DNA of 64,000 bases, taken from Aliiroseovarius sp. F20344. Its GTDB lineage: Bacteria > Pseudomonadota > Alphaproteobacteria > Rhodobacterales > Rhodobacteraceae. The notes under the pieces were generated by a model. That model was not told the origin of the DNA and made no database searches. It saw only the letters and a program-made list of their open reading frames with translations. Shown piece after piece: positions 1 through 64,000 of this stretch. The DNA lies in NCBI RefSeq assembly GCF_023016155.1, contig NZ_JALKBG010000003.1:124001-188000 (forward strand), written 5' to 3'. A program made the translations under genes and the position numbers. Every line of letters starts with the position of its first letter. Position 1 is the first letter of the stretch.

Positions 1-452
1 AAGTTTTTCGGGCAATAGGCCGAACTGGTGCGCACTTCGAAGGTGCCGTCAAACAGCGCGCCCGCAGTTGAAATCAGGATGAAATGGTCGCCTGGCTGGA
101 CAGCCTCCATCACGAACTTCGAGGGGTTGGCGATGTTTGCATCGATGAAGTCCAAAGGACGGTCTTTCGATTCAGCCACTCGCGTTTCGCCTGCAAGGAA
201 CACAAAAATCCGCCCACCGTCAGTGGCTTTTTGTTGATCAAGGAAATCAATCGCGCCCGCGTCCTCGTATCCACCGGCAAAGCTAGGCAGATCCAGCGCT
301 TCGTGTCCGGGCACAGCATTCGATAGATCGTCGATCACCATAGGTTCCAGCCCGTCGAACTGATCGTCTTGGGCGATCACGTCCAAAATGTTGCGCCCTA
401 CGAAGCCAAAGCCCCCGATCAACACCAGCGAAGTTGAATTTTTCATGTTCAT
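1..452 (-). CDS. NAD-dependent epimerase/dehydratase, partial (3' end cut by window)
   Basis: About 150 residues are visible before the window edge cuts the gene. The N-terminus carries a Rossmann dinucleotide loop (GGFGFVGRNI, about residues 13-22). It is followed by an acidic patch (MVIDDLSN) and a FLAGETRVAESKDRPLDF segment placed like the second beta strand and NADH-contact region of extended short-chain dehydrogenases. Such enzymes usually epimerise or dehydrate nucleotide sugars. The neighbouring galactofuranose genes make a UDP-sugar role likely, but the substrate and the catalytic YxxxK lie outside the window. The start is either ATG 452 or the in-frame ATG at 446; ribosome binding is weak for both. 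The gene is divergent from the glycosyltransferase at 651. Confidence 0.75.
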   Translation of the reverse strand, partial: MNMKNSTSLVLIGGFGFVGRNILDVIAQDDQFDGLEPMVIDDLSNAVPGHEALDLPSFAGGYEDAGAIDFLDQQKATDGGRIFVFLAGETRVAESKDRPLDFIDANIANPSKFVMEAVQPGDHFILISTAGALFDGTFEVRTSSAYCPKN

Positions 453-650
453 TTGCCCAGTAAAATATCTGTATTCGTTGCCCGTTCACCTAAAGCCCCC
501 CGCCCCAAAGGTCAAACCTTGCAGCCTTAAATCTGCCCTTTGTTTCTAATTAGTACCCTCCAAGGGCAAGAGCATTGACAAGCCTTGCAAAATAAGGGGA
601 AAACCCAGCTCGACGTCCATGCACGCCACTATTAGAACAAGGTTTTGAAA

Positions 651-1634
651 ATGCACGATAATGCCAGTCCGAATGGCGCTCTGGTTGCTGTTGTCGTGAC
701 ATTCAACCGGCTCGCTAAACTGAAACTGACGCTGGCGAACCTGTTGAAAAACTCCCCTATGGGTCTGGCTTCAATCGTGGTTGTCGACAATGCAAGCACA
801 GATGGCACAGCGGAATGGCTCTCCACGCAAGATGACCCTCGGCTAGATATCCTCACAAGCCCAACCAATCGCGGCGGTGCGGGCGGATTTGAACAAGGCT
901 TGCGCCACGCCCTAACCCAGCACAAAGCCGATTGGTTTGTGGTGATGGATGACGACGCGTGGCCCGAACCGGGTATGTTGGATAGCTTCATGGCGAATAC
1001 GCGCCCGGATGATACCGCTGTTGCAGCGGCTGTATATTATCCAGACGGCCGCATTTGCGAGATGAACCGTCCATCAGTCAATCCGTTTTGGTCGCCTCGA
1101 ACTTTCCTGCGCACATTGATCAAACGACGTGACGGCTATCACATCCCGCACAGCGCCTATACCGCCAAGCAACCAACCCCAATCGACTTGACTTCATTCG
1201 TAGGGCTCTTCATCTCGAAAAAGATGTTGGATACGGTGGGACTGCCTGATCCGGGGCTGTTCATTTACGGCGACGATGTGATCTATACCTTGGGGCTGCG
1301 CAAACGTGGGTTCAAGATCAACTTCGACCCGAGCGCACGTTTTGTCCACGATTGCTCGACCTTTCAGAAAAACGAAAAGAAGACCTATAAGCCGCTTTGG
1401 AAGGTCTATTACGCTTATCGCAACGGGTTGATCATGTATCGCCGCGCAGCAGGTGTACTGTTCTGGGCTTTGTTACCGATGCTTCTGGTGTCTTGGCGCA
1501 TGGCGGCGAGCCGTTATGGAGACAAGAAATCTGCTTATAACGCGTTGCGCCGGGCAGCCGTTTCAGATGGTTTGCGCAAACGCACTACGCGATCGCATTC
1601 AGAGATCTTGGAAATGACTAAAGTCGGAAATTGA
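651..1634 (+). CDS. GT2 family glycosyltransferase, galactofuranosyltransferase-like
   Basis: A 327-residue GT-A fold glycosyltransferase. The N-terminal VAVVVTFNRL strand, the VVVDNASTDGT nucleotide-binding loop, the NRGGAGGF segment (about residues 75-82) and the DDDAW metal-binding motif (about 100-104) are all readable. The NRGGAGGF plus DDDAW combination is typical of the GT2 group containing mycobacterial GlfT and rhamnosyltransferases. With UDP-galactopyranose mutase 1.2 kb downstream on the other strand, transfer of galactofuranose to a cell-surface glycan is the best inference. A hydrophobic stretch near residues 265-285 may bind membrane. ATG 651 is preferred because AAGG lies 8 bases upstream; an upstream TTG at 645 would put AAGG too close. 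The 3' end meets the convergent sulfotransferase-like gene with 3 bases between them. Confidence 0.85.
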   Translation: MHDNASPNGALVAVVVTFNRLAKLKLTLANLLKNSPMGLASIVVVDNASTDGTAEWLSTQDDPRLDILTSPTNRGGAGGFEQGLRHALTQHKADWFVVMDDDAWPEPGMLDSFMANTRPDDTAVAAAVYYPDGRICEMNRPSVNPFWSPRTFLRTLIKRRDGYHIPHSAYTAKQPTPIDLTSFVGLFISKKMLDTVGLPDPGLFIYGDDVIYTLGLRKRGFKINFDPSARFVHDCSTFQKNEKKTYKPLWKVYYAYRNGLIMYRRAAGVLFWALLPMLLVSWRMAASRYGDKKSAYNALRRAAVSDGLRKRTTRSHSEILEMTKVGN

Positions 1635-1637
1635 GGT

Positions 1638-2843
1638 CTACGTTTCGCGGCCAAACTTGGCTTTCAAACGCCGCTTGATTTTGCGGTAGAGGTAACCCGG
1701 CTTCTCCATGTCACGAAGTCGCGCCGCGACCGAAGCAAGATGTTCTGCTTCGTGGTTCAATCGACCTGTGAGCCTGTTCACCTGATGTTTCTTTTCGTTC
1801 AACTCAACCGTCTGACGATCCAGAATCTGCTGCTGACGGGCCACTGTTTGCTGCTGGCGGTCCAGAATCTGCTGCTGAATACCGACAATCCGGCATAGAT
1901 ATAACATGGTGTCTGACTGCCCATTTGCATACAGCACCTGCCCACCCACAGGAGCATCCGAAAACAGATGTTCTCTGCCAAACACTTGCTTTGCCAGGGC
2001 ATCATTATCCGGCTGACATCGGTCTAGAATTGTCTGGCGCAACTCTGCTGAAAGAAAGCAACTTCCTTTTTCATCCAGCTCTGGTAGCTCGCAAGCTTCA
2101 AAAACCCCGGCAAATTCAATCGGGCGCACAGGGCCATCGTAACTGCTGTTAAAAAGTGCATTCAAATAGCTTTGCGCCGGCCCCAACGAAACGTGCTTTT
2201 TGCCGTGAATATCTTCAGTGATAAGATCGACTGGCAGGCCAAAAGCAGTGCACAGGAAAGGCACACTGCCGCCAGCCTCACGCATTTCATCATAAGTCAT
2301 CACCCGGATGCGATCAGCGCCGAGTTTGGCCCAGGCTTGATACTGTCCAAGATAGTCCATTGACTGCCAAGATCGCTCCAGCCATGCCTCGGGTGATTCA
2401 ATCCCACGTGGCTGCATCATCTTGTGCTTCAAACTCCACTGGCGATACGCGGATTCTGCCCATTCGTCCTGACGTCGGAAGCAAATTGCCACCTCCAGCG
2501 CCTCAAATACGCTGGTCTCATCGATAAACTGCGCGATTACATCGACCACTGCAGGTAAGTCGGGTGCCATCCCCATAGTCTCGTTCGACCAAACGATAGT
2601 CGATATATCCGGCGAGTTTGCTGCGACCTTCTCTAAAGACCTTAGCGCCTTGGCCAGATGCTCAGCTTCCCCTGCCAAATACTGAGCTTCCAGCTCCTCG
2701 TCCTTTGGAACAGCGAATTTTAACCGAGGGCCAGCACAAAGATATCCGGCTTCTTTTAAAGGCTCAGAGCTTTCCCGTATCGCGTCCTGAAACGCAGTTG
2801 TCCCGGTTTTACCCAGCCCGACATGGAGGATCAGCTTGGCCAT
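1638..2843 (-). CDS. sulfotransferase-like protein with C-terminal coiled coil
   Basis: A 401-residue protein whose N-terminus (LHVGLGKTGTTAFQDAI, about residues 6-22) matches the 5'-phosphosulfate-binding P-loop of PAPS-dependent sulfotransferases. The body has the alpha/beta pattern seen in bacterial homologues that sulfate surface glycans. The last 90 residues are unusual. They hold a Gln-rich near-duplicated stretch (QQQILDRQ occurs twice, with QTVARQ between), then a heptad-like coiled coil and a basic tail (YRKIKRRLKAKFG). This suggests oligomerisation or membrane or partner tethering. It starts 10 bases after glf, so the two are almost certainly cotranscribed, which points to sulfation of a Galf-containing polymer. 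AAGGA 8 bases before ATG 2843 supports the start. The acceptor is unknown. Confidence 0.75.
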   Translation of the reverse strand: MAKLILHVGLGKTGTTAFQDAIRESSEPLKEAGYLCAGPRLKFAVPKDEELEAQYLAGEAEHLAKALRSLEKVAANSPDISTIVWSNETMGMAPDLPAVVDVIAQFIDETSVFEALEVAICFRRQDEWAESAYRQWSLKHKMMQPRGIESPEAWLERSWQSMDYLGQYQAWAKLGADRIRVMTYDEMREAGGSVPFLCTAFGLPVDLITEDIHGKKHVSLGPAQSYLNALFNSSYDGPVRPIEFAGVFEACELPELDEKGSCFLSAELRQTILDRCQPDNDALAKQVFGREHLFSDAPVGGQVLYANGQSDTMLYLCRIVGIQQQILDRQQQTVARQQQILDRQTVELNEKKHQVNRLTGRLNHEAEHLASVAARLRDMEKPGYLYRKIKRRLKAKFGRET

Positions 2844-2853
2844 GGTCGTTTCC

Positions 2854-4135
<1,282 letters not shown>

Positions 4136-4153
4136 GGTCGTAGCAAACCTCAA

Positions 4154-5608
4154 TCAGACGAATGAGATATCGTCGGCCAGGTCCAAAGCGTTATTTACAC
4201 CGTGAATTGTCAATGTGTCGCCATTGCCAAATGTAATCACGGTATTTCCGTTCACGATTGTGGCGTTGTCGGTCAGGAATTGCGTCACGTCAGATGTCGA
4301 AACCAGATCCGCATCGATTTCAATGGCGTCCCTTTCAGAATCATCGAAATCAAGAATGTTGTCATTTCCGGACGTAAACAGGAATGTATCGGCACCCTCG
4401 CTGCCAACTAGGTCGTCATTGCCCTCGCCACCTGTAAGAAAGTCAGCGCCCGGGCCACCACGGAGATAATCATTTCCTTGGTTGCCGAACAGTTTGTCAG
4501 CTCCAAGTGCACCAAACAGGAAATCGCCGCCTTCACCGCCTCGAATAGTATCATTGCCAGATTGGCCATAGAGCCGATCATTGCCATCACGGCCAGCAAT
4601 AAAATCTGCCCTTCCACCACCGTGAAGATCGTTACCTAGTGTATTCCCATACAAATTGTCGTAGCCATTCCCTGTTTTGGCATTCTCAATCCATGTGCTG
4701 CGTTCAATTTGAATGTTCTTAGTTTTACCAAGAACATTCGAAAATGCTTGCGGGTTCAAATCGATCTTCTGGTTTTTCCCGGTTTTCGAGAAATCCATTG
4801 TGTCTTCACCGCCCTGATCAAAGATCGTCATGGTGCCTACGGGTTTGGTCGCAGCAAATAGTTTGGCTGGTCCCTTTGCATTCGAATCGAAGCCCCAAGT
4901 AGTTTCACCGGTGTTCACTTTTTTCACACCCGACGGCACACCATAGAGCTTGTGTATACCCGCCAAATCCGCTGGCATTGGCGTTAAGACATATGCGAAA
5001 GAACCAGTAACATTCGGGTTTTCGGTTTGAGAGAAATAGGACATCACTGTCATTTGCCAGCTGTCATTCGAAAACCGCGCATCCCCTTGGAACCCACCAG
5101 AACCATTATAGTTTCCGGCATGCCCAAGCCCCAGCGCATGGCCAATCTCGTGAAGAAATGTTTGATAGCCGTAGCTGCCAAGATCAAATTCTTCGCCTTT
5201 GTACCAGCTTTTTGGGATGTTCACCTTGGACTTAACGATCTCACCTTTGGAGTTATAAGAACTCGCTGCGTAAGCACCGGATTGGTCATTTTGAACAAAC
5301 TTGATGTCCGCGTTGCTTGCCTTGACGTGATTAAACTTGATTCCGGTTGCGGCGCCCCAAGCTGCCAAAGCCTTCTTCGCAAACCATTTACCGGCGTTGG
5401 AAAGGCTCGACACGTTGTAGGTAAGCACCCGCCCAGGGCGCAAATCGAACGATGCGTTAACCGGATCTCCGAAGTAGTTCGCAAAGTCCACTGTCAGCTG
5501 CTTCACGAAATCGCCAATATCGCCGTACGGCTTGCGCGCGTATGTAGGCTGAGAAGCATGTTGTTGCTGCGGAAACTCGAAACTAGGGTTTTGCAGGACA
5601 CTCATCAT
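4154..5608 (-). CDS. serralysin-type zinc metalloprotease with RTX repeats
   Basis: A 484-residue secreted M10B (serralysin/AprA-like) metalloprotease. The zinc site [11 protein letters not shown] spans about residues 153-163 and the Met-turn VMSYF follows at about 188-192, in correct order and spacing for metzincins. From about residue 330 come glycine- and aspartate-rich RTX nonapeptides of the GxGNDxLxG type, which bind Ca2+ in a beta-roll. The C-terminus ([11 protein letters not shown]...LADDISFV) resembles a type I secretion signal. There is no Sec signal peptide, as expected for type I export. ATG 5608 is chosen because GGAG lies 9 bases upstream; the longer frame to 5671 lacks such support. 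No type I exporter genes occur in the window. It is divergent from the second RTX gene across about 255 bases. Confidence 0.93.
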
Positions 5609-5863
5609 TCTTGAAATCTCCACAGATTGGCCATTTTGCGTTTGATTCACACGGAACCTCAAACAAAGCAATAATTATGGCAACACGACGACACGGCACG
5701 GCCTTCAATTAGGCAAATTGATGCGCAGTTGTTAGGGAGTTCGTAAGATTCAATTGCTCACAATTCCTAAACAAATCCCTGACGGCAAATAATCAGTCGT
5801 TAACTCCCAGCCAACACACTTGAAGAGCGTTTTAACGCGTGGGTGAAATCGAGGGTGGTTGGG

Positions 5864-8800
5864 GTGACCATATTCAGTTTCGCTGGCACCAGTTCGGGTG
5901 TCAGTCAGTTATACGATTCCGGTATCACGGATCTTCAAGTTGTGTGGCAGGGTGGCCAAGCGCTCCTGATGTCGATCAGCGCATCCAGCAATGGTGCCAT
6001 GATCTATGAGATCGGTTCGGGGGGGGCACTTTCGCTATCGGATCAGGTCGGGACCGGAGGGGGGGCGGTGTCGTCGTCCAATCCGGTGATTGAAGCAGTC
6101 GATCACAATGGTACAACCGTTCTTATGGCCTTTGGTCAAAGCGATTGGGCGATCAGTGGATTAACGCTTGAACCCAACGCGACACTATCCAATCCGGCAT
6201 CTTATCAGTGGGGGCTGGGCGGCGTTGGATTGTTGACAGCTCTGCATGCCGAAGTGATCAACGACGCGACACATATCTACGCGGCAAGCATCACGGGAAC
6301 CGGCTTCTGCCACTACACAATCAACAGCAGCAACGAATTCATCTTACAAGGAGACTTCAGTCAGCCGGGCTATCAAACAGAGCCGGATTTAGTTGACTTT
6401 GAGACCGTCGACCTTGGTGCAAACAAAGTCCTGATAACTGCCTCGTCTTCGGGGGATGGCGTCAGCAGTTACGTCTTGGATGCTAACGGCACCCCGACGC
6501 TTGTGTCAGAACACTCTGCCGATACGGTGTTGCCTGTGGGTACGCCGACCAAACTTGCAACTGGAGCCGTCGGGAACCAGAAATTTGTTGTCATGGCCAG
6601 CGCGGGCAGTTCGTCTTTGACGGTCTTGAAGGTCGAGTCGACCGGGGAGCTGACCCCCGTGGACCACGTGATCGACAACAAGTTCACCCGATTTTCTGAC
6701 GTGACCGAGATGACGACCGTGCAGGTGGGAGATCGCCTTTACGTTATTGCCGGTGGCTCGGATGATGGACTTTCTCTGTTCACTTTGCTTCCAAACGGGA
6801 AGCTGGTCCATCTAGACACGGTCTGGGACACCAACAGCACCGCTCTACAAAACGTATCTGCTTTAGATGCCGCCGTTGTGGACGGGCAGATTGTGGTCTT
6901 TGCCACCAGTGAAACTGAAACCGGCATAACGCGCTTCACTGTCGATACAGAGCCTGCTGGGGTCACGCTGCAGGGCGGGATCTCAGCAGATACCCTGTCA
7001 GGCGGCAGCAACAGCGACTTAATCTTGGGCGGATATGGCGACGACACGTTGTCAGGTGGTGCAGGACGCGACATTTTGGAGGACGGCGCCGGTCAGGACA
7101 CGATGACTGGGGGGGCCGGCGCGGATGTGTTTCGCCTGACCAGTGATGGAAATGTCGACACGATCACCGACTTCAACCCCGCGCAGGATACGTTAGATCT
7201 TAGCGGCTATCACATGCTGTATGATGCCAAGCAATTACAGATCACCTCGACAGGTTGGGGGGCCATCATCACCTACCGGGATGAGGTCCTACATGTTTCT
7301 CGTGGCGGGGGCGGATCGCTGGATGCCTCACATTTCAAGACCAAGGATACGTTGACGTTAGACCGGCCGCCAAGCGGGTTTGATTACTTCCCCGAAACCG
7401 TAAACGGCACAGCAAGCAACGACACAATCGAAGGCAGTGTAGGTTTTGACACGCTGCACGGGATGGCCGGCGACGATGTGTTGCTTTGGTCCGGCGGGGG
7501 AGATTTGTTTTACGGCGGCGCGGGTATCGATACCGTGTCCTATGCCGGTGCCACCGACTGCGTGGTCGTCAATCTTGCAACCGGCAAAACGGATCACGCT
7601 GCATTAGGCGAGCAATTCGATTCAATCGAGAACCTGACGGGCTCGGATTTCAATGATGTTCTGGTCGGGGACGCCGGAGACAACACTCTGGTTGGGGGGG
7701 CTGGGGATGACATTCTGTGTGGTGGCGCTGGTCAGGATTGGCTGGATGGCGGCGTTGGGTTGGACAGCGTGAGCTATGCCACCAGCGCACAGGGTATCAC
7801 CATATCCCTTCAGGATGGTACAGGCGGCACGGGGGATGTTCTGATCAGCATCGAAGGTGTGGTCGGCAGTGCGCATGCTGATGATGTAACCGGAGATGAT
7901 GGGGAGAACCGGCTTGCTGGAGGCGGCGGTGCCGACATCCTGAACGGTTTGGGGGACAATGATGAGCTGTTCGGCAATGATGGAAACGATACACTCATCG
8001 GCGGCGATGGAGACGATGTCTTGGACGGAGGGGATGGCGATGACTTTCTGATCGGTGGAAGCGGAGCGGATCATTTCATCGGCGGCGGCGGTATCGACAC
8101 GGCTGACTTTTCATCAATGGGATCTGCCCTCACCATGGATCTTTTGACAGGGCTAAGAAAAGGATGGGCGATAGGAGACCAGTTTCATTCGATCGAAGTA
8201 ATCGTTGCAACAGAATTTAAAGATAACTTGGGCGGATCGAATGACGCCGAAACCTTAGTTGGGAACGGAGGAGATGACACGATCCGCGCCAATGGCGGAG
8301 ACGATACCGTTTTGGGTGGTGATGGGAATGACCGGCTCTGGGGTGGTACAGGGCATGATGTTGTATCAGGCGGTGATGGGAATGACTTGCTTTACGGTCA
8401 AAGCGGCAACGACCGGCTGATCGGCGGAGAAGGTGCGGACACTCTTCTTGGGGGCGGTGGCATCGACATTGCTGACTACCGCCACGAAATAGACGGCTTC
8501 ATCTTCAACTTTGCCACCGGGTACCACACGGGGGCGGCGGCAAACGATACGTTTGATTCTATTGAAGGAGTTGCGGGCGGAAGAGGCGCAGACACCCTCA
8601 TTGGGGCGGGAACAGATGATATTCTGGAAGGTGGAGGAGGACACGATCTGATCAACGGTGGCGATGGGGATGACACGTTGATCGGCGGGCATGGCCGTGA
8701 CAAATTCATTGCCGGGAACGGCGCGGATTTGTTCGACGGCTCTGCAGGGGTCGATACGATTGACATGCGCGCCAACAGTTCGGCCGCGACTGTCGACCTG

Positions 8801-9385
8801 ACGGCTGGAACTGGTGATGAAAGCATGGTGGGGGATCAATTCATCAACATCGAGAACCTGATTGGCACAAATTATGGCGACAGGTTTGTTGGTAATGGCT
8901 TCAACAATCGGTTGGTTGGACGAGCGGGTTCGGATACGTTGGCGGGTGCTAGTGGTAATGATGTGTTGTTAGGTGGCAATGGCGCTGATCAACTTACCGG
9001 CGGACGGGGAAATGACCGCATTTGGGGTAATAGTGGTCGCGATACACTTGCTGGCAGCGCTGGGCGCGATACTCTGCGCGGCGGGAACGGAAACGACATG
9101 TTGGACGGCGGCACTGGACGAGACACGCTGATTGGCGGAAAGGGGCGCGACACGTTTGTATTTAACAGCGGCGTCGATCGCATTCGAGATTTTCATCATC
9201 GTCACGACAAACTTCTTTTCGAAAATGACCTGTGGGGTGGTGGACGCAAATCCGTCAAGATGATCCTGAAGTTTGCTAAAATCCAAGGAAACAAAGCTGT
9301 TTTCGATTTTGGAGACGGCGATAAACTGATCATTGATGGGATCAGTAGCCTGACGCATTTGAAGGATAATATTGACTTCTACTAA
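5864..9385 (+). CDS. large RTX repeat protein with N-terminal propeller-like domain
   Basis: A secreted protein of about 1,170 residues. The first ~370 residues are made of short repeated hydrophobic strands ending in GV-, GLSLFTL-, GITRFTV-like motifs, resembling a beta-propeller. After that dozens of RTX nonapeptides (GGxGxDxLxGGxGxDxLxG) are arranged in several blocks. The blocks are separated by spacers of the type GIDTVSYAGA...VVNLATG...FDSIENLTGS, a spacer known from large calcium-binding cyanobacterial and roseobacter exoproteins. The C-terminus (FDFGDGDKLIIDGIS..LKDNIDFY) is the likely type I secretion signal and resembles that of the neighbouring protease. No enzymatic motif was recognised; adhesion, biofilm or surface roles are possible. 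GTG 5864 is preferred because GAGGG is 8 bases upstream; an in-frame GTG at 5843 has no clear ribosome-binding site. Confidence 0.88.
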   Translation: MTIFSFAGTSSGVSQLYDSGITDLQVVWQGGQALLMSISASSNGAMIYEIGSGGALSLSDQVGTGGGAVSSSNPVIEAVDHNGTTVLMAFGQSDWAISGLTLEPNATLSNPASYQWGLGGVGLLTALHAEVINDATHIYAASITGTGFCHYTINSSNEFILQGDFSQPGYQTEPDLVDFETVDLGANKVLITASSSGDGVSSYVLDANGTPTLVSEHSADTVLPVGTPTKLATGAVGNQKFVVMASAGSSSLTVLKVESTGELTPVDHVIDNKFTRFSDVTEMTTVQVGDRLYVIAGGSDDGLSLFTLLPNGKLVHLDTVWDTNSTALQNVSALDAAVVDGQIVVFATSETETGITRFTVDTEPAGVTLQGGISADTLSGGSNSDLILGGYGDDTLSGGAGRDILEDGAGQDTMTGGAGADVFRLTSDGNVDTITDFNPAQDTLDLSGYHMLYDAKQLQITSTGWGAIITYRDEVLHVSRGGGGSLDASHFKTKDTLTLDRPPSGFDYFPETVNGTASNDTIEGSVGFDTLHGMAGDDVLLWSGGGDLFYGGAGIDTVSYAGATDCVVVNLATGKTDHAALGEQFDSIENLTGSDFNDVLVGDAGDNTLVGGAGDDILCGGAGQDWLDGGVGLDSVSYATSAQGITISLQDGTGGTGDVLISIEGVVGSAHADDVTGDDGENRLAGGGGADILNGLGDNDELFGNDGNDTLIGGDGDDVLDGGDGDDFLIGGSGADHFIGGGGIDTADFSSMGSALTMDLLTGLRKGWAIGDQFHSIEVIVATEFKDNLGGSNDAETLVGNGGDDTIRANGGDDTVLGGDGNDRLWGGTGHDVVSGGDGNDLLYGQSGNDRLIGGEGADTLLGGGGIDIADYRHEIDGFIFNFATGYHTGAAANDTFDSIEGVAGGRGADTLIGAGTDDILEGGGGHDLINGGDGDDTLIGGHGRDKFIAGNGADLFDGSAGVDTIDMRANSSAATVDLTAGTGDESMVGDQFINIENLIGTNYGDRFVGNGFNNRLVGRAGSDTLAGASGNDVLLGGNGADQLTGGRGNDRIWGNSGRDTLAGSAGRDTLRGGNGNDMLDGGTGRDTLIGGKGRDTFVFNSGVDRIRDFHHRHDKLLFENDLWGGGRKSVKMILKFAKIQGNKAVFDFGDGDKLIIDGISSLTHLKDNIDFY

Positions 9386-9481
9386 GCGAAAATCGTGCCC
9401 AGCAACGTACGCTTGAGTTTGCTGCTGTTAATCAATTTCACCAATCACTCGGACGGGAACGACCATTTCGCGGAGATCCCC

Positions 9482-10303
9482 ATGAGCCAATCAACAGTCC
9501 TGTCGCTACCCCTTATTCAACCTTCTCAGGCACAAAAACATGTGACCCATAACGAAGCCCTGCGGGTGCTGGATGTGCTGGTTCAGTTGAACGTGCGCAG
9601 TTCCGATGACACGTCCCCTCCTATCGCTGCCATGGATGGAGACCGCCATATTGTTTCCTCTGGCGCAACAGGTGATTGGGTTGGTCAGGACCATACCATC
9701 GCATTGCTTGAAAATGGCGTTTGGCTGTTCTTCGCCCCCCAAGAAGGCTGGCGCGCAGATGTGGCTGCAACCTCTTCCCAGATGCGCTTTGACGGAAGTG
9801 TTTGGGTTGAAGTTACGCCAGAGACCAACAACCTGAACATGGTTGGGATCAACACAAGTGCCGATGCCACCAACCGGCTTGCAGTCTCGTCTGAGGCGAC
9901 GCTTCTGTCGCATGCCGGCGGCTCACATCAGTTGAAGATCAACAAGGCAGGTCTTAGCGACACTGGGTCACTTCTGTTTCAAGACAACTGGTCTGGGCGT
10001 GCGGAAATGGGGTTGGCGGGGAGCGACGACTTCTCGGTCAAAACAAGCCCGGACGGATCGACATGGAACAACACACTTGTCGCAACCGGGGACGGAGATG
10101 TGGGGATTGGCAAGACGCCGGATGCCAAGCTGGACGTGGATGGCGTAATGAAGCTGGCCCCAGTTCTAACCGCCAACTTGCCGACACCCGCAACCATTGG
10201 CGCAGGTGGGGTTGCATTCGTGTCAGACGCCACAGGAGGCGCGCAACTGGCTTATTGTGACGGGTCTTCATGGCTGAAAGTTGCTGATGGTACCGCACTG
10301 TAG
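9482..10303 (+). CDS. DUF2793 domain protein
   Basis: A 273-residue protein. Its first ~110 residues (LPLIQPSQAQKHVTHNEALR.LD.LVQL..., then DGDRHIV..GATGDW.GQD..IA....GVW.FF.P..GW) match the DUF2793 family known from alphaproteobacterial genomes and prophage-like tail regions. The second half is low in motifs and ends with GGVAFVSDATGGAQLAYCDGSSWLKVADG, a pattern seen in phage tail-fibre-like proteins. No signal peptide is seen. ATG 9482 has GGAG about 7 bases upstream, and the longer frame to 9395 looks like untranslated leader. It lies about 95 bases downstream of the RTX gene on the same strand and could be cotranscribed. Function unknown; it may be a surface or carbohydrate-contact module. 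Confidence 0.8.
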   Translation: MSQSTVLSLPLIQPSQAQKHVTHNEALRVLDVLVQLNVRSSDDTSPPIAAMDGDRHIVSSGATGDWVGQDHTIALLENGVWLFFAPQEGWRADVAATSSQMRFDGSVWVEVTPETNNLNMVGINTSADATNRLAVSSEATLLSHAGGSHQLKINKAGLSDTGSLLFQDNWSGRAEMGLAGSDDFSVKTSPDGSTWNNTLVATGDGDVGIGKTPDAKLDVDGVMKLAPVLTANLPTPATIGAGGVAFVSDATGGAQLAYCDGSSWLKVADGTAL

Positions 10304-10321
10304 CCGTTAGCAACCAGCGTT

Positions 10322-11020
10322 CTACTGCCCACGAATGCGGGCGGCGCGACGCCCGGGCAGCGGCAAGAGCTTTGCCGCTGTCAGGTACAGTACATACATA
10401 TCCAGCATCGGCGATTTGTTCCGGTGATAGATCATGTCCAGATGCGCTTTTCGGGGAATGCAGCGCCGGATGTAGACCTCTTCCGATTCCTTTTGAGACT
10501 CGCATTCGGCCAGCATCTTTTCCTCATGCGAATGGAAAATGATCGAGGCTAAGCCCGTAATCCCGGGCCGATCCAAAAGCACCTGTTTGTAGATCTCTGG
10601 GCATTCGGCAACATAGCGTGGCTCTGGCGGGCGGGGGCCCACAAAGCTCATCTCGCCCTTCAAAACGTTCCACAGCTGCGGCAGCTCATCCAAGCGGTGG
10701 TTTCGCAAATAGCGACCAAGCTTGGTGATTCGACCTTTTTTGTGCCCACCGGTGATACCAACATTCTCATGCTCGGGTACGGTTCGCATCGTGCGGATTT
10801 TCATCAGGTCAAATTCCTGATCAAACGCTGTGTTGCGACGCGAGCGATAAATGAACGGGCGTCCATCCTTCACCAACACGACAACATACAGCACCGCAAG
10901 CGCGGGAATCACTGGCACCAAAAGCACAAGTGCCAACACAATGTCGAAAAGTCGTTTCAACTTTTGCCCGTTCCGTTCTTTGCCTGCCGCCTCCCAGTCT
11001 TGGAAGGTTGCCTCAGTCAT
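10322..11020 (-). CDS. undecaprenyl-phosphate sugar phosphotransferase (bacterial sugar transferase)
   Basis: A 232-residue short-form polyprenyl-phosphate sugar-1-phosphate transferase that starts lipid-linked exopolysaccharide repeat-unit assembly. It shows the KRLFDI...LVLLVPVIPALAVLYVVV membrane segment (about residues 22-50), then GRPFIYRSRR, F.LMKIRTM, and the family signature DELPQLWNVLKGEMSFVGPRP (about residues 113-133). It lacks the multi-span N-terminal region of WbaP- or WcaJ-type enzymes, like ExoY or PssY. The sugar cannot be told from sequence. ATG 11020 overlaps the end of the UDP-glucose dehydrogenase gene by 8 bases, implying translational coupling and joint function in glycan synthesis. 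Confidence 0.9.
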   Translation of the reverse strand: MTEATFQDWEAAGKERNGQKLKRLFDIVLALVLLVPVIPALAVLYVVVLVKDGRPFIYRSRRNTAFDQEFDLMKIRTMRTVPEHENVGITGGHKKGRITKLGRYLRNHRLDELPQLWNVLKGEMSFVGPRPPEPRYVAECPEIYKQVLLDRPGITGLASIIFHSHEEKMLAECESQKESEEVYIRRCIPRKAHLDMIYHRNKSPMLDMYVLYLTAAKLLPLPGRRAARIRGQ

Positions 11021-12347
11021 TCCATTCTCCGGTGCCAAACCCGCGTCGACCAACGGCACTATAGGTCGTAAATCCTGCGCGCTCCGCATCCGATGGCGAA
11101 TAGATGTTGCGCAGATCGGCCATTGCTGGTGTCCCCATGCACTCTGCCAGACGTTTCAAGTCAAGTGCCCGGAACTCGTTCCATTCGGTCAAAAGCACAA
11201 CCGCATCCGCATTCTCGGCAGCCTTATACGCATCTTCGAACCAATGTGCACCCGGCAAAAGTGCTTCGCCTTCTGCAAGACCCTGAGGGTCCACCACGCG
11301 GACGGTCGCGCCACCACCGATCAAGGCTGGGACGATGGTCAGGCTGGGCGCGTCGCGCATGTCATCGGTGTTGGGCTTGAAGGTGACGCCAAGCACAGCA
11401 ATGGTTTTGCCTGCTACAGCCCCCCCGCACATGTCGATAACCTTATCAATCATCCGACGCTTCGCATCTTCATTCACATTGATCACGGTTTCGGTGATCT
11501 GCATCGCCATACCGTTTTCCTGACCGATACGAGCAAGCGCCTTGGTGTCTTTCGGGAAGCAACTGCCGCCATAGCCCGGCCCTGCATGCAGGAACTTGTT
11601 TCCGATGCGGCCATCCAGCCCAATACCTTTGGAAACCTGTTTCACATCCGCATCCACGCGCTCACACAGCGCCGCGATCTCGTTCATGAAGGTGATCTTG
11701 GTCGCCAGGAAGGCGTTGGCCGCGTATTTGATCATTTCGGCACTTTCCAAATCAGTTGTGACGATCGGAAAGTCGCGCAGGAATAGGGGGCGATAAATGT
11801 CCGCCATAACCTCTGCAGCGCGGTCGCTTTCAACGCCAACCACCACACGATCCGGACGCATGAAGTCATCAATCGCGGCACCTTCACGCAGGAATTCTGG
11901 GTTCGAAGCCACATCAAATTCGAGGTTTGGGTTGGCCTTTGCAACAACCTCGGAAACCCGGCGGTTGGTGCCAACAGGGACAGTCGATTTGGTGACGATT
12001 ACCGCATAGTGATCCAGCGAATCAGCAATTTCTTCGGCCGCGGCAAAGACATAAGTCAGGTCCGCATGCCCATCTCCGCGCCGTGTGGGCGTTCCAACAG
12101 CAATAAAGACGGCATCGGCATCTTTTACCGCTGCTTTTAGATCTTCGGTGAAGGTCAGACGGCCCGCCTGAACGTTTTTAGCCATCAAATCTTCTAGGCC
12201 GGGCTCGTAAATCGGAACCTTACCAGCCTCAAGCATCTGGATTTTGCGCGGATCTTTGTCGACGCACACAACCTCGTGCCCAAAATCAGAAAAACAAACA
12301 CCCGATACAAGCCCAACGTAGCCCGTTCCAATCATCGCGATTTTCAT
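11013..12347 (-). CDS. UDP-glucose 6-dehydrogenase
   Basis: Oxidises UDP-glucose to UDP-glucuronate using two NAD+, supplying uronic acid residues for exopolysaccharide. The 444 residues give the full family length. The N-terminal Rossmann loop MIGTGYVGLVSG starts at residue 5, and the STVPVGT and ASNPEFLREG motifs follow. The catalytic nucleophile is Cys263 in PGYGGSCFPKD, and the C-terminal domain has TFKPNTDDMRDAPS. All expected residues are present. It leads a two-gene operon with the sugar transferase. The promoter must lie in the ~170 bases between this gene and the divergent CAP-domain gene at 12520. The ugd/tuaD/rkpK names are all used for this family, so no symbol is assigned. Confidence 0.95.
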   Translation of the reverse strand: MKIAMIGTGYVGLVSGVCFSDFGHEVVCVDKDPRKIQMLEAGKVPIYEPGLEDLMAKNVQAGRLTFTEDLKAAVKDADAVFIAVGTPTRRGDGHADLTYVFAAAEEIADSLDHYAVIVTKSTVPVGTNRRVSEVVAKANPNLEFDVASNPEFLREGAAIDDFMRPDRVVVGVESDRAAEVMADIYRPLFLRDFPIVTTDLESAEMIKYAANAFLATKITFMNEIAALCERVDADVKQVSKGIGLDGRIGNKFLHAGPGYGGSCFPKDTKALARIGQENGMAMQITETVINVNEDAKRRMIDKVIDMCGGAVAGKTIAVLGVTFKPNTDDMRDAPSLTIVPALIGGGATVRVVDPQGLAEGEALLPGAHWFEDAYKAAENADAVVLLTEWNEFRALDLKRLAECMGTPAMADLRNIYSPSDAERAGFTTYSAVGRRGFGTGEWND

Positions 12348-12519
12348 CGGTCTTTTCTCTCATGTAATTAATAAATCAGTAGAACTTTGGTGCGGGAAAC
12401 ACCGCGTCAAGTCAATGGAAAGCGCCATATTATGGCCTGAAATTCGCCCTGCATTCCTCAATGACTCGCACAATGATTACATGCTAGACCATATCACACC
12501 ACTTGAACCGGAGCCTGAA

Positions 12520-13155
12520 ATGCTGCGCAAAATATTGCCCCTTGTTCTGACGGCCTGCTTAACCATTGTCGTGACGCCGAATTCCGCCCATGCAAAATGC
12601 GCGGTTCAGCGTGTGTCCGGAGAAGAAAAAATCATATCTTCCAAACGGTTAAACCAGGCAAAGTTGGATGCAGCAATCCTTGCACAGGTGAACTTTTATC
12701 GCTGCAAACATGGCCTTGCAAAGCTTGCACCAGCCAGTGGTCTACGGCGGCAAGCAAGCAAGCATTCGGTATGGATGGCGCGGTCCGGCAAGTTGAGCCA
12801 CAAAGCCTCAGGTGGATCTTCAAGGACGCTCAGCAAACGCTTGAAGTCATCTGGGCTCAAGTACAAGACCGGCGCCGAAAATATCGGCGTCATGCGCCTG
12901 TACAATATCGACGGTCGTCGGTTCATGATTCGCTCTTCCGGAAAATGTGTATTTACCACCCCGTCCGGTAAGCCAATTGGGCGCCATAGCTATCGCAGTT
13001 TGGCGCAGCTCGCAGTGCGCGAATGGATGGAATCACCCGGCCATAGAAAGAACATTTTGCGCCGAAATCTGCGCCATACCGGTGCTGGCGCAGGGATTCG
13101 CCCCAATTCCCGACATTGTGGTGCGGTTTTCCTTACCCAGATATTTTCGGGCTGA
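12520..13155 (+). CDS. secreted CAP-domain (SCP/PR1-like) protein
   Basis: A 211-residue protein with a Sec signal peptide (LRKILPLVLTACLTIVVTPNSAHA, cleavage after about residue 25) and a CAP domain. Family features seen are N.YR..HGLAKL, the SKHS.WMARSGKLSHK helix with its His, GAENIGV, and the C-terminal REWMESPGHRKNIL segment. GAGAGI then ends in VFLTQIF. The bacterial CAP family is extracellular; biochemical roles are mostly unknown, with lipid or glycan binding proposed. Four or more Cys residues (in HAKCAV, FYRCKHG, GKCVF, RHCGAV) suggest disulfides. ATG 12520 is chosen over two upstream in-frame ATGs because GGAG lies 6 bases before it and it opens directly into the signal peptide. 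Confidence 0.85.
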   Translation: MLRKILPLVLTACLTIVVTPNSAHAKCAVQRVSGEEKIISSKRLNQAKLDAAILAQVNFYRCKHGLAKLAPASGLRRQASKHSVWMARSGKLSHKASGGSSRTLSKRLKSSGLKYKTGAENIGVMRLYNIDGRRFMIRSSGKCVFTTPSGKPIGRHSYRSLAQLAVREWMESPGHRKNILRRNLRHTGAGAGIRPNSRHCGAVFLTQIFSG

Positions 13156-13313
13156 TCATGGGTATTGCAACACTGCCACAGGGGCAAAAACTTACCTATC
13201 ATATGGGCGTTGATCCAAAAATCAGACTTCCAATGCAGTCACGAGTGTGCAAAACAATCATGGACGGCTCGCTAAACAAGCGGCGCCCGCTAATTAATTA
13301 TGGAGTATGAGAC

Positions 13314-13520
13314 ATGAAAAAAGTCATGACCCTTGCCGCTGCTGGCATGTTCGCCCTGACCGCACCTGCTTTTGCTGGCGGTTACAGCGACCCGGTTGTT
13401 GAAGAAGAAGTAGTAGTAGTTGAAGAAGCTGCAAGCTCGCTGGGTAACACCGGTATGGCACTGCTGGGCCTGGCCCTGGTTGCTGGCATCATCGCTGCTT
13501 CGGATTCGTCGAGCGAATAA
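13314..13520 (+). CDS. small secreted YjbE-like protein
   Basis: A 68-residue protein with a clear signal peptide (KKVMTLAAAGMFALTAPAFA). A short acidic Val/Glu stretch (PVVEEEVVVVEEAASS), a hydrophobic segment (LGNTGMALLGLALVAGIIAA) and a DSSSE tail follow. Size, layout and position resemble E. coli YjbE/GfcA, the small first gene of the yjbEFGH exopolysaccharide operon; yjbF and yjbH homologues lie 2 kb downstream. That link is inferred from layout, not from sequence identity. GGAG precedes the ATG by 8 bases and a strong terminator follows, so it is a separate, possibly highly expressed monocistronic unit. Confidence 0.75.
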   Translation: MKKVMTLAAAGMFALTAPAFAGGYSDPVVEEEVVVVEEAASSLGNTGMALLGLALVAGIIAASDSSSE

Positions 13521-13553
13521 AAACGACTGCTTCGCAAGAAGCTTTCGTTTGAA

Positions 13554-13582
13554 ACGGCAAGCCTTCGGGCTTGCCGTTTTTT
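13554..13582 (+). terminator. rho-independent terminator after the YjbE-like gene
   Basis: A perfect 11-bp stem (AACGGCAAGCC with GGCTTGCCGTT) closed by a stable TTCG tetraloop and followed by a run of six T. It lies about 35 bases past the stop codon of the small gene and 80 bases before the mannose-1-phosphate guanylyltransferase start. Confidence 0.92.
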
Positions 13583-13661
13583 GTTGGACAGGACATGATT
13601 CTATCAAGGCGTGTGTAGTACGTCTTGGGCTCAGGCATCATGCATCCGGAGAATCTCCAAC

Positions 13662-15092
13662 GTGAAAAAGATTGTTCCGATTGTATTGGCAGGCGGGATC
13701 GGAACTCGGCTCTGGCCAATCTCGCGACAATCCTATCCCAAGCAGTTCAGAAAACTGGCCGGTGCGGATAGCCTGTTTCAAGACACCATCAAACGGTTTC
13801 AAGGTTCGGCGTATTTGCGCCCTATCGTTGTGACCAACGAGAACTACCGCTTCCACGTCGTTGAGCAGATGGGCGAGATCGCCAGCTTGCCGGAACAGAT
13901 CTTTCTAGAACCTGTCGCGCGAAATACGGCCCCGGCAGTCCTGGCCGCAACCCTGTCAGCCTATGACAAGGATCCCGACGCAATATGCATTGTCACGCCA
14001 GCTGATCATTTACTGCCAGACCATGATCACTTCACGACCAGTGTTGTGATGGGGATGAAAGCTGTCGCTGATGGGCATCTGACCACATTTGGAATTACAC
14101 CGGATCGGCCTGAAACCGGCTACGGCTATCTGGAACTTTCCAGCAAGCCCACACCCGACCAATGCACCATGCCGCTGAAAAGCTTTACCGAAAAACCCGA
14201 TCCCGAAACTGCTGTGCAAATGCTCGCAGGGGGGCGTCACTTGTGGAACGCAGGGATATTCCTTTTCCGCGCGCGAGAAATGATCGATGCCTTCAAAGAA
14301 CACGCACCCGACATGATCGCGCCAGTTCAATCGGCATTGGATAACAAAGAACGTGACTTGGGATTCACCCGGTTACCCAAAGGCGATTGGGAAAAACTGC
14401 CTGACGTTTCGATCGATTACGCAATCATGGAAAAACAGCGTGATCTTCACGTAGTTCCGTTTGGCGGGCGTTGGTCAGATCTGGGTGGGTGGCAGAGTAT
14501 ATGGCGTGAAGAACAGTCCGAGACCTCGAATGATGGAACGGTCACGCTGGGTGACAGCCATGCGGTGGATTGCACGTCATCTTTGTTGCTCGCCGATGAT
14601 CCAGAGCAATTGCTGGTGGGACTGGGGCTTGAAAACATGATTGCCGTCGCAACCAAAGACGCTGTGCTGGTCGCGGACAAATGCCGATCAGCCGAGATTG
14701 GGGAGCTGGTAAAAGACCTGAGCAAGCTGGGCAAGGTGCAAGCAAAGACCATGCCGCGCGACTATCGCCCTTGGGGCTGGTTCGAGCGATTGGTCAGCAG
14801 ACCCGGCTTTCAGGTCAAGATTATTACCGTGCATCCCGGTGGTGTGCTTTCTTTACAGTCGCACGAACATCGGTCTGAGCACTGGGTGGTTGTTGAAGGT
14901 TGTCCAACTGTTACGATTGGTCCGGACAGTTTCGACGTGCCCGCCAACCAATCCGTATATGTTCCCTTGGGCGCGCAGCATCGATTGGAAAACAACGGCA
15001 CGCAAGATGTCGTTCTGATCGAAGTGCAAACCGGCGCTTATCTAGGCGAAGATGACATTACACGCTACGAAGACGCCTACGCGCGATCATAG
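13662..15092 (+). CDS. manC: mannose-1-phosphate guanylyltransferase / mannose-6-phosphate isomerase
   Basis: A bifunctional enzyme of 476 residues making GDP-mannose for polysaccharide synthesis. The N-terminal nucleotidyltransferase domain starts with PIVLAGGIGTRLWPISRQ and YPKQF, then has a VTPADH strand, FTEKPD and GRWSDLGGW. The C-terminal cupin (type II phosphomannose isomerase) has RPWGWFERL, the metal-binding QSHEHRSEHWVVVEG and PLGAQHRLEN. Both halves are intact. The likely start is GTG 13662, with GGAG about 10 bases upstream; the frame extends to another GTG at 13611, but that part does not resemble the family. The 3' end is convergent with yjbF, and its stop codon sits in a perfect hairpin. 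Confidence 0.93.
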   Translation: MKKIVPIVLAGGIGTRLWPISRQSYPKQFRKLAGADSLFQDTIKRFQGSAYLRPIVVTNENYRFHVVEQMGEIASLPEQIFLEPVARNTAPAVLAATLSAYDKDPDAICIVTPADHLLPDHDHFTTSVVMGMKAVADGHLTTFGITPDRPETGYGYLELSSKPTPDQCTMPLKSFTEKPDPETAVQMLAGGRHLWNAGIFLFRAREMIDAFKEHAPDMIAPVQSALDNKERDLGFTRLPKGDWEKLPDVSIDYAIMEKQRDLHVVPFGGRWSDLGGWQSIWREEQSETSNDGTVTLGDSHAVDCTSSLLLADDPEQLLVGLGLENMIAVATKDAVLVADKCRSAEIGELVKDLSKLGKVQAKTMPRDYRPWGWFERLVSRPGFQVKIITVHPGGVLSLQSHEHRSEHWVVVEGCPTVTIGPDSFDVPANQSVYVPLGAQHRLENNGTQDVVLIEVQTGAYLGEDDITRYEDAYARS

Positions 15093-15102
15093 CGCGTAGG
15101 CG
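15074..15102. terminator. perfect hairpin across the manC stop codon, between convergent genes
   Basis: CGCCTACGCGC and GCGCGTAGGCG form an 11-bp perfect stem around a 7-base loop. The TAG stop of manC (15090-15092) is part of the hairpin, and the convergent yjbF gene ends 9 bases beyond it. There is no T-tract on either side, so it may act as a bidirectional, transcript-protecting or rho-assisted end rather than a classical intrinsic terminator. Confidence 0.55.
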
Positions 15103-15110
15103 AATGCCCG

Positions 15111-15851
15111 TTACATGCGCAAGTTTTGAATCGCTAGGCTGCCCATACGTTGCCCAACCCATTGGCTGGATTTCAACACGCGACCAGCCCCATCAACCCA
15201 ATAGATGTTGGTGAAGGCGATATCGTTTTTGCGGCAGCTTTCTTTCATGATGACAGAGTTTGCATTGACCTCGCCAATTGCCACCTTTTCGGTGCCTGAA
15301 CGGCGCAGCGAGCAGTTAAGTGTCAACTGACTGGTTTGACCCAAATCACCAAGATAGAAATGCTCGCGCGAATAATCCGCATCGCGTCGCGAAGTGATTG
15401 CCGAAATCGCAGTATCAACACGTGAAGACATCAGATCTTCACCCAATCCACGTGTGTTAGTCATCACACCACGCTTATAGGTGATCCCCTGCCCCGGCGC
15501 GCTGCCCCAGGTAACGTAGTCCCCGTTTCGGCCCACCGGGTTCATAGCAAGAACGGCGTTGGTATCAAGACGAACAACAATCGCAATCGGACCTTTTGTG
15601 GCCGAAAGCGCGTTAGCGATCAATGCATTTGGATCAGCTGCGGCAGCGGGTTGAGCGGCGGCGGCTTTTGTATTGCCACCTCCTCCGGATACCTTGGACG
15701 TGATCTTCTTGCCGGTCTGTTTCAAGAAACCAGCCGTCGCTTTCGAAAGCGCGATTTCGTCATTGTCAGATCCACATGCTGTAAGACCTGCAACCGCAAA
15801 CATAACCAAAGCTGCCGCGCGAAGCGGCGATTTCAGATTAAAACCCAGCAC
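15111..15851 (-). CDS. YjbF/GfcB family lipoprotein
   Basis: A 246-residue envelope lipoprotein. The start is GTG 15851, only 2 bases after the stop of the upstream YjbH gene and with GGAGG 5 bases before it. It gives a signal peptide ending in the lipobox LTAC (Cys at about residue 26). After a low-complexity Gly/Ala linker the domain shows GITYKRGVMTNTRGLGEDLMSS and Y.REHFYLGDLGQT, characteristic of YjbF/GfcB proteins of exopolysaccharide and group 4 capsule operons. C-terminal motifs IYWVDGAGRVLKSSQWVG support this. Its exact role is unknown; the family is linked to polysaccharide secretion. It is cotranscribed with yjbH. Confidence 0.88.
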   Translation of the reverse strand: MLGFNLKSPLRAAALVMFAVAGLTACGSDNDEIALSKATAGFLKQTGKKITSKVSGGGGNTKAAAAQPAAAADPNALIANALSATKGPIAIVVRLDTNAVLAMNPVGRNGDYVTWGSAPGQGITYKRGVMTNTRGLGEDLMSSRVDTAISAITSRRDADYSREHFYLGDLGQTSQLTLNCSLRRSGTEKVAIGEVNANSVIMKESCRKNDIAFTNIYWVDGAGRVLKSSQWVGQRMGSLAIQNLRM

Positions 15852-15853
15852 TG

Positions 15854-17977
15854 TTACCTCCAGAACTTGCCCCAGCGGCCAGCATAGGCATCGCCGTGAC
15901 CTTCTTCCACCCAATCAAACAGGCGTCCATCGACATTCAGGCGCGCACCACCATCACGTTCAAGAGACCGCAGTTCTGCAGCTGATTCATTTTTCGATGG
16001 TGTGCCCAGCGCCCACTCAAATGGGATCGAGATGCGGATCCCTTTGTCGAATGAGCCTTCGCCGAAATCTTCGGCCGAAACATTGGTCTTGGTGAAATAA
16101 CCACCAACTTTCCAGCCATTCGCAAAGGTCCGGTCGACCGAGAATGTCGCCCCGTAATCCCCTGCAAGATATCGGCCAGCGTCAACGCGGGTCGAGAAGC
16201 CATTGCCGAAGTCATAGTAGGCGGACACGTGCCCCGTCACGACATCGTAGTCGCGGAAACCAAACAGCTGATCATAGTCACGTTGTTTAACCCAAGCGAC
16301 TTCGGCACCGACAGCTAATGGACTATCAACTGGTTTCCAAAGCACTTCTGCAGAAACACCGCCAAACATCTTCTCCAGGTAACCAACGGTCACACGGCTA
16401 TAGAGGTTCTTACCCGGGCGCTCGTACCACGACGCGGTCAGATGCTCGATCGCAGGGTCACCCTGCTGAGCATACAGCGCCCCATCGGTCCGTACGTGCG
16501 GCAGGACAGATGTATCGAGGTGTTGGTCATCATCCAAATTGCCCCAGATGCTTTTCTGAATGGCGCCAGACAGGATGATGTTCGGGGCCAGTTCATATTT
16601 CGCACTGAGGCGCAGACCAAAGTCTCCGCGTACCGGGCTGGAAGGATCAAAGAAGCTGATCGCCATGTAGGGTGCCAGCGCCCAAGTAAACCGCGTGTCG
16701 TAATTCGGAAGATCCGAGTTCTTCAGCGAATTCGGATCAGCCTCGTCAATTGTTACACGCTCGTAAATGTCGATTGCGGGTGCGTGTTCCAGCTTTTCAA
16801 TGTCACTGCGGCGCATTGTGACCGTGGACAATGGAATACCGTTTTGCGTGAGCGTGATTTTGAAGCTCTCGACCGATGGCGGCAGGGCATGTGTTAGCAC
16901 GCGCGCAGTACGTCCAATGGCCTGCGGTTGCGAGTTGTAACGTTTGTTGTCGATTTTCAGCTCGGCACGTGTTGCACCCAGCGAAAGCGATTTCAGACGA
17001 ATGCCCTCTTTGCCAAGTGCATCAGCAACCACTTTGCGAATGCTTGCCTGATCCTCGGGCGTCGACACCCAATCGGTGCTCCATGCAGCGGAATTTGCTC
17101 GCGCCGGACGCGGCTTGACGGGAAGTGGTGCCTTTTCATTACCCGAACGCGCCTGCGGGTTGCGCGGGTTCAGGCGAATGGTCAAACCAGCGCCAAACAT
17201 GCTGCCCGCGACGTAAGATGCATTCAGGTGGAAGGCCGGTGACAGTTCATAGTCGATGCCGAAGTTGAAGGGCGAGTTATACTCCATCGTCCCGCGCTCG
17301 GTTTCACGCACGAAGGCATCTGACGAGTATTCGGCCTTGAAGGTTAGCTTGTCATTGACCTTGTAGCTCAGACCGGCAAACGGGGCGAAATCCCCGCGAA
17401 ACCACTGGCCGAAGTTCAGATTGCCACCCTGTCCGAAATCCCAATCGGGCCGTACATCCCCGATCCGGCCGATCGGATTGTGCGAGGCCAAACGCCCCCA
17501 ACCCAAACCACCGTGCACCCGCAGCTTGTCACCAATGCCCTTTGTTGCGACGACATACTCCCCCGAGTAAATTCCGGTGCCGATAAAATCACGGATGCCA
17601 ACCGATACGGCCGGCAGGTATTTCGATTCATTCAGGACGCGATATTGCAGGTCAAAACTGCGATCAAAGAAATCCTGACCGCGCAGAGGACCGCTGTTCC
17701 AGTAGTTATCCAGTTTGGTATATCGGAAACTGCCCGATAAGCGGGGCAGGATCTGAAAGGTCAGTGTGCCATTCGCGTTTGGGCCGAATTGCGAATAGGA
17801 AAACGCCAATTCGCTGTCTTGCGCTACCTCGGCGGTTGGCATCAGGATCAAGCCCGGCGTACCGAACAGCGTGTAGCTTGAAGTCTCGGTTCCGACTTGC
17901 GCCATCGCTGGTGTCGCTGTTGTGCCCAGCAATCCAAGCAGCGCATATTTGAGATAATCCACCCGTGCAGTAGTCAC
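15854..17977 (-). CDS. YjbH/GfcD family outer-membrane protein
   Basis: A 707-residue predicted outer-membrane beta-barrel of the YjbH/GfcD family. It has a signal peptide (about residues 1-26, cleaved after AMA), then TLFGTPGLILMPTAEVAQDSELAFSYS and many alternating amphipathic strands. The region near residues 60-260 (YRVLNESKYLPAVSVGIRDFIGTGIYSGEY) is diagnostic for the family. A periplasmic segment (about 305-440) separates two strand-rich halves. The start is GTG 17977 with GGAG 6 bases upstream. With YjbF directly downstream it forms the conserved yjbF-yjbH pair; YjbG is absent and a YjbE-like gene sits nearby on the other strand. A role in exopolysaccharide export is inferred from family context. 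Confidence 0.9.
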   Translation of the reverse strand: MTTARVDYLKYALLGLLGTTATPAMAQVGTETSSYTLFGTPGLILMPTAEVAQDSELAFSYSQFGPNANGTLTFQILPRLSGSFRYTKLDNYWNSGPLRGQDFFDRSFDLQYRVLNESKYLPAVSVGIRDFIGTGIYSGEYVVATKGIGDKLRVHGGLGWGRLASHNPIGRIGDVRPDWDFGQGGNLNFGQWFRGDFAPFAGLSYKVNDKLTFKAEYSSDAFVRETERGTMEYNSPFNFGIDYELSPAFHLNASYVAGSMFGAGLTIRLNPRNPQARSGNEKAPLPVKPRPARANSAAWSTDWVSTPEDQASIRKVVADALGKEGIRLKSLSLGATRAELKIDNKRYNSQPQAIGRTARVLTHALPPSVESFKITLTQNGIPLSTVTMRRSDIEKLEHAPAIDIYERVTIDEADPNSLKNSDLPNYDTRFTWALAPYMAISFFDPSSPVRGDFGLRLSAKYELAPNIILSGAIQKSIWGNLDDDQHLDTSVLPHVRTDGALYAQQGDPAIEHLTASWYERPGKNLYSRVTVGYLEKMFGGVSAEVLWKPVDSPLAVGAEVAWVKQRDYDQLFGFRDYDVVTGHVSAYYDFGNGFSTRVDAGRYLAGDYGATFSVDRTFANGWKVGGYFTKTNVSAEDFGEGSFDKGIRISIPFEWALGTPSKNESAAELRSLERDGGARLNVDGRLFDWVEEGHGDAYAGRWGKFWR

Positions 17978-18191
17978 CGCAGTCTCCGTCTAAAGTCTTT
18001 TTCCAATCTCAATACGTGATCCGCGCAAGCAACGCACGCAAAACATACCCGCATCGGCGGTTTGTGGGGCATTGTCGCGTAAATGCACACGTTCCCTTGC
18101 GTCGGCTTAACCCGTGTAACGCCACGTTACCAGTCCGATTACACTAAGACCCGCGTATAGTTCAAAAAAACACTCAAAATCGGAGCCCAAA

Positions 18192-19349
18192 ATGACCCTG
18201 TTTTCGCCTTCGGCCAGCTGGATTAGCGACGAACACCGCATGTTTGCTGACATGACTAATCGTTTCTTTGCAGACGAGCTTAGCCCCAACATAGAACGCT
18301 GGGTCGATCAGGGTATTGTGGATCGCGATTTTTGGCGCACAGCTGGTCAAGCAGGCATCATGGGGGGCGCCACGCCCGAAGAGTTCGGCGGCGCCGGCGG
18401 AGACATGGGCTTTGAAAGCGTTGTAATCTATGAACAAACCCGCACTGGGGATTGTGGATGGGGATATGGCATCCAGTCAATCGTGACCCACTACATCACC
18501 GCTTACGGCACAGAAGAACAGAAAGCCCGCTGGCTGCCAGGACTTGCGTCAGGTGACATCGTAGGCGCGATTGCCATGACCGAGCCGGGTACAGGCTCTG
18601 ATCTGCAGGCGGTAAAAACGCGGGCCGAGAAAGATGGGAACCAGTACAAGATCAATGGCTCCAAGATCTTCATCACCAACGGCCAAGCGGCGGATCTGAT
18701 CATCTCGGTTTGCAAGACCGATCCGAACGCGGGATCGAAAGGTATCTCGCTGATCGTTGTTGAACCCGATCAGTGCGAGGGATTTCAGCGCGGTAAGAAC
18801 CTGAAAAAGCTGGGCATGAAAGCCAACGACACGTCCGAGCTTTTTTACGAAGACGTAAAGGTTCCACTGACCAACCTTCTGGGCAGTGAAGAGGGGCAAG
18901 GCTTCTACCAACTGATGAAGCAGCTTCCGTGGGAGCGGCTTTTGATTGCTATTCAGGCGTTGGGCGCAATTGACTTCGCCCTGGAGCAAACTATCGCTTA
19001 CACGCAAGAGCGCAAAGCCTTTGGCCAGCGCGTGATGGATTTTCAAAACACCCGTTTCAAGCTGGCCGAATGCAAAACCAAGGCAGAGGTGCTGCGCAGC
19101 TTCGTCAATGATTGCATCGCGCAGCTTATCGAAGGGACGCTTGATGCTCCGACCGCCTCCATGGCGAAATACTGGGGCAGCGAAGTGCAAAACGAGATTA
19201 TGCACGAATGCCTGCAACTGTTCGGTGGGTACGGCTATATGACCGAATACCCGATCGCGCGTCTCTATGCGGACGCACGAGTGCAGATGATTTATGGTGG
19301 CACGAACGAGATTATGAAAGAGTTGATCGCACGTTCGATCGACACCTAA
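18192..19349 (+). CDS. acyl-CoA dehydrogenase
   Basis: A 385-residue FAD-dependent acyl-CoA dehydrogenase. Motifs AIAMTEPGTGSD (about residues 126-137), the KIFITNGQAADL segment, and LFGGYGYMTEYPIARLYAD with QMIYGGTNEIMKELIAR at the C-terminus are visible. The position that carries the catalytic Glu in medium-chain enzymes (Y-E-G-T) is Gly here (IYGGTNEI). Instead Glu248 in the PWERLLIA helix matches the base of isovaleryl-CoA and long-chain acyl-CoA dehydrogenases. This suggests a branched or long-chain substrate. GGAG lies 6 bases before ATG. A methylacyl-CoA racemase starts 14 bases downstream, forming a likely operon for branched-chain acyl-CoA oxidation. Confidence 0.92.
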   Translation: MTLFSPSASWISDEHRMFADMTNRFFADELSPNIERWVDQGIVDRDFWRTAGQAGIMGGATPEEFGGAGGDMGFESVVIYEQTRTGDCGWGYGIQSIVTHYITAYGTEEQKARWLPGLASGDIVGAIAMTEPGTGSDLQAVKTRAEKDGNQYKINGSKIFITNGQAADLIISVCKTDPNAGSKGISLIVVEPDQCEGFQRGKNLKKLGMKANDTSELFYEDVKVPLTNLLGSEEGQGFYQLMKQLPWERLLIAIQALGAIDFALEQTIAYTQERKAFGQRVMDFQNTRFKLAECKTKAEVLRSFVNDCIAQLIEGTLDAPTASMAKYWGSEVQNEIMHECLQLFGGYGYMTEYPIARLYADARVQMIYGGTNEIMKELIARSIDT

Positions 19350-19362
19350 TACGGAGCCCTTA

Positions 19363-20442
19363 ATGCGCCCGCTCGATGGATTGAAAGTTGTAGAAATACA
19401 GGGGCTTGGCCCGACTCCATTTGCCGCCATGTGGTTGGCTGATATGGGGGCGGATGTGGTGCGCATCCAACGTCCGAACCTTAAACCCCTCATCCCTCAA
19501 ACGGCGGATGTTCTGAACCGCGGAAGGGGTTATGTCGAACTGGACCTCAAGGACAACGCGGACCTGAAGCACGCCCATGATCTGATCACGCGCGCAGATA
19601 TGCTGATCGAAGGCATGCGCCCCGGGGTGATGGAGCGTCTGGGGCTAGGACCAAAGGATTTCCCCGAAAATCCCGCATTGATCTATGGTCGCATGACCGG
19701 CTGGGGCCAAACCGGTCCGCTGGCGCAATCTGCAGGGCACGATATCAACTACATCGCGATCACCGGGGCGCTTCATGCCATCGGTGGCGCTCATCCGGTT
19801 CCGCCCCTTAACCTGCTTGGCGATTTCGGCGGGGGCGGCATGTATCTGGTCGCAGGGATGCTGGCTGCGTTGCACGCTGCAAAAACAACTGGAAAGGGTC
19901 AGGTGGTAGATGCCGCCATTACGGACGGCACCGCGCATCTGATGGCTATGATCTATTCGCTCTACGGGTCAGGGATCTGGGCGGATGAACGCGAGGCCAA
20001 CCTGCTGGATGGTGGCGCGCCCTTCTATGCAGTCTATGAATGCGCCTGTGGTGGCCACATGTCTGTCGGTGCGCTTGAGGCGAAATTCTATGCCGAGCTT
20101 CTGGAGCGCATCGGGCTGGCAGACGCCGGCCTTCCTGAACAACACGACGTTCCCGCGTGGCCAATCCTGCGCGAGAAGTTCAGCACCAAGTTCAAGGAAA
20201 AAACCCGCGATGAGTGGGCCGAGATCCTTGAAGGAACGGATGCCTGCTGCGCGCCTGTCTTGTCATTGGCAGAGGCCCCAAATCACCCACATAATGCAGC
20301 GCGAGACAGCTTTACCAAGCTGAACGGCGTGACCCAGCCCTCCCCCGCCCCTCAGCTTTCTGAACACACGGAAGATGCCCAAGCTGGTTGTGATCAGATC
20401 CCGCAGAACCTTCATGGCATACTGAACCGCTGGGCGCGCTGA
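19363..20442 (+). CDS. alpha-methylacyl-CoA racemase (CaiB/BaiF family III)
   Basis: A 359-residue member of the family III CoA-transferase fold. The active-site segments are those of racemases rather than transferases: AGHDINYIAITG puts His126 where the Mycobacterium tuberculosis racemase has its catalytic His126, and NLLGDFGGGGM places Asp154 at the catalytic Asp. GKGQVVDAAITDG and the C-terminal half are standard for the family. It interconverts (2R)- and (2S)-methylacyl-CoA so that the upstream acyl-CoA dehydrogenase can oxidise the S form. GGAG lies 6 bases before the start, and the gene is 13 bases after the dehydrogenase. Confidence 0.88.
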   Translation: MRPLDGLKVVEIQGLGPTPFAAMWLADMGADVVRIQRPNLKPLIPQTADVLNRGRGYVELDLKDNADLKHAHDLITRADMLIEGMRPGVMERLGLGPKDFPENPALIYGRMTGWGQTGPLAQSAGHDINYIAITGALHAIGGAHPVPPLNLLGDFGGGGMYLVAGMLAALHAAKTTGKGQVVDAAITDGTAHLMAMIYSLYGSGIWADEREANLLDGGAPFYAVYECACGGHMSVGALEAKFYAELLERIGLADAGLPEQHDVPAWPILREKFSTKFKEKTRDEWAEILEGTDACCAPVLSLAEAPNHPHNAARDSFTKLNGVTQPSPAPQLSEHTEDAQAGCDQIPQNLHGILNRWAR

Positions 20443-20566
20443 CCCTTTCAAGACCACCGTAAAAATCGGCTCCGCCGGTCAGGTCCATAAGGTCGAAAAA
20501 TTCGAAAAAAGGTCGACTTTCGCCCTTGCAAACCCCCGTCGGGCCAGTTACATCCCCGCCTACCGC

Positions 20567-20643
20567 GCTCTGGTAGCTCAGCTGGATAGAGTACCTGACT
20601 ACGAATCAGGGGGTCGGGGGTTCGAATCCTCCCCAGAGCGCCA
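20567..20643 (+). tRNA. tRNA-Arg (anticodon ACG)
   Basis: A 77-nt cloverleaf including an encoded CCA. The 7-bp acceptor stem is GCTCTGG with CCAGAGC, the anticodon stem is CCTGA with TCAGG around the loop CTACGAA (anticodon ACG), and the T arm has the TTCGAAT loop. Discriminator base G precedes CCA. It reads CGN arginine codons after A34 deamination. It lies between the racemase gene and a gene-free GC-rich stretch. Confidence 0.97.
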
Positions 20644-21101
20644 CTTTCTTCTTGTTGAATGTCATACGAACCTGACCCAAGTGTCATAACGTGACCCAAT
20701 TCCCGTTTTTGCCCGTGTGGCCTGTTGCGTTGATCTGACCTCCCTTTCGGAAAATCAGGGCTGATTAGCAGGTCAGACGGCGAAGCCGCCTGTTCCTGCT
20801 GATCTGCTACGTGGCGAACGCGGGAGGGGGCGAGGCAATGCTATTCGACAGGGGTGGTGCGGCCCGCAGGCGCAGCCGAGGACACGGCCCTGTCTAATAG
20901 GGTTGCCCGAGGGGGAGGGCAGCGCCCTCACCCTGACGGCCAGGGGCGTTTGGTTTGTCCAAAACCCGCTGGCCCACGAAATGAAAGCGGCGGGGCCATC
21001 AGCCCCGCCACCATTGCGGTCATTCGTTTTTGGAGATTGAAATCACCGGATGCGGGACAAAGCAGCCCTTTCCGAGGCACAATCGAACGACCGCTTGCCC
21101 G
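20644..21101. other. gene-free GC-rich stretch downstream of tRNA-Arg
   Basis: No convincing gene is seen in these 458 bases; the longest open frame (83 codons from 20854) has an unnatural composition. The stretch contains a perfect 8-bp stem hairpin (GGCGGGGC, loop CATCA, GCCCCGCC at 20989-21009). An imperfect palindrome around GGCGAAGCC lies near 20780, and there are several G-runs. Placement directly 3' of a tRNA gene and the different base make-up suggest the remnant of an integrated element, but no integrase, second att copy or transposase is visible. Confidence 0.4.
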
Positions 21102-22409
21102 TTAGTGGGCAAAACACATTTTACTGAACGTTCGCCGCCAGTCTGCGACTTCGCTTGCCATACTAGGCTCCGTCAGGCCGCGTTTTATCAACTGGGCCAA
21201 TCGGTCTGCATCGCCGGCCGTCATACCCCAGCGGACCAATTCAGGTGTACCAATTCTAAGACCGTTCATATCACCTTCTACAGCGCCGATGGGAAGCCCG
21301 ATGCCACAGGCCAGAAAACCGTTCTTGCGTAGGGTCTTGGAGGCCGCTTGACCACCACCATAGACAGATGCCTCTACTGCAAACTGATGTGAGTTGGTGA
21401 AGCCGCTAGCACCAGCGAATACTGGCACGCCAATGTCGTTCAATGACGAGGCCAGGTTCTTGGACAGGGCAATCATCTCCTGCGCATAGGCCTCGCCATA
21501 GTCTCTCCAATCCAACATGGTCACAGCCAGAGCTGCCGTTTTGGCCGCATCGAAGTTGGCCGTCATTCCGGGAAACGCGATGGTATCGAGTGCTTTGGCT
21601 ATGTCGGCATCATTGGTGACGATCAAACCACCAGCCGGACCGCCGAGGCTCTTGTAAGTGCTCATCGTCATGAAATGTGCGCCTTCAGCAAGCGGATTGG
21701 ACCATGCTTTGCCCGCAATGATCCCGCATTGATGAGCCGCATCAAACATGACTTTTGCACCGATCTGATCCGCGATTGCTCGCACCTCGGCCACTGGATG
21801 CTCAAACAGGTTCAAACTGCCACCGATTGTAATGAGCTTTGGGCGTTCGGATAGCGCCAATGTGCGAAGCTGATCCAAATCGACAGTGTAGCCATCGGCA
21901 TTCACCGGGGCATCAATGGTGTGCACACCGAAAAGCCCTGCGCATCCCGCTTGGTGATGCGTGACATGCCCGCCGATTGATGCAGGCGGCGCGATGATTG
22001 TGTCGCCTGCCTTACAAGTCGCCATGAAACCATAAAGGTTGGCCAACGCCCCTGACGGCACCCGAACTTCGGCAAACTGCGCTTCAAACACTTCGGCACA
22101 CAACTGAGCGGAAACAACCTCGATCTCTTCAATTGCTTCCAGACCCATTTCATATTTGTCGCCAGGATACCCCAATGACGGGCGCGAGCCGATGCCAGAG
22201 GACAAAAGCGCTTCGGCCTTGGGGTTCATCACATTGGTGGCTGGGTTGAGGTTGAAGCACTCTTCCTCGTGTATCACGCGGTTCTGTTCGGCAAGACTTT
22301 CAATTCGCGATAGAAGGTCAACAGATGACATTCTAGACGCCTTGCTTACAATGTTCTGTACCCGTGTTTCGCAGTTACTGGGCACCCAGTCTCTTTTCAT
22401 GAGCGTCAT
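21102..22409 (-). CDS. serine hydroxymethyltransferase-like PLP enzyme
   Basis: A 435-residue fold-type I PLP enzyme of the SHMT family. The cofactor lysine is Lys253 in MSTYKSLGGPAGG, matching the family's TTTHKTLRGPRGG. MFDAAHQCG (Asp223, His226) matches the SHMT DxAHxxG loop, and GYPGDKYEMG corresponds to the YYGG-type region. Differences from housekeeping GlyA (RVPSGALANLYG instead of QPHSGxxAN, and the N-terminal extension) suggest a paralogue acting on another beta-hydroxy-amino acid or alpha-methylserine. ATG 22409 has GGAGG 7 bases upstream. It is divergent from a GcvA-type LysR gene, which probably regulates it from the ~95-bp gap. Confidence 0.85.
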   Translation of the reverse strand: MTLMKRDWVPSNCETRVQNIVSKASRMSSVDLLSRIESLAEQNRVIHEEECFNLNPATNVMNPKAEALLSSGIGSRPSLGYPGDKYEMGLEAIEEIEVVSAQLCAEVFEAQFAEVRVPSGALANLYGFMATCKAGDTIIAPPASIGGHVTHHQAGCAGLFGVHTIDAPVNADGYTVDLDQLRTLALSERPKLITIGGSLNLFEHPVAEVRAIADQIGAKVMFDAAHQCGIIAGKAWSNPLAEGAHFMTMSTYKSLGGPAGGLIVTNDADIAKALDTIAFPGMTANFDAAKTAALAVTMLDWRDYGEAYAQEMIALSKNLASSLNDIGVPVFAGASGFTNSHQFAVEASVYGGGQAASKTLRKNGFLACGIGLPIGAVEGDMNGLRIGTPELVRWGMTAGDADRLAQLIKRGLTEPSMASEVADWRRTFSKMCFAH

Positions 22410-22505
22410 CGAACATCCTCCATTTTCGGTAGTGTGCATTTGATTGAGGTGACAGCGCAAAACAGAAATGCTATTTCTTGGCATAGAAAAACTAAGGCTA
22501 CACCC

Positions 22506-23390
22506 ATGAGCGTTGCGCCCAAGCGCCCCAAAGGACCTCCTCTGAATGCAATGCGGGCATTTGAAGCCGCAGCAAGACATGTAAGTTTTGTTGCCGCAGC
22601 AGAAGAATTGAACGTTTCGGCTGGTGCGATTTCGCAGCACGTTAAGACGCTCGAAGGCTGGGCCGGCACGCCCTTGTTTCGCCGCAACGCTCAGGGCGTC
22701 ACGCTGACCTCCGCGGGGGCTGACCTGTTGCCGATGTTCACCGTTGCCTTCGACGAGTTGGCAGACGCAACCCATGCACTACGCAACCTTAGGCCGGATA
22801 CAGATTTTCACATTGCTGCCCTTCCGGCGCTCGCCCAGCTTTGGCTGCCAAGGCGACTTGCGCGCGTCAGGACACTTTTCCCGCAGATCAATTTCTCCGT
22901 CACAGCGATGGAAACTCCGCCCAGCCTGTCGCGTGAACTGTTCGATCTGTCACTATTCATTGGCGTGCCCGAGCCAGCAGAAAACCAAATCTCCATTTGT
23001 CGGGACGAAATTGTCCCTGTGTGCGCGCCATCGGTTCTGACAAGCTTTGAGGATTTCAATCACTGTGCATTGTTGCACGATCAGGTCTGGATCGATGATT
23101 GGCGACTATGGTCAGAAACTGTTGGAGTGAAGCTACACAGCCCTCAAAAAGGTGCACATTTTTCGCTGTATAGCCTCGCAGTTGAGGAGACAAAGGCGGG
23201 CGCCGGCATACTGATGGGACATCTGCCATTGATTGAAGAAGCTTTGGCGTCCGGCACGCTGGTGAGGGCGGACGAACGTTCCTGTACAACAGGCCGCTTC
23301 ATCCTAATGAACCTTCCGCATACCTCTCGACAACGCTCTGAAACCCGACAGATTGCCTTGGCATTATCCGAAGAAGTCAACCGAAGCTGA
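22506..23390 (+). CDS. LysR-family regulator, GcvA-like
   Basis: A 294-residue LysR-type regulator. The N-terminal winged helix-turn-helix reads LNAMRAFEAAARHVSFVAAAEELNVS with GAISQHVKTLE, the form typical of GcvA-type members that control glycine or amino acid metabolism. A PBP2-like effector domain follows from about residue 92. ATG 22506 has AAGG 9 bases upstream. Divergent orientation to the SHMT-like gene, with about 95 bases between the starts, indicates control of that gene, perhaps by serine or a related amino acid (inferred). Confidence 0.9.
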   Translation: MSVAPKRPKGPPLNAMRAFEAAARHVSFVAAAEELNVSAGAISQHVKTLEGWAGTPLFRRNAQGVTLTSAGADLLPMFTVAFDELADATHALRNLRPDTDFHIAALPALAQLWLPRRLARVRTLFPQINFSVTAMETPPSLSRELFDLSLFIGVPEPAENQISICRDEIVPVCAPSVLTSFEDFNHCALLHDQVWIDDWRLWSETVGVKLHSPQKGAHFSLYSLAVEETKAGAGILMGHLPLIEEALASGTLVRADERSCTTGRFILMNLPHTSRQRSETRQIALALSEEVNRS

Positions 23391-24275
23391 CATTTGTGCA
23401 AAGCGCAGCATCGGGCACTTTGGGCTCGCACCCGGCTTTCGCGGCACACACAACGAACGGCTGCATTATCATATTAGGTCAGAAATGCTTGACGTTTGGG
23501 TCAGAATTGAATGACGCGCTATGCTGAAATGATTCAGAAAATCCCGCGCATAGAGTCAAAGTTTCGCGACGTTCCACACTTCTTCCGCCGCTTCAGGACA
23601 GTTGCTGCCGATTTGATCTTGCCCTCGGTCAAGTGTGCAACGGTTGATCCATATTCAGAAAACGATTTTGCCGTCTGTTCCGAGCGCTTAGAGAGATGCG
23701 CCCGCATCGTTTGTGCCATATCACCGACTGTCTGATATCCGTTTCGTAGGTAGATGTTGCCGCAATGCTCGCAAAAGACTTCGTAAAACCGTGCATCGAG
23801 TTCCGTGTACTGTTCAAAATCGACTGGAGTAGCGCCTTCGTACGCATGTTCCTTTGAATTGATACTGACTTTAGTGATGAGGCTTAAGTTGAGTTGGTGC
23901 TCATGAATTGGCCTTCGCAACACTCAGATATGCTCATTCAATCAAGTTTAGTCTCGTCCGCCGCATTCTCCCAAACGCTCGCATGCCGATTGATGTAAAT
24001 CAGTTTGCGCATACCAAAGAGCTCTGGGCCATTTTCCGGTCGGATGAAAGCTGGCCTTCTTGCCGGTCAACCATATGGCTGGAGTGGTGCGTATTTCTGC
24101 CCTTAGAGCTTCTTGCAGCATTTAAGAACTGAGTTCCTTGCGGTCGATAGGGTCAGCGCAGCATCCTTTGTAGTGTAGATGGCTCAAGACCTTCAAGGAT
24201 CGGCCCTAAGCTGACGTTTGTCGGCACATGTTGATGCTGCAGCGCGGTCGGCTTGAAAGAAGCCAATTCCTGCTT
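23391..24275. other. gene-poor region, possible decayed genes
   Basis: This 885-base stretch holds only one weak coding candidate (minus strand, 23534-23923). The rest has frequent stops on both strands and no recognisable protein. Short stretches near 23386 (AAGCTGACATTTGT) and 24211 (AAGCTGACGTTTGT) are similar to each other and flank the region in the same orientation. This could be a dispersed intergenic repeat or chance. No RNA gene or transposase remnant was recognised. Confidence 0.35.
23534..23923 (-). CDS. hypothetical protein with a CxxC pair (doubtful)
   Basis: A 129-codon frame starting at GTG 23923, directly after an in-frame stop and without a good ribosome-binding site. The middle (YTELDARFYEVFCEHCGNIY) has a CxxC pair that could bind metal, and the rest is helix-prone and basic near the end (KRRKKCG). 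It does not match a family I recognise. The composition is more protein-like than the other frames here, so it may be real or a fragment of a decayed gene. Confidence 0.3.
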   Translation of the reverse strand: MLRRPIHEHQLNLSLITKVSINSKEHAYEGATPVDFEQYTELDARFYEVFCEHCGNIYLRNGYQTVGDMAQTMRAHLSKRSEQTAKSFSEYGSTVAHLTEGKIKSAATVLKRRKKCGTSRNFDSMRGIF

Positions 24276-25151
24276 TTAGGTCTCTGTAAATAAGTAGAAA
24301 TGCCTGGCCGTGTTCCTGAATACCGTATCGTGGTTTGAAGGCGAAACAAGTCGACGATAGGAGTCAGCAACAGACCCATAATCCGAGTAAAGCTTATCCA
24401 CCGGGAAGTTTGAGCCAAACATGCTGCGCTCAGGGCCGAATTGGTTCAGGCAAGTTTCCACGATTGGGCGAATACTCTCGTTCGTCCAGTTGTGATCAAA
24501 CATCCCCAGCCCGGACAGTTTGCAAAACACCTGTGGCAGCGCCGAGAGGTGCTCTAATTTCACCCCCCAATTGGCCAACCTTTCGGCTGAGCGGTCATGC
24601 GGGGACCCTGCGTGGCAGAGAGCGACCTTCGTATCGGGCGCACGTTCTAGAACTTGTGCCGTTTTCCTCATCAGTTCAGGGATAAGCTGCAAGTCGAAGC
24701 TTAAACCGCGTGCGCCAGCTTCTCGCAAACCTTCGACAAGCTTTGGGTTGTTCAAAAGGTCGTTCGTTCCGGTCGTCGCATCCTCTTCCGGCGCACGGCC
24801 AACAATCTGGCGCACACCAACAACGGTAGATAGGCTTTGAAATGCATCCAGCTGCTTGTTCAGGTCCGGCGCGGTGAGATCACAGAACACCACTTGTTTC
24901 AAAGGCCAGTCCGGGTTTGCATCGGCAACAGATTGAACCCAACGCGCTTCTTCCAAGCCATCTTCGGCGCCGACTTGAATGTGCACTGAACCTGTGAAGC
25001 CGTGGGGGGCTGCATCTGCACGAAATTCATCCAGCAAGTAGTCCCGTTGGATGGGCGCCGGGTCCCCAAAAAACCGCCTAACGCCTTTTGCCATCAGCCA
25101 CGGGTAGTGCACCGCTTTCAGATCCCAAAGATGGTGGTGTGCGTCAATCAT
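24276..25151 (-). CDS. amidohydrolase family 2 protein (lactonase-like)
   Basis: A 291-residue TIM-barrel hydrolase of the amidohydrolase-2 group, which includes L-fuconolactonase, 2-pyrone-4,6-dicarboxylate hydrolase and 4-sulfomuconolactone hydrolase. The N-terminus DAHHHLWDLK gives the metal-binding HxH. VGVRQIVGRAPEED, VALCHAGSP and a late MFGSNFPVDKLYSDY with the conserved Asp follow. The likely reaction is hydrolysis of a sugar or dicarboxylic lactone formed by the oxidoreductases of this locus (inferred). Its ATG overlaps the stop of the upstream SnoaL gene (ATGA), so both are translated from one transcript reading away from the LacI operators. Confidence 0.85.
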   Translation of the reverse strand: MIDAHHHLWDLKAVHYPWLMAKGVRRFFGDPAPIQRDYLLDEFRADAAPHGFTGSVHIQVGAEDGLEEARWVQSVADANPDWPLKQVVFCDLTAPDLNKQLDAFQSLSTVVGVRQIVGRAPEEDATTGTNDLLNNPKLVEGLREAGARGLSFDLQLIPELMRKTAQVLERAPDTKVALCHAGSPHDRSAERLANWGVKLEHLSALPQVFCKLSGLGMFDHNWTNESIRPIVETCLNQFGPERSMFGSNFPVDKLYSDYGSVADSYRRLVSPSNHDTVFRNTARHFYLFTET

Positions 25152-26188
25152 GGCGTGGCTCCGCGGGCACCGGTTTCGTGGCCTGCTGCAATATTGGTCG
25201 TGCGGGCAAGGATGTCGATGCCCTGCATGTTCCAGAAATGCAGCAGGTCAATGAAGATCCAGTTTTCGGCCAGCTTGTCTCCGTCGCGGCGGTAGATATC
25301 AATCACCCGAAATTCGGCTGGTGTTTGGGTCGCTGGCATACCCATGAACCCGCCTGTTGGCGTCGCCATGAAATTCGGCCATCCGAAAAAGCCGCCAAAA
25401 CTACCTTCGGCCAATCGCGCAATATGTTGGGTTCTTGTGCGATCGGTCAGCCCGGCGCGAAATGGGCCGGAATGCTGTTTGGCGTAACGCTCGATTGTGT
25501 AAGTGGCTCCGATTCCTGCAGGCCCCCACCAGATCATGCCCTCTGACCAGGTTTGGCGAAGTTCATCTTCAAGGCTAAGTTCACTGTCCCATTGCCCAAG
25601 ATCACGGATCATCTGTTGGATAATGTCCAGCGTTTTACGTCCTTCTTCGGGATCCTGCGCATCGAACATCAAACCATCATGGGTCATCGGCCCAGGCTGT
25701 ACCAGATGGGCAGCAGTTTGAGGTGGAAACGGTTCAAGGCCTGCTTGCATCATCAGATGTGGAATATCGAAATACATCGCGGTCTCGGAGATCTCGCCAT
25801 TTTCGACGCGGTGAAACTCACAATAGCGTAGCATGGCGATTTTGCCTGTCGGTGGGATGCCAAGCCAAGGTTTATCAAACAACCCCATCAGATGACCCAT
25901 CGAGACCACCCAAACACCGCCCTGACCTTCGATCGTGTTTTGTCCGGCCATGAACACATCCATGCGCCGCTGCATGCTGGAAAGCGCTGTTTTCAGGGGC
26001 GACCAGAACTGGTCCGCGACTTCTTTCGCACACCGAATCTCGTGAAAGGGGTGAAAGCCGCGCCATAGGTAATCGTCCGCGACATACTGTTCCTGCACCG
26101 AGTGCATTTCGGCCTTCGTCGCCGCATCAAACTGGGCATAGTAATCTCTAACAAATTGTTTTTCTTTCTGAAAAGAAGCGTTTTTCAT
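25148..26188 (-). CDS. two-domain SnoaL-like (NTF2-fold) protein 1
   Basis: A 346-residue protein made of two NTF2/SnoaL-like alpha+beta domains. The first (about residues 30-165) includes GIPPTGKIAMLRYCEFHRVENGEI and the second (about 210-330) includes MIWWGPAGIG and KLAENWIFIDLLHFWNMQGIDIL. SnoaL folds act as cyclases, isomerases, hydrolases or lactonases; the catalytic residue cannot be assigned here. It is a paralogue of the proteins at 30836 and 35185, sharing the WxGP.G.G and ENW..(V/I)D motifs. It is first gene of the minus-strand operon, 28 bases from the nearer LacI-type operator. Confidence 0.85.
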   Translation of the reverse strand: MKNASFQKEKQFVRDYYAQFDAATKAEMHSVQEQYVADDYLWRGFHPFHEIRCAKEVADQFWSPLKTALSSMQRRMDVFMAGQNTIEGQGGVWVVSMGHLMGLFDKPWLGIPPTGKIAMLRYCEFHRVENGEISETAMYFDIPHLMMQAGLEPFPPQTAAHLVQPGPMTHDGLMFDAQDPEEGRKTLDIIQQMIRDLGQWDSELSLEDELRQTWSEGMIWWGPAGIGATYTIERYAKQHSGPFRAGLTDRTRTQHIARLAEGSFGGFFGWPNFMATPTGGFMGMPATQTPAEFRVIDIYRRDGDKLAENWIFIDLLHFWNMQGIDILARTTNIAAGHETGARGATP

Positions 26189-26215
26189 GTGGGACTAAGC
26201 CTTGCCTGAGTCGTT

Positions 26216-26233
26216 TTTGCATACGTTTGCAAA
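26216..26233. promoter_or_regulatory. LacI-type operator 1
   Basis: TTTGCATACGTTTGCAAA is an 18-bp near-palindrome with the central CG typical of LacI/GalR operators. It lies 28 bases upstream of the minus-strand SnoaL start and 78 bases upstream of the ABC ATPase. The operon itself encodes a LacI regulator (36989), the natural candidate to bind it. Confidence 0.85.
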
Positions 26234-26269
26234 AATACCTTGCCAAAGCGCCGGAGTGGAGTCTAGCCT

Positions 26270-26287
26270 TTTGCAAACGTATGCAAA
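26270..26287. promoter_or_regulatory. LacI-type operator 2 (inverted copy)
   Basis: TTTGCAAACGTATGCAAA is the exact reverse complement of operator 1, with matching flanking T/A runs. The two centres are 54 bases apart, about five helical turns. It ends 23 bases before the ATG of the ABC ATPase, so binding here should block the plus-strand operon directly. Confidence 0.85.
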
Positions 26288-26310
26288 ACGATTCCGCCCG
26301 GGGAGGAACC

Positions 26311-27360
26311 ATGGCCGAAATTCAACTGCGCAATCTTTCCAAGCGCTGGGGCAGTTTTGTTGGCGTCGACAATTTCGACCTGACGATTGCCGATAAAGAG
26401 TTTCTTGTTCTGCTCGGACCTTCAGGGTGCGGCAAAACCACGACAATGCGGATGATCGCGGGATTGGAGGATGTGACCGAAGGGGATATTCTGGTTGATG
26501 GTGAGCGCGTCAACGACCTTGAGCCTAAAGATCGTGATGTGGCGATGGTGTTCCAAAGCTACGCGCTTTACCCAAACATGAACGTCTATGAGAACATCCG
26601 CTTTCCGCTGAAAGTACGGGGCATCGATCCTGCCACGCATGACGAAAAAGTTCGACGCGCCAGCGCAATGGTTGAGCTGGATGAGTTCTTACATCGCAAG
26701 CCCGCTGAACTGTCTGGCGGCCAACGCCAGCGAGTGGCTTTGGCTCGCGCAATTGTACGTGAGCCCAATGTGTTCTTGATGGATGAACCCCTATCGAACC
26801 TCGATGCCAAGCTGCGTGTCTCGACCCGCGCGCAGATCAAGAACCTCAGCCACGAGCTGGCTGTGACCACGATCTATGTGACCCATGACCAGATCGAAGC
26901 GATGACATTGGCCGACCGCGTTGTTGTGATGAAACAAGGCGTGGTTCAGCAAGTCGGCAGCCCGACCGAAATCTATGACGCCCCCGCAAATGCTTTTGTC
27001 GCAAGCTTCATCGGCAGTCCGGCTATGAACCTTGTGGAAGGTGAATTACAGGGCGGCGTATTCCGCGCAAAGAACACCGAGATCTCGGGGCTGAACGGGC
27101 CAGATGGCAAAGTCACGCTTGGCTTCCGGGCGGAGGATGCCGAGGTCGTTGAAAGCGGCGGCGAGATCAACGCCCCGATCTATACAATGGAGCTTTTGGG
27201 GGACGCCACGATGGTGTCAGTCCGCATCAGCGGCGCCTTGGTCAGCGTGAAAGCAGACAAGACCTTCCGCGCGGAAATCGACGACGCTGTATCCATCCGT
27301 GTCCACAAAGATCACTGCCACCTGTTCGATACAGAAACAGGGGCGCGTATCGAAGGTTAA
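26311..27360 (+). CDS. ABC transporter ATP-binding protein, MalK/UgpC-like (CUT1)
   Basis: A 349-residue ATPase energising import by the binding protein and permeases just downstream. Walker A is GPSGCGKTT (residues 36-44), the Q-loop is in VFQSYALYPNMNVYEN, the signature is LSGGQRQR and Walker B is VFLMDEPLSNLD, followed by the switch His in YVTHDQ. The C-terminal ~110 residues form the MalK-type regulatory OB domain. Subfamily and gene order fit carbohydrate or polyol uptake (CUT1). The ATG follows GGAGGAACC. The frame is open upstream to 26227, but that stretch contains the operators and is not coding. First gene of a long plus-strand operon. Confidence 0.95.
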   Translation: MAEIQLRNLSKRWGSFVGVDNFDLTIADKEFLVLLGPSGCGKTTTMRMIAGLEDVTEGDILVDGERVNDLEPKDRDVAMVFQSYALYPNMNVYENIRFPLKVRGIDPATHDEKVRRASAMVELDEFLHRKPAELSGGQRQRVALARAIVREPNVFLMDEPLSNLDAKLRVSTRAQIKNLSHELAVTTIYVTHDQIEAMTLADRVVVMKQGVVQQVGSPTEIYDAPANAFVASFIGSPAMNLVEGELQGGVFRAKNTEISGLNGPDGKVTLGFRAEDAEVVESGGEINAPIYTMELLGDATMVSVRISGALVSVKADKTFRAEIDDAVSIRVHKDHCHLFDTETGARIEG

Positions 27361-27440
27361 ACCTTCGCAACTTCCCGCAGAGCGGGGCAATCGGGTGCAG
27401 GCTTCGAAGGTGCATCCAACCAAACAGGGAGAGAGACGAT

Positions 27441-28667
27441 ATGTTTCTGAAACACGCAGCATTGGCCAGTGCATTGGCCTTGATGGCCGGAACGGCAATG
27501 GCAGATTGCCAGATCTCCGGCAATGTCAGCATTGTTGGCAACGAATTTCCGGCCATTCACACAGTCGCAAATGGTGCCGCGCAATGTGCCGGCGGCGAGG
27601 TGAAATCGAATCTGACCGCCGATCACCAAAAGATCAACGTTGCAGGCATGCAGGGCAACCCGGCTGAGTACTCGACAGCCATTATCGCTAACTCGTCGGT
27701 TGTTGCCCTGATGAACGAGGATGTGATCCGTCCGCTCGACGATCTTGTCGCCGAATACGGACAGGACATCCCGAAAAACCAGCTGATCACCATCGGTGGC
27801 AAAGTCATGGCTGTTGCCTTCATGGCAAACGCCCAGACGCTCGCCTATCGTAAGGACGTGCTGGAAGAAATCGGCGTTGACGTTCCAAAAACCTATGAAG
27901 ACGTTTTGGCTGCCGCTGAGAAAATCCGTGCCGCTGGCATCAGCCAGTATCCCGTTGGTGGCGCTTACGCCGCTGGCTGGAACCTCGCCGAGGAATTCGT
28001 GAACATGTATGTCGGCCACGGTGGTGAGTTCTTCAAACCCGGCTCTGCAGAAGTTGCAATCAACAATGAACAAGGTGTTGCCGCGCTTGAGATGATGAAA
28101 GCGCTGACCGCGTACATGAACCCCGATTTCCTGACCCATGACAGCAACGCCACCGGCGCCGAGATGGAAGCAGGCAACGTTATGTTGATGAACATGTGGG
28201 GCTCGCGCATGGGCAACCTGATGGATGAGGAAGGCGCTGAAGAGCAGGTCTACTCTAACATCACCGTTGGTGCGCCGTTGACCGTTGGTGGTGGTTCGAC
28301 CCCGGCATCGACCCTGTGGTGGGACGGCTGGACTGTCGCCAAGAACATCTCAGACGAAGATGCTGTTGCCACGTTCCTCGCGATGAAGCACGGCACAAGC
28401 CCTGCCATTCTGAACGACGAAACGATGAGCCAGGCCGTCTGGATGATTGAAGGCTACACGCCTGCGCCAGTAAATGACGGCGTATTCGCAGCCATCGAAA
28501 TGGGCACCCAGTCCTACCCGATGCTGCCTTACCAGGGCTTGCTGCATACAGCTTTGGGCGACAACTTGGCAGACTTCCTGTTGGGCAAAGAATCGGCTGA
28601 ACAAGCACTCGCCGACGCGGAAGCCGCGTATACAGCCGCCGCAAAAGAAAAAGGTTTCCTTCAGTAA
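27441..28667 (+). CDS. extracellular solute-binding protein family 1 (CUT1 importer)
   Basis: A 408-residue periplasmic binding protein with a Sec signal peptide (FLKHAALASALALMAGTAMA, cleaved at about residue 22). The mature protein has the two-lobe family 1 pattern, with VPKTYEDVLAAAEKIRAAG, a Trp-rich pocket region (STLWWDGWTVAKNIS) and a closing helix (AEQALADAEAAYTAAAKEKG). Two Cys early in the mature chain may form a disulfide. The ligand cannot be predicted reliably; family relatives bind mono- or oligosaccharides, polyols or glycerol phosphate. It is followed by a strong stem-loop that probably raises its mRNA level over the permease part. Confidence 0.93.
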   Translation: MFLKHAALASALALMAGTAMADCQISGNVSIVGNEFPAIHTVANGAAQCAGGEVKSNLTADHQKINVAGMQGNPAEYSTAIIANSSVVALMNEDVIRPLDDLVAEYGQDIPKNQLITIGGKVMAVAFMANAQTLAYRKDVLEEIGVDVPKTYEDVLAAAEKIRAAGISQYPVGGAYAAGWNLAEEFVNMYVGHGGEFFKPGSAEVAINNEQGVAALEMMKALTAYMNPDFLTHDSNATGAEMEAGNVMLMNMWGSRMGNLMDEEGAEEQVYSNITVGAPLTVGGGSTPASTLWWDGWTVAKNISDEDAVATFLAMKHGTSPAILNDETMSQAVWMIEGYTPAPVNDGVFAAIEMGTQSYPMLPYQGLLHTALGDNLADFLLGKESAEQALADAEAAYTAAAKEKGFLQ

Positions 28668-28680
28668 GGAAACTCAACTG

Positions 28681-28708
28681 GTCCGGGGCAACACTGTTTG
28701 CCCCGGAC
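28681..28708 (+). promoter_or_regulatory. intercistronic stem-loop after the binding-protein gene
   Basis: GTCCGGGGCAA and TTGCCCCGGAC form a perfect 11-bp stem around the 6-base loop CACTGT, 13 bases after the binding-protein stop. There is no T-run, so it is more likely an RNA-stabilising or attenuating element than a full terminator. This matches the usual excess of binding protein over permease in ABC import operons. Confidence 0.75.
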
Positions 28709-28748
28709 AATCCCTCGCATCAACAGACAACCCCGAGGCACCTGGACA

Positions 28749-29771
28749 ATGAAACATAGATCGTTCTTTTGGTTTGTTCTTCCGTCAGCCTTGGCGATGT
28801 TGTTGTTTATCTTCTTTCCAATCATTTCGGTGATTGTTCAGTCCTTCCATGTCGAGCATGAACAGGTCATCAAAACTGTTGAAACCTGCGACCTGTTTGG
28901 GTGCAAAGAATCCACGACCATTGACCAAGAGGCCACGGCGGCTTTGAAAGAAGCAAAGCCTTTGGGCCAGTTTGCTGGGTTTAAAACCTATCTCGACCGC
29001 AATCACCTCGCCACAAGCGAAGTCAGCGCGACCTGGAACAGAACCAACAGCTGGCGTGATTTCGGGGCGCAAATGCTGAACCTGCCCTTCTATAAGGCAA
29101 TTGGGTTCACCCTGACCTTCACGTTTGTTGTCACACCGCTGGTCATCATCCTTGGATTTGTCATTGCCGTGGCAGTCAACAGCGCGGCCAAACGGCTGCG
29201 TGGCGTACTGATCTTCTTCTCGCTACTTCCCATGATGATCACGCCGCTTGTTGGCGCATTGATCCTGTTCTGGATGGTTGATGCACGTGGGATCATCGGA
29301 ACTACGCTGCAGTATCTGGCAGGCGATCCGGATCTATCTGTCAAAGCGTCAACGCCGCTGATGTGGATCATGCTGATGGTCTATGGCGTTTGGCATGCTG
29401 CCCCTTTTGCCTTCATCGTCTATTACGCGGGTCTTCAGACGGTCAGTCAGGACACGCTCGAGGCTGCACGCGTCGATGGGGCCAACCGCTGGCTGCAAAT
29501 ACGGCACGTCATTATCCCTCATTTGCTGCCCCTTACGACCTTCATCGCGCTGATGCAGCTGATGGATAATTTCAGAGTCTTTGAGCCGATCGTCAGTTTT
29601 GCTGCCAACGCACACGCAACGTCGCTAAGTTGGGCGATCTACAACGACCTAGGTGGAGAAACCCGACAGCTTTCGTCTGCGGCTGCGACCTCGGTTCTGA
29701 CAATTCTTGGTGTGGCCATTCTGTTGTCACCAGTCCTCGTGCGCACATGGCGCGAATTCGATCGGAAGTAG
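28749..29771 (+). CDS. ABC transporter permease, MalF-type
   Basis: A 340-residue inner-membrane permease with about six spans. The first span is FFWFVLPSALAMLLFIFFPIIS. A periplasmic insertion of roughly 90 residues follows, with a Cys pair (CDLFGC) before the core of five helices. The cytoplasmic EAA loop EAARVDGANRWLQIRHVIIP, which docks on the ATPase, is well preserved. The start ATG 28749 is placed right before the first span; an upstream TTG at 28698 falls in the stem-loop. It pairs with the MalG-type permease 7 bases downstream. Confidence 0.92.
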   Translation: MKHRSFFWFVLPSALAMLLFIFFPIISVIVQSFHVEHEQVIKTVETCDLFGCKESTTIDQEATAALKEAKPLGQFAGFKTYLDRNHLATSEVSATWNRTNSWRDFGAQMLNLPFYKAIGFTLTFTFVVTPLVIILGFVIAVAVNSAAKRLRGVLIFFSLLPMMITPLVGALILFWMVDARGIIGTTLQYLAGDPDLSVKASTPLMWIMLMVYGVWHAAPFAFIVYYAGLQTVSQDTLEAARVDGANRWLQIRHVIIPHLLPLTTFIALMQLMDNFRVFEPIVSFAANAHATSLSWAIYNDLGGETRQLSSAAATSVLTILGVAILLSPVLVRTWREFDRK

Positions 29772-29778
29772 GTGAAAT

Positions 29779-30660
29779 ATGTCTAGCAAATTGAAACGCC
29801 AACCCCCTGCCATTTCGCTTCTGGTCTTTACCGTTCTGGCCATCTGGATGATCCTAGCCGCCTTTCCGTTCCTTTGGACGCTATGGGGGTCTTTCAAGGT
29901 CGAAGGCGACTTCTTCTCTAAGGCCGACTGGGCCAACGCCATCAAGGGTACCCTGACGCAGGCCGAAACCGGCGGCAGCTTTACCGGCGACGGCTACTAT
30001 GGGGCATGGGTTCAGGAAGAGTTCTGGCGCGCGGCGTTGAACTCCGTGATCGTCTGCATTTTCGTGGTTTCGATTTCTTTGACCCTTGGCACACTTGGCG
30101 GATACGCACTGGCACGTTCCACCTATCGCTACGCGTTCTGGTTCTTGCTGGCAGCCCTGATTTTCCGCGCCATGCCGCCAATCACGCTGGTTTCAGGATA
30201 TTTGCCGGTGTTTTTCCAATGGAACCTTTGGGGTCACACCGCGACAACGATCATCGTCCTGGTTGCCATCAATCAACCCTTCACGCTGTGGATGCTGCAT
30301 TCGTTCTTTAAAAACATTCCGGCCGAGCTGGACGAAAGCGCGATGGTTGATGGCTGCACCCGCTTTCAGGCGTTTCGCAACGTGATCATTCCGGTGATGT
30401 GGCCGGGAGTGATCACCACAGGACTGTTTTCATTCCTTCTGGCCTACAACGACTTTGCGGTCACGGCGATGCTGCTGTCGAAAGAAAACCAAACCATGAT
30501 CCCAAAGATCAACAGCTTCCTTGGCACCACTCAGACCAAGGGCAATGTGATGTTCGCGGTCTCTGCTGTTGTCTCGGTGACAGCGCCTTTATTCCTGATG
30601 GTTTTGTTCTTCCAGCGCCAGATTGTTGGTGGCTTGACCGCCGGCGCGGTCAAAGGGTGA
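29779..30660 (+). CDS. ABC transporter permease, MalG-type
   Basis: A 293-residue permease with six predicted spans, starting AISLLVFTVLAIWMILAAFPF. The EAA loop is ESAMVDGCTRFQAFRNVIIP, and the C-terminal FFQRQIVGGLTAGAVKG is typical of CUT1 MalG-like subunits. The first periplasmic loop (about residues 40-80, with SKADWANAIKGTLTQAETGG) is longer than usual, like the loop of the partner permease. This suggests a shared extracytoplasmic feature that contacts the binding protein. It is cotranscribed with the preceding permease. Confidence 0.93.
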   Translation: MSSKLKRQPPAISLLVFTVLAIWMILAAFPFLWTLWGSFKVEGDFFSKADWANAIKGTLTQAETGGSFTGDGYYGAWVQEEFWRAALNSVIVCIFVVSISLTLGTLGGYALARSTYRYAFWFLLAALIFRAMPPITLVSGYLPVFFQWNLWGHTATTIIVLVAINQPFTLWMLHSFFKNIPAELDESAMVDGCTRFQAFRNVIIPVMWPGVITTGLFSFLLAYNDFAVTAMLLSKENQTMIPKINSFLGTTQTKGNVMFAVSAVVSVTAPLFLMVLFFQRQIVGGLTAGAVKG

Positions 30661-30835
30661 CGCGGTGGGGCGCTGCAACCCTCAATCGGTCCATGCCCAT
30701 GCGCGCAGTGCTGGCTTGAATGTCGCTGCGCGCCGGTCAAGGAGACCAGGGCGGATTCCATTTGCTTCAACGCGGGCCGGGCCATGTGCCCGCACCGTCG
30801 AAGCAATTAGAATTCCAGTTTAAAAGGACGGCCCA

Positions 30836-31822
30836 ATGCGCTCCCTCGACCGAACCCCTTACCTTGAATATGCCGCCGCGCAACGCCATCCTGGCAACTT
30901 CGCCCCGGCAACAGAACGTTTCTTTTCACCCAACGCCCAAATCAACGTGGTGCACCCGTTCAACGAAACTGGCAACGGCAGCTGCTATCACCATGCGGTG
31001 ATTGCGCCGCTTCAGGCAGCCTTTTCCGGACTGTATCGCCGCGACGATATCGTTATGGCAGGACAGTTTGAAGATGGCGATTGGATCACCGCCACTGGTT
31101 ATTACGTCGGTCACTTCAGCAGTGACTGGATAGGCATTCGGGCCACGGGTCGGTTGGCCTATCTGCGATACGGTGAATTTCACCGGATGGAAAACGGTGT
31201 CTCGGTGGAAAGCTATATCTATCTGGACATCCCGGAACTGATGATCGCATCGGGTCAATGGCCCATCTCTACCGGCCCGGGCAATGAGCGTGGATATACC
31301 GGCATGATCCACGGACCGGCTACGCGAGATGGTGTCATGATCCAGCCGCAGGATCCGGAAGAAAGTGCGAAAAGCTACCAGATCACCTCGGACATGTTGC
31401 TAAAGCTGGCGACCAAGGACGAAGCTTGGCGGCCTTATTGGCACGAAAACATGATGTGGTATGGCCCCGGTGCGTTCGGGTCATTCATCGGGATCGAGCA
31501 TTTCGCATCCTTCCAGGTGCCCTTTGAAGGCCAATTCGACGGCTGGTCGGGTGGATCAAAGAACAACGGCATGACCCGCCATTTCACGCGTTTCGGCGAT
31601 GGCAACTACTCCTGTTCGGGCGGGTGGCCTTCGCTGACTGGCGTCAATGTCAAATCCTTCCTTGAACAGGAACCTACTGGCGAGCGCGTTTTCATGCGTG
31701 TCTGCGACTGGTGGCGCCGCGAGGACGAACTTCTGGTCGAAAACTGGGTCTTTGTGGATGTTCCCCACGTGCTCAAGCAACTCGGACTTGATCTGTTTGC
31801 TGATCTGGAGATCGCGGGATGA
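30836..31822 (+). CDS. two-domain SnoaL-like (NTF2-fold) protein 2
   Basis: A 328-residue paralogue of the protein encoded at 25148. The N-terminal domain has IGIRATGRLAYLRYGEFHRMENG and the C-terminal domain has ENMMWYGPGAFGSFIGIEHF, a Gly/Ser-rich loop, and LLVENWVFVDVPHVLKQLGLDLF. A central NERGYTGMIHGPATRDGVMIQPQDPEE segment joins the halves. The pattern suggests an enzyme with two active sites or one catalytic and one degenerate domain; the reaction is unknown. A 175-base leader with no gene separates it from the permease, and AAAAGGA precedes the ATG. Its stop overlaps the GMC oxidoreductase start (ATGA). Confidence 0.85.
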   Translation: MRSLDRTPYLEYAAAQRHPGNFAPATERFFSPNAQINVVHPFNETGNGSCYHHAVIAPLQAAFSGLYRRDDIVMAGQFEDGDWITATGYYVGHFSSDWIGIRATGRLAYLRYGEFHRMENGVSVESYIYLDIPELMIASGQWPISTGPGNERGYTGMIHGPATRDGVMIQPQDPEESAKSYQITSDMLLKLATKDEAWRPYWHENMMWYGPGAFGSFIGIEHFASFQVPFEGQFDGWSGGSKNNGMTRHFTRFGDGNYSCSGGWPSLTGVNVKSFLEQEPTGERVFMRVCDWWRREDELLVENWVFVDVPHVLKQLGLDLFADLEIAG

Positions 31823-33336
31823 CCATGTCGGCTGATTTCATCGTCGTTGGCGCAGGGTCTGCCGGCTGTATCGCCGCCGCCGAGCTGGTCCGACGCGAGG
31901 CCGGTTCGGTCTTGTTGCTTGAGGCTGGCCCCACAGATAATTCGCCATTGGTGAAGATGCCCTTCGGTCTGGTCTGGATGATGGGCAGTTCAAAACGCGA
32001 TTGGCGGTATGTCTCAACGCCACAAACACATCTTGGCGGGCGCCGCCTGAACGTTACGCGTGGCCGTATGGTGGGCGGATCAGGGTCGATCAACTCGATG
32101 GTCTGGTTTCGCGGGCGCAAGGATGATTTCGACAACTGGCAGCTTCCTGGTTGGACATGGTCCGATGTTGAACCTGCCTTCGAGGCCATTGAAGCTCGCC
32201 TGACCCCCAGCAGAATGCGCGGCGCGCACCCGCTGACCGAGGGCTTGCACAGCCTGTTCCCGGAACACGGAACAACGCCCCCGACACCCGAGCACGAAAG
32301 TGCTGGTGTGTTCGCATTCAACATGGTGGATGGACGCCGACGCTCGGCCGCAGATGGCTTCGTCAAACCTGCACCAGACGGGCTGAGTATCGTGACCGGG
32401 TTCGAGGTGGACAAGGTTCTTTTCAAAGACGGTACGGCCTGCGGGATACGCCTTGTGGATGGCAGCGAATTGCACGCAACCAAGGGTGTGATCCTATCGG
32501 CGGGCTCTATCGGGTCTCCGTCGATTTTGATGCGGTCTGGTGTTGGCCCTCGGGCTGATTTGGAAGCGCTTGGGATCGATGTTCGATACGACGCAGAAGA
32601 GGTCGGTGCCAATCTGCATGACCACCCCGCGGCCGGGTTGCATTTTGCGGGTCCAGGATCGGGCTATGGCATAACGCCCGCGCAAATGCCGGGTTGGGCG
32701 CTTGCACCGTTCCAATACCTGTTGGCCCGCAGTGGGCGTTTCGCTTCCCCGACCGTCGAAGGTGGCGGCTTCTTCAACGCGCGCGGATTGGACGAGGCCC
32801 CGGACGTTCAAAGCCATTTCATTCCCTTCAAGTTGGGATGGGAAGGCAAACGGTACGTGTATGGCTCGGGCTATTTCGCGGATGTTGGTGTCTGCCGTCC
32901 CAAATCACGCGGCGCGCTGAGGCTGACCAGCCGCGATCCGCAAGCCGCGCCAGATATCGATCTGGGGCTGTTCAATGACAGCTCGGACATGGACACGCTG
33001 GTGGCTGGATTGAAGCGGCTGCGAACCCTGATGGAGCAGGTGGATTTTGGCGCGAGGCATGCCCCAGAAGCCTTCCCCGGCCCAGCCGTGCAGTCTGACG
33101 ACGCATTGCGGGCGCACATTAGGGATCGTGGTGCAACGGCCTATCACCCTGTTGGCACTTTGCGCATGGGCAACGGAGCCGCGCCTGTCGATCCGCGCCT
33201 TGCAGTGCGTGGCGCACGCGGGCTGTGGGTGGCGGATGCCTCCGTCATGCCGGCTGTCACGTCAGCAAACACCAACGCCCCGTCCATGATGATTGGCCAT
33301 CGCGCCGCACAATTAATTGCAGAGGATGCAACATGA
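31819..33336 (+). CDS. GMC-family FAD-dependent oxidoreductase
   Basis: A 505-residue glucose-methanol-choline oxidoreductase. Visible are the FAD loop IVVGAGSAGCIAAAEL (about residues 8-23), GMC signature 1 (RGRMVGGSGSINSMVWFRG), signature 2 (LSAGSIGSPSILMRSGVG) and the catalytic pair His443 (AYHPVGTLRMG) and Asn486 (NTNAPSMMIG). It should oxidise a primary or secondary alcohol, such as a sugar or polyol hydroxyl, passing electrons to quinone or oxygen. No export signal is seen, so it is probably cytoplasmic or membrane-peripheral. It is translationally coupled at both ends (ATGA with the SnoaL genes on each side), implying tight functional association. Confidence 0.93.
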   Translation: MTMSADFIVVGAGSAGCIAAAELVRREAGSVLLLEAGPTDNSPLVKMPFGLVWMMGSSKRDWRYVSTPQTHLGGRRLNVTRGRMVGGSGSINSMVWFRGRKDDFDNWQLPGWTWSDVEPAFEAIEARLTPSRMRGAHPLTEGLHSLFPEHGTTPPTPEHESAGVFAFNMVDGRRRSAADGFVKPAPDGLSIVTGFEVDKVLFKDGTACGIRLVDGSELHATKGVILSAGSIGSPSILMRSGVGPRADLEALGIDVRYDAEEVGANLHDHPAAGLHFAGPGSGYGITPAQMPGWALAPFQYLLARSGRFASPTVEGGGFFNARGLDEAPDVQSHFIPFKLGWEGKRYVYGSGYFADVGVCRPKSRGALRLTSRDPQAAPDIDLGLFNDSSDMDTLVAGLKRLRTLMEQVDFGARHAPEAFPGPAVQSDDALRAHIRDRGATAYHPVGTLRMGNGAAPVDPRLAVRGARGLWVADASVMPAVTSANTNAPSMMIGHRAAQLIAEDAT

Positions 33337-33860
33337 AAGGTTCCCGCCCCGAACAAGCGGTCTTAACCCGCGACACGGACATGTCAAAGACCGAAGACAC
33401 TCGCCGGGTTATCGAAACCATGGTGGATGGTCTGAATGACCACCGCATCAACGATATTGGCGAATTTTTCAGCCAAGGCTTTCGTTGGATGGGCAATCAG
33501 GGTTGCGGTACGAAAGCCGGCCTGAAGGAATTTCAGGACAATTGGCAGCGCCCCTTTCAGGCGGCATTTTCCGACAAAACCTGCATCGACGAGGCCCGCC
33601 TTTATATGGGCGAATGGGCCGCAGCATTTGGCCGTCAGGAAGCCACCCATTCGGGTGAGTTTCTGGGTATCGCACCCACAGGAAAACGGGTCGAGATCCG
33701 CTATATGGATTTCTGGAAAGTGGTAGATGGCAAGATCGTCGACAACTGGGTGAATGTGGATTTCGCCCATGTGGCCGCCCAGTTGGGTGTCGACCTTTTC
33801 AACGGAGAAGGCTGGGAAGCATATGACAGGGGCGAACGTGAAGCCCCTCGTCCCGAGTAA
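33333..33860 (+). CDS. single-domain SnoaL-like (NTF2-fold) protein 3
   Basis: A 175-residue, single NTF2-fold domain. It reads [22 protein letters not shown], then [42 protein letters not shown] and [20 protein letters not shown]. The last two segments are close to the C-terminal half of the two-domain paralogues, so it looks like a free-standing version of that domain. It has the typical ester-cyclase-like layout. AGAGGA 6 bases before ATG 33333 supports this start, which overlaps the GMC stop by four bases; a later ATG at 33381 lacks a site. Function unknown. Confidence 0.87.
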
Positions 33861-33874
33861 GCGAGGAAAAAGCA

Positions 33875-35185
33875 ATGACAATAGAATACCTCAAACGTGG
33901 CAAACCCGAAGCAGATCGCGCCGAAGACGATGCGAAAACGGCCGCCGTCGTGGCCGCAACACTGAAGGACATCGAGACGCGAGGCGATGCAGCCGTGCGC
34001 GAGCTTGCCAACAAGTTCGATGGCTATGACCGCGACAGCTATCGCCTGACGCAGGATGAAATCGACGCCCTGATCGCCAAGGTCAGCCCGCGCGACCTTG
34101 AAGACATCAAGTTTGCGCAGGAACAAGTGGTCAACTTCGCCCAAGCCCAACGCGACAGCATGCTGGATATCGAGGTCGAGACCATGCCCGGCGTCATTCT
34201 GGGTCACAAAAACATTCCGGTGCAGTCGGTCGGATGCTACGTGCCCGGCGGCAAGTTCCCGATGGTCGCCTCGGCTCATATGTCGGTCGCCACTGCCAAG
34301 GTCGCTGGCGTGCCGCGTATCATCGCCTGCACACCGCCCTTCAACGGAGAACCCAACCCCGCCGTGATCGCCGCGATGCATCTGGGCGGCGCACATGAGA
34401 TCTATGTTCTGGGTGGCATTCAGGCCGTGGGTGCGATGGCTCTTGGTACGGAAAGTATCGACCCCGTTCATCTGTTGGTCGGCCCCGGCAACGCCTTTGT
34501 CGCCGAAGCCAAGCGGCAGCTATTTGGTCGCGTCGGGATCGACCTGTTCGCAGGCCCGACCGAGACCATGGTCATCGCCGACGAAACCGTCGACGCAGAG
34601 ATGTGCGCGACCGACCTTCTGGGGCAAGCCGAACACGGCTACAACTCGCCCGCCGTTCTGGTGACCAACTCACGCAAACTGGCCGAAGAGACCCTGAGCG
34701 AAGTCGATCGCATTCTCAAAATCCTACCCACGGCAGGCACCGCTGGCGTCAGCTGGAAAGATTACGGAGAGGTTATCCTGTGTGACACTTATGACGAGAT
34801 GCTGGAGGTTGCAGACGACATTGCGTCCGAGCATGTGCAGGTGATGACGGACCGCGATGATTGGTTCCTTGAGAACATGACCTGCTATGGTGCGCTGTTC
34901 CTTGGCCCGCGCACCAACGTCTCAAACGGCGATAAGGTGATCGGCACCAACCACACGCTGCCCACCAAGAAGGCTGGGCGATACACGGGTGGACTTTGGG
35001 TCGGAAAATATCTCAAGACGCACAGCTATCAGAAGATCACAACAGACGAAGCCGCGGCGAAGATCGGCGCCTACGGCTCGCGGCTCTGCCTGCTTGAAGG
35101 GTTCGTAGGCCATGCCGAGCAATGCAACCTGCGCGTCCGCCGCTATGGCGGTCAAAACGTGCCATATGGCGAGGCTGCCGAGTAA
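33875..35185 (+). CDS. histidinol-dehydrogenase-fold oxidoreductase (HpsN-like)
   Basis: A 436-residue member of the HisD superfamily. The zinc ligands and catalytic residues of HisD are conserved: Gln251 and His254 ([11 protein letters not shown]), the Glu319-His320 pair (ASEHVQV), Asp353, and His413 ([10 protein letters not shown]). However, the substrate-side region [22 protein letters not shown] differs from true HisD, and the gene sits far from any his genes. This form resembles the HisD-like sulfopropanediol dehydrogenase group (HpsN), which oxidises a terminal alcohol to a carboxylate in two NAD-dependent steps. I infer such an alcohol-to-acid oxidation in the catabolic pathway; sulfonate as substrate is possible but not shown. 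Confidence 0.85.
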
Positions 35186-36228
35186 TGAGCACGCCCGCGT
35201 ATCTCAAATCCTTGATCGCGCCGCTGCGCGCGGCCATGTCGGAGTTCTCCGAGGGTGAAGTGCGCGCGGCTCTGACCAAGGTTCTGGCCAAGGACGCAAA
35301 GGTAAGGCTCTCACATCCCTTGGGCGACATGCCCGGGACCGAGCTTTACGAACGCGCCTATGCACCGCTCTTTGACGCCCTGCCTGATCTCGAACGTCGC
35401 GACATGCTTATCGTCACGGGAACGGATGGTGACGGGGCGCAGTGGATCGGCTGTCTGGGTCACTATATGGGCACGTTTGTTGCCCCATTTCTGGACATTC
35501 CGCCCACCGGGCATCTGGTCCATATGCGCTATCACGAGTTTTTTCGGCTGGATGGCGGCGCGGTGGTCGAGATTCAGGCGATCTGGGATGTGCCCGAGGT
35601 GATGATGCAAGCAGGCGCTTGGCCGATGTCACCTAGTCTTGGGCGCGAGTTCTGCGTGCCTGCTCCGATGACGCAAGACGGGCTTTCGGATCATGATCCA
35701 TCCCGCAGTCAAGCCAGCCATGATCTGGTGATTGACATGCTCACCCACTTGTCGCGCCATCCGTCCGAAGGCGGGCCAGAAATCATGCAGGCCGAGCGTT
35801 TCTGGCACCCACGCATGAACTGGTATGGGCCTGCAGGTATCGGCACTGCGCGTGGCATTGCGGGCTTTCGCAACTGGCACCAGATCCCATTCTTGAACGC
35901 TTTGCCCGACCGCAAGGGCGGTACCACCGGCACGCTGAATTCGCACTTCTTTGCTGAAGGCAATTACGTCGCCGTGACCGGTTGGCCCAATATGCAAATG
36001 ACTGTGACCGGAGGCGGTTGGCTGGGCATCGCCCCTGCTGGGCAGAAGATCACCATGAAGAGCCTTGATTTCTGGCGGATCGAAGGCGACCACATTCGGG
36101 AAAACTGGGTTTTGGTTGATCTGCTGGACGTCTATGCCCAGCTGGGCGTAGATGTGTTTGCCCGGTTGCGCGAGTTCAACAAAGCACGCGTTCCGGGTCG
36201 CATTCCATACCCGATAGGAGCCGCCTGA
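35185..36228 (+). CDS. two-domain SnoaL-like (NTF2-fold) protein 4
   Basis: A 347-residue two-domain NTF2-fold protein closest in pattern to the one at 25148. It shares DIPPTGHLVHMRYHEFFRLDGG, a DVPEVMMQAGAWP segment (compare DIPHLMMQAGLEP), MNWYGPAGIGTARGI and IRENWVLVDLLDVYAQLGVDVF. Start and stop overlap the neighbouring genes by single bases (TAATG with the HisD-like gene, TGATG with the SDR), so translation is coupled. It is likely a pathway enzyme acting on the product of the adjacent dehydrogenases; chemistry unknown. Confidence 0.86.
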   Translation: MSTPAYLKSLIAPLRAAMSEFSEGEVRAALTKVLAKDAKVRLSHPLGDMPGTELYERAYAPLFDALPDLERRDMLIVTGTDGDGAQWIGCLGHYMGTFVAPFLDIPPTGHLVHMRYHEFFRLDGGAVVEIQAIWDVPEVMMQAGAWPMSPSLGREFCVPAPMTQDGLSDHDPSRSQASHDLVIDMLTHLSRHPSEGGPEIMQAERFWHPRMNWYGPAGIGTARGIAGFRNWHQIPFLNALPDRKGGTTGTLNSHFFAEGNYVAVTGWPNMQMTVTGGGWLGIAPAGQKITMKSLDFWRIEGDHIRENWVLVDLLDVYAQLGVDVFARLREFNKARVPGRIPYPIGAA

Positions 36229-36992
36229 TGACCCTGCCCAAAACCCCTTCATTCCGCCTTGATGGCAAACGCGCGTTAGTGGCCGGTGCTAGCTCTGGTA
36301 TTGGGTTGGCGTGCGCTGCCGCATTAGGTGAAGCTGGGGCACAGGTAACATTGGCTGCCCGTCGCGCAGACGTTCTGGACGACCTGGTTGCTGAGATGCA
36401 GGCGGCAGGCATGTCCGCCAACGCACTGCCTTTGGATGTGGCGGATGTGGCGGGCACACAGGCAGCCATCGCAGAAAATGGGCCATTCGACATCCTTGTA
36501 AACTCTGCCGGGCTGGCGCGCCATAGCCCGGCCAGCGAAACGACAGAAGATGATTTTGACGCGGTCGCAAACCTGAACGTGAAAGGCGCTTACTTCCTGA
36601 CACAGGCGGTCGCCAAGGGGCTGGTTGCTGCGGGCAAACCCGGAAGCCTGATCAATATCTCGTCGCAGATGGCGCATGTGGGCGGGCTGGATCGCGCGGT
36701 TTATTGCGCCACCAAACACGCGGTTGAGGGTTTCACGAAATCCATGGCGATCGAGTGGGGCAAAGCGGGCATTCGGGTCAACACGATCTGCCCAACCTTC
36801 ATTCTGACCGACCTGACCCGATCAACTTTCGAGCAACCAGACAAACGTGCGTGGATCGAAGACAAGATCAAGTTGGGGCGCGTAGGCGAGGTTGGAGATA
36901 TCATGGGCGCGGTAACCTATCTCGCTTCCGATGCCTCGGCATTGGTAACCGGCTCAGCCCTGATGATCGACGGAGGCTGGACCGCAGAATGA
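36228..36992 (+). CDS. short-chain dehydrogenase/reductase
   Basis: A 254-residue classical SDR. The cofactor loop is AGASSGIGLA (residues 19-28), NSAG lies at about 91-94, and the catalytic triad is Ser145, Tyr158 and Lys162 (NISSQMAHVGGLDRAVYCATK). The C-terminus has VTGSALMIDGGWTAE, typical of the family. It would oxidise or reduce a secondary alcohol or ketone with NAD(P). Its start overlaps the SnoaL gene and its end overlaps the LacI regulator (ATGA), so it is an integral operon member. Confidence 0.94.
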   Translation: MTLPKTPSFRLDGKRALVAGASSGIGLACAAALGEAGAQVTLAARRADVLDDLVAEMQAAGMSANALPLDVADVAGTQAAIAENGPFDILVNSAGLARHSPASETTEDDFDAVANLNVKGAYFLTQAVAKGLVAAGKPGSLINISSQMAHVGGLDRAVYCATKHAVEGFTKSMAIEWGKAGIRVNTICPTFILTDLTRSTFEQPDKRAWIEDKIKLGRVGEVGDIMGAVTYLASDASALVTGSALMIDGGWTAE

Positions 36993-38008
36993 ACACAACC
37001 AAGGTCACATCCCAACAAGTTGCCGAACGCGCAGGTGTCAGCCAATCGGCTGTCAGCCGTGTGTTCACACCTGGGGCCTCCGCTTCCAAAAAGACGATTG
37101 AGAAGGTGCGCAAAGCGGCAGCTGAGCTGGGCTATCGCCCAAATGTTCTGGCCCGGGCGATGGTGTCAGGCAAAAGCCGGATCATTGGCTTGATCGTGGC
37201 CTACCTGGAAAACCAGTTCTACCCCGAAGCGCTTGAAAAACTGTCGAACGAGCTGCAACAGCGTGGCTATCACGTTCTTATCTTTCTGGCCGAGCAAACG
37301 GCAGGAAATATCGACGCGGTTGTAGAGGAAATTCTTGATTATCAAGTGGATGGAATCATCGCAGCCTCGGTCGCCATGTCGTCAGACCTGTCCGAACGCT
37401 GCCGGGCCGCAGGCGTGCCGATGGTGCTGTTCAACCGGAGCCAAGATGACCCGAACATGTCAGCCGTAACCTCGGACAACTATGCTGGTGGGCGCAAGAT
37501 TGCAGAGTTCCTGCTGGCCGCTGGGCATCGCAAAATCGGCCACATCGCAGGGTGGGAAGGCGCATCAACCCAACGTGACCGAGAGGCGGGCTTCATCTCG
37601 GCGCTCGCTGAGGCGGGGGTTACTTTGCATTCCCGTGCCTCGGGCGATTTCACCATGGAGAAAGCCGCCGAAGCCACCCGTAAGATGTTTGCATCAGACC
37701 CACCCGAAGCCGTCTTCGTCGCCAACGACCATATGGCTGTCGCAGTCATGGATACGCTGCGGTTTGAACTTGGCCTGAAGGTGCCCGACGACGTTTCGGT
37801 CGTGGGGTTCGACGATGTGCCTGCCGCTGGTTGGCCGGCCTATGACCTGACCACTGTGCGCCAACCTGCCAATCGCATGGTCGCTGACACGGTCGAAATC
37901 CTGCTCGACCAAATTGAAAACAACCAAGGCGAACCACGCCGGATCGCCATTGATGGCCCGCTGATCCTGCGCGGATCAGCCCGCATTCCAGAAGGATGGA
38001 CCACATGA
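36989..38008 (+). CDS. LacI-family transcriptional regulator
   Basis: A 339-residue LacI/GalR-type regulator. The N-terminal helix-turn-helix reads VTSQQVAERAGVSQSAVSRVF, followed by the hinge region LGYRPNVLARAMVSGKS. A PBP1-like effector domain follows, with IIGLIVAYLENQFYPE, VVGFDDVPAAGWPAYDLTTVRQP and a C-terminal RGSARIP. It probably represses the divergent operons by binding the two operators at 26216-26233 and 26270-26287 and is released by the imported substrate or an intermediate (inferred). Being inside the operon, it would autoregulate. ATG overlaps the SDR stop; the longer open frame upstream is a shadow of the SDR gene. Confidence 0.94.
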   Translation: MNTTKVTSQQVAERAGVSQSAVSRVFTPGASASKKTIEKVRKAAAELGYRPNVLARAMVSGKSRIIGLIVAYLENQFYPEALEKLSNELQQRGYHVLIFLAEQTAGNIDAVVEEILDYQVDGIIAASVAMSSDLSERCRAAGVPMVLFNRSQDDPNMSAVTSDNYAGGRKIAEFLLAAGHRKIGHIAGWEGASTQRDREAGFISALAEAGVTLHSRASGDFTMEKAAEATRKMFASDPPEAVFVANDHMAVAVMDTLRFELGLKVPDDVSVVGFDDVPAAGWPAYDLTTVRQPANRMVADTVEILLDQIENNQGEPRRIAIDGPLILRGSARIPEGWTT

Positions 38009-38979
38009 AGGGATTTAACCCAAAGTTTACCGATTTCCCGGACTACATCCTGAAAATTACCCGAGAGATCTGGGAAGAGCGCGGCATCGCCACTCTGAAC
38101 CACTATTATGCCGAAGACATCCCGATGCGCTTTCCCGAGGGCGTGTCGATCGGCAACCAACGCACGATGAATGGCACGCTGGCCACGCTGGCTGAATTTC
38201 CGGACCGCGAATTGACGGGCGAGGATGTGATCTGGTCCGGCAACGAAGACGATGGTTTTCTATCTTCGCACCGCTTGCTGACCATGGGTACGCATACGGG
38301 CGGCGGCTATTTCGGACCTGCCACCGGCAAGCGGTTCGTGATCCGCGCCATTGCCGATTGCGCCGCGATCAATGACCAGATCAACGATGAATGGCTGATC
38401 CGCGACACCGCAGGCATTGTTTTGCAATTGGGAATGAAACCCAAAAAATTCGCACGCAACCTGATCGCGCGTGAAGGTGGACCGGCGCATTGCGTCAAAC
38501 CGTTCTGCCCCGCTGTCGATGTCGAAGGCCCTTACAAAGGGCGCGGCAACGACAACGAATGGGGAGCACGAATGGCCGACATCCTGACCCGGATGATGGA
38601 CAAGGATTTTGCCGTGATCCGTGCCGAGTACGACCGCGCCGTACAGACCGAGCATCCAGCCTCAACCACCGTGCATTCATGGGCGGATACTGAAAAGCTC
38701 TGGATGGGGCTGCGCGCGTCTTTCCCGAATGCAGAGTTTAAAATCGAGCACCAGATTGGGCGCGAAGATCCCATGCTTTCGCCGCGTGCTGCTATCCGTT
38801 GGAGCCTGCATGGCAAGCACGATGGATGGGGCATGTTTGGCCAGCCGACTGGGGCTGACGTCTATGTGATGGGCTTCACCCACGCGGAGTTTGGACCATA
38901 CGGATTGCGCCGTGAATGGACATTGTTTGACCATGTCTCGATCTGGAAGCAGATCCTGATGCAGACGGGTGATCTATGA
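38005..38979 (+). CDS. two-domain SnoaL-like (NTF2-fold) protein 5
   Basis: A 324-residue NTF2-fold protein with two domains. The first has ITREIWEERGIATLNHYYAED, IPMRFPEGVSIGNQ and INDEWLIRDTAGIVLQLGM, and the second has SWADTEKLWMGLRASFPNAEF and LRREWTLFDHVSIWKQIL. It is more distant from the other paralogues and lacks the WYGPAGIG motif. The N-terminal half matches the polyketide-cyclase-like ester cyclase pattern. AAGGA 8 bases before ATG 38005 supports this start, which overlaps the LacI stop. It is one of five SnoaL proteins in this locus. Confidence 0.82.
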   Translation: MKGFNPKFTDFPDYILKITREIWEERGIATLNHYYAEDIPMRFPEGVSIGNQRTMNGTLATLAEFPDRELTGEDVIWSGNEDDGFLSSHRLLTMGTHTGGGYFGPATGKRFVIRAIADCAAINDQINDEWLIRDTAGIVLQLGMKPKKFARNLIAREGGPAHCVKPFCPAVDVEGPYKGRGNDNEWGARMADILTRMMDKDFAVIRAEYDRAVQTEHPASTTVHSWADTEKLWMGLRASFPNAEFKIEHQIGREDPMLSPRAAIRWSLHGKHDGWGMFGQPTGADVYVMGFTHAEFGPYGLRREWTLFDHVSIWKQILMQTGDL

Positions 38980-39251
38980 AAATTGGTCTATCAGTTGGTG
39001 AGCAAGGTGAAGCGATCTTATTCATGGATAGGAAGGCACGCGATGTAATCGTTGAGCGGCTCATGGCGCTTGAGCTTCCTGAGGGCAACTCATCAAATGA
39101 GCATTTCCATCTAATTTCGGAAGCTTGGGGCGGTAACGACCTGAGCGAACTCAATGAAGAAACGCTGAAAACCTTGAAGCATTCACAAGGACATCATTTG
39201 AAATTTCTTTTTCGACCCGAACGAAGCGAAGTTTGGAAGGATGAGGAATGA
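38976..39251 (+). CDS. Imm32-like small protein
   Basis: A 91-residue protein with the pattern SNEHFHLISEAWGGNDLSEL followed by KHSQGHHLKFLFRPE. This resembles the Imm32 family of immunity proteins found in polymorphic toxin loci (H.HL....WGG.eL ... HH.K). No toxin gene is nearby, and it sits inside a catabolic operon with its ATG overlapping the SnoaL stop (ATGA). It may be an orphan immunity protein, or the fold may have been reused. The family assignment is from memory of the motif and is moderate. Confidence 0.6.
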   Translation: MKIGLSVGEQGEAILFMDRKARDVIVERLMALELPEGNSSNEHFHLISEAWGGNDLSELNEETLKTLKHSQGHHLKFLFRPERSEVWKDEE

Positions 39252-39349
39252 AACTTTTCGAAACCTTCCAGCTAAAACATCGTCATGGCTTCTTGGCATC
39301 TTTGCGCGCGCGTCGGCTAAACAATCGTCCCCCCGGAGGGCGGGTTTGA
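39248..39349 (+). CDS. possible 33-residue peptide
   Basis: A short frame overlapping the stop of the Imm32-like gene (ATGA): MKLFETFQLKHRHGFLASL and a basic tail ending in PPGGRV. GAGGA lies just upstream of the ATG. It could be a real small product or a coupling leader; composition alone cannot decide. Its stop codon lies in the hairpin that precedes the bicupin gene. Confidence 0.25.
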   Translation: MKLFETFQLKHRHGFLASLRARRLNNRPPGGRV

Positions 39350-39362
39350 ACCACTCAAACCC
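39342..39362 (+). promoter_or_regulatory. intercistronic hairpin before the bicupin gene
   Basis: GGGTTTGA and TCAAACCC form a perfect 8-bp stem with loop ACCAC. It ends 8 bases before the GGAG ribosome-binding site of the bicupin gene. No T-run follows, so it may be a processing or stability element rather than a terminator. Confidence 0.5.
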
Positions 39363-39382
39363 AAACCAAAGGAGATTAGAAA

Positions 39383-40345
39383 ATGAGTAACATTGAGAAC
39401 CACATCGTTCGCTACGGCGATCTGAAGCCCTGTAAAACCGCCTTCATCGACGCCCATACGCCGGGGTCGGATCAGAAGGAAAACTTCACCATCATCGGTG
39501 GCGGTGTGTCTGAAAGCCCTGACCAGCACGTGCATATCGCTGACCAGATCGGATTCAACATTGGCGCCGCTGGCCAACCACCACGTTGTCGCAACTCGCT
39601 GCATGACCACAACACCGCCGAGGTCTTCTTTGTCCTGAAGGGAAAGTGGCGGTTCTTCTGGGGCCGTTGGGGTGATGCTGGCGAGGTGACGTTGGAAGAG
39701 GGTGACATCTTCAACATCCCGACCGGCATATTTCGCGGGTTTGAAAACATCGGCACTGACTATGGAATGATCATGGCGGTCCTTGGCGGCGACGACGCTG
39801 GTGGTGGCGTGCATTGGGCACCACAGGTGATCGAGGATGCGGCGGACCATGGCCTCGTGCTGGGCGAAAACGGGGTGCTCTATGACACGAAGAAGGGCGA
39901 TGAACTGCCCCACAACGTCAATCCCATGCCGCTCATGTCAGATGAAGACCTGGCCAAGCGGGCCGAGCCGACCACGGCAGACGTTCTGCCAAATCACGTT
40001 GCACGATACTGGGACTTGATGGCGTTGTCAGACAAACAGCCTGCCACGGTCATTGGTGCCGACGCGATCCTGCGTGATCGTCCCGGGTTCGAGGTGGATT
40101 TCCTGTCGCGCAACTCGATCTCGCCTGATGTGCACACGCATGATCAGAACACCGTTCTGATGCCTGTGCGCGGGCATTGGAAAGTCAGTATCCAAGGGGA
40201 AGAAAGTGTTCTGAACCCAGGCGACACCTGCCTGATCAAAGCAGGCGAGGCGCATTCCGTCACGCCGTCTATGACGGGCGAAGCCAGCCTCTATCGTATC
40301 CGCGCAACGGACGACCCAGCTGGCCTGACCGGTTCGGTAGAATAA
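39383..40345 (+). CDS. bicupin protein, gentisate dioxygenase-like
   Basis: A 320-residue protein with two cupin domains. The first has NSLHDHNTAEVFFVLKGKWRFFWG and EGDIFNIPTGIFRGFEN (about residues 72-120), with His residues placed to bind a metal. The second has DVHTHDQNTVLMPVRGHWKV and PGDTCLIKAGEAHS (about 250-300). The layout is like gentisate 1,2-dioxygenase and other bicupins, which cleave aromatic rings or act as oxygenases or isomerases. No other aromatic-degradation gene is certain here, so ring cleavage is only one option. A good GGAG precedes ATG 39383. Confidence 0.82.
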   Translation: MSNIENHIVRYGDLKPCKTAFIDAHTPGSDQKENFTIIGGGVSESPDQHVHIADQIGFNIGAAGQPPRCRNSLHDHNTAEVFFVLKGKWRFFWGRWGDAGEVTLEEGDIFNIPTGIFRGFENIGTDYGMIMAVLGGDDAGGGVHWAPQVIEDAADHGLVLGENGVLYDTKKGDELPHNVNPMPLMSDEDLAKRAEPTTADVLPNHVARYWDLMALSDKQPATVIGADAILRDRPGFEVDFLSRNSISPDVHTHDQNTVLMPVRGHWKVSIQGEESVLNPGDTCLIKAGEAHSVTPSMTGEASLYRIRATDDPAGLTGSVE

Positions 40346-40365
40346 TCAAAGGGAGAGCGCCCATT

Positions 40366-41490
40366 ATGACCAAGATTAAGACAACTCATGTGGGCTCTTT
40401 GCCGCGCACTCAGGACGTCGTGGATTTCATTTTCGCGCGCGAGAACGAAACGCCATTTGATCAGGCCGCATTTGATACGTGTATGACCTCGGCCGTCTCG
40501 GACACAGTTCGCAAACAGGTTGAGGCTGGGATCGACATTGTCTCGGACGGTGAAACGTCCAAGATTTCCTATGCCACTTATGTGAAGGATCGCTACACCG
40601 GTTTTGGGGGTGACAGCCCGCGCAACGCGCCCGCCGATCTGAAGATGTTCCCGGGTTTTCTGCAGCGGTTGGCGGATGACGGTGGCACGCCGCAATATGC
40701 GCGCCCAATGTGCGTGGGTGAGGTGAAGTCCAAGGGGCAAGGCGAGCTTGAGAAAGACATCGCGAACCTCAAGGCCGCAATGGACGAGCATGGTGCGGAA
40801 CGTGGTTTCATGAACGCCGCCAGCCCCGGTGTGATTTCGCTCTTCCTGCAGAATGACTACTACAAATCGCGTGAGGCCTATCTGGCAGCTCTGGCCGACG
40901 CTATGAAGACGGAATACGAAACCATCGTTGCTTCGGGGCTGGATCTTCAACTGGATTGCCCAGACCTTGCCCTGTCGCGTCACATGCTGTTCACCGACCT
41001 TTCAGATGACGAGTTCATCAAGGTGGCGAACTTGCATGTCGAGGCATTGAACCACGCGTTGTCCGACGTGCCTGCCGATAAAGTGCGCGTCCATATTTGT
41101 TGGGGTAACTACGAAGGTCCCCATTGCTGTGACATTCCAATGTCGAAGATGTTCGACACGCTGATGTCGACGAAATCGCGCTATGTGCTGTTTGAGACCT
41201 CTAACCCCCGTCACGGGCATGAATGGACGACCTTCCGCAATCGCAAGGCGGACATTCCTGATGACAAGGTTCTGGTGCCCGGCGTCGTCGACACCACCAC
41301 CAACTTTGTGGAACACCCTGAATTGGTTGCACAGCGCATTGAACGCTTCGTCGACATCGTCGGCACAGACCGCGTGATCGGCGGATCAGACTGCGGTTTT
41401 GGTACCTTTGCGGGCTTTGGCGCGGTCGACCCAGACATCGCCTATGCCAAACTGTCAGCCCTGTCCGAAGGGGCAGCGTTGGTCAAATGA
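40366..41490 (+). CDS. MetE-like zinc methyltransferase homologue
   Basis: A 374-residue UROD/MetE-fold protein. The zinc site of cobalamin-independent methionine synthase is preserved: His243 and Cys245 in VHICWGNYEG, Glu277 in LFETSN, and Cys343 in GGSDCGFG. The protein starts TKIKTTHVGSLPRTQDVVDF like MetE C-terminal relatives, but it lacks the N-terminal half of MetE. Relatives include methionine synthase II-type proteins and epoxyalkane:CoM transferase, all activating a thiol on zinc. It could remove or transfer a methyl or alkyl group of the substrate. GGGAGAG precedes ATG 40366. Confidence 0.85.
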   Translation: MTKIKTTHVGSLPRTQDVVDFIFARENETPFDQAAFDTCMTSAVSDTVRKQVEAGIDIVSDGETSKISYATYVKDRYTGFGGDSPRNAPADLKMFPGFLQRLADDGGTPQYARPMCVGEVKSKGQGELEKDIANLKAAMDEHGAERGFMNAASPGVISLFLQNDYYKSREAYLAALADAMKTEYETIVASGLDLQLDCPDLALSRHMLFTDLSDDEFIKVANLHVEALNHALSDVPADKVRVHICWGNYEGPHCCDIPMSKMFDTLMSTKSRYVLFETSNPRHGHEWTTFRNRKADIPDDKVLVPGVVDTTTNFVEHPELVAQRIERFVDIVGTDRVIGGSDCGFGTFAGFGAVDPDIAYAKLSALSEGAALVK

Positions 41491-42179
41491 CGCCACTTGT
41501 CCTGATCCCCGGCATGATGTGCGACGCGAGGCTGTTTGAGCCCCAGATCGCTGCATTTTCGGGCCGTCGGGCCGTCATTTGTGCTCCGATCTCGGCGCAT
41601 TCCAGCGTCGAGGAATTGGCAGCGGGTATTTTGTCTTATGCACCGTCGCGGTTCGCGTTGCTGGGCCTGTCGATGGGCGGGATCGTTGCGATGGAAATCT
41701 TGAAGCAGGCCCCCGAGCGGGTAGAGCGTATAGCCCTTCTTGACACCAACCCCTTGGCCGAACAAGAGGTGGTAAAAACCCGTCGTCTGCCCCAGATGAT
41801 GGCCGTGCGCGAGGGCAATCTTTCCTCGGTCATGCGCGACGAAATGAAACCCAATTATCTAAGCGACGGCCCGCGCAAAGCTGCGATCCTCGATCTTTGC
41901 ATGGATATGGCGCTCGAACTCGGGCCGCATGTCTTTCTGAACCAATCGCGTGCCCTGATGGACCGCCCCGATCAGTCCGAGACATTGCGAAACACCGATC
42001 TCCCCGCATTGGTTCTGTGCGGGCGAGAAGATACGCTCTGCCCGGTGTCTCGCCACGAACTGATGGCCGAGTTGATCCCGGATGCGCGGCTCGAAATTAT
42101 CGAGGGGGCCGGTCATTTGCCGACATTAGAGCAACCGGAAAATACCAATGCAGCGCTTGCCCGCTGGCTGGAGGATTAA
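41487..42179 (+). CDS. alpha/beta hydrolase
   Basis: A 230-residue alpha/beta hydrolase. The nucleophile elbow is LGLSMGG with Ser62, an Asp-containing loop (CGREDTLCPVSRH) follows, and the His is in EGAGHLPTLEQPE. The oxyanion loop LIPGMMCDARLFE is typical of small esterases and C-C hydrolases. It would cleave an ester, lactone or ring-opened product in the pathway. Its ATG overlaps the preceding stop (ATGA) and the next gene starts directly after its stop. Confidence 0.9.
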   Translation: MTPLVLIPGMMCDARLFEPQIAAFSGRRAVICAPISAHSSVEELAAGILSYAPSRFALLGLSMGGIVAMEILKQAPERVERIALLDTNPLAEQEVVKTRRLPQMMAVREGNLSSVMRDEMKPNYLSDGPRKAAILDLCMDMALELGPHVFLNQSRALMDRPDQSETLRNTDLPALVLCGREDTLCPVSRHELMAELIPDARLEIIEGAGHLPTLEQPENTNAALARWLED

Positions 42180-42875
42180 ATGGACGACACGCTTCTAAAC
42201 CTGCTGAAGAAGGTCGACACACCGACCGTGTGCAATGCCATCGAAGTGGCGCAAGGCAAACGCGGGTTCAACGCTTTCACACGTGGCACGATGTTGGCCT
42301 CACATCCCGATGCACCCGCCATGGTCGGATACGCACGCACTGCAAAGATCGCAGCTGTGGCGCCGCCAGAAGAACCACCGGAAGTCATCAAATCCCGCCG
42401 CATGGATTACTATCGTCATATGGCCGAAGGGCCGCGCCCAGCCATCTCGGTTGTGGAAGACATCGATTTCCCACATTGCATCGGCGCATATTGGGGCGAG
42501 ATCAACACGACGGTTCACAAAGGCTTTGGCCTGTCTGGTGCATTGACCAACGGCGTAATGCGCGATCTGGGGGATCTACCCGACGAATTCCCAGTCGTCG
42601 CCGGCTCCATCGGCCCCAGCCATGGGTTTGTGCATGTAAAAGAGATCGGAACAACCGTATCCGTGTTCGGTTTGGAGATTGCCGATGGAGATTTGGTTCA
42701 CGCCGACCGGCATGGCGCGCTTGTCATTCCGCCCGAGGTTCTTCCAGATCTGGAAGAGGCCATCCACCGTCTGCTCGACACTGAAAAACTGGTTCTTGAA
42801 CCCGCACGCAAGGACGGATTTGATTTCGACGCTTTCGAAGCTGCGTGGGCAGCCTTTGAAGCTGCACGTACCTAG
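42180..42875 (+). CDS. RraA-like aldolase/decarboxylase
   Basis: A 231-residue member of the RraA/HMG aldolase family. The core GLSGALTNGVMRDLGDLP carries Arg128 and Asp129 used for metal and oxyanion binding in 4-hydroxy-4-methyl-2-oxoglutarate aldolase, and GDLVHADRHGALVIPPE is the second conserved block. The likely reaction is a retro-aldol or decarboxylation releasing pyruvate from a 4-hydroxy-2-oxo acid, a plausible last step of the pathway. It starts on the base after the hydrolase stop, with GGAGGA upstream, and is the last recognised gene of the plus-strand operon. Confidence 0.88.
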   Translation: MDDTLLNLLKKVDTPTVCNAIEVAQGKRGFNAFTRGTMLASHPDAPAMVGYARTAKIAAVAPPEEPPEVIKSRRMDYYRHMAEGPRPAISVVEDIDFPHCIGAYWGEINTTVHKGFGLSGALTNGVMRDLGDLPDEFPVVAGSIGPSHGFVHVKEIGTTVSVFGLEIADGDLVHADRHGALVIPPEVLPDLEEAIHRLLDTEKLVLEPARKDGFDFDAFEAAWAAFEAART

Positions 42876-43049
42876 TAAGATGGGCCGTTTTCTGCCCCAA
42901 TCCGCTCTACTTTGTCTGCACCCCACCGAAGGTGAACTCTGCGATGCGCTGTAAGCTCTAATCCCCCCAAGACACCCCATGATCAAGCGGCCACCAAAAC
43001 GGATAAGTACCCGTGAACTAACACGGGTACCTTTCCTGAATTCGCAAGC

Positions 43050-43401
43050 CTAAGGCGCCAGATTGTAGCGCGTCATAGCCATTGTGGATGCATCAATCAT
43101 GCTCATGAATGTTTCTGCGGCCGGGGGCAGAAGCAAAGCTATCCATCGAGGCTTGGGCCTCTTCTGGACTTTTCCAGTTTACAACAACCGCCCATTTGCC
43201 GTCGCTGAATGCCGACTGACGCGAGATAAACCCGGGCTGCTTGCTAACGTGTTCGTCTTCCATCGCCTTGTCGATGGGTGCAAAAGCCTCGGCCGTGACG
43301 CATTCAGCTAGGTTCATGGTAATGATCTCGATCACCCCATTGTCTTGTGCCATTGCTGCGCTCCCTAAAAGCATGAAAGCTGTCGTCAGTAGTGCTTTCA
43401 T
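43050..43401 (-). pseudogene. secreted monooxygenase-like small protein, frameshifted
   Basis: A small protein with signal peptide KALLTTAFMLLGSAAMAQ and a ferredoxin-like (antibiotic biosynthesis monooxygenase type) domain: EHVSKQPGFISRQ and WAVVVNWKSPEEAQASMDSF. In the sequence as given the frame runs into a premature stop at 43093 after SAPGRRNIHEHD. Removing one base from the five-G run at 43123-43127 restores the natural end AAETFMSMIDASTMAMTRY, stop at 43050. So the copy is either recently inactivated or carries a sequencing or polymerase slip. ATG 43401 has GGAG 6 bases upstream. It is last in the operon with the SnoaL and VOC genes. Confidence 0.75.
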
Positions 43402-43412
43402 TTTGTTCTCCA

Positions 43413-44183
43413 TCAAAATTTACCGTTTTCGTGAGCCATCTTGGCAGGGATATCCGCGATCACATCCCAGTGCTCGACGATCTTGCCGCCATCCACGCGG
43501 AACAGGTCGAAGAAAGCCGTCGGTGCGCCACCTAGCGCACCTTCGGATGCAGTGAAAACGAAATCACCTTCGGCAACAACCATGTGCAGATCAGTGTAAA
43601 CCATCTGGATGCCCTGCTCCGCCATGGCGGCCAGAGCGGCACCGAGGCCTTCCAAACCGTCGGAGATTTGGCTGTTGTGTTGGATGTAAGTTTCGGTAGA
43701 CAGGAAATCGGTGATCCGATCGACAGCGCCCTTTTTTAGAATGGTTTCAACGAAGTCTGTGACCAGGGCCTTGTTTTCGGCGGTCTTGGCCAGATCAGAG
43801 ACCTCGGTCGGACCATTGGTCTGTGTGTGCCCTGATGGGTTCGGCGCGGCGACTGGCGTCAAGTTGTCCCAATGCTCTGCCACCTTGCCGTCTTCGACCC
43901 GGAAGACATCGAAGCCAACCAGCGCCTCGGCACCAAATGCCTGTGCATTTGTATATGTCGTGTGCAGTACGACCAGGTCGCCCTCGGCGATGACGCGATG
44001 AATTTCGACTTCGATCCCGCTTTCCTTGAGGCCTGGGATAAACCCAAGGATCGGTGCCGCGCCGGTCGGAACCGCTGGGTTATGTTGAACATAGTTCTTG
44101 GCAAGCAACTGCTCAGCCGCCGAGGGCTCGAAGTTGATAAAGATGGCTGCAACAACCTCTAAAACAATCTCTTTAGGTGTCAT
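43413..44183 (-). CDS. two-domain SnoaL-like (NTF2-fold) protein 6
   Basis: A 256-residue protein with two repeated NTF2-fold domains. The halves share the pattern YVQHNPAVPTG... IEVEIHRVIAEGDLVVLHT... DVFRVEDGKVAEHWD and YIQHNSQISDG... VYTDLHMVVAEGDFVFTAS... DLFRVDGGKIVEHWD. This clear internal duplication is typical of SnoaL-like ester cyclase-type proteins. It is distant from the five proteins of the LacI locus. It lies 36 bases after the VOC gene and just before the frameshifted gene, presumably in one transcript governed by the divergent LysR. Confidence 0.87.
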   Translation of the reverse strand: MTPKEIVLEVVAAIFINFEPSAAEQLLAKNYVQHNPAVPTGAAPILGFIPGLKESGIEVEIHRVIAEGDLVVLHTTYTNAQAFGAEALVGFDVFRVEDGKVAEHWDNLTPVAAPNPSGHTQTNGPTEVSDLAKTAENKALVTDFVETILKKGAVDRITDFLSTETYIQHNSQISDGLEGLGAALAAMAEQGIQMVYTDLHMVVAEGDFVFTASEGALGGAPTAFFDLFRVDGGKIVEHWDVIADIPAKMAHENGKF

Positions 44184-44219
44184 GGGTAGTCTCCTTGATT
44201 TGGTTGGTTGTGACGGGGT

Positions 44220-45014
44220 TCAAGCGGCGCGAACCTGCGCCGAAGTGACTTTGAATTCTGTTCCCCAGGGATCGAAGAGGTGGCCTGGGGACAATACGTT
44301 TGGTGATGCAAGCAGCTCGACGCTGGACAGACCGGTCGCGCCTTTAGATCGCTGATCTGCCCCATGCGATTGCCATTCGTTAACGGCAAGGTGGTGATGG
44401 TAGCCGCCGGACCCGAACCAGCGTGCAGAGGGACGTTGGAATGTTTGCGCCATGCTGATCTTGCCAGTGATGAACTCGGCGGCTTTCGTCACATTACCCA
44501 CCCTCAGGTGGACGTGGCCGATAACGGTATCTTGTGGCACGCCTTTCCATTGACCCGAGTTCTTTGTGAGCGCGCGAAGGTTAAGCGGGTGCGTGGTCAT
44601 TTGCACCGTGCCCCCGATACGGCTCCAAGCATCGCGCGGCAGGTCTCGGTAGATCTCAACTCCGTTTCCTTCCGGATCGTTGAGATAAAGCGCTTCACTG
44701 ACACCGTGATGTGATGCTCCATCAATCCTCACACCACGCTCGCCGGCATAGACCAACCACGCGCCGAGATCTTGCTGGGATGGTAACAAGAAGGCCGTAT
44801 GGAAAAGGCCCGCTTCCCATGGAAACGGTGTGGCATTGCGATCCTCGCGCAATTCAATCAACGCGGTGGCGTCTGTACCCAGAAGTGCCATTTCACCGCT
44901 GCGCTGGATTAGGCCAAGACCTATGACGCCTTCGTAAAAAGCGACCATCTGGTCCAGATCGCGGACGGTCAATGTGACCCGACCGATCGAAATAGGGGCG
45001 TCTGACGTTGCCAT
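44220..45014 (-). CDS. two-domain VOC (glyoxalase/extradiol dioxygenase-like) protein
   Basis: A 264-residue protein of two VOC domains (IGRVTLTVRDLDQMVAFYEGVIGL, and GHVHLRVGNVTKAAEFITGK), like catechol 2,3-dioxygenase-type proteins. In the C-terminal domain the His residues of HVHLRV and GGYHHHLAVNEW and the Glu of WGTEFKVT are placed as metal ligands. In the N-terminal domain the first ligand position is Thr (RVTLTV), so only the second domain may hold metal. ATG 45014 has GGAGAT 6 bases upstream and is preferred to an in-frame ATG at 45056. It is divergent from the LysR gene. Confidence 0.87.
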   Translation of the reverse strand: MATSDAPISIGRVTLTVRDLDQMVAFYEGVIGLGLIQRSGEMALLGTDATALIELREDRNATPFPWEAGLFHTAFLLPSQQDLGAWLVYAGERGVRIDGASHHGVSEALYLNDPEGNGVEIYRDLPRDAWSRIGGTVQMTTHPLNLRALTKNSGQWKGVPQDTVIGHVHLRVGNVTKAAEFITGKISMAQTFQRPSARWFGSGGYHHHLAVNEWQSHGADQRSKGATGLSSVELLASPNVLSPGHLFDPWGTEFKVTSAQVRAA

Positions 45015-45069
45015 GTTGGTATCTCCTGCGTTTCCAATTGAGAGGAACTTAGTCATGGTTATTTGACCG

Positions 45070-45107
45070 CAAAATGGCGATAAGTAGGATTAAGTGTCGC
45101 CATTTTG
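45070..45107. promoter_or_regulatory. inverted repeat, probable LysR operator
   Basis: CAAAATGGCGA (45070-45080) and TCGCCATTTTG (45097-45107) are perfect 11-bp arms with a 16-base spacer, centred between the divergent VOC gene and LysR gene starts. The placement fits a site for the adjacent LysR regulator. The upstream ATG at 45074 lies inside an arm, which argues against it as the LysR start. Confidence 0.75.
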
Positions 45108-45118
45108 GAGATAATCAG

Positions 45119-46012
45119 TTGGACCGAATTGATGGGATGCAAAGTTTTGTTGCCGTTGTGGAGACCGGTTCATTCGCTGCAGCAGGCCAGCGTTTGGGTA
45201 TATCCAATAAGCTTGTCAGCAAACGCGTGGCCGGGCTTGAAAACCAACTTGGCATGTCATTACTGCATCGCACGACGCGATCCATGTCGCTTACTCACGA
45301 AGGCGAGCGATATCTGGAAGGCGCGCGACGCGTCCTTGCAGAGCTAGAACATCTGGAATCTGAATTTGACAGCACCGGGGGGCTTAAAGGGACTGTCCGT
45401 GTCGCAGCACCGCTTACCTACGGGGATACAGCTGTGGCCTATGCGGCCAATCGCTTTGTCGAACAACACCCAAACGTCACCATCGAGTTAGAGTTGTCAG
45501 ATCACTATGTCGATCTGGCCAAAGGTGGTTTCGATATCGCGATCCGGATCGGCAACCTGAGTGATTCAAGCCTGATTGTCCGGAAACTTGGCGAAACGAG
45601 CATGAAAGTAGTTGCTGCCCCGACCTATCTCGAGAAACACGGAGCACCCGATCATCCCTTCCAGCTATCTGACCACGTTTGCATCCGAGACGCAAATAAC
45701 CCAGACCCCAATCGCTGGTTCTTCAACATCGATGGGCAACAGGCGCTGGTTCCGGTCGCGGGCCCATTTCTTGCCAATAGCCCACCCGCATGCCTGGTGC
45801 CAACACGGGCGGGTTTGGGGGTCTTCATGTGCCCAGATGTATTTCTTGGGGATGACCTTAAGACAGGGCGATTGATCGAGCTTCTATCCGGATTCCCATC
45901 GCGCACATTGCCAATTCAGTCTGTACAACTGCCATCAGCGTTTCGAAAATCGCGCGTGAAAGTGTTTGTTGAATTCATGAGCAGAGAAATCAGAGAAGCG
46001 GCCACTGAATGA
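45119..46012 (+). CDS. LysR-family regulator
   Basis: A 297-residue LysR-type regulator of the CrgA/DsdC-like group. The helix-turn-helix reads GMQSFVAVVETGSFAAAGQRLGIS and NKLVSKRVAGLE, then LLHRTTRSMSLTHEG. The effector domain starts at about residue 85 with GTVRVAAPLTYG. TTG 45119 is chosen as start because GGAGA lies 8 bases upstream and the sequence opens straight into DRIDGMQSFV; the longer frame starts inside the inverted repeat. It likely controls the divergent VOC-SnoaL operon. Confidence 0.9.
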   Translation: MDRIDGMQSFVAVVETGSFAAAGQRLGISNKLVSKRVAGLENQLGMSLLHRTTRSMSLTHEGERYLEGARRVLAELEHLESEFDSTGGLKGTVRVAAPLTYGDTAVAYAANRFVEQHPNVTIELELSDHYVDLAKGGFDIAIRIGNLSDSSLIVRKLGETSMKVVAAPTYLEKHGAPDHPFQLSDHVCIRDANNPDPNRWFFNIDGQQALVPVAGPFLANSPPACLVPTRAGLGVFMCPDVFLGDDLKTGRLIELLSGFPSRTLPIQSVQLPSAFRKSRVKVFVEFMSREIREAATE

Positions 46013-46825
46013 CGCGCAGGATTAGCTAACGTAGGTCGTTTACACCCGGGCCCAAAGAAAGCCTACAGGCCGTCCTGAAGTGATCGAAGACCTGCGTTAC
46101 AACAGACAAACCTGACATGGTGACGGCTTAACCAAGATTCTTGGCGCGGCGTTGTGTCGATCAACACAAGAACGCGGCCCATTTGAAATGCTGCCCCTTA
46201 GCTGCAATGCCTAGTAACGACCCCCTAGATCGACTACTGAGGCACGGAGCGATTTGATCTACGCGGTTTTTTACAATCGGACCGCACAAAAAACGCACAG
46301 TTCTGGCAGTTTCCAAACAACGACTTAGCGTCTTTTTTGTTTAAGCTAGCCTATGAAGACGATGGAATATTAGGGCAACCTGGCGTGTTGAATTGATCGG
46401 TGGAGATTTTCGGTTTCATAAACACATCTCAAAGCTGTCGACATACGCTTCACGCGTGCCAAATCTCATGGTTTAGCGCCGCTCATGTGGACGGTGCTAT
46501 GCCACGCCGCAAACATGTTCGCTGCTCAAGACATCGATACGAATTGGCTTGCAACGAGAAGCCGTTTCACAGATTTCACAGCTTAAGCCGTTTTCAAAGC
46601 GCCCGCATAGCGCGCATATCCCCACAAAGCCCTGAAATTCAGTCCAAAATCCGGTCAAATTCGTCGCAGCCCTTGACAGCTCAGTACAGCTGCCATGATC
46701 CTGACACGGAACGTTTAATCGAAACGGGGAATTTAACCTCCCAAAAACCTATTTTTCATTTGCTTGATACGATCGGCAATTACCGGTCCGTTTTCCAGCG
46801 CATCAATCGGAGACGCCACTAGCCA
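46013..46825. other. gene-free stretch of 813 bases
   Basis: No convincing gene or RNA is seen. A 140-codon frame from 46400 has an unnatural composition (many His, Arg, Ser, Cys) and no ribosome-binding site. The stretch is more AT-rich than the catabolic locus, with T-runs near 46265 and 46330. It separates the LysR unit from the glycan-decorating genes and may hold the promoter for the sulfotransferase. Confidence 0.4.
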
Positions 46826-47650
46826 ATGCATTTCAGCGATATCGATTTTGTAATAATTGGCGCCGCAAAGTCGGCAACAACCTGGCTTCAGCAACAGTTG
46901 CAGGCGGATCCGGCAGTTCACATGCCTGATCCGGAACTTCACTACTTTTCCAGAGAATATAGTCGTGGACAGGATTGGTATTTTTCGCAGTTCAACGAAG
47001 AACTGAGTGATCGGATTGTTGGCGAGAAATCCAATTCCTATCTTTACGAACCCGACTCTGCGATGCGTCTTCACAATGACATGCCGCACGTGAAGCTGAT
47101 CGCTCAACTGCGCAACCCGGTAGAGCGTGCCTATTCCAGTTACTGCATGCGGTTTAGGCGCGGTGAAGTTGGCCCTGATATTGAATCCTACCTCGATCCC
47201 ACCTTGGGTGAAAATCTCAAGTATCTGATCTCTGGAAAATTCGCGTCGCATTTGCAAACCTATATCGACCTCTATGGACGCGATAAGCTTCTGATCCTGT
47301 TTTTCGAAGGAGTGGCGCAGGACCCAGAAGGGCAGATGTCGCAGGTTCGCTCTCACATTGGCTTGCCTCAACGCTCAATTTCTTCAATTGGGCGAGCGAA
47401 GGTAAAGGACAAGAAGTCGCCGACTGTTTCGCCCAAATTGCGCAAGAGCCTTGCATGGTTGAAGCCGATTGTGCGGCCTTTGCGCGGAACTTCGGGGTTC
47501 GAGGCAATCCGTGGGATGGTGACACGTGAAATTCAGTATCCACAGTTAACAGATGAACTGCGAAACCGCCTGAATGACTATTATCATCCTTCCATAGAGG
47601 CGCTTGAAAAGATGAGTGGTCAGTCGCTGAGCCATTGGTATGACTCATAG
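46826..47650 (+). CDS. PAPS-dependent sulfotransferase
   Basis: A 274-residue cytosolic sulfotransferase. The 5'-phosphosulfate loop is IIGAAKSATTWLQQQL (residues 9-24), and the 3'-phosphate-binding segment is LIAQLRNPVERAYSSY (about 90-105). EFVGEKS-like and HYFSREYSRGQDWYFSQF segments match heparan-type and bacterial polysaccharide sulfotransferases. The last residues (LNDYYHPSIEALEKMSG) are family-typical. It probably sulfates a surface polysaccharide; with the pyruvyl transferase next to it, this pair could add negative charge to one polymer (inferred). No good ribosome-binding site is seen. Confidence 0.9.
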   Translation: MHFSDIDFVIIGAAKSATTWLQQQLQADPAVHMPDPELHYFSREYSRGQDWYFSQFNEELSDRIVGEKSNSYLYEPDSAMRLHNDMPHVKLIAQLRNPVERAYSSYCMRFRRGEVGPDIESYLDPTLGENLKYLISGKFASHLQTYIDLYGRDKLLILFFEGVAQDPEGQMSQVRSHIGLPQRSISSIGRAKVKDKKSPTVSPKLRKSLAWLKPIVRPLRGTSGFEAIRGMVTREIQYPQLTDELRNRLNDYYHPSIEALEKMSGQSLSHWYDS

Positions 47651-47816
47651 GATTGAACCTGCTAATAATACATTTGCCTTGATAAACGCGTTCGAGCTGG
47701 CCCAAGGCCTTGGTGTAGACCACATGATAACTTGATGCTTAATAAGAAACGACACCGGCGAAAGCTTGGAAAAACGAAAAGGGGATGTGGAAGCGCAATG
47801 TCTTCCGCTTATTAAA

Positions 47817-49037
47817 ATGAAAAAGTTTATTATCACCGGAATCCAGATGAGGAACAAAGGCTCTCAAGCCATGTTTCTGTCCCTATGCTACGGTTTGAAG
47901 TCGATCTTCAAAGATTGTGAAGTCGTTGGTTTTTCGAACAAATATGACTCGCCTGAACAATATGCCTTCGAGTTGTTGCCATATGATGACTACACGCGCC
48001 TGGTGTTCAAATACCACCTGAACAAGATACCATTTTTGGAGCCCCTGCTCACGCGTTACGCGGGACAACGCAGAAAAACTGACAAATGGAACGGCGCAGT
48101 GCCAGCAATGGAAAAAGCGTTGCGGGAAGCAGATGCCATTTTGGATGCAAGCGGTTACACACTCGGCTCGGGCTGGCCTAAAGGTGGCGGCGAGATGCTG
48201 CTGCAGACGATCAGGCTCGCCAAGCGTTACAACAAGAAGATCATCCTTATGCCCCAAAGTTTCGGGCCATTTGATTGGGATGATGGCGGCAACAATGAAG
48301 AGTTCCTTAAGAAGGTAAAAAAAGAGCTGTCTTACGCCACAAAAATCTATCCACGTGAGAAAGAAGGCTACGCGTGCCTTGAATCTCTTGGTTTGAACAA
48401 CATCGAGTTGTCGTCAGACATGGTCATCCGAGAAAAGCTTTTCCCAACAGCGAGCGAAATCTACGCTCGCTCTAGCGATGAGGAGCTGGAATACCCAGCT
48501 GAAGGTTCTGTTGGCTTCATTATCAACGAGAACGTGTTCCGAATTGGCGATTCAGATGCAGTCTTTGATCTTTACGCCAAGGCGTTGGACAGATTGGTCG
48601 ATAAGGGCGAGAACGTGTATATCCTGAACACGTCCACAGCCGATGATCACCTTGTTGAAAGTGTTCTGAAAAAAACAAAGAACCGCGACAAGGTGAGCTT
48701 GATCACCAAAGAGTATGCGAGCCCGGAGCTGATCGAGATTATCGGGAAGTTCAAATACATCGTCGCATCCCGATACCACTCGGTGGTGTTCGCTTACAGA
48801 AGTGGCGTTCCGGTGATCATTCTTGGCTGGGCCAACAAATACATCGACCTCGCGGAGCATTTCCAACAGGAAGAGTACGTGTTTGACATTCGCAATCCCG
48901 GGGTCGATCAAATCATCGAAACGATCGACAGGATGGGCGAAAACCATGAACAGGAATCTCGCCGTATCAGTGCGCGATTGGAAAGCCTTCAGGCCACTTC
49001 TGTTATTAAAGATGCGGTTGATGCACTGAACGGCTAA
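47817..49037 (+). CDS. polysaccharide pyruvyl transferase family protein
   Basis: A 406-residue enzyme of the polysaccharide pyruvyl transferase (CsaB/WcaK-like) family, which adds ketal-linked pyruvate from PEP to a sugar. Typical segments are FIITGIQMRNKGSQAMFLSL, ILMPQSFGPFDWDD, and the RYHSVVFAYRSGVPVIILGW block with its conserved Arg-x-His. The protein is rich in Lys and Asn compared with its neighbours, and the codons look more AT-rich, hinting at acquisition. ATG 47817 lacks a clear ribosome-binding site; an in-frame TTG at 47766 is the alternative. Confidence 0.87.
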   Translation: MKKFIITGIQMRNKGSQAMFLSLCYGLKSIFKDCEVVGFSNKYDSPEQYAFELLPYDDYTRLVFKYHLNKIPFLEPLLTRYAGQRRKTDKWNGAVPAMEKALREADAILDASGYTLGSGWPKGGGEMLLQTIRLAKRYNKKIILMPQSFGPFDWDDGGNNEEFLKKVKKELSYATKIYPREKEGYACLESLGLNNIELSSDMVIREKLFPTASEIYARSSDEELEYPAEGSVGFIINENVFRIGDSDAVFDLYAKALDRLVDKGENVYILNTSTADDHLVESVLKKTKNRDKVSLITKEYASPELIEIIGKFKYIVASRYHSVVFAYRSGVPVIILGWANKYIDLAEHFQQEEYVFDIRNPGVDQIIETIDRMGENHEQESRRISARLESLQATSVIKDAVDALNG

Positions 49038-49049
49038 GTGTGTATGACT

Positions 49050-49082
49050 TGTGGCGCTTCCATACTTGTTGGTTGCGCCACA
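49050..49082 (+). terminator. hairpin after the pyruvyl transferase gene
   Basis: TGTGGCGC and GCGCCACA form a perfect 8-bp stem with a 17-base loop, 13 bases after the stop codon. No T-run follows directly, so terminator activity is uncertain. Confidence 0.35.
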
Positions 49083-49202
49083 CGACCATTTTGGACCGTA
49101 CTAGTCGGATCCAATTGCTTATTGTGATGGCACCGATTGCCCGCAAATCACTGATGTTTTTTTGCGTGGCAAGCACTGGTGCAAAGTCATGGATCTATCC
49201 AC

Positions 49203-52200
49203 TTAGAACTTGGCCACGATGTTCAGGAATGCGCCTTCGTCGTTGAAGGTCATATCCGTCAGGTCATCGCTAAAGCTGCCAAAGTTATAGCCAACCCCGA
49301 TCTTCGCGTTGTCACCTAAGTGTCTGTACACCGCACCAAGGAAGCTGGTTTCCGAAACACCTGCCTGCTTGGCCTCCAAATGGCGCGCCTCAAACAGCAT
49401 GTCCCAATTGTGCACCACGTGATAACGCGCATTCAGAACAGCTAGGCCCGCGTCATTTTGCTGGAACGCGACGCCTTCGCTGGGTGAAGACAAGGATTTG
49501 CGCAGACCAACTTTACCGCCCATGGTCCATTTGGGTGATAGATCATACTCAACATCGAAGGACAGGATGTGGCTTTCCTGGCGGGTGCCACGTTCGCTTG
49601 TGTTGTCGACGATCTGTCCCACCGAGTCGTGGAAATAGCGGTATTGGAACAGCATGTTTAGACGGTCATGTTCGATCGGGCGGAAGGCATATCCCAGCAC
49701 CGCGTCGGTATAGATTCCGTTGTCCAGCGCTGGATCGACGCTTTCAATATTCGTGTGGTCGACCGAGAAGACGAACCGGCGACTTTCGTCGATCTTGTAG
49801 CGACCTGAGGCCGCCAACCGCCACGCATCCGCGTCCCGGACGGTGCCCGTAGTTATCCCGCGATCCCGGCGGTATTCGAGCTTCGCAGCAAGGCTCAGCG
49901 CTTCGCCGTCATCATAGCGGGCACCGATCGAGAACGCGTTGCGTTCGTAATCACCATTGACGTCATCATCAATGCGACCCATTTCAAACCCGCCCGAGAA
50001 GGTCAGATAATCATCGTAGTCATATTCGACGCCATAGGCGCTGACCAGCGAGCGATGCGCGCCAAAAACGTCATAGGTGTTTTCGCCGTAAATCTTTACG
50101 TCATCGCTGACTTGCCGCTTGCCACCCAGCACAAATCGTCCGCTGTCCGAGCCATTCAGTGTCACGCCAGACAGTTCGCGTCCGGGTTCAAGCCGGTACC
50201 CGAAATATGCGCTGTCATAGCCATCGCTTTGGTAATTGAAGATCAGGTCAGCCCCGAAACCATCGGTGCCATCAGACAGTTCACCTTCCACAGTCCAGTT
50301 CTGCGCAAAGCGATATTTGGCACCTGCCCCGTAGCGGTCATTCCGTTTCAACCCGCCGGATCGGCTCAGCGTGTGCTGCCCAAAGGCATAAAGCGTCAGA
50401 TCGTCGCTTTGCTTATATGTCACGCGAACGGCAGCATCCGTGCGACGGCCAGTTTCATCCGCGGCTCCGCCGGGTGTGACTTTGTCGAGCTGTTCAACAC
50501 CAAGATCCAGCGTCACGCGGTCTGTCGCCTTGAACGACACCTCGGCACCAAGTTCCGTCAATTCCTTGCCGGTGCTGTCGCTATAGTCATCTGCATAAAG
50601 ACGGAAGGACAACCGCTCGGTCGGCTCGGCCTCAAGCGTCACGCCCCAAAGCTCTTCGTCATTGGCAATCTGGTAGTCCAGCGTCGAGAAGCCCGCGCTG
50701 CGTTTTTCATAATACCCTGTCACGCGGCCGGGCATGGCGAGTCCAAGATCGGCAAACTCTGCTTGTCCTTTGGTGCGCCAAGCCTCACCTGTGCCATCTG
50801 TAAGACCTGCCGTCGCGGTCGTGGTGACGATCAAACCACCATCTGAACTGATCGACGATCCAAAGCCCGGGCCCTCTGTTTCGGCGTATTCAAGCTCGAC
50901 GAAGCTTTCTTCGCCGAATTGCAAACGCACATCCGCACCGACTGCGGTTTGATCGGCAATGTCTGTTTGTTCGACCATACCGGTGACGCCGAAGCGAAGA
51001 CTGTCTGTGGCCCAGGCCTCGACCCGACCGCCGTAGGACAGGCCATCAAGATCCGCACCCGGCGTGTATTCATATTGCACGGCAAGGCGCACATTCTGGT
51101 CGCCTCCCGGTTCAGAAACCAGATCATCACTGCCGCCAAAGGACGACAAAGGACTGACAAGCGTCACAACACCTTGGCTGTAGTCAATCTCGTAATCCTG
51201 ACCATGCACGAGTTGCCGAGTTGAAATCAGACGTCCTGTGCGCTTGTCACGCAGCTCGACCGAGATCGTCTCGGACCCCAGCATCAGATCATCACGCGCC
51301 AGAAAATAGACCGACCCACCGGTTCCGTCGAAATACTCGCGTCCCGGAAGGCGGTCTGGGCTTGCGGCGTATACCTCGGCCGCAACACGGCTTTCACCAC
51401 GCTGGGTTTGCAGCGGTGAGCGATACAATGCCTGAGCACCATAAAGCGTGCGCTCATTGCGAAGGTAGGTGCTGTTCTCAATTTCGCTTTTGTAGTTGCC
51501 CCACAGGATGTGGCTGCCATCACGTTCGGCGCGTAGGTAGATCTTGCCGTCAGAAGGCGCACCATCAATCAGCGTGCTGTCATCCCCATAGGTCGGATAG
51601 GCATCTTCCAGCGTCATTCGGCGCAAGCGTGCTTGCGGGTCTTTTTCATCCAGATCTTTGAACAGGTTCTTGAACTCGTCCTCGCCCGTGTCGATACGCG
51701 CGGTCAGGTCCCAGCCATTGGCGGTTTTGCCGGTGATGTAGCCCGCAACACGCCCATATCCATAGTCGCGCTCAAACGGACCGCCGGCAGCGTCAGAGCC
51801 GCCCTGAAACTTGCGCCCAAACGTCAGATCAATTTGCGCGGTTCCAAACCATTCGGCTTGCGGGATCGTGATCTGGCGCTCCAGATATCCAACCCGCGTG
51901 CCCGGTGCGGACACTCCAACCGCGTGGTCTCCCGGTGGCAGAATGCGTTGAATGACAAAACTGCCAGAACGATCTGCGACAACGCTTTCGTTCAAAGTTC
52001 TGATCGTGCCACCCGGTACAACGTTCGAGCCGCTGACGGTGACAGCGCCACCGCGTACCGGAATGCGTCGACGCCCTGCGGTATCAACACCTGCCTCGGC
52101 TTTGTCCGATCTGCCTGCATTGCTTCGCGACGAAATCGCGGAAGGAACGGTTTCATCATAACGGCCAAGCCGGTCATAGACGCGGTGCGCAATGACGATG

Positions 52201-52640
52201 CCTTCGCCCTCGGGCATGGTGAACTTCACCTCGCCATTCGGCGCGATGGGAACAACCTTCACGGTGCGCGCACCACCAAGGGCCCCCGTTTCAATCAAAC
52301 GCAGTTCACCACGTGTAACAAACGCCGGGTAATTCAGTTCGCTGCGCACATGAACAGTGTCACCCGCCTTTGGGGTGCCTGAATTGAGTACAACCAAGGT
52401 CAGGCGCGGCGTTACGCCTAAGCCATCGAACTTTACCTGAAGCTCGGCCTCGGCCAATTGTTGATCAACCTGACGAACAGCCTTGGCCAGTGACGGATCA
52501 CCTGCATAGGGTTCGTCATTGATGGTGATGCTGAACCCCTCTTGCGCGTGTGCGGTACCAATTAGCGCAAGCGCGGATGCGCTGCAGGCCAAGGTCAGTT
52601 TTACAAACCGGTTCATCATATTATACCTCACCGCACTCAT
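49203..52640 (-). CDS. large outer-membrane beta-barrel protein
   Basis: A 1,145-residue protein with signal peptide MNRFVKLTLACSASALALIG, ending THAQ. Residues ~30-290 hold Ig-like and carboxypeptidase-regulatory-like folds (SGSFVIQRILPPGDHAVGVSAPGT). From about residue 290 a long series of amphipathic strands follows (YGRVAGYITGKTANGWDLTARIDTG, LWGNYKSEIENSTY, GGSVYFLARDDLMLGSETISVELRD). The chain ends in LNIVAKF, a terminal Phe as expected for BAM-assembled porin-like barrels. The start at ATG 52640 overlaps the stop of the giant repeat gene (ATGA), so the two are translated together. I suggest it anchors or secretes the giant protein; this is inference. Confidence 0.82.
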   Translation of the reverse strand: MSAVRYNMMNRFVKLTLACSASALALIGTAHAQEGFSITINDEPYAGDPSLAKAVRQVDQQLAEAELQVKFDGLGVTPRLTLVVLNSGTPKAGDTVHVRSELNYPAFVTRGELRLIETGALGGARTVKVVPIAPNGEVKFTMPEGEGIVIAHRVYDRLGRYDETVPSAISSRSNAGRSDKAEAGVDTAGRRRIPVRGGAVTVSGSNVVPGGTIRTLNESVVADRSGSFVIQRILPPGDHAVGVSAPGTRVGYLERQITIPQAEWFGTAQIDLTFGRKFQGGSDAAGGPFERDYGYGRVAGYITGKTANGWDLTARIDTGEDEFKNLFKDLDEKDPQARLRRMTLEDAYPTYGDDSTLIDGAPSDGKIYLRAERDGSHILWGNYKSEIENSTYLRNERTLYGAQALYRSPLQTQRGESRVAAEVYAASPDRLPGREYFDGTGGSVYFLARDDLMLGSETISVELRDKRTGRLISTRQLVHGQDYEIDYSQGVVTLVSPLSSFGGSDDLVSEPGGDQNVRLAVQYEYTPGADLDGLSYGGRVEAWATDSLRFGVTGMVEQTDIADQTAVGADVRLQFGEESFVELEYAETEGPGFGSSISSDGGLIVTTTATAGLTDGTGEAWRTKGQAEFADLGLAMPGRVTGYYEKRSAGFSTLDYQIANDEELWGVTLEAEPTERLSFRLYADDYSDSTGKELTELGAEVSFKATDRVTLDLGVEQLDKVTPGGAADETGRRTDAAVRVTYKQSDDLTLYAFGQHTLSRSGGLKRNDRYGAGAKYRFAQNWTVEGELSDGTDGFGADLIFNYQSDGYDSAYFGYRLEPGRELSGVTLNGSDSGRFVLGGKRQVSDDVKIYGENTYDVFGAHRSLVSAYGVEYDYDDYLTFSGGFEMGRIDDDVNGDYERNAFSIGARYDDGEALSLAAKLEYRRDRGITTGTVRDADAWRLAASGRYKIDESRRFVFSVDHTNIESVDPALDNGIYTDAVLGYAFRPIEHDRLNMLFQYRYFHDSVGQIVDNTSERGTRQESHILSFDVEYDLSPKWTMGGKVGLRKSLSSPSEGVAFQQNDAGLAVLNARYHVVHNWDMLFEARHLEAKQAGVSETSFLGAVYRHLGDNAKIGVGYNFGSFSDDLTDMTFNDEGAFLNIVAKF

Positions 52641-55600
52641 TGCTTACGCACCACATTCGATTGGATATCCAACCGGTACTTGTTGTGCCAATGGCGCTTG
52701 ATCACTTTTTCAACCGCACGCAGTCTTGCGCGACCATTTGCAGGCGCCTCTCCGGCTTCAAGGACATATGTCAGCTCGATCGCGGTTTCTTTGGACGCGA
52801 TCTGACCGATAAACCCACGTAACGCACGGTCCAACGCCGGGCTGGGTGTGGCCGATCCAGAGGCAAATGCTGCAGCGTTCAGATCGATGTCCACAATGCT
52901 CGTCAGTGCTGCACCGAAGTTCAGCTTGGCGATTTTACCGGGGGTCAGGCGGATCACGCGGGGGTTTTCCGTGGTTACCCGATAGCCTGTGGGAAGCGAC
53001 CGTTTGTCCAGCTTCAGCTGGAAGTTCGACCCGATTGTGCGCGGCAGTGCGGCACATGGGACCGAGAAACGACCATGTTCATCCGTTATGATAATTGTGC
53101 CATTGGGCGAGACAAGGCGCACCTCAGGCAGACCTGGCTCTGTCCAAATTGGACGTTCCACGCTGGGTGCGAGTTTGCCTTTTTCACCGTCATAGATGTC
53201 ATCGTTGATGATCGATTCCGGCAGCGTGCCCGGCCCATCTTGATAGCCGTTCTTATTGCGGTCATCGAAGACTTTGCCGATCACGTCAGAGCAATCGAAC
53301 ACGTGCTCTGGCTGAATTTCCACATCCGCAGTCGCGATGTTTGACAGAAGCTCACCCGAGGCATTCTGCGCCCAAGTCTGGTTGGTCAGCGTGCCGAACG
53401 ATCCACGCGACACAACACGCGCGGCGAACGTGATCGTCACGGTTTCGTCGCGTCCGATGGTCTGTCGCCAAGTCAGCCTGCGACCGGAAACTTTGGGTTC
53501 CGTTGCAGCTCCGTTCAGACGGGCGCTGCCTGGAGTATAGAGAAGTCCGGCAGGCAACATGTCGACCAAACGCGTATCCGGATAGGTGCCGCCCGTTTGG
53601 TTTTCGAACGTCAGAGTAAAGTTCACCGTTTCACCAAAGACCGCTGTGTCACGATCCGCAGTTTTCGTCGCGATCAGCGGATTTCCGACGGTACAATTGC
53701 GCAGCGGAATGTTGTTGTTCAGAACCAGTGGATCCCCGGGCTCAATATCAAAGGTGAAGTAGAACGGGTTGGCTCCGGGGGTGAAGTTCACCAGCGCTTC
53801 TCCACTTGAATCCGCAGATGACCCGATAAGCGCAGGGTTTGCTGGAAGCAGCGACGTCATATCCAATGTGCCCGATTGCAGATGTGTCGTCGACGGATCG
53901 CCATAGGGCGGATAGCTAACCGCAAGCGTGTACCTGCCCGGCGCGGTGACGTGGAACTGATAGAACCCGTCATCACCACCGCTGGTTACGTTGATCGGGC
54001 CGTTTGTGCCCACGCCAGTTTGCGTAAACCCGTTGCCCGAGACCGTGACCAGCCCACCCCGCAGAATGACCCCGTTTTCCTCGCAATAGAAATATCCGGT
54101 CGGGTCGAAGTCTTCGTAGTCAGGAATGCCATCGCCATCGATGTCGCTTGGTGTCAGCGACCCCTGCCCCGGTGTTGGGGTTGGCAATTGCGTCGATGTG
54201 GCCTCGGCTGTGTTGGGCACGGTTGGGAACCCATTTGCTGTTGAATAGACCAACGTGATGGTGATCGTTCCAACTTCGAACGGATCAAGCGTTGGGTTGC
54301 CTGTCAAAAGCGCGGTGTCGGTCACACCGTCATAGGTCGTGCTGGCTGACCCGGTAGTAAACCCGGTTGCCGTGATCGTCACCGGATAGTCCGGGTGCAA
54401 CGTCGCAGGGGCAAGGAAGGCCGCCAGATCATCTTCAACCTGAATGCCTGATTGCGTGATGTTGCCCGTGTTGGTGACCGTAATGGTGAAAGTCGACCGC
54501 TCAACCGTATGGAACAGACGTTCCGGGGCGCTGGCGGTTTTGGTCACGTCAAACGTCGGCATGGCTGCGATCGGCGTCACCGTCGGATCACCCGCCCCGA
54601 CGCCGTCATCATCCGACAGATCGGCGACGGAGCCGCCAAGCGGTGTCGACGCGTTCGCCGTAACCGAGTTAATGATACCACCCGCGTTCACATCGTCCTG
54701 TGTCAGGACGTGCGACAGTGTATAGGTGGCGGTTTCATTCGGCGCCAAGCTGCCCGCAGGCGAAGCCGGAGAACCATTGTTGCTGACAAAGACGGGCGAC
54801 GGACTGCGTGGATTGCTTCCGTCGATCGCAGTCAATTGGTCGGTCAGGGAAATGCCGCTAAGCGTGACGTTACCGCTGTTCAGAACCGTAATTTCATACT
54901 CAATCGTTTCACCTGCACGATTGCCAGCAGACAATTCGCGCTTGATGACTTCCATCTCTGGGCTTGGTGGGATGAGCATCTCAGTCGGGTCATCGGTGTT
55001 GTTACCGTCCAACGGGTCATCGTCAGCGGACAAATCGCTGATCGGAGTGTTATCCGGGGACAAGCCACTGACAACGGCGCTGTTGCGCAAACCACCAGCA
55101 TCGACATCCGCTTGGGTCAGCGTATGCGTGACGCGCCACGTAGCAACATCCGAAGGAGACAACGTGGCCGGAACCGAGAACGGAACAGCGGTCGCCGGAA
55201 CCGGCGTACCATCCGCGCGGGACAGGTTGTCGCTGGCGCTGAGGCCCGTCAGGTCTTGGTTTCCGGTGTTGGTTGCGGTGATTTCGAACACAACTTGATC
55301 ACCAGCCACCGCGCCGGGTGTCAGAACGCTTTTGATCACGGTCAGCTGCGGATCAACCGCCACGTTGAAGATCGAAGGATCATCCGTGGTGTTGCCATCG
55401 CCATCATCCCCGTCATCAGACACGTCGGAAGTCGAACCGCTGCCTGCGGGTCCATCGGCTGTGACTGTAACTTGGTTGCTTAGACCCGCATGGTTCAGGT
55501 CGATCTGACGCAAGGTGACACTGGCCGTGTAAGTCCAGGTTTCACCCACATCCAGTTCACCATCTCCATCGGTGTCGCTGGCCGGATCAAGTGCGAAGGG

Positions 55601-58600
55601 TGCATCAAGCGATGCGGCAGAGCCAAGCAGTGTTTGCATGACGTCAGTGACGCCGATGTTGAACAAAGTCACGTTGCCTGTGTTTTCGATCGACAGAGAG
55701 TAATCAACCACGCCACCTGGAACTGACGGTCCGCCCAACACCACTTTCGTTGCCTCGAGCGAGGGATTGCGTGCCGGACCCGGTGTGGTCAGCTCAACCG
55801 TGTCGCCGATCACCGTGTTGAACGGATCCGTGGCTGAGGCCGAAGCGTTATTCACAACCTCGCCCGCATCAATCATGTCCTGTGTGACTGTGGTCGAGAA
55901 ACTACAGCTCGTGTTCGTCTCACCCGGAGCGATCGATGCAATGGTGCATATCAAACCACCACCCATGGGGTCGTTTACGGTCACGTTCGACAGGGTCACA
56001 TTCCCGGTGTTCTCGACCGGAAGCTGATAGTTCAGCGCGGAACCCACAGCCCCAAATGGTGACGGAGTCGCGATCTTAGTCAGCTCCATGCTGGGCTGAG
56101 GTGCCGGCATGGTGACGTCTAGCGTCTCGAAATCGGTGACGGCTCCACCTTGCGGGTCAGTCGATGCGACGTCAGCCCGGTTTGACACGATACCCGTATC
56201 AACATCCAACTGTGTCACCGGGTAATCGCCGGTACATTGAAGCGTATCGCCACGATCAAGCTGTGCCACGCTACAGGTGAAGCCCGGCAGAAGTGGGTCA
56301 GTAATATCGACGTTGAAAAGCGTCTGGTTGCCCGTATTTTCCGCTGTCAAAGTATAGGTCAGGACCTGACCAACTGTGATGACTGGCAGGGTGGCTACGG
56401 TCTTGCTCAGCTCGATACCCGGTTGGGTGTCGGCTGGTACGGTCACACTGTCCGGAGCACTGACAACAGGCGTGTCATCCGGGCCATAGACGGTTTCTGC
56501 ATAGGCTTCGTTGAAGACTTCTCCATTGTCCAGATCAGCTTGAGTAACTTGGTAGAGGCGATAGCAGGTTGCTTGCTCTCCTGCCCGGAAATCAGGGTCC
56601 GTGGGCGGGTTGGGCGACCAGCAGGTAATCGGACCAAGAATGCTGTCCTGAATGGTGATCGGGTCGATAAGCGTGCGTGTCCCGTCATTGGTGACCGTAA
56701 AGTCAAATCGGATGAAATCGCCAACTTCCGAGAAGTTCGCACCAGACGTCGCAACTTTCTCGATCGACAGGGCTGAAACACCCGCATCCGGAATTGTCTC
56801 GGTCGTTTGTGGCGAGGTCGTCGTGCTGGAGCTACCCGAGGCAAGGTTGGTCACAGTGCCCAAATCCACATCCGTAGCCGTGACCGTATATGTGCCAGTA
56901 CAGACCAGTTGTTCACCCGGGGCCAGCTGATCACCCGGCGGAACCGGACAAGAGATATCACCGGGCGCAATCAGGTTATCCGTGACAGTGAACGGCCCGA
57001 TCTGCGTCGTGTTGCCTGTGTTGGTCAGCGTATAGGTGTAGGTCGCGACCGCACCCGTGAAGAAGTCCACTGCGGTTATCGGGTCCGCCTCTTTCAGAAG
57101 CTCCAGTGCGTCATCTTGGACGGCCGGAATGGTGGCGTCATCCGCAGGCGATACAGTTGTGCCGCTTGCCGCCGTGGCCGAGTTGGTCAGTGAACCCGCA
57201 TCGATGTCATCCTGCGTGATCGCGTAACTACCGGTACAGGTCAGGCTTGCCGTGGGCAGCAACCCACCTGCTGGTAGCGGATCACAGGTCACAGCTCCCC
57301 CTGCCCCAGTGATCAGTGGATCGTCGACCGTAACAGGATCTGTCAGCGTAACGTTGCCGTCATTTGTAACCGTGAACTCATATTCGATGACTTGCCCAAC
57401 CGTGTCGAACGATGCTGGTGCTGTCGCGGCCAGTGCTTTATCGATCAACAAAGCCGGCGTTGCAGTGATCAGGACTTCTGTTGGATCGTCGGTGGTGTTG
57501 CCATCACCGTCGTCACCGTCATCCGTCACATCCGTTACAGTGACACCACCTGCCGTGCCTGTCACAGTCGCCGTGTTCTGCACGCCTCCTGCATCAATAT
57601 CGGCCTGAACCAGCGTATAGCGCACTTCGTAGGTGGCCACTTCGCCCGGGAGCAACGTGCCTGCGACCGAACCCAAAGTTGAGCCGGTGAACACGGCTGC
57701 GGAAGGGGTCAACGGCGTGCCATCATTGCGTGTCAGCGTATCCGATTGGATCCCCGCGCTGCTAAGCGTGACGTTGCCCGTGTTGGTCACTGTGATCTCA
57801 AAGACCAGCTCGCTTCCAACAACACCTGTGCCCGAGGCCAATGTCTTTTCACCTTCAACCGCAGGGGTTGGAGGGATGGAAAGAACCGTCGGGTTGTTGT
57901 CGCCATTGGCGGTGTTGCCGTCGTCAGACGCATCCGACACCAACGCTCCAGATGGCGACAAGGTGTTGGCCACGGCTTGGTTGCTGACACCACCCGCATC
58001 CACATCTTGTTGTGTCAGCGTATGGGTGAAGCTGTAGGTCCAAGTCTCTCCGACCTCAAGCACACCTACATCACCTGCGTCGCCGCTAACATATTGTGGG
58101 GCCGCGGCGGTAATGGTTGAACCGTCCAAACGTTGGAACGTGTCATTCAGCGTGACGGAAGTTAGGTCTTGGTTGCCGGTGTTTTCGACTGTGATGGTGA
58201 AGTTCAGAACCTCACCTGCAACGGCGGGAGAAGACAGTCCACTGGTGTCGAGTATTTTCAGAGCTGTCACATCAGGGACGCCAGCTTCGACCGACACAGT
58301 TTCGCTGTCCGTACCCGTGATGTTTGGCAATCCATTCGGCGGAATCGCGGTCACAGTTGCAGTGTTGGACAGAGTGACCTGCTGGTCGATGTCATCTTGC
58401 GTTACTGTATAGCTTGCGGTGAACAGCACGCTGTCACCGGGGGCAAGGCTGTCCCAGCTTCCATTTGCACCGCCATCGGTACTGTCGCCAAGCGGGGCGA
58501 CATCTGTGTCGATCGCTTCGCCTCCGACCGTCAGCGCCACAGTACCCGCCGCGCTGGTATGTTGGTCATCCACCGTCAGGTTGGTCAGCGTCACGGTGCC

Positions 58601-61600
58601 ATTGTTGGTGACCGTATAGCTGTAGGTGATCACGTCATCGACGGCAGCATTCGAAGTGGCCGAGGCCTGCTTGGCCACCTGCACCGAAGGTGTCTGCACA
58701 GCAGACAGCGTGACGGTATCAGTCTCGGTTCCTGGCGTCGTTGGCAACGGCACCTCAGTCGAGGAAACGCTGGCGACGTTGGTCAGGCTTCCAGCATCCA
58801 GATCCGCCTGCGTGACGGTATAACTGCCAGTACAGGTGATCGAAGCACCCGGCAACAACTCACCACCAGGCAAGGCTGGACAGCTGACGCTGGCAATCTT
58901 GTCATCCACAACGGTGGGCGCTGCTGTCAAAGTGATATTGCCAGAATTGGTCACCAGATAGCTGTAAGGCACAATCTGTCCAACCGTCGCGATCTGCGTG
59001 GTGGTTGTGCTTTTTGCCATGGTGAAAGCGGGCGCATGGTCTGGGCCCTGAACGAAGACATCGTCGCTGGCGTTGATCGGCGTCGCATCCGGCGTGGCGT
59101 CTGTAGCAGTCGCGCGTGCGATGTTTGTAAAGCCTCCGAACACGGGGCCTGTACCGTTCACCGCATCAACATCTGCCTGCGTGACCGTATAGGTAAAGCT
59201 ACACAGCGACAGCGCTTGGCCGACGTTCAGCGTTCCGACGTTACAGCTGGTTGGTGTAACCGGAAGATCATCTGTAATGACCACATTCTCGATGGTCACG
59301 TTGCCAGTATTTCGCGCAAGGACCGAGAACGTCACCGTATCACCCGCTTGCGTGAACACGGGCGTGCCCGGCGCCACAGCAGGCGTGATGGTCTTCTCAA
59401 GTTCAAGGCTTGGCGTATTGTTTTCCAAAGGCACGGTGACCTGACCGTCAATCGTCACGGTGGCGCCTGTTGGATCGCTGCCCGCAACGTTGGCCACGTT
59501 AACAAGGCTTTGTGCGTCTATGTCGTCTTGCGTGACAGTATAGGTGCCGACGCATTCAATGGTCTCGGTAGGGGCAAGCGTGACCGGTCCGGTCACAGTC
59601 GCAGCATTATGCGTACAGACCATTCCTGGCAGATCGGGGTCTGTGACCGTCGCGTTGCTGATGGTCTGATTGCCGTCATTTTCCGCAGTAATGGTGAAGA
59701 CGATATCGTCTCCGACCGCTGCTGGGTTGTTGCCAGTTGTGATGACTTTGCTGATCGCAAGCGATGGATCTGCATCCGCCGGAACCGTCTTGGACACATT
59801 GCCAGACAGCACGAGGGTTTCGTTGGGCGTGCCCGGCGCAAAGGTGGTTGAGCCCGAAGCGTTGTTGATGACTTCGCCCGCATCAAGGTCAGCCTGTGTG
59901 ACCGCGTATTGAGCCGTACAAGTGGCCGACTGGCCCACGCTGAAAATACCATCTACAGACGCATCGTGGCAAATGATCGGTCCCGCAATGCGGTCATCAG
60001 TGATGACGATGTCTTCGGACAGGCCTACGCCGCCACCGCTGACATCTGAATCGTTTGTGACAGTGTAGGTGTAGGTGATCAGCTCGCCCACGCTCGCAAA
60101 TGTGACGTCGGTCGGATCGCTGTCCTTAACCACGTTGATCGATGGGGTCGCCGACACCGGATACAAGGCCCCATCTGGCGGTGAAGTGATAGTGTTGCCA
60201 TCATATGTGCCACTGGCCGTCGCAACGTTGGTCGCTGTTCCAAGCGCAATATCGCCGGCATTCAAGCTATAGGTGCCCGTACAGGTCACAGTCGAAGTCG
60301 GTGCCAAGACACCACCAGGCAGCGGATCACAGGTTATGCCCGTCGCCTTATTGTCAGCAATCGTGATGGGTCCGTCGATGGTGACATTGCCTGAGTTCGT
60401 GACCACAAACTCGTAGGTCAGAACCGTGTTAACGTCGAAGATGTTAGGGACAGCGGACTGCACATCCTTGGCCACGGTCAGCGCTGGCGCGGTTGAGGCA
60501 TTGATGGTGAGAGTGTCGCTTACCGGCGGAACGGGGGTTCCATTCTGCGACGTGATACCCGAGGCAATGTTGGTAACCGAACCGGCATCCAAATCAGTTT
60601 GATCTGCGGTCCAGACGTGTTCACAGCTGATGCTCGCACCCGGTGCCAGAGGGCCAGTGCCACAAGCAAGGCCGTTGCCAATTTGGTCGTCGTCCACAGT
60701 GAACGGACCGTCCAATGTGATGTTTCCATCATTGGTGATGGTGAATTCGTAAGTAAGCTGGTCACCCACGGCAGCAAAGGTCAAAGCCGAAGTCGAGGCC
60801 AATGCCTTGTCAAACAAAATTGCCGGAGTCTGGTCAGCAAGAACCGTCTCGGTCGACGGGCCATCTGTCGCGGTGACCGAGGTTGGGTCACCCGGGTTCA
60901 CCGGCACAACGGGCTGTATGACGCTGGCCGTCGCAGAGTTCGCAACCTGTCCGGCGTCCAGATCCGCCTGCTCGATCGTGTAACTGCCAGTACAGGTGAT
61001 GCTGGCCAGCGGCAGGATCGCCCCTGTAGGACACGTCACTGGGCCACTACCTTGCGCGGCAATCAACGGGTCGTCGATGGTCACAGGTGCGGTGATCGAC
61101 ACGTTGCCAGTGTTGGTCACAAGGAACTCGTAGCTCAGAACCTGCCCGACCGTATCAAACGGGTCAGGGCTGCCGGCCGCCAGTGATTTGGCAACGGTGA
61201 TTGATGGTGTGGCTTCGACGTAGACCTCGGTCGCATCATCCGTGGTGTTTCCGTCCCCGTCGTCGCCATCATCAGACGTGTCGGATACTGTCCCACCGCT
61301 CGGTGTATCAGCGTCCACGGTCGCCGTGTTTTCGATGCCGCCCGCGTTGATATCATCCTGCGTCAACGTGTAGGTCGCCTGATAGACCCAAGTCTCGCCG
61401 ACATCGAGCGTGCCCGTTACGCCCGCATCGCCTGATGTCGGCGTCGCAGGAACGGTCAAAGTCAAGACGGTGCCATCTCGACGGGTCAGCGTGTCGCTTA
61501 CGCTGACATTGGTCAGCGCGGTGTTGCCGGTATTCGCAACATTGATCGAAAAGACGACCTGATTTCCCGAAACGACAGGGGAAGCAAAGCCAGACGTATC

Positions 61601-64000
61601 TGCCGTCTTTTCGACTTCAAGAGACGGCGCAGCGGTATACCCCGTGGTCGCCGAGCTTGGCGTGACGGGGGCAAGCGTGCCAGATGCCGGCGTTGCCGTA
61701 GCATCTGCCGTGTTTGCCACAGCGGTCGTTGGATTGGCTGCCGAAGTCAGCGCCGTTACATCCGCAGCAACCAGCGTATAGGTTGCGGTGAAGGTTGCGA
61801 TTTCGCCGGGGGCCAGCGTTGTGCTGTCCGTCGTGGTCCAGGAAAGATCGGTGCCCGCGTGGGCGTTTCCGTCAAATGTGGGACCGGTGTCCACGGGCGC
61901 AACGCTCGACAAATTCACGTTGCCATCGTTGGTCAGCACAACTTGATAGTCGATTGTGTCACCAACCGCAGGTGGGTTCGAAAAGTTGGTGGCAGCCACA
62001 GTTTTAGCGACGCTCAGTTCCGGATCGGGTGCATATCCCGTGGTAGCCGAACTTGGCGTGACCGGGGCAAGTGTTCCGGCAACCGGAGTAGCTGTCGCAG
62101 AGGCCGTGTTCGCGACTGCGGTCGTAGGATCTGCCGCCGCAGCAAGGGCCGCGACATCTGCCGCTACAAGGATGTAGTTGGCGGTGAAGACCTCGGTCTC
62201 GCCCGGTTTGATGATGCCATCACCCGTGGTCTGCCAGAACAGATCCGCCCCTGCATGAGGCGACCCATCAAATGTTGGCCCCGTGTCCAAAGGGGTGAGT
62301 CCCGTGATGTCCACGTTGCCGGTGTTTGTGAACTCAACTTCATAGCTGATCACATCCAGCGGCGCGGGTGGGTCAGAGAAACTGGTGGATGCCACGGACT
62401 TGGCAAATGTCATCGACGGCGCGGCGGAATAGCCCGTCGTATCGGTGCTTGGCGTGATCGTCGGCAAACTGCCGGAAGCAGGCGTGCCACTAGCCGTCGC
62501 GCTGTTGGCTATGGCGGTGGTGGGATCAGCCGACGCTGTCAATTCTGCGATATCTGCTGCGACCAAGGTGTAGGTGGCCGTGAACGTCGCAGTATCACCC
62601 GGCAAAAGGGTTGTGCTGTCAGATGTGGCCCAAACAAGGTCCGTGCCGGCATGGGCGCTGCCGTTGATGGTGGGTCCCGTGTCGATCGGTGCGACGCCAC
62701 TGATATCAACGTTGCCTGTATTCTCGAGAATGACTTGATATTCGATCGTGTCGCCCGCAGCTGGAGGCGTCGACAGGTTGGTTGCCGTCACCGACTTGGC
62801 GACCGACATATCGGGTGCTGCCGTATAGCCGGTCGTGGCCGTATCCGGGACCACAGGCTCAAGCGTACCTACAGAAGGTGTACCAGTTGCGGATGCACTG
62901 TTAGCAATGGCATCCGTCGTGCTTGAAGCTGCAGTTAGCGCCGCCACATCAGCCGCGACGAGCGTATAGGTTGCTGTAAATGTCGCCGTGTCCCCGGGTG
63001 TCAGCGTCGTGCTGTCGGACGTGGCCCAAACCAGATCGGTACCTGCGTGTGCAGAGCCATCGAATGTCGGGCCATCATCGTCCGGTGCGACATTGCTGAT
63101 ATCAACGTTGCCGTCGTTGCTTAGGACAATTTGATAATCAATCGTATCGCCGATCGCTGGTGGGTTTGACAAGTTTGTTGCGACTACGGTCTTGTCGACG
63201 CCGATCTCAGGCACCGGCGGGAAGGAAATCGCCAGACCTGCGATCATAAACGCGGAATCGTAGGCCCCGTCGCTTTGGTCTGCCAAAACGATCTTCATCG
63301 TATAGGTCTGGCCAGCAACGACACTTACCGGCACAGCATAGGACTGACCGGCATTGTAGTCGGTTGCAAAGGAAAGTGTGCTACCCGTATTGCCGTTGTT
63401 GATGGGAGGTGGGTTAGTAAGAGCATCCACCTCTACCCAACCGCTTGGGGTCCCGATCGCCTGAACAAGAACACCGTCGATAAACACAGCACCGATATCA
63501 CTGAACCCGGCAAAATAAAAATCGGGATATTCTTCCGTCAAAAATGTGATCGGTACAGTGAAGCTTCCCGTCTGGTTTGCGGTAAAGTTAACAATCAAGC
63601 CCGCAGCATCAAAGTAGTTGGCAGGCACCAACCCAGCCAAATCCGCATCACCGGGCCGCCCAAGACTGCGGTTGATAAAGTCGTTTCTAGTGTCACCGTC
63701 AGTGAAATCACTGACTCGCGCGGTCGAAAAAATAACGCCTGTGTCCGTCGGAGCTACACCCGGTGCACCCGTCAAACCGTTCGACCAAGTCGCACTTTGA
63801 TTCACACCGCCAATGCGTGTGGCACTGTTCACAGTCAGACCTAGACCAAACAATTCGTCAGCCATGTCGTTGGCAGAGGCGCCCAAATTGAATGAAATCT
63901 GCGCATTAGCCGGCCCAGCAGTCACCACCACTATGAATACGACCAGCGTCGCGGCCAATTGTCGTCCGAGATTTCGACCTAATCGCGCCCAAGCGTTCAG
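52637..64000 (-). CDS. giant secreted DUF11-repeat protein, partial (5' end beyond window)
   Basis: More than 3,770 residues. The frame stays open to the window edge. A TTG at 63958 could start it, but the upstream in-frame residues (WARLGRNLGRQ) look like the basic part of the signal peptide LAATLVVFIVVVTAGPANAQ, so the true start lies outside. Residues ~20-250 resemble a choice-of-anchor domain. About 24 DUF11-like Ig-fold repeats follow, each opening like PSLxVxK and containing YxxxVTNTGNVTL. A DIDGDGIPDYEDFD calcium-type motif, a 25th repeat and a C-terminal region with OmpA-like helix/strand order complete it. It is probably a surface adhesin or matrix protein, paired with the barrel protein downstream. 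Confidence 0.9.
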   Translation of the reverse strand: MNAWARLGRNLGRQLAATLVVFIVVVTAGPANAQISFNLGASANDMADELFGLGLTVNSATRIGGVNQSATWSNGLTGAPGVAPTDTGVIFSTARVSDFTDGDTRNDFINRSLGRPGDADLAGLVPANYFDAAGLIVNFTANQTGSFTVPITFLTEEYPDFYFAGFSDIGAVFIDGVLVQAIGTPSGWVEVDALTNPPPINNGNTGSTLSFATDYNAGQSYAVPVSVVAGQTYTMKIVLADQSDGAYDSAFMIAGLAISFPPVPEIGVDKTVVATNLSNPPAIGDTIDYQIVLSNDGNVDISNVAPDDDGPTFDGSAHAGTDLVWATSDSTTLTPGDTATFTATYTLVAADVAALTAASSTTDAIANSASATGTPSVGTLEPVVPDTATTGYTAAPDMSVAKSVTATNLSTPPAAGDTIEYQVILENTGNVDISGVAPIDTGPTINGSAHAGTDLVWATSDSTTLLPGDTATFTATYTLVAADIAELTASADPTTAIANSATASGTPASGSLPTITPSTDTTGYSAAPSMTFAKSVASTSFSDPPAPLDVISYEVEFTNTGNVDITGLTPLDTGPTFDGSPHAGADLFWQTTGDGIIKPGETEVFTANYILVAADVAALAAAADPTTAVANTASATATPVAGTLAPVTPSSATTGYAPDPELSVAKTVAATNFSNPPAVGDTIDYQVVLTNDGNVNLSSVAPVDTGPTFDGNAHAGTDLSWTTTDSTTLAPGEIATFTATYTLVAADVTALTSAANPTTAVANTADATATPASGTLAPVTPSSATTGYTAAPSLEVEKTADTSGFASPVVSGNQVVFSINVANTGNTALTNVSVSDTLTRRDGTVLTLTVPATPTSGDAGVTGTLDVGETWVYQATYTLTQDDINAGGIENTATVDADTPSGGTVSDTSDDGDDGDGNTTDDATEVYVEATPSITVAKSLAAGSPDPFDTVGQVLSYEFLVTNTGNVSITAPVTIDDPLIAAQGSGPVTCPTGAILPLASITCTGSYTIEQADLDAGQVANSATASVIQPVVPVNPGDPTSVTATDGPSTETVLADQTPAILFDKALASTSALTFAAVGDQLTYEFTITNDGNITLDGPFTVDDDQIGNGLACGTGPLAPGASISCEHVWTADQTDLDAGSVTNIASGITSQNGTPVPPVSDTLTINASTAPALTVAKDVQSAVPNIFDVNTVLTYEFVVTNSGNVTIDGPITIADNKATGITCDPLPGGVLAPTSTVTCTGTYSLNAGDIALGTATNVATASGTYDGNTITSPPDGALYPVSATPSINVVKDSDPTDVTFASVGELITYTYTVTNDSDVSGGGVGLSEDIVITDDRIAGPIICHDASVDGIFSVGQSATCTAQYAVTQADLDAGEVINNASGSTTFAPGTPNETLVLSGNVSKTVPADADPSLAISKVITTGNNPAAVGDDIVFTITAENDGNQTISNATVTDPDLPGMVCTHNAATVTGPVTLAPTETIECVGTYTVTQDDIDAQSLVNVANVAGSDPTGATVTIDGQVTVPLENNTPSLELEKTITPAVAPGTPVFTQAGDTVTFSVLARNTGNVTIENVVITDDLPVTPTSCNVGTLNVGQALSLCSFTYTVTQADVDAVNGTGPVFGGFTNIARATATDATPDATPINASDDVFVQGPDHAPAFTMAKSTTTTQIATVGQIVPYSYLVTNSGNITLTAAPTVVDDKIASVSCPALPGGELLPGASITCTGSYTVTQADLDAGSLTNVASVSSTEVPLPTTPGTETDTVTLSAVQTPSVQVAKQASATSNAAVDDVITYSYTVTNNGTVTLTNLTVDDQHTSAAGTVALTVGGEAIDTDVAPLGDSTDGGANGSWDSLAPGDSVLFTASYTVTQDDIDQQVTLSNTATVTAIPPNGLPNITGTDSETVSVEAGVPDVTALKILDTSGLSSPAVAGEVLNFTITVENTGNQDLTSVTLNDTFQRLDGSTITAAAPQYVSGDAGDVGVLEVGETWTYSFTHTLTQQDVDAGGVSNQAVANTLSPSGALVSDASDDGNTANGDNNPTVLSIPPTPAVEGEKTLASGTGVVGSELVFEITVTNTGNVTLSSAGIQSDTLTRNDGTPLTPSAAVFTGSTLGSVAGTLLPGEVATYEVRYTLVQADIDAGGVQNTATVTGTAGGVTVTDVTDDGDDGDGNTTDDPTEVLITATPALLIDKALAATAPASFDTVGQVIEYEFTVTNDGNVTLTDPVTVDDPLITGAGGAVTCDPLPAGGLLPTASLTCTGSYAITQDDIDAGSLTNSATAASGTTVSPADDATIPAVQDDALELLKEADPITAVDFFTGAVATYTYTLTNTGNTTQIGPFTVTDNLIAPGDISCPVPPGDQLAPGEQLVCTGTYTVTATDVDLGTVTNLASGSSSTTTSPQTTETIPDAGVSALSIEKVATSGANFSEVGDFIRFDFTVTNDGTRTLIDPITIQDSILGPITCWSPNPPTDPDFRAGEQATCYRLYQVTQADLDNGEVFNEAYAETVYGPDDTPVVSAPDSVTVPADTQPGIELSKTVATLPVITVGQVLTYTLTAENTGNQTLFNVDITDPLLPGFTCSVAQLDRGDTLQCTGDYPVTQLDVDTGIVSNRADVASTDPQGGAVTDFETLDVTMPAPQPSMELTKIATPSPFGAVGSALNYQLPVENTGNVTLSNVTVNDPMGGGLICTIASIAPGETNTSCSFSTTVTQDMIDAGEVVNNASASATDPFNTVIGDTVELTTPGPARNPSLEATKVVLGGPSVPGGVVDYSLSIENTGNVTLFNIGVTDVMQTLLGSAASLDAPFALDPASDTDGDGELDVGETWTYTASVTLRQIDLNHAGLSNQVTVTADGPAGSGSTSDVSDDGDDGDGNTTDDPSIFNVAVDPQLTVIKSVLTPGAVAGDQVVFEITATNTGNQDLTGLSASDNLSRADGTPVPATAVPFSVPATLSPSDVATWRVTHTLTQADVDAGGLRNSAVVSGLSPDNTPISDLSADDDPLDGNNTDDPTEMLIPPSPEMEVIKRELSAGNRAGETIEYEITVLNSGNVTLSGISLTDQLTAIDGSNPRSPSPVFVSNNGSPASPAGSLAPNETATYTLSHVLTQDDVNAGGIINSVTANASTPLGGSVADLSDDDGVGAGDPTVTPIAAMPTFDVTKTASAPERLFHTVERSTFTITVTNTGNITQSGIQVEDDLAAFLAPATLHPDYPVTITATGFTTGSASTTYDGVTDTALLTGNPTLDPFEVGTITITLVYSTANGFPTVPNTAEATSTQLPTPTPGQGSLTPSDIDGDGIPDYEDFDPTGYFYCEENGVILRGGLVTVSGNGFTQTGVGTNGPINVTSGGDDGFYQFHVTAPGRYTLAVSYPPYGDPSTTHLQSGTLDMTSLLPANPALIGSSADSSGEALVNFTPGANPFYFTFDIEPGDPLVLNNNIPLRNCTVGNPLIATKTADRDTAVFGETVNFTLTFENQTGGTYPDTRLVDMLPAGLLYTPGSARLNGAATEPKVSGRRLTWRQTIGRDETVTITFAARVVSRGSFGTLTNQTWAQNASGELLSNIATADVEIQPEHVFDCSDVIGKVFDDRNKNGYQDGPGTLPESIINDDIYDGEKGKLAPSVERPIWTEPGLPEVRLVSPNGTIIITDEHGRFSVPCAALPRTIGSNFQLKLDKRSLPTGYRVTTENPRVIRLTPGKIAKLNFGAALTSIVDIDLNAAAFASGSATPSPALDRALRGFIGQIASKETAIELTYVLEAGEAPANGRARLRAVEKVIKRHWHNKYRLDIQSNVVRKQ

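Follow-up and report, generated by a model that had tools for sequence, protein, structure and literature searches.

A widespread LacI-linked gene set with tandem SnoaL-fold proteins that appears to import and dismantle a small ring compound bearing methyl and amino-acid groups, perhaps algal sunscreens

Results

Gene content and control of the locus

The window analyzed here, a 64,000-nucleotide stretch of the Aliiroseovarius sp. F20344 genome, contains a divergent pair of operons flanking a promoter region, one at 24276–26188 on the minus strand and the other at 26311–42875 on the plus strand. An earlier note on this DNA had counted two genes leftward, which holds, and about 16 rightward, where we count 17 open reading frames (ORFs) including a 91-aa ORF (38976–39251, +) without a Pfam or NCBIfam match and without a match in 12 relatives or in the best 80 of at least 556 bicupin loci. 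About half of the junctions overlap (8 of 17, seven by 1–4 bases and one by 13, with an earlier start), rather than most of them, as the note had stated.

The left operon begins with Sno1, a tandem SnoaL-fold protein (25148–26188, −; PF07366/PF12680; AlphaFold2 model pLDDT 91), and continues with an amidohydrolase of the L-fuconolactonase-like kind (24276–25151, −; PF04909, 113 bits), which lies within the cluster in 9 of 13 genomes and, at 110 bits against the NCBIfam fuconolactonase model, scores far short of the cut-off of 400 for L-fuconolactonase itself. The right operon opens with a CUT1-type importer composed of a UgpC-like ATPase (26311–27360, +; NCBIfam NF008653, 453 bits, cut-off 432), an SBP_bac_1 solute-binding protein (27441–28667, +) and two BPD_transp_1 permeases (28749–29771 and 29779–30660, both +; PF00528). 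Next come tandem SnoaL protein Sno2 (30836–31822, +; PF07366, 39.5 bits), a GMC oxidoreductase (31819–33336, +; PF00732/PF05199), the single-domain SnoaL protein Sno3s (33381–33860, +; PF07366, 77 bits; 91–98% identical in 7 of 12 relatives), a predicted zinc alcohol dehydrogenase of the HisD/HpsN fold (33875–35185, +; PF00815, 443 bits), tandem SnoaL protein Sno4 (35185–36228, +; PF07366, 83 bits), an SDR dehydrogenase (36228–36992, +; PF13561, 191 bits), a LacI-family regulator (36989–38008, +; PF00356 and PF13377) and tandem SnoaL protein Sno5 (37996–38979, +; PF07366, 64 bits). Beyond the 91-aa ORF lie a bicupin (39383–40345, +), a MetE-like zinc enzyme (40366–41490, +; PF01717), an alpha/beta hydrolase (41487–42179, +; nearest NCBIfam models PcaD-like, under cut-off) and an RraA-like aldolase/decarboxylase (42180–42875, +; PF03737, 53 bits). 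Profile searches thus return the families that had been named from the letters alone (Amidohydro_2, CUT1-type importer, GMC, Histidinol_dh, SDR, LacI, bicupin, Meth_synt_2, alpha/beta hydrolase and RraA-like), as well as the five SnoaL proteins, of which four have tandem length and Sno3s has one domain. A sixth SnoaL-domain protein (43413–44183, −) lies just beyond the locus and has no BLAST match at E 1e-3 to these five.

The gap between the operons holds twin candidate LacI operators, each 20 bp long and near-palindromic with a central CG: TTTTGCATACGTTTGCAAAA at 26215–26234 (+, 0 mismatches) and its reverse complement 54 bp further on at 26269–26288 (+). Both are mismatch-free, where 0.01 matches with up to three mismatches would be expected in the whole window, and no exact match occurs elsewhere in the genome. 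Such twin sites stand 54–55 bp apart in nine genomes, this one included, and a single site occupies the same gap in two more. A shared promoter region and LacI control had both been proposed; with a LacI gene in the operon, a CUT1-type importer and conserved palindromic sites at the promoter, control by this regulator is probable.

Conservation defines a different core

The genes of the locus travel together, and their recurrence is beyond chance. Among 398 sampled Pseudomonadota genomes, the bicupin occurs in 25 and Sno4 in 22, with both in 19; a MetE-like protein scoring above 500 bits occurs in 16, all of which belong to those 19. In the organism's own family, 16 of 27 sampled genomes have both markers (bicupin and Sno4) and none has one alone. 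G067 and G343, two distant carriers, likewise have both markers, and the set is found repeatedly in different families and classes.

The core first put forward, SnoaL-GMC-SnoaL-HisD-SnoaL-SDR-LacI, has to be redrawn, as GMC and Sno2 are optional, each lying within the cluster in 4 of 13 genomes (our own plus 12). A scan of a species-level genome collection gave at least 556 confirmed stretches with bicupin relatives; in the best 80 of these, matches were found for HisD in 60, SDR in 59, Sno5 in 63, MetE in 52, GMC in 9 and Sno2 in 6, counts that are lower bounds because contig ends and the 10-kb flank drop genes and that, for SDR, LacI and ATPase, include low-identity paralogues. GMC is missing from most loci and is not supported as the core first step it had been taken for. 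We define the core as SnoaL (single)-HisD-SnoaL-SDR-LacI-SnoaL-bicupin-MetE-like-alpha/beta hydrolase-RraA plus an exchangeable importer. All nine core genes lie inside the stretch fetched for 29 of the best 80 of at least 556 loci, HTCC2150 and a Planktomarina MAG among them, and 11 of the 80 have no HisD, SnoaL or MetE match of at least 40%. The importer has been exchanged, since in three relatives of the same genus the solute-binding protein, like permease 1, shares only about 41% identity with ours, where HisD shares 91–94%. In the stretches shown from Roseibium, Klebsiella, Martelella and Sinorhizobium, the lower half (HisD-SDR-LacI-bicupin-alpha/beta hydrolase-aldolase) occurs without the MetE-like gene and with at most one tandem SnoaL. 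A SAM methyltransferase lies inside five loci (L056, L077, L079, L093 and L103).

Residues that place the enzymes

The nearest solved structures to the HisD enzyme are HpsN proteins, sulfopropanediol 3-dehydrogenases. With HpsN of Cupriavidus pinatubonensis (DHPS-3-dehydrogenase, PDB 8v35) it has in common the fold, the zinc ligands and the catalytic Glu/His, but the HpsN motif that recognizes the sulfonate, GRY[AS]H, in which His126 is the binding residue (PMC11382572), is GKFPM here and, among 76 homologues at least 70% identical, in 73. This contradicts a DHPS-type HpsN identity. The GSAPL of histidinol dehydrogenase is likewise replaced, and here motif and curated model disagree, because TIGR00069 is passed (426, cut-off 243.8) while GSAPL is missing.

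MetE binds zinc through His-x-Cys, Glu and Cys, and in the MetE-like enzyme H243, C245, E277 and C343 are invariant in 11 sequences, predicting a MetE-type zinc center; similar residues are found in a MetE-like protein of Halobellus. The protein is 69–95% identical in 10 relatives and reaches at best 92 bits against a cut-off of 406 for the NCBIfam MetE models, outside cobalamin-independent methionine synthase; it is instead a candidate for cleaving a methyl ether. The bicupin, a candidate ring- or C–C-cleaving enzyme, retains HxHxxxE (H74, H76 and E80) in all of 47 sequences, and F117 and the invariant R118 stand at the usual fourth metal-ligand position (HxH...E...H). Its fold matches include oxalate decarboxylase, quercetinase, 3-hydroxyanthranilate dioxygenase and salicylate dioxygenase at TM 0.40–0.52, which does not distinguish dioxygenase from decarboxylase, and also seed vicilins.

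LigK/GalC, the CHA aldolases of protocatechuate and gallate 4,5-cleavage, have the RraA fold and an acidic-X20-Arg-Asp arrangement in which the acidic residue is usually Asp. The RraA-like protein keeps this arrangement with Glu instead (E-X20-RD in all 58 homologues, among which some genomes are counted twice), and at 20.8 bits against a cut-off of 304.5 for the NCBIfam LigK model it is not placed in that class. The SnoaL proteins belong to the fold family of the SnoaL/IdmH polyketide cyclases (PF07366; profile matches 8ysb, IdmH and SnoL), from which they differ as tandem fusions in a catabolic operon with an importer and without a polyketide synthase in the locus.

Neighborhoods of the relatives

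A Vibrio SnoaL homologue (46% identical to Sno1, 33% to Sno4 and 29% to Sno2) is present in 40 of 148 genomes of the genus. Among 20 loci fetched from those 40, an SSF symporter lies beside it in 19 and an L-serine deaminase adjoins it in 17, a single conserved neighborhood rather than 17 independent events, with three loci lacking the deaminase; Vibrio europaeus is annotated likewise.

A LigM-type O-demethylase (540 bits to LigM) lies near the sphingomonad-type MetE-like gene in four of five loci, which represent two sphingomonads (MetE-like 51–52% identical to ours, in a plasmid collection) and three genomes of one family. These folate-dependent O-demethylation loci often hold an NTF2-fold gene, with no significant BLAST match to our SnoaL proteins, and in one LigM-bearing case MTHFR, PurU and ligAB; our locus differs in lacking LigM and in having tandem SnoaLs, the CUT1 importer and the HisD-bicupin-RraA half. 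Halobellus limi, from a marine saltern, has a cluster of five SnoaL proteins, a MetE-like protein and, about 14 kb from the latter's gene, a LigM-type protein (365 bits). No LigM-type neighbor of the MetE-like gene was found in L239 or L242–L245, and neither a LigM-type nor a SnoaL neighbor in four haloarchaea and Dietzia. An HpcH/HpaI aldolase takes the place of RraA, at the same position, in L101, L116 and L124. These neighborhoods strengthen two reactions proposed earlier, in which the MetE-like enzyme would demethylate and RraA would carry out aldol cleavage.

Discussion

The earlier note named no substrate, and the neighborhoods suggest a methyl ether to which an amino acid is attached. 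Taken together, the data suggest that the substrate combines an enol methyl ether with an amino acid and a CH2OH-bearing carbinol, a description that mycosporine-like amino acids (MAAs) fit best. That the locus imports and breaks down MAAs or a close relative is our leading but tentative reading, which we put at somewhat below an even chance. The observed basis is gene set, co-occurrence, operators, residue motifs and neighborhoods, from which we infer the substrate and every reaction.

In the proposed substrates, a cyclohexenone or imine ring carries an enol methyl ether, a carbinol with a CH2OH group and one or two amino acids (Gly, Ser or Thr) as substituents. The CUT1 importer would take up the substrate as LacI leaves the twin operators; SnoaL-fold proteins, perhaps with the amidohydrolase, would then free the amino acids from the ring, using acid-base chemistry at its vinylogous amide, to give 4-deoxygadusol, and the MetE-like enzyme would take off the enol O-methyl group. 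HisD may turn the CH2OH beside the tertiary alcohol into COOH while the SDR oxidizes a hydroxyl, after which the bicupin and the alpha/beta hydrolase could open the reductone/1,3-diketone ring to a product of the 4-carboxy-4-hydroxy-2-oxoadipate type, to be split by RraA, or by HpcH/HpaI elsewhere, into pyruvate and a C4 acid. The serine link rests on the Vibrio deaminase, the methyl-ether link on the LigM-type neighbors, the CH2OH link on a HisD that keeps HpsN zinc and catalytic residues without the sulfonate motif, and the aldolase link on the exchange in three loci; co-occurrence of bicupin, Sno4 and MetE-like lends further support. Habitat adds weak support, from the saltern origin of Halobellus limi and from two carriers with SnoaL and MetE-like genes (L069 and L109), one of which we take to be named after a dinoflagellate and the other after a red alga. 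Several observations count against MAAs. 4-Deoxygadusol gives the SDR and the lactonase-like amidohydrolase no clear job, and the oxalate decarboxylase and vicilin matches of the bicupin do not favor the scheme. The lower half must serve another or a wider substrate, because it occurs without the MetE-like gene in Roseibium, Klebsiella, Martelella and Sinorhizobium, where MAAs are no obvious food. The ten loci whose MetE-like gene lacks a LigM-type neighbor and the 11 bicupin loci without HisD, SnoaL or MetE weigh in the same direction, as does the SAM methyltransferase in five loci, for which a catabolic scheme has no explanation.

Another methylated cyclitol or carbohydrate, such as an O-methyl inositol or methylated sugar acid, could be broken down in an inositol-like manner by dehydrogenation, SnoaL dehydration, hydrolytic opening of the ring by the alpha/beta hydrolase, IolB-like isomerization by the bicupin and aldol cleavage. 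CUT1 importers and LacI regulators are typical of carbohydrates and unusual for aromatics, and the lactonase-like amidohydrolase, a GH1 glycosidase inserted in L077 and the lower half in plant-associated Sinorhizobium agree with this explanation. Myo-inositol (Iol) catabolism is built along the same general lines, with dehydrogenation, opening of the ring, a bicupin and an aldolase, but with other enzyme families and no counterpart of the tandem SnoaLs or the MetE-like enzyme; with no Gfo/Idh-type dehydrogenase, IolE, IolD or sugar kinase among the locus genes, and with neighbors that suggest LigM-type O-demethylation and serine release, we regard a cyclitol as unlikely, though a serious contender. 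Catabolism of methoxylated aromatics or lignin-like glycosides would make the bicupin a ring-cleavage dioxygenase, the alpha/beta hydrolase a C–C hydrolase and RraA a 4-carboxy-4-hydroxy-2-oxoadipate aldolase. The sphingomonad MetE-like relatives near LigM and once near ligAB, the dioxygenases among the bicupin fold matches and the NTF2-fold lyases known from lignin dimer breakdown speak for it, but the importer and regulator would be out of keeping, the serine deaminase would go unexplained and carriers come from open water and saltern (L049, L119 and Halobellus limi), which makes it improbable.

Several unrelated short pathways might have come under one regulator by chance. The halves do occur apart, with Halobellus having SnoaL and MetE-like genes without the lower half, and the binding protein and permease 1 have been exchanged around a stable HisD; against this stand the perfect agreement between bicupin and Sno4 across the family sample, their joint presence in the two distant carriers and the single LacI gene and operator pair, and we think chance assembly unlikely. 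Sulfonate (DHPS-like) catabolism, raised because HisD is nearest to HpsN, is hardly credible given GKFPM in place of the sulfonate motif and the lack of any sulfolyase family among the locus genes.

Returning to MAAs, their bacterial conversion is reported from chemistry in one study (PMC3083659). No report from genes, and no published pathway matching the locus or giving genes for MAA breakdown, was found among the literature matches listed for either, in agreement with the earlier statement that no described pathway has this combination. Tandem SnoaL enzymes would strip amino acids off the sunscreen ring, and a MetE-like zinc enzyme would remove its enol-ether methyl. It is possible, if somewhat doubtful, that this is the first genetically recognizable pathway of MAA consumption, with a new tandem SnoaL class, corrinoid-free MetE-like demethylation and a HisD and RraA route to pyruvate.

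The gene set is widespread in marine bacteria and appears to take up and degrade a small cyclic compound that carries methyl and amino-acid groups, perhaps the natural sunscreens of algae. Should an MAA prove to be the substrate, the locus would mark, at the level of genes, where UV-screening compounds that contain nitrogen are turned over. Should it be another compound, the locus would still mark a common unknown nutrient and offer testable functions for tandem SnoaLs, for a HisD-fold dehydrogenase of a third class and for a MetE-like enzyme that does not make methionine.

Gene content and setting

Translation with Pfam and NCBIfam scans resolves the locus, which lies in a genome of 3.36 Mb, into two divergent operons. 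The left operon (24276–26188, minus strand) encodes the SnoaL-fold protein Sno1 and an amidohydrolase. The right operon (26311–42875, plus strand) opens with a CUT1 importer (an ATPase, a binding protein (SBP) and two permeases) and continues with Sno2, a GMC oxidoreductase, the single-domain Sno3s, a HisD-fold enzyme, Sno4, an SDR, LacI and Sno5, and then with a 91-aa open reading frame, a bicupin, a MetE-like enzyme, an alpha/beta hydrolase and an RraA-like protein. Eight of the 17 gene junctions overlap. Of the five SnoaL proteins, four (all but Sno3s) have tandem length. Pairwise identity among Sno1, Sno2 and Sno4 is 32–33%, and Sno5 matches, weakly, only Sno3s. The 91-aa frame (38976–39251, plus strand), which overlaps Sno5 by 4 bases, matched nothing in Pfam, NCBIfam or the relatives examined.

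A sixth SnoaL-domain protein (256 aa, two matched stretches) lies with a glyoxalase/VOC protein at 43413–45056 on the minus strand, divergent from a LysR gene (45074–46012, plus strand), and gave no BLAST match to the other five at E 1e-3. Upstream of the left operon, a 557-aa protein with an SHMT-type PLP domain (21102–22775, minus strand) was not found with the cluster in 12 relatives. The flanks also hold sulfotransferase and polysaccharide pyruvyl transferase genes (46826–47650 and 47766–49037, plus strand) and a mannose-phosphate/YjbH-type exopolysaccharide region (13611–17977); a 3773-codon open reading frame stands beside a 1145-codon one on the same, minus strand at 52637–63958. None of nine flank genes searched recurs beside the cluster in the 12 relatives, which rules them out as members of the locus.

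Conservation of the cluster

Relatives of Sno4 occur in 13 of the 61 genomes searched, our own included (9 of 21 in the genus sample, 4 of 16 other family members and 0 of 24 outside the family). Gene order is mostly kept in these 13, with the genes of genome G034 spread over four contigs. The MetE-like gene belongs to the cluster in 11 of them, RraA in 10, the amidohydrolase in 9, and GMC and Sno2 in 4 each, so the core proposed in an earlier note, SnoaL-GMC-SnoaL-HisD-SnoaL-SDR-LacI, was the wrong set of genes, and synteny rules out a core that begins with GMC. That the genes travel together, as the same note expected, is confirmed both by this order and by co-occurrence: among 398 genomes across the phylum, 25 carry the bicupin, 22 carry Sno4 and 19 carry both, and within the family the two are found together in 16 of 27 genomes and singly in none. 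Outside the family, 9 genomes have the bicupin and 6 have Sno4, with 3 shared (Fisher p = 2e-4, uncorrected for kinship). Sixteen of the 398 genomes, all inside the 19, give a strong MetE-like match (>500 bits), a count that leaves out weaker matches (278–476 bits) in 9 genomes.

A bicupin scan of a named species-genome collection confirmed at least 556 relatives, of which the best 80 loci were read. All nine core genes (HisD, Sno4, SDR, LacI, Sno5, bicupin, MetE-like, alpha/beta hydrolase and RraA) lie inside the fetched stretch at 29 of these, and at 11 the bicupin stands without a HisD, SnoaL or MetE-like match of at least 40%; some of the 80 loci are truncated by contig ends or by the 10-kb flank. 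Three stretches from other genomes, L101, L116 and L124, lack most SnoaL genes and carry ahead of the core, at about 3.9–7.9 kb, an amidase-family gene and a second, oppositely oriented HisD-fold gene (46–47%).

The gene set also appears in two halves. A lower half of HisD, SDR, LacI, bicupin, hydrolase and aldolase is present in Roseibium (near a CUT1 importer and an NTF2 gene), Klebsiella michiganensis (with MFS and HpcH/HpaI), and Martelella and Sinorhizobium (with an amidase); the stretches shown for these lack a MetE-like gene and contain no more than one SnoaL gene of tandem length. The saltern archaeon Halobellus limi has the upper half, comprising five SnoaL proteins (four of 329–339 aa, one of 159 aa) and a MetE-like gene, and the stretch shown contains no lower half. 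Vibrio europaeus and Phaeobacter hold partial clusters, as do Rhizorhabdus (SDR, alpha/beta hydrolase, HpcH and bicupin) and Salinivibrio, whose bicupin, HpcH and alpha/beta hydrolase genes adjoin the tetronate genes otnK and otnI. In Salinivibrio kushneri (L169, 9299–14596), a bicupin relative (31%), HpcH/HpaI and an alpha/beta hydrolase come right after otnK, an aldolase and otnI, an arrangement that suggests a tetronate-yielding substrate.

The enzymes travel together and the uptake system is exchanged. In two distant genomes with much of the enzyme set, G067 and G343, the cluster includes a TonB receptor and an SSF symporter, and the stretch fetched gave no match to the CUT1 importer; Roseibium and genome G310 have TRAP importers; and within the genus, SBP identity falls to 41% where HisD holds 91–94%.

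Regulation

Two near-palindromes of 20 bp, spaced 54 bp apart, lie in the gap between the Sno1 and ATPase genes: TTTTGCATACGTTTGCAAAA and its reverse complement. At up to 3 mismatches only 0.01 matches would be expected in the window, and at up to 2 mismatches the whole genome yields these two candidate operators, one site on another contig and nothing else. Twin sites 54–55 bp apart occupy the same gap in 9 genomes, our own included, and a single site lies there in 2 more. Because the twin sites are kept in relatives and the LacI gene lies within the operon, there is good evidence that LacI would control the locus through them. At positions 102746–102765 of contig C6 in genome G000 (stretch L237), the perfect palindrome TTTTGCAACCGGTTGCAAAA, two mismatches off the operator pattern, may be bound by a different LacI regulator.

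Clues to the substrate

A tandem SnoaL gene, nearest to Sno1 among the window paralogues (46%), occurs in 40 of 148 Vibrio genomes. In the 20 neighbourhoods fetched, it is accompanied by an SSF symporter (19), an MFS transporter (19), an L-serine deaminase with Pfam SDH_alpha/SDH_beta domains (17), LacI (16) and a porin (15), and V. europaeus keeps the gene order of the other Vibrio. Release of serine in a SnoaL step would account for this neighbourhood, a clue to an amino acid in the substrate.

In the MetE-like enzyme the likely zinc residues are present, but its score falls far below the MetE cut-offs. Near its sphingomonad-type relatives, read at five loci (two named sphingomonads at 51–52% to the window and three genomes of one family), a LigM-type O-demethylase is found in 4 of 5 and an NTF2-fold gene in 4 of 5; in Novosphingobium pentaromativorans, MTHFR, PurU and ligAB come next. 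In the Halobellus cluster a LigM-type protein is encoded some 14 kb away from the MetE-like gene, and ten other MetE-like loci (L239, L242–L245, four haloarchaea and Dietzia) showed no such neighbour. Plasmid records with a MetE-like match number 36, with surroundings read for 9, H64 and H83 among these. LigM and DesA are tetrahydrofolate-dependent O-demethylases acting on methoxylated aromatics, according to an excerpt of PMC8091115, and the term 'methionine synthase' is absent from the excerpted portions of the Novosphingobium papers (PMC8091115 and PMC12710314). Because MetE-like relatives keep company with enzymes of this kind, the substrate plausibly carries a methyl ether on an sp2 carbon. 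In Vibrio pelagius, PurU and sarcosine oxidase lie near the SnoaL genes, though these two may be an ordinary betaine cluster.

The HisD-fold enzyme is nearest to HpsN, the DHPS-3-dehydrogenase, for which excerpted text of PMC11382572 gives motifs that discriminate it from HisD. In the alignment, the zinc and catalytic residues are shared by HpsN and the window enzyme (Gln251, His254, Asp353, His413, Glu319 and His320), whereas the GRYAH of HpsN reads GKFPM in the window. Among 76 close homologues, GKFPM is kept in 73, with GKFPL in 1 and no match to the search expression in 2; more distant homologues read GKYPL (7) or gave no match to the expression (13). Three of the 80 bicupin loci belong to genomes that were also sampled under a second handle (L053 is G006, L059 is G020 and L118 is G017), so a few genomes enter these counts twice. 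Given this replacement, neither a sulfonate nor histidinol is expected as the substrate, although the enzyme scores above the cut-off of the curated HisD model. The motif test ruled out the sulfonate/DHPS reading. The enzyme offers a clue to a CH2OH beside a carbinol.

An HpcH/HpaI aldolase stands in the position of RraA in L101, L116 and L124 and is also found with the bicupin in Klebsiella, Rhizorhabdus, Salinivibrio and G310. That unrelated aldolases of two families can fill one point of the pathway supports a final step of pyruvate-type aldol cleavage, a clue that would point to a 4-hydroxy-2-oxo acid.

A candidate substrate class

Mycosporine-like amino acids (MAAs) have a 1,3-diketone-like ring that bears a C(OH)CH2OH group, an enol methyl ether and amino acids as substituents. 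Stripped of its amino acid and methyl group, such a ring would become a reductone, and oxidative ring cleavage with oxidation of the CH2OH would then yield 4-carboxy-4-hydroxy-2-oxoadipate, which RraA-fold aldolases are known to accept. The MAA chemistry is drawn in part from an excerpt of PMC3083659. For ring cleavage, the modelled bicupin (pLDDT 78, low at residues 24 to 50) has a compatible fold, matching quercetinase, 3-HAO and salicylate dioxygenase, and would be equally compatible with oxalate decarboxylase and vicilin, which it matches as well.

It is the chemical coherence of these steps that leads us to place the substrate, tentatively, in the MAA class. Under that proposal the SDR and the amidohydrolase go unexplained, and so do the SAM methyltransferase found at five loci and the presence of the lower half in enteric bacteria and in bacteria associated with plants; because of these misfits we hold the MAA class as a possibility short of even odds, beside another methylated cyclitol or sugar, which we consider rather unlikely. 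One of the five loci, L077, carries the SAM methyltransferase and a GH1 glycosidase gene between its bicupin and MetE-like genes (10959–12924); the other four with a methyltransferase of this family are L056, L079, L093 and L103.

No described counterpart of the locus was found among the matches listed in the open-licence literature, so the view that it is undescribed holds as far as those searches reach; subscription work could exist. Overall, the locus is real, conserved, catabolic and probably LacI-controlled, and the serine, O-demethylase and motif evidence goes beyond the earlier note in narrowing its substrate.
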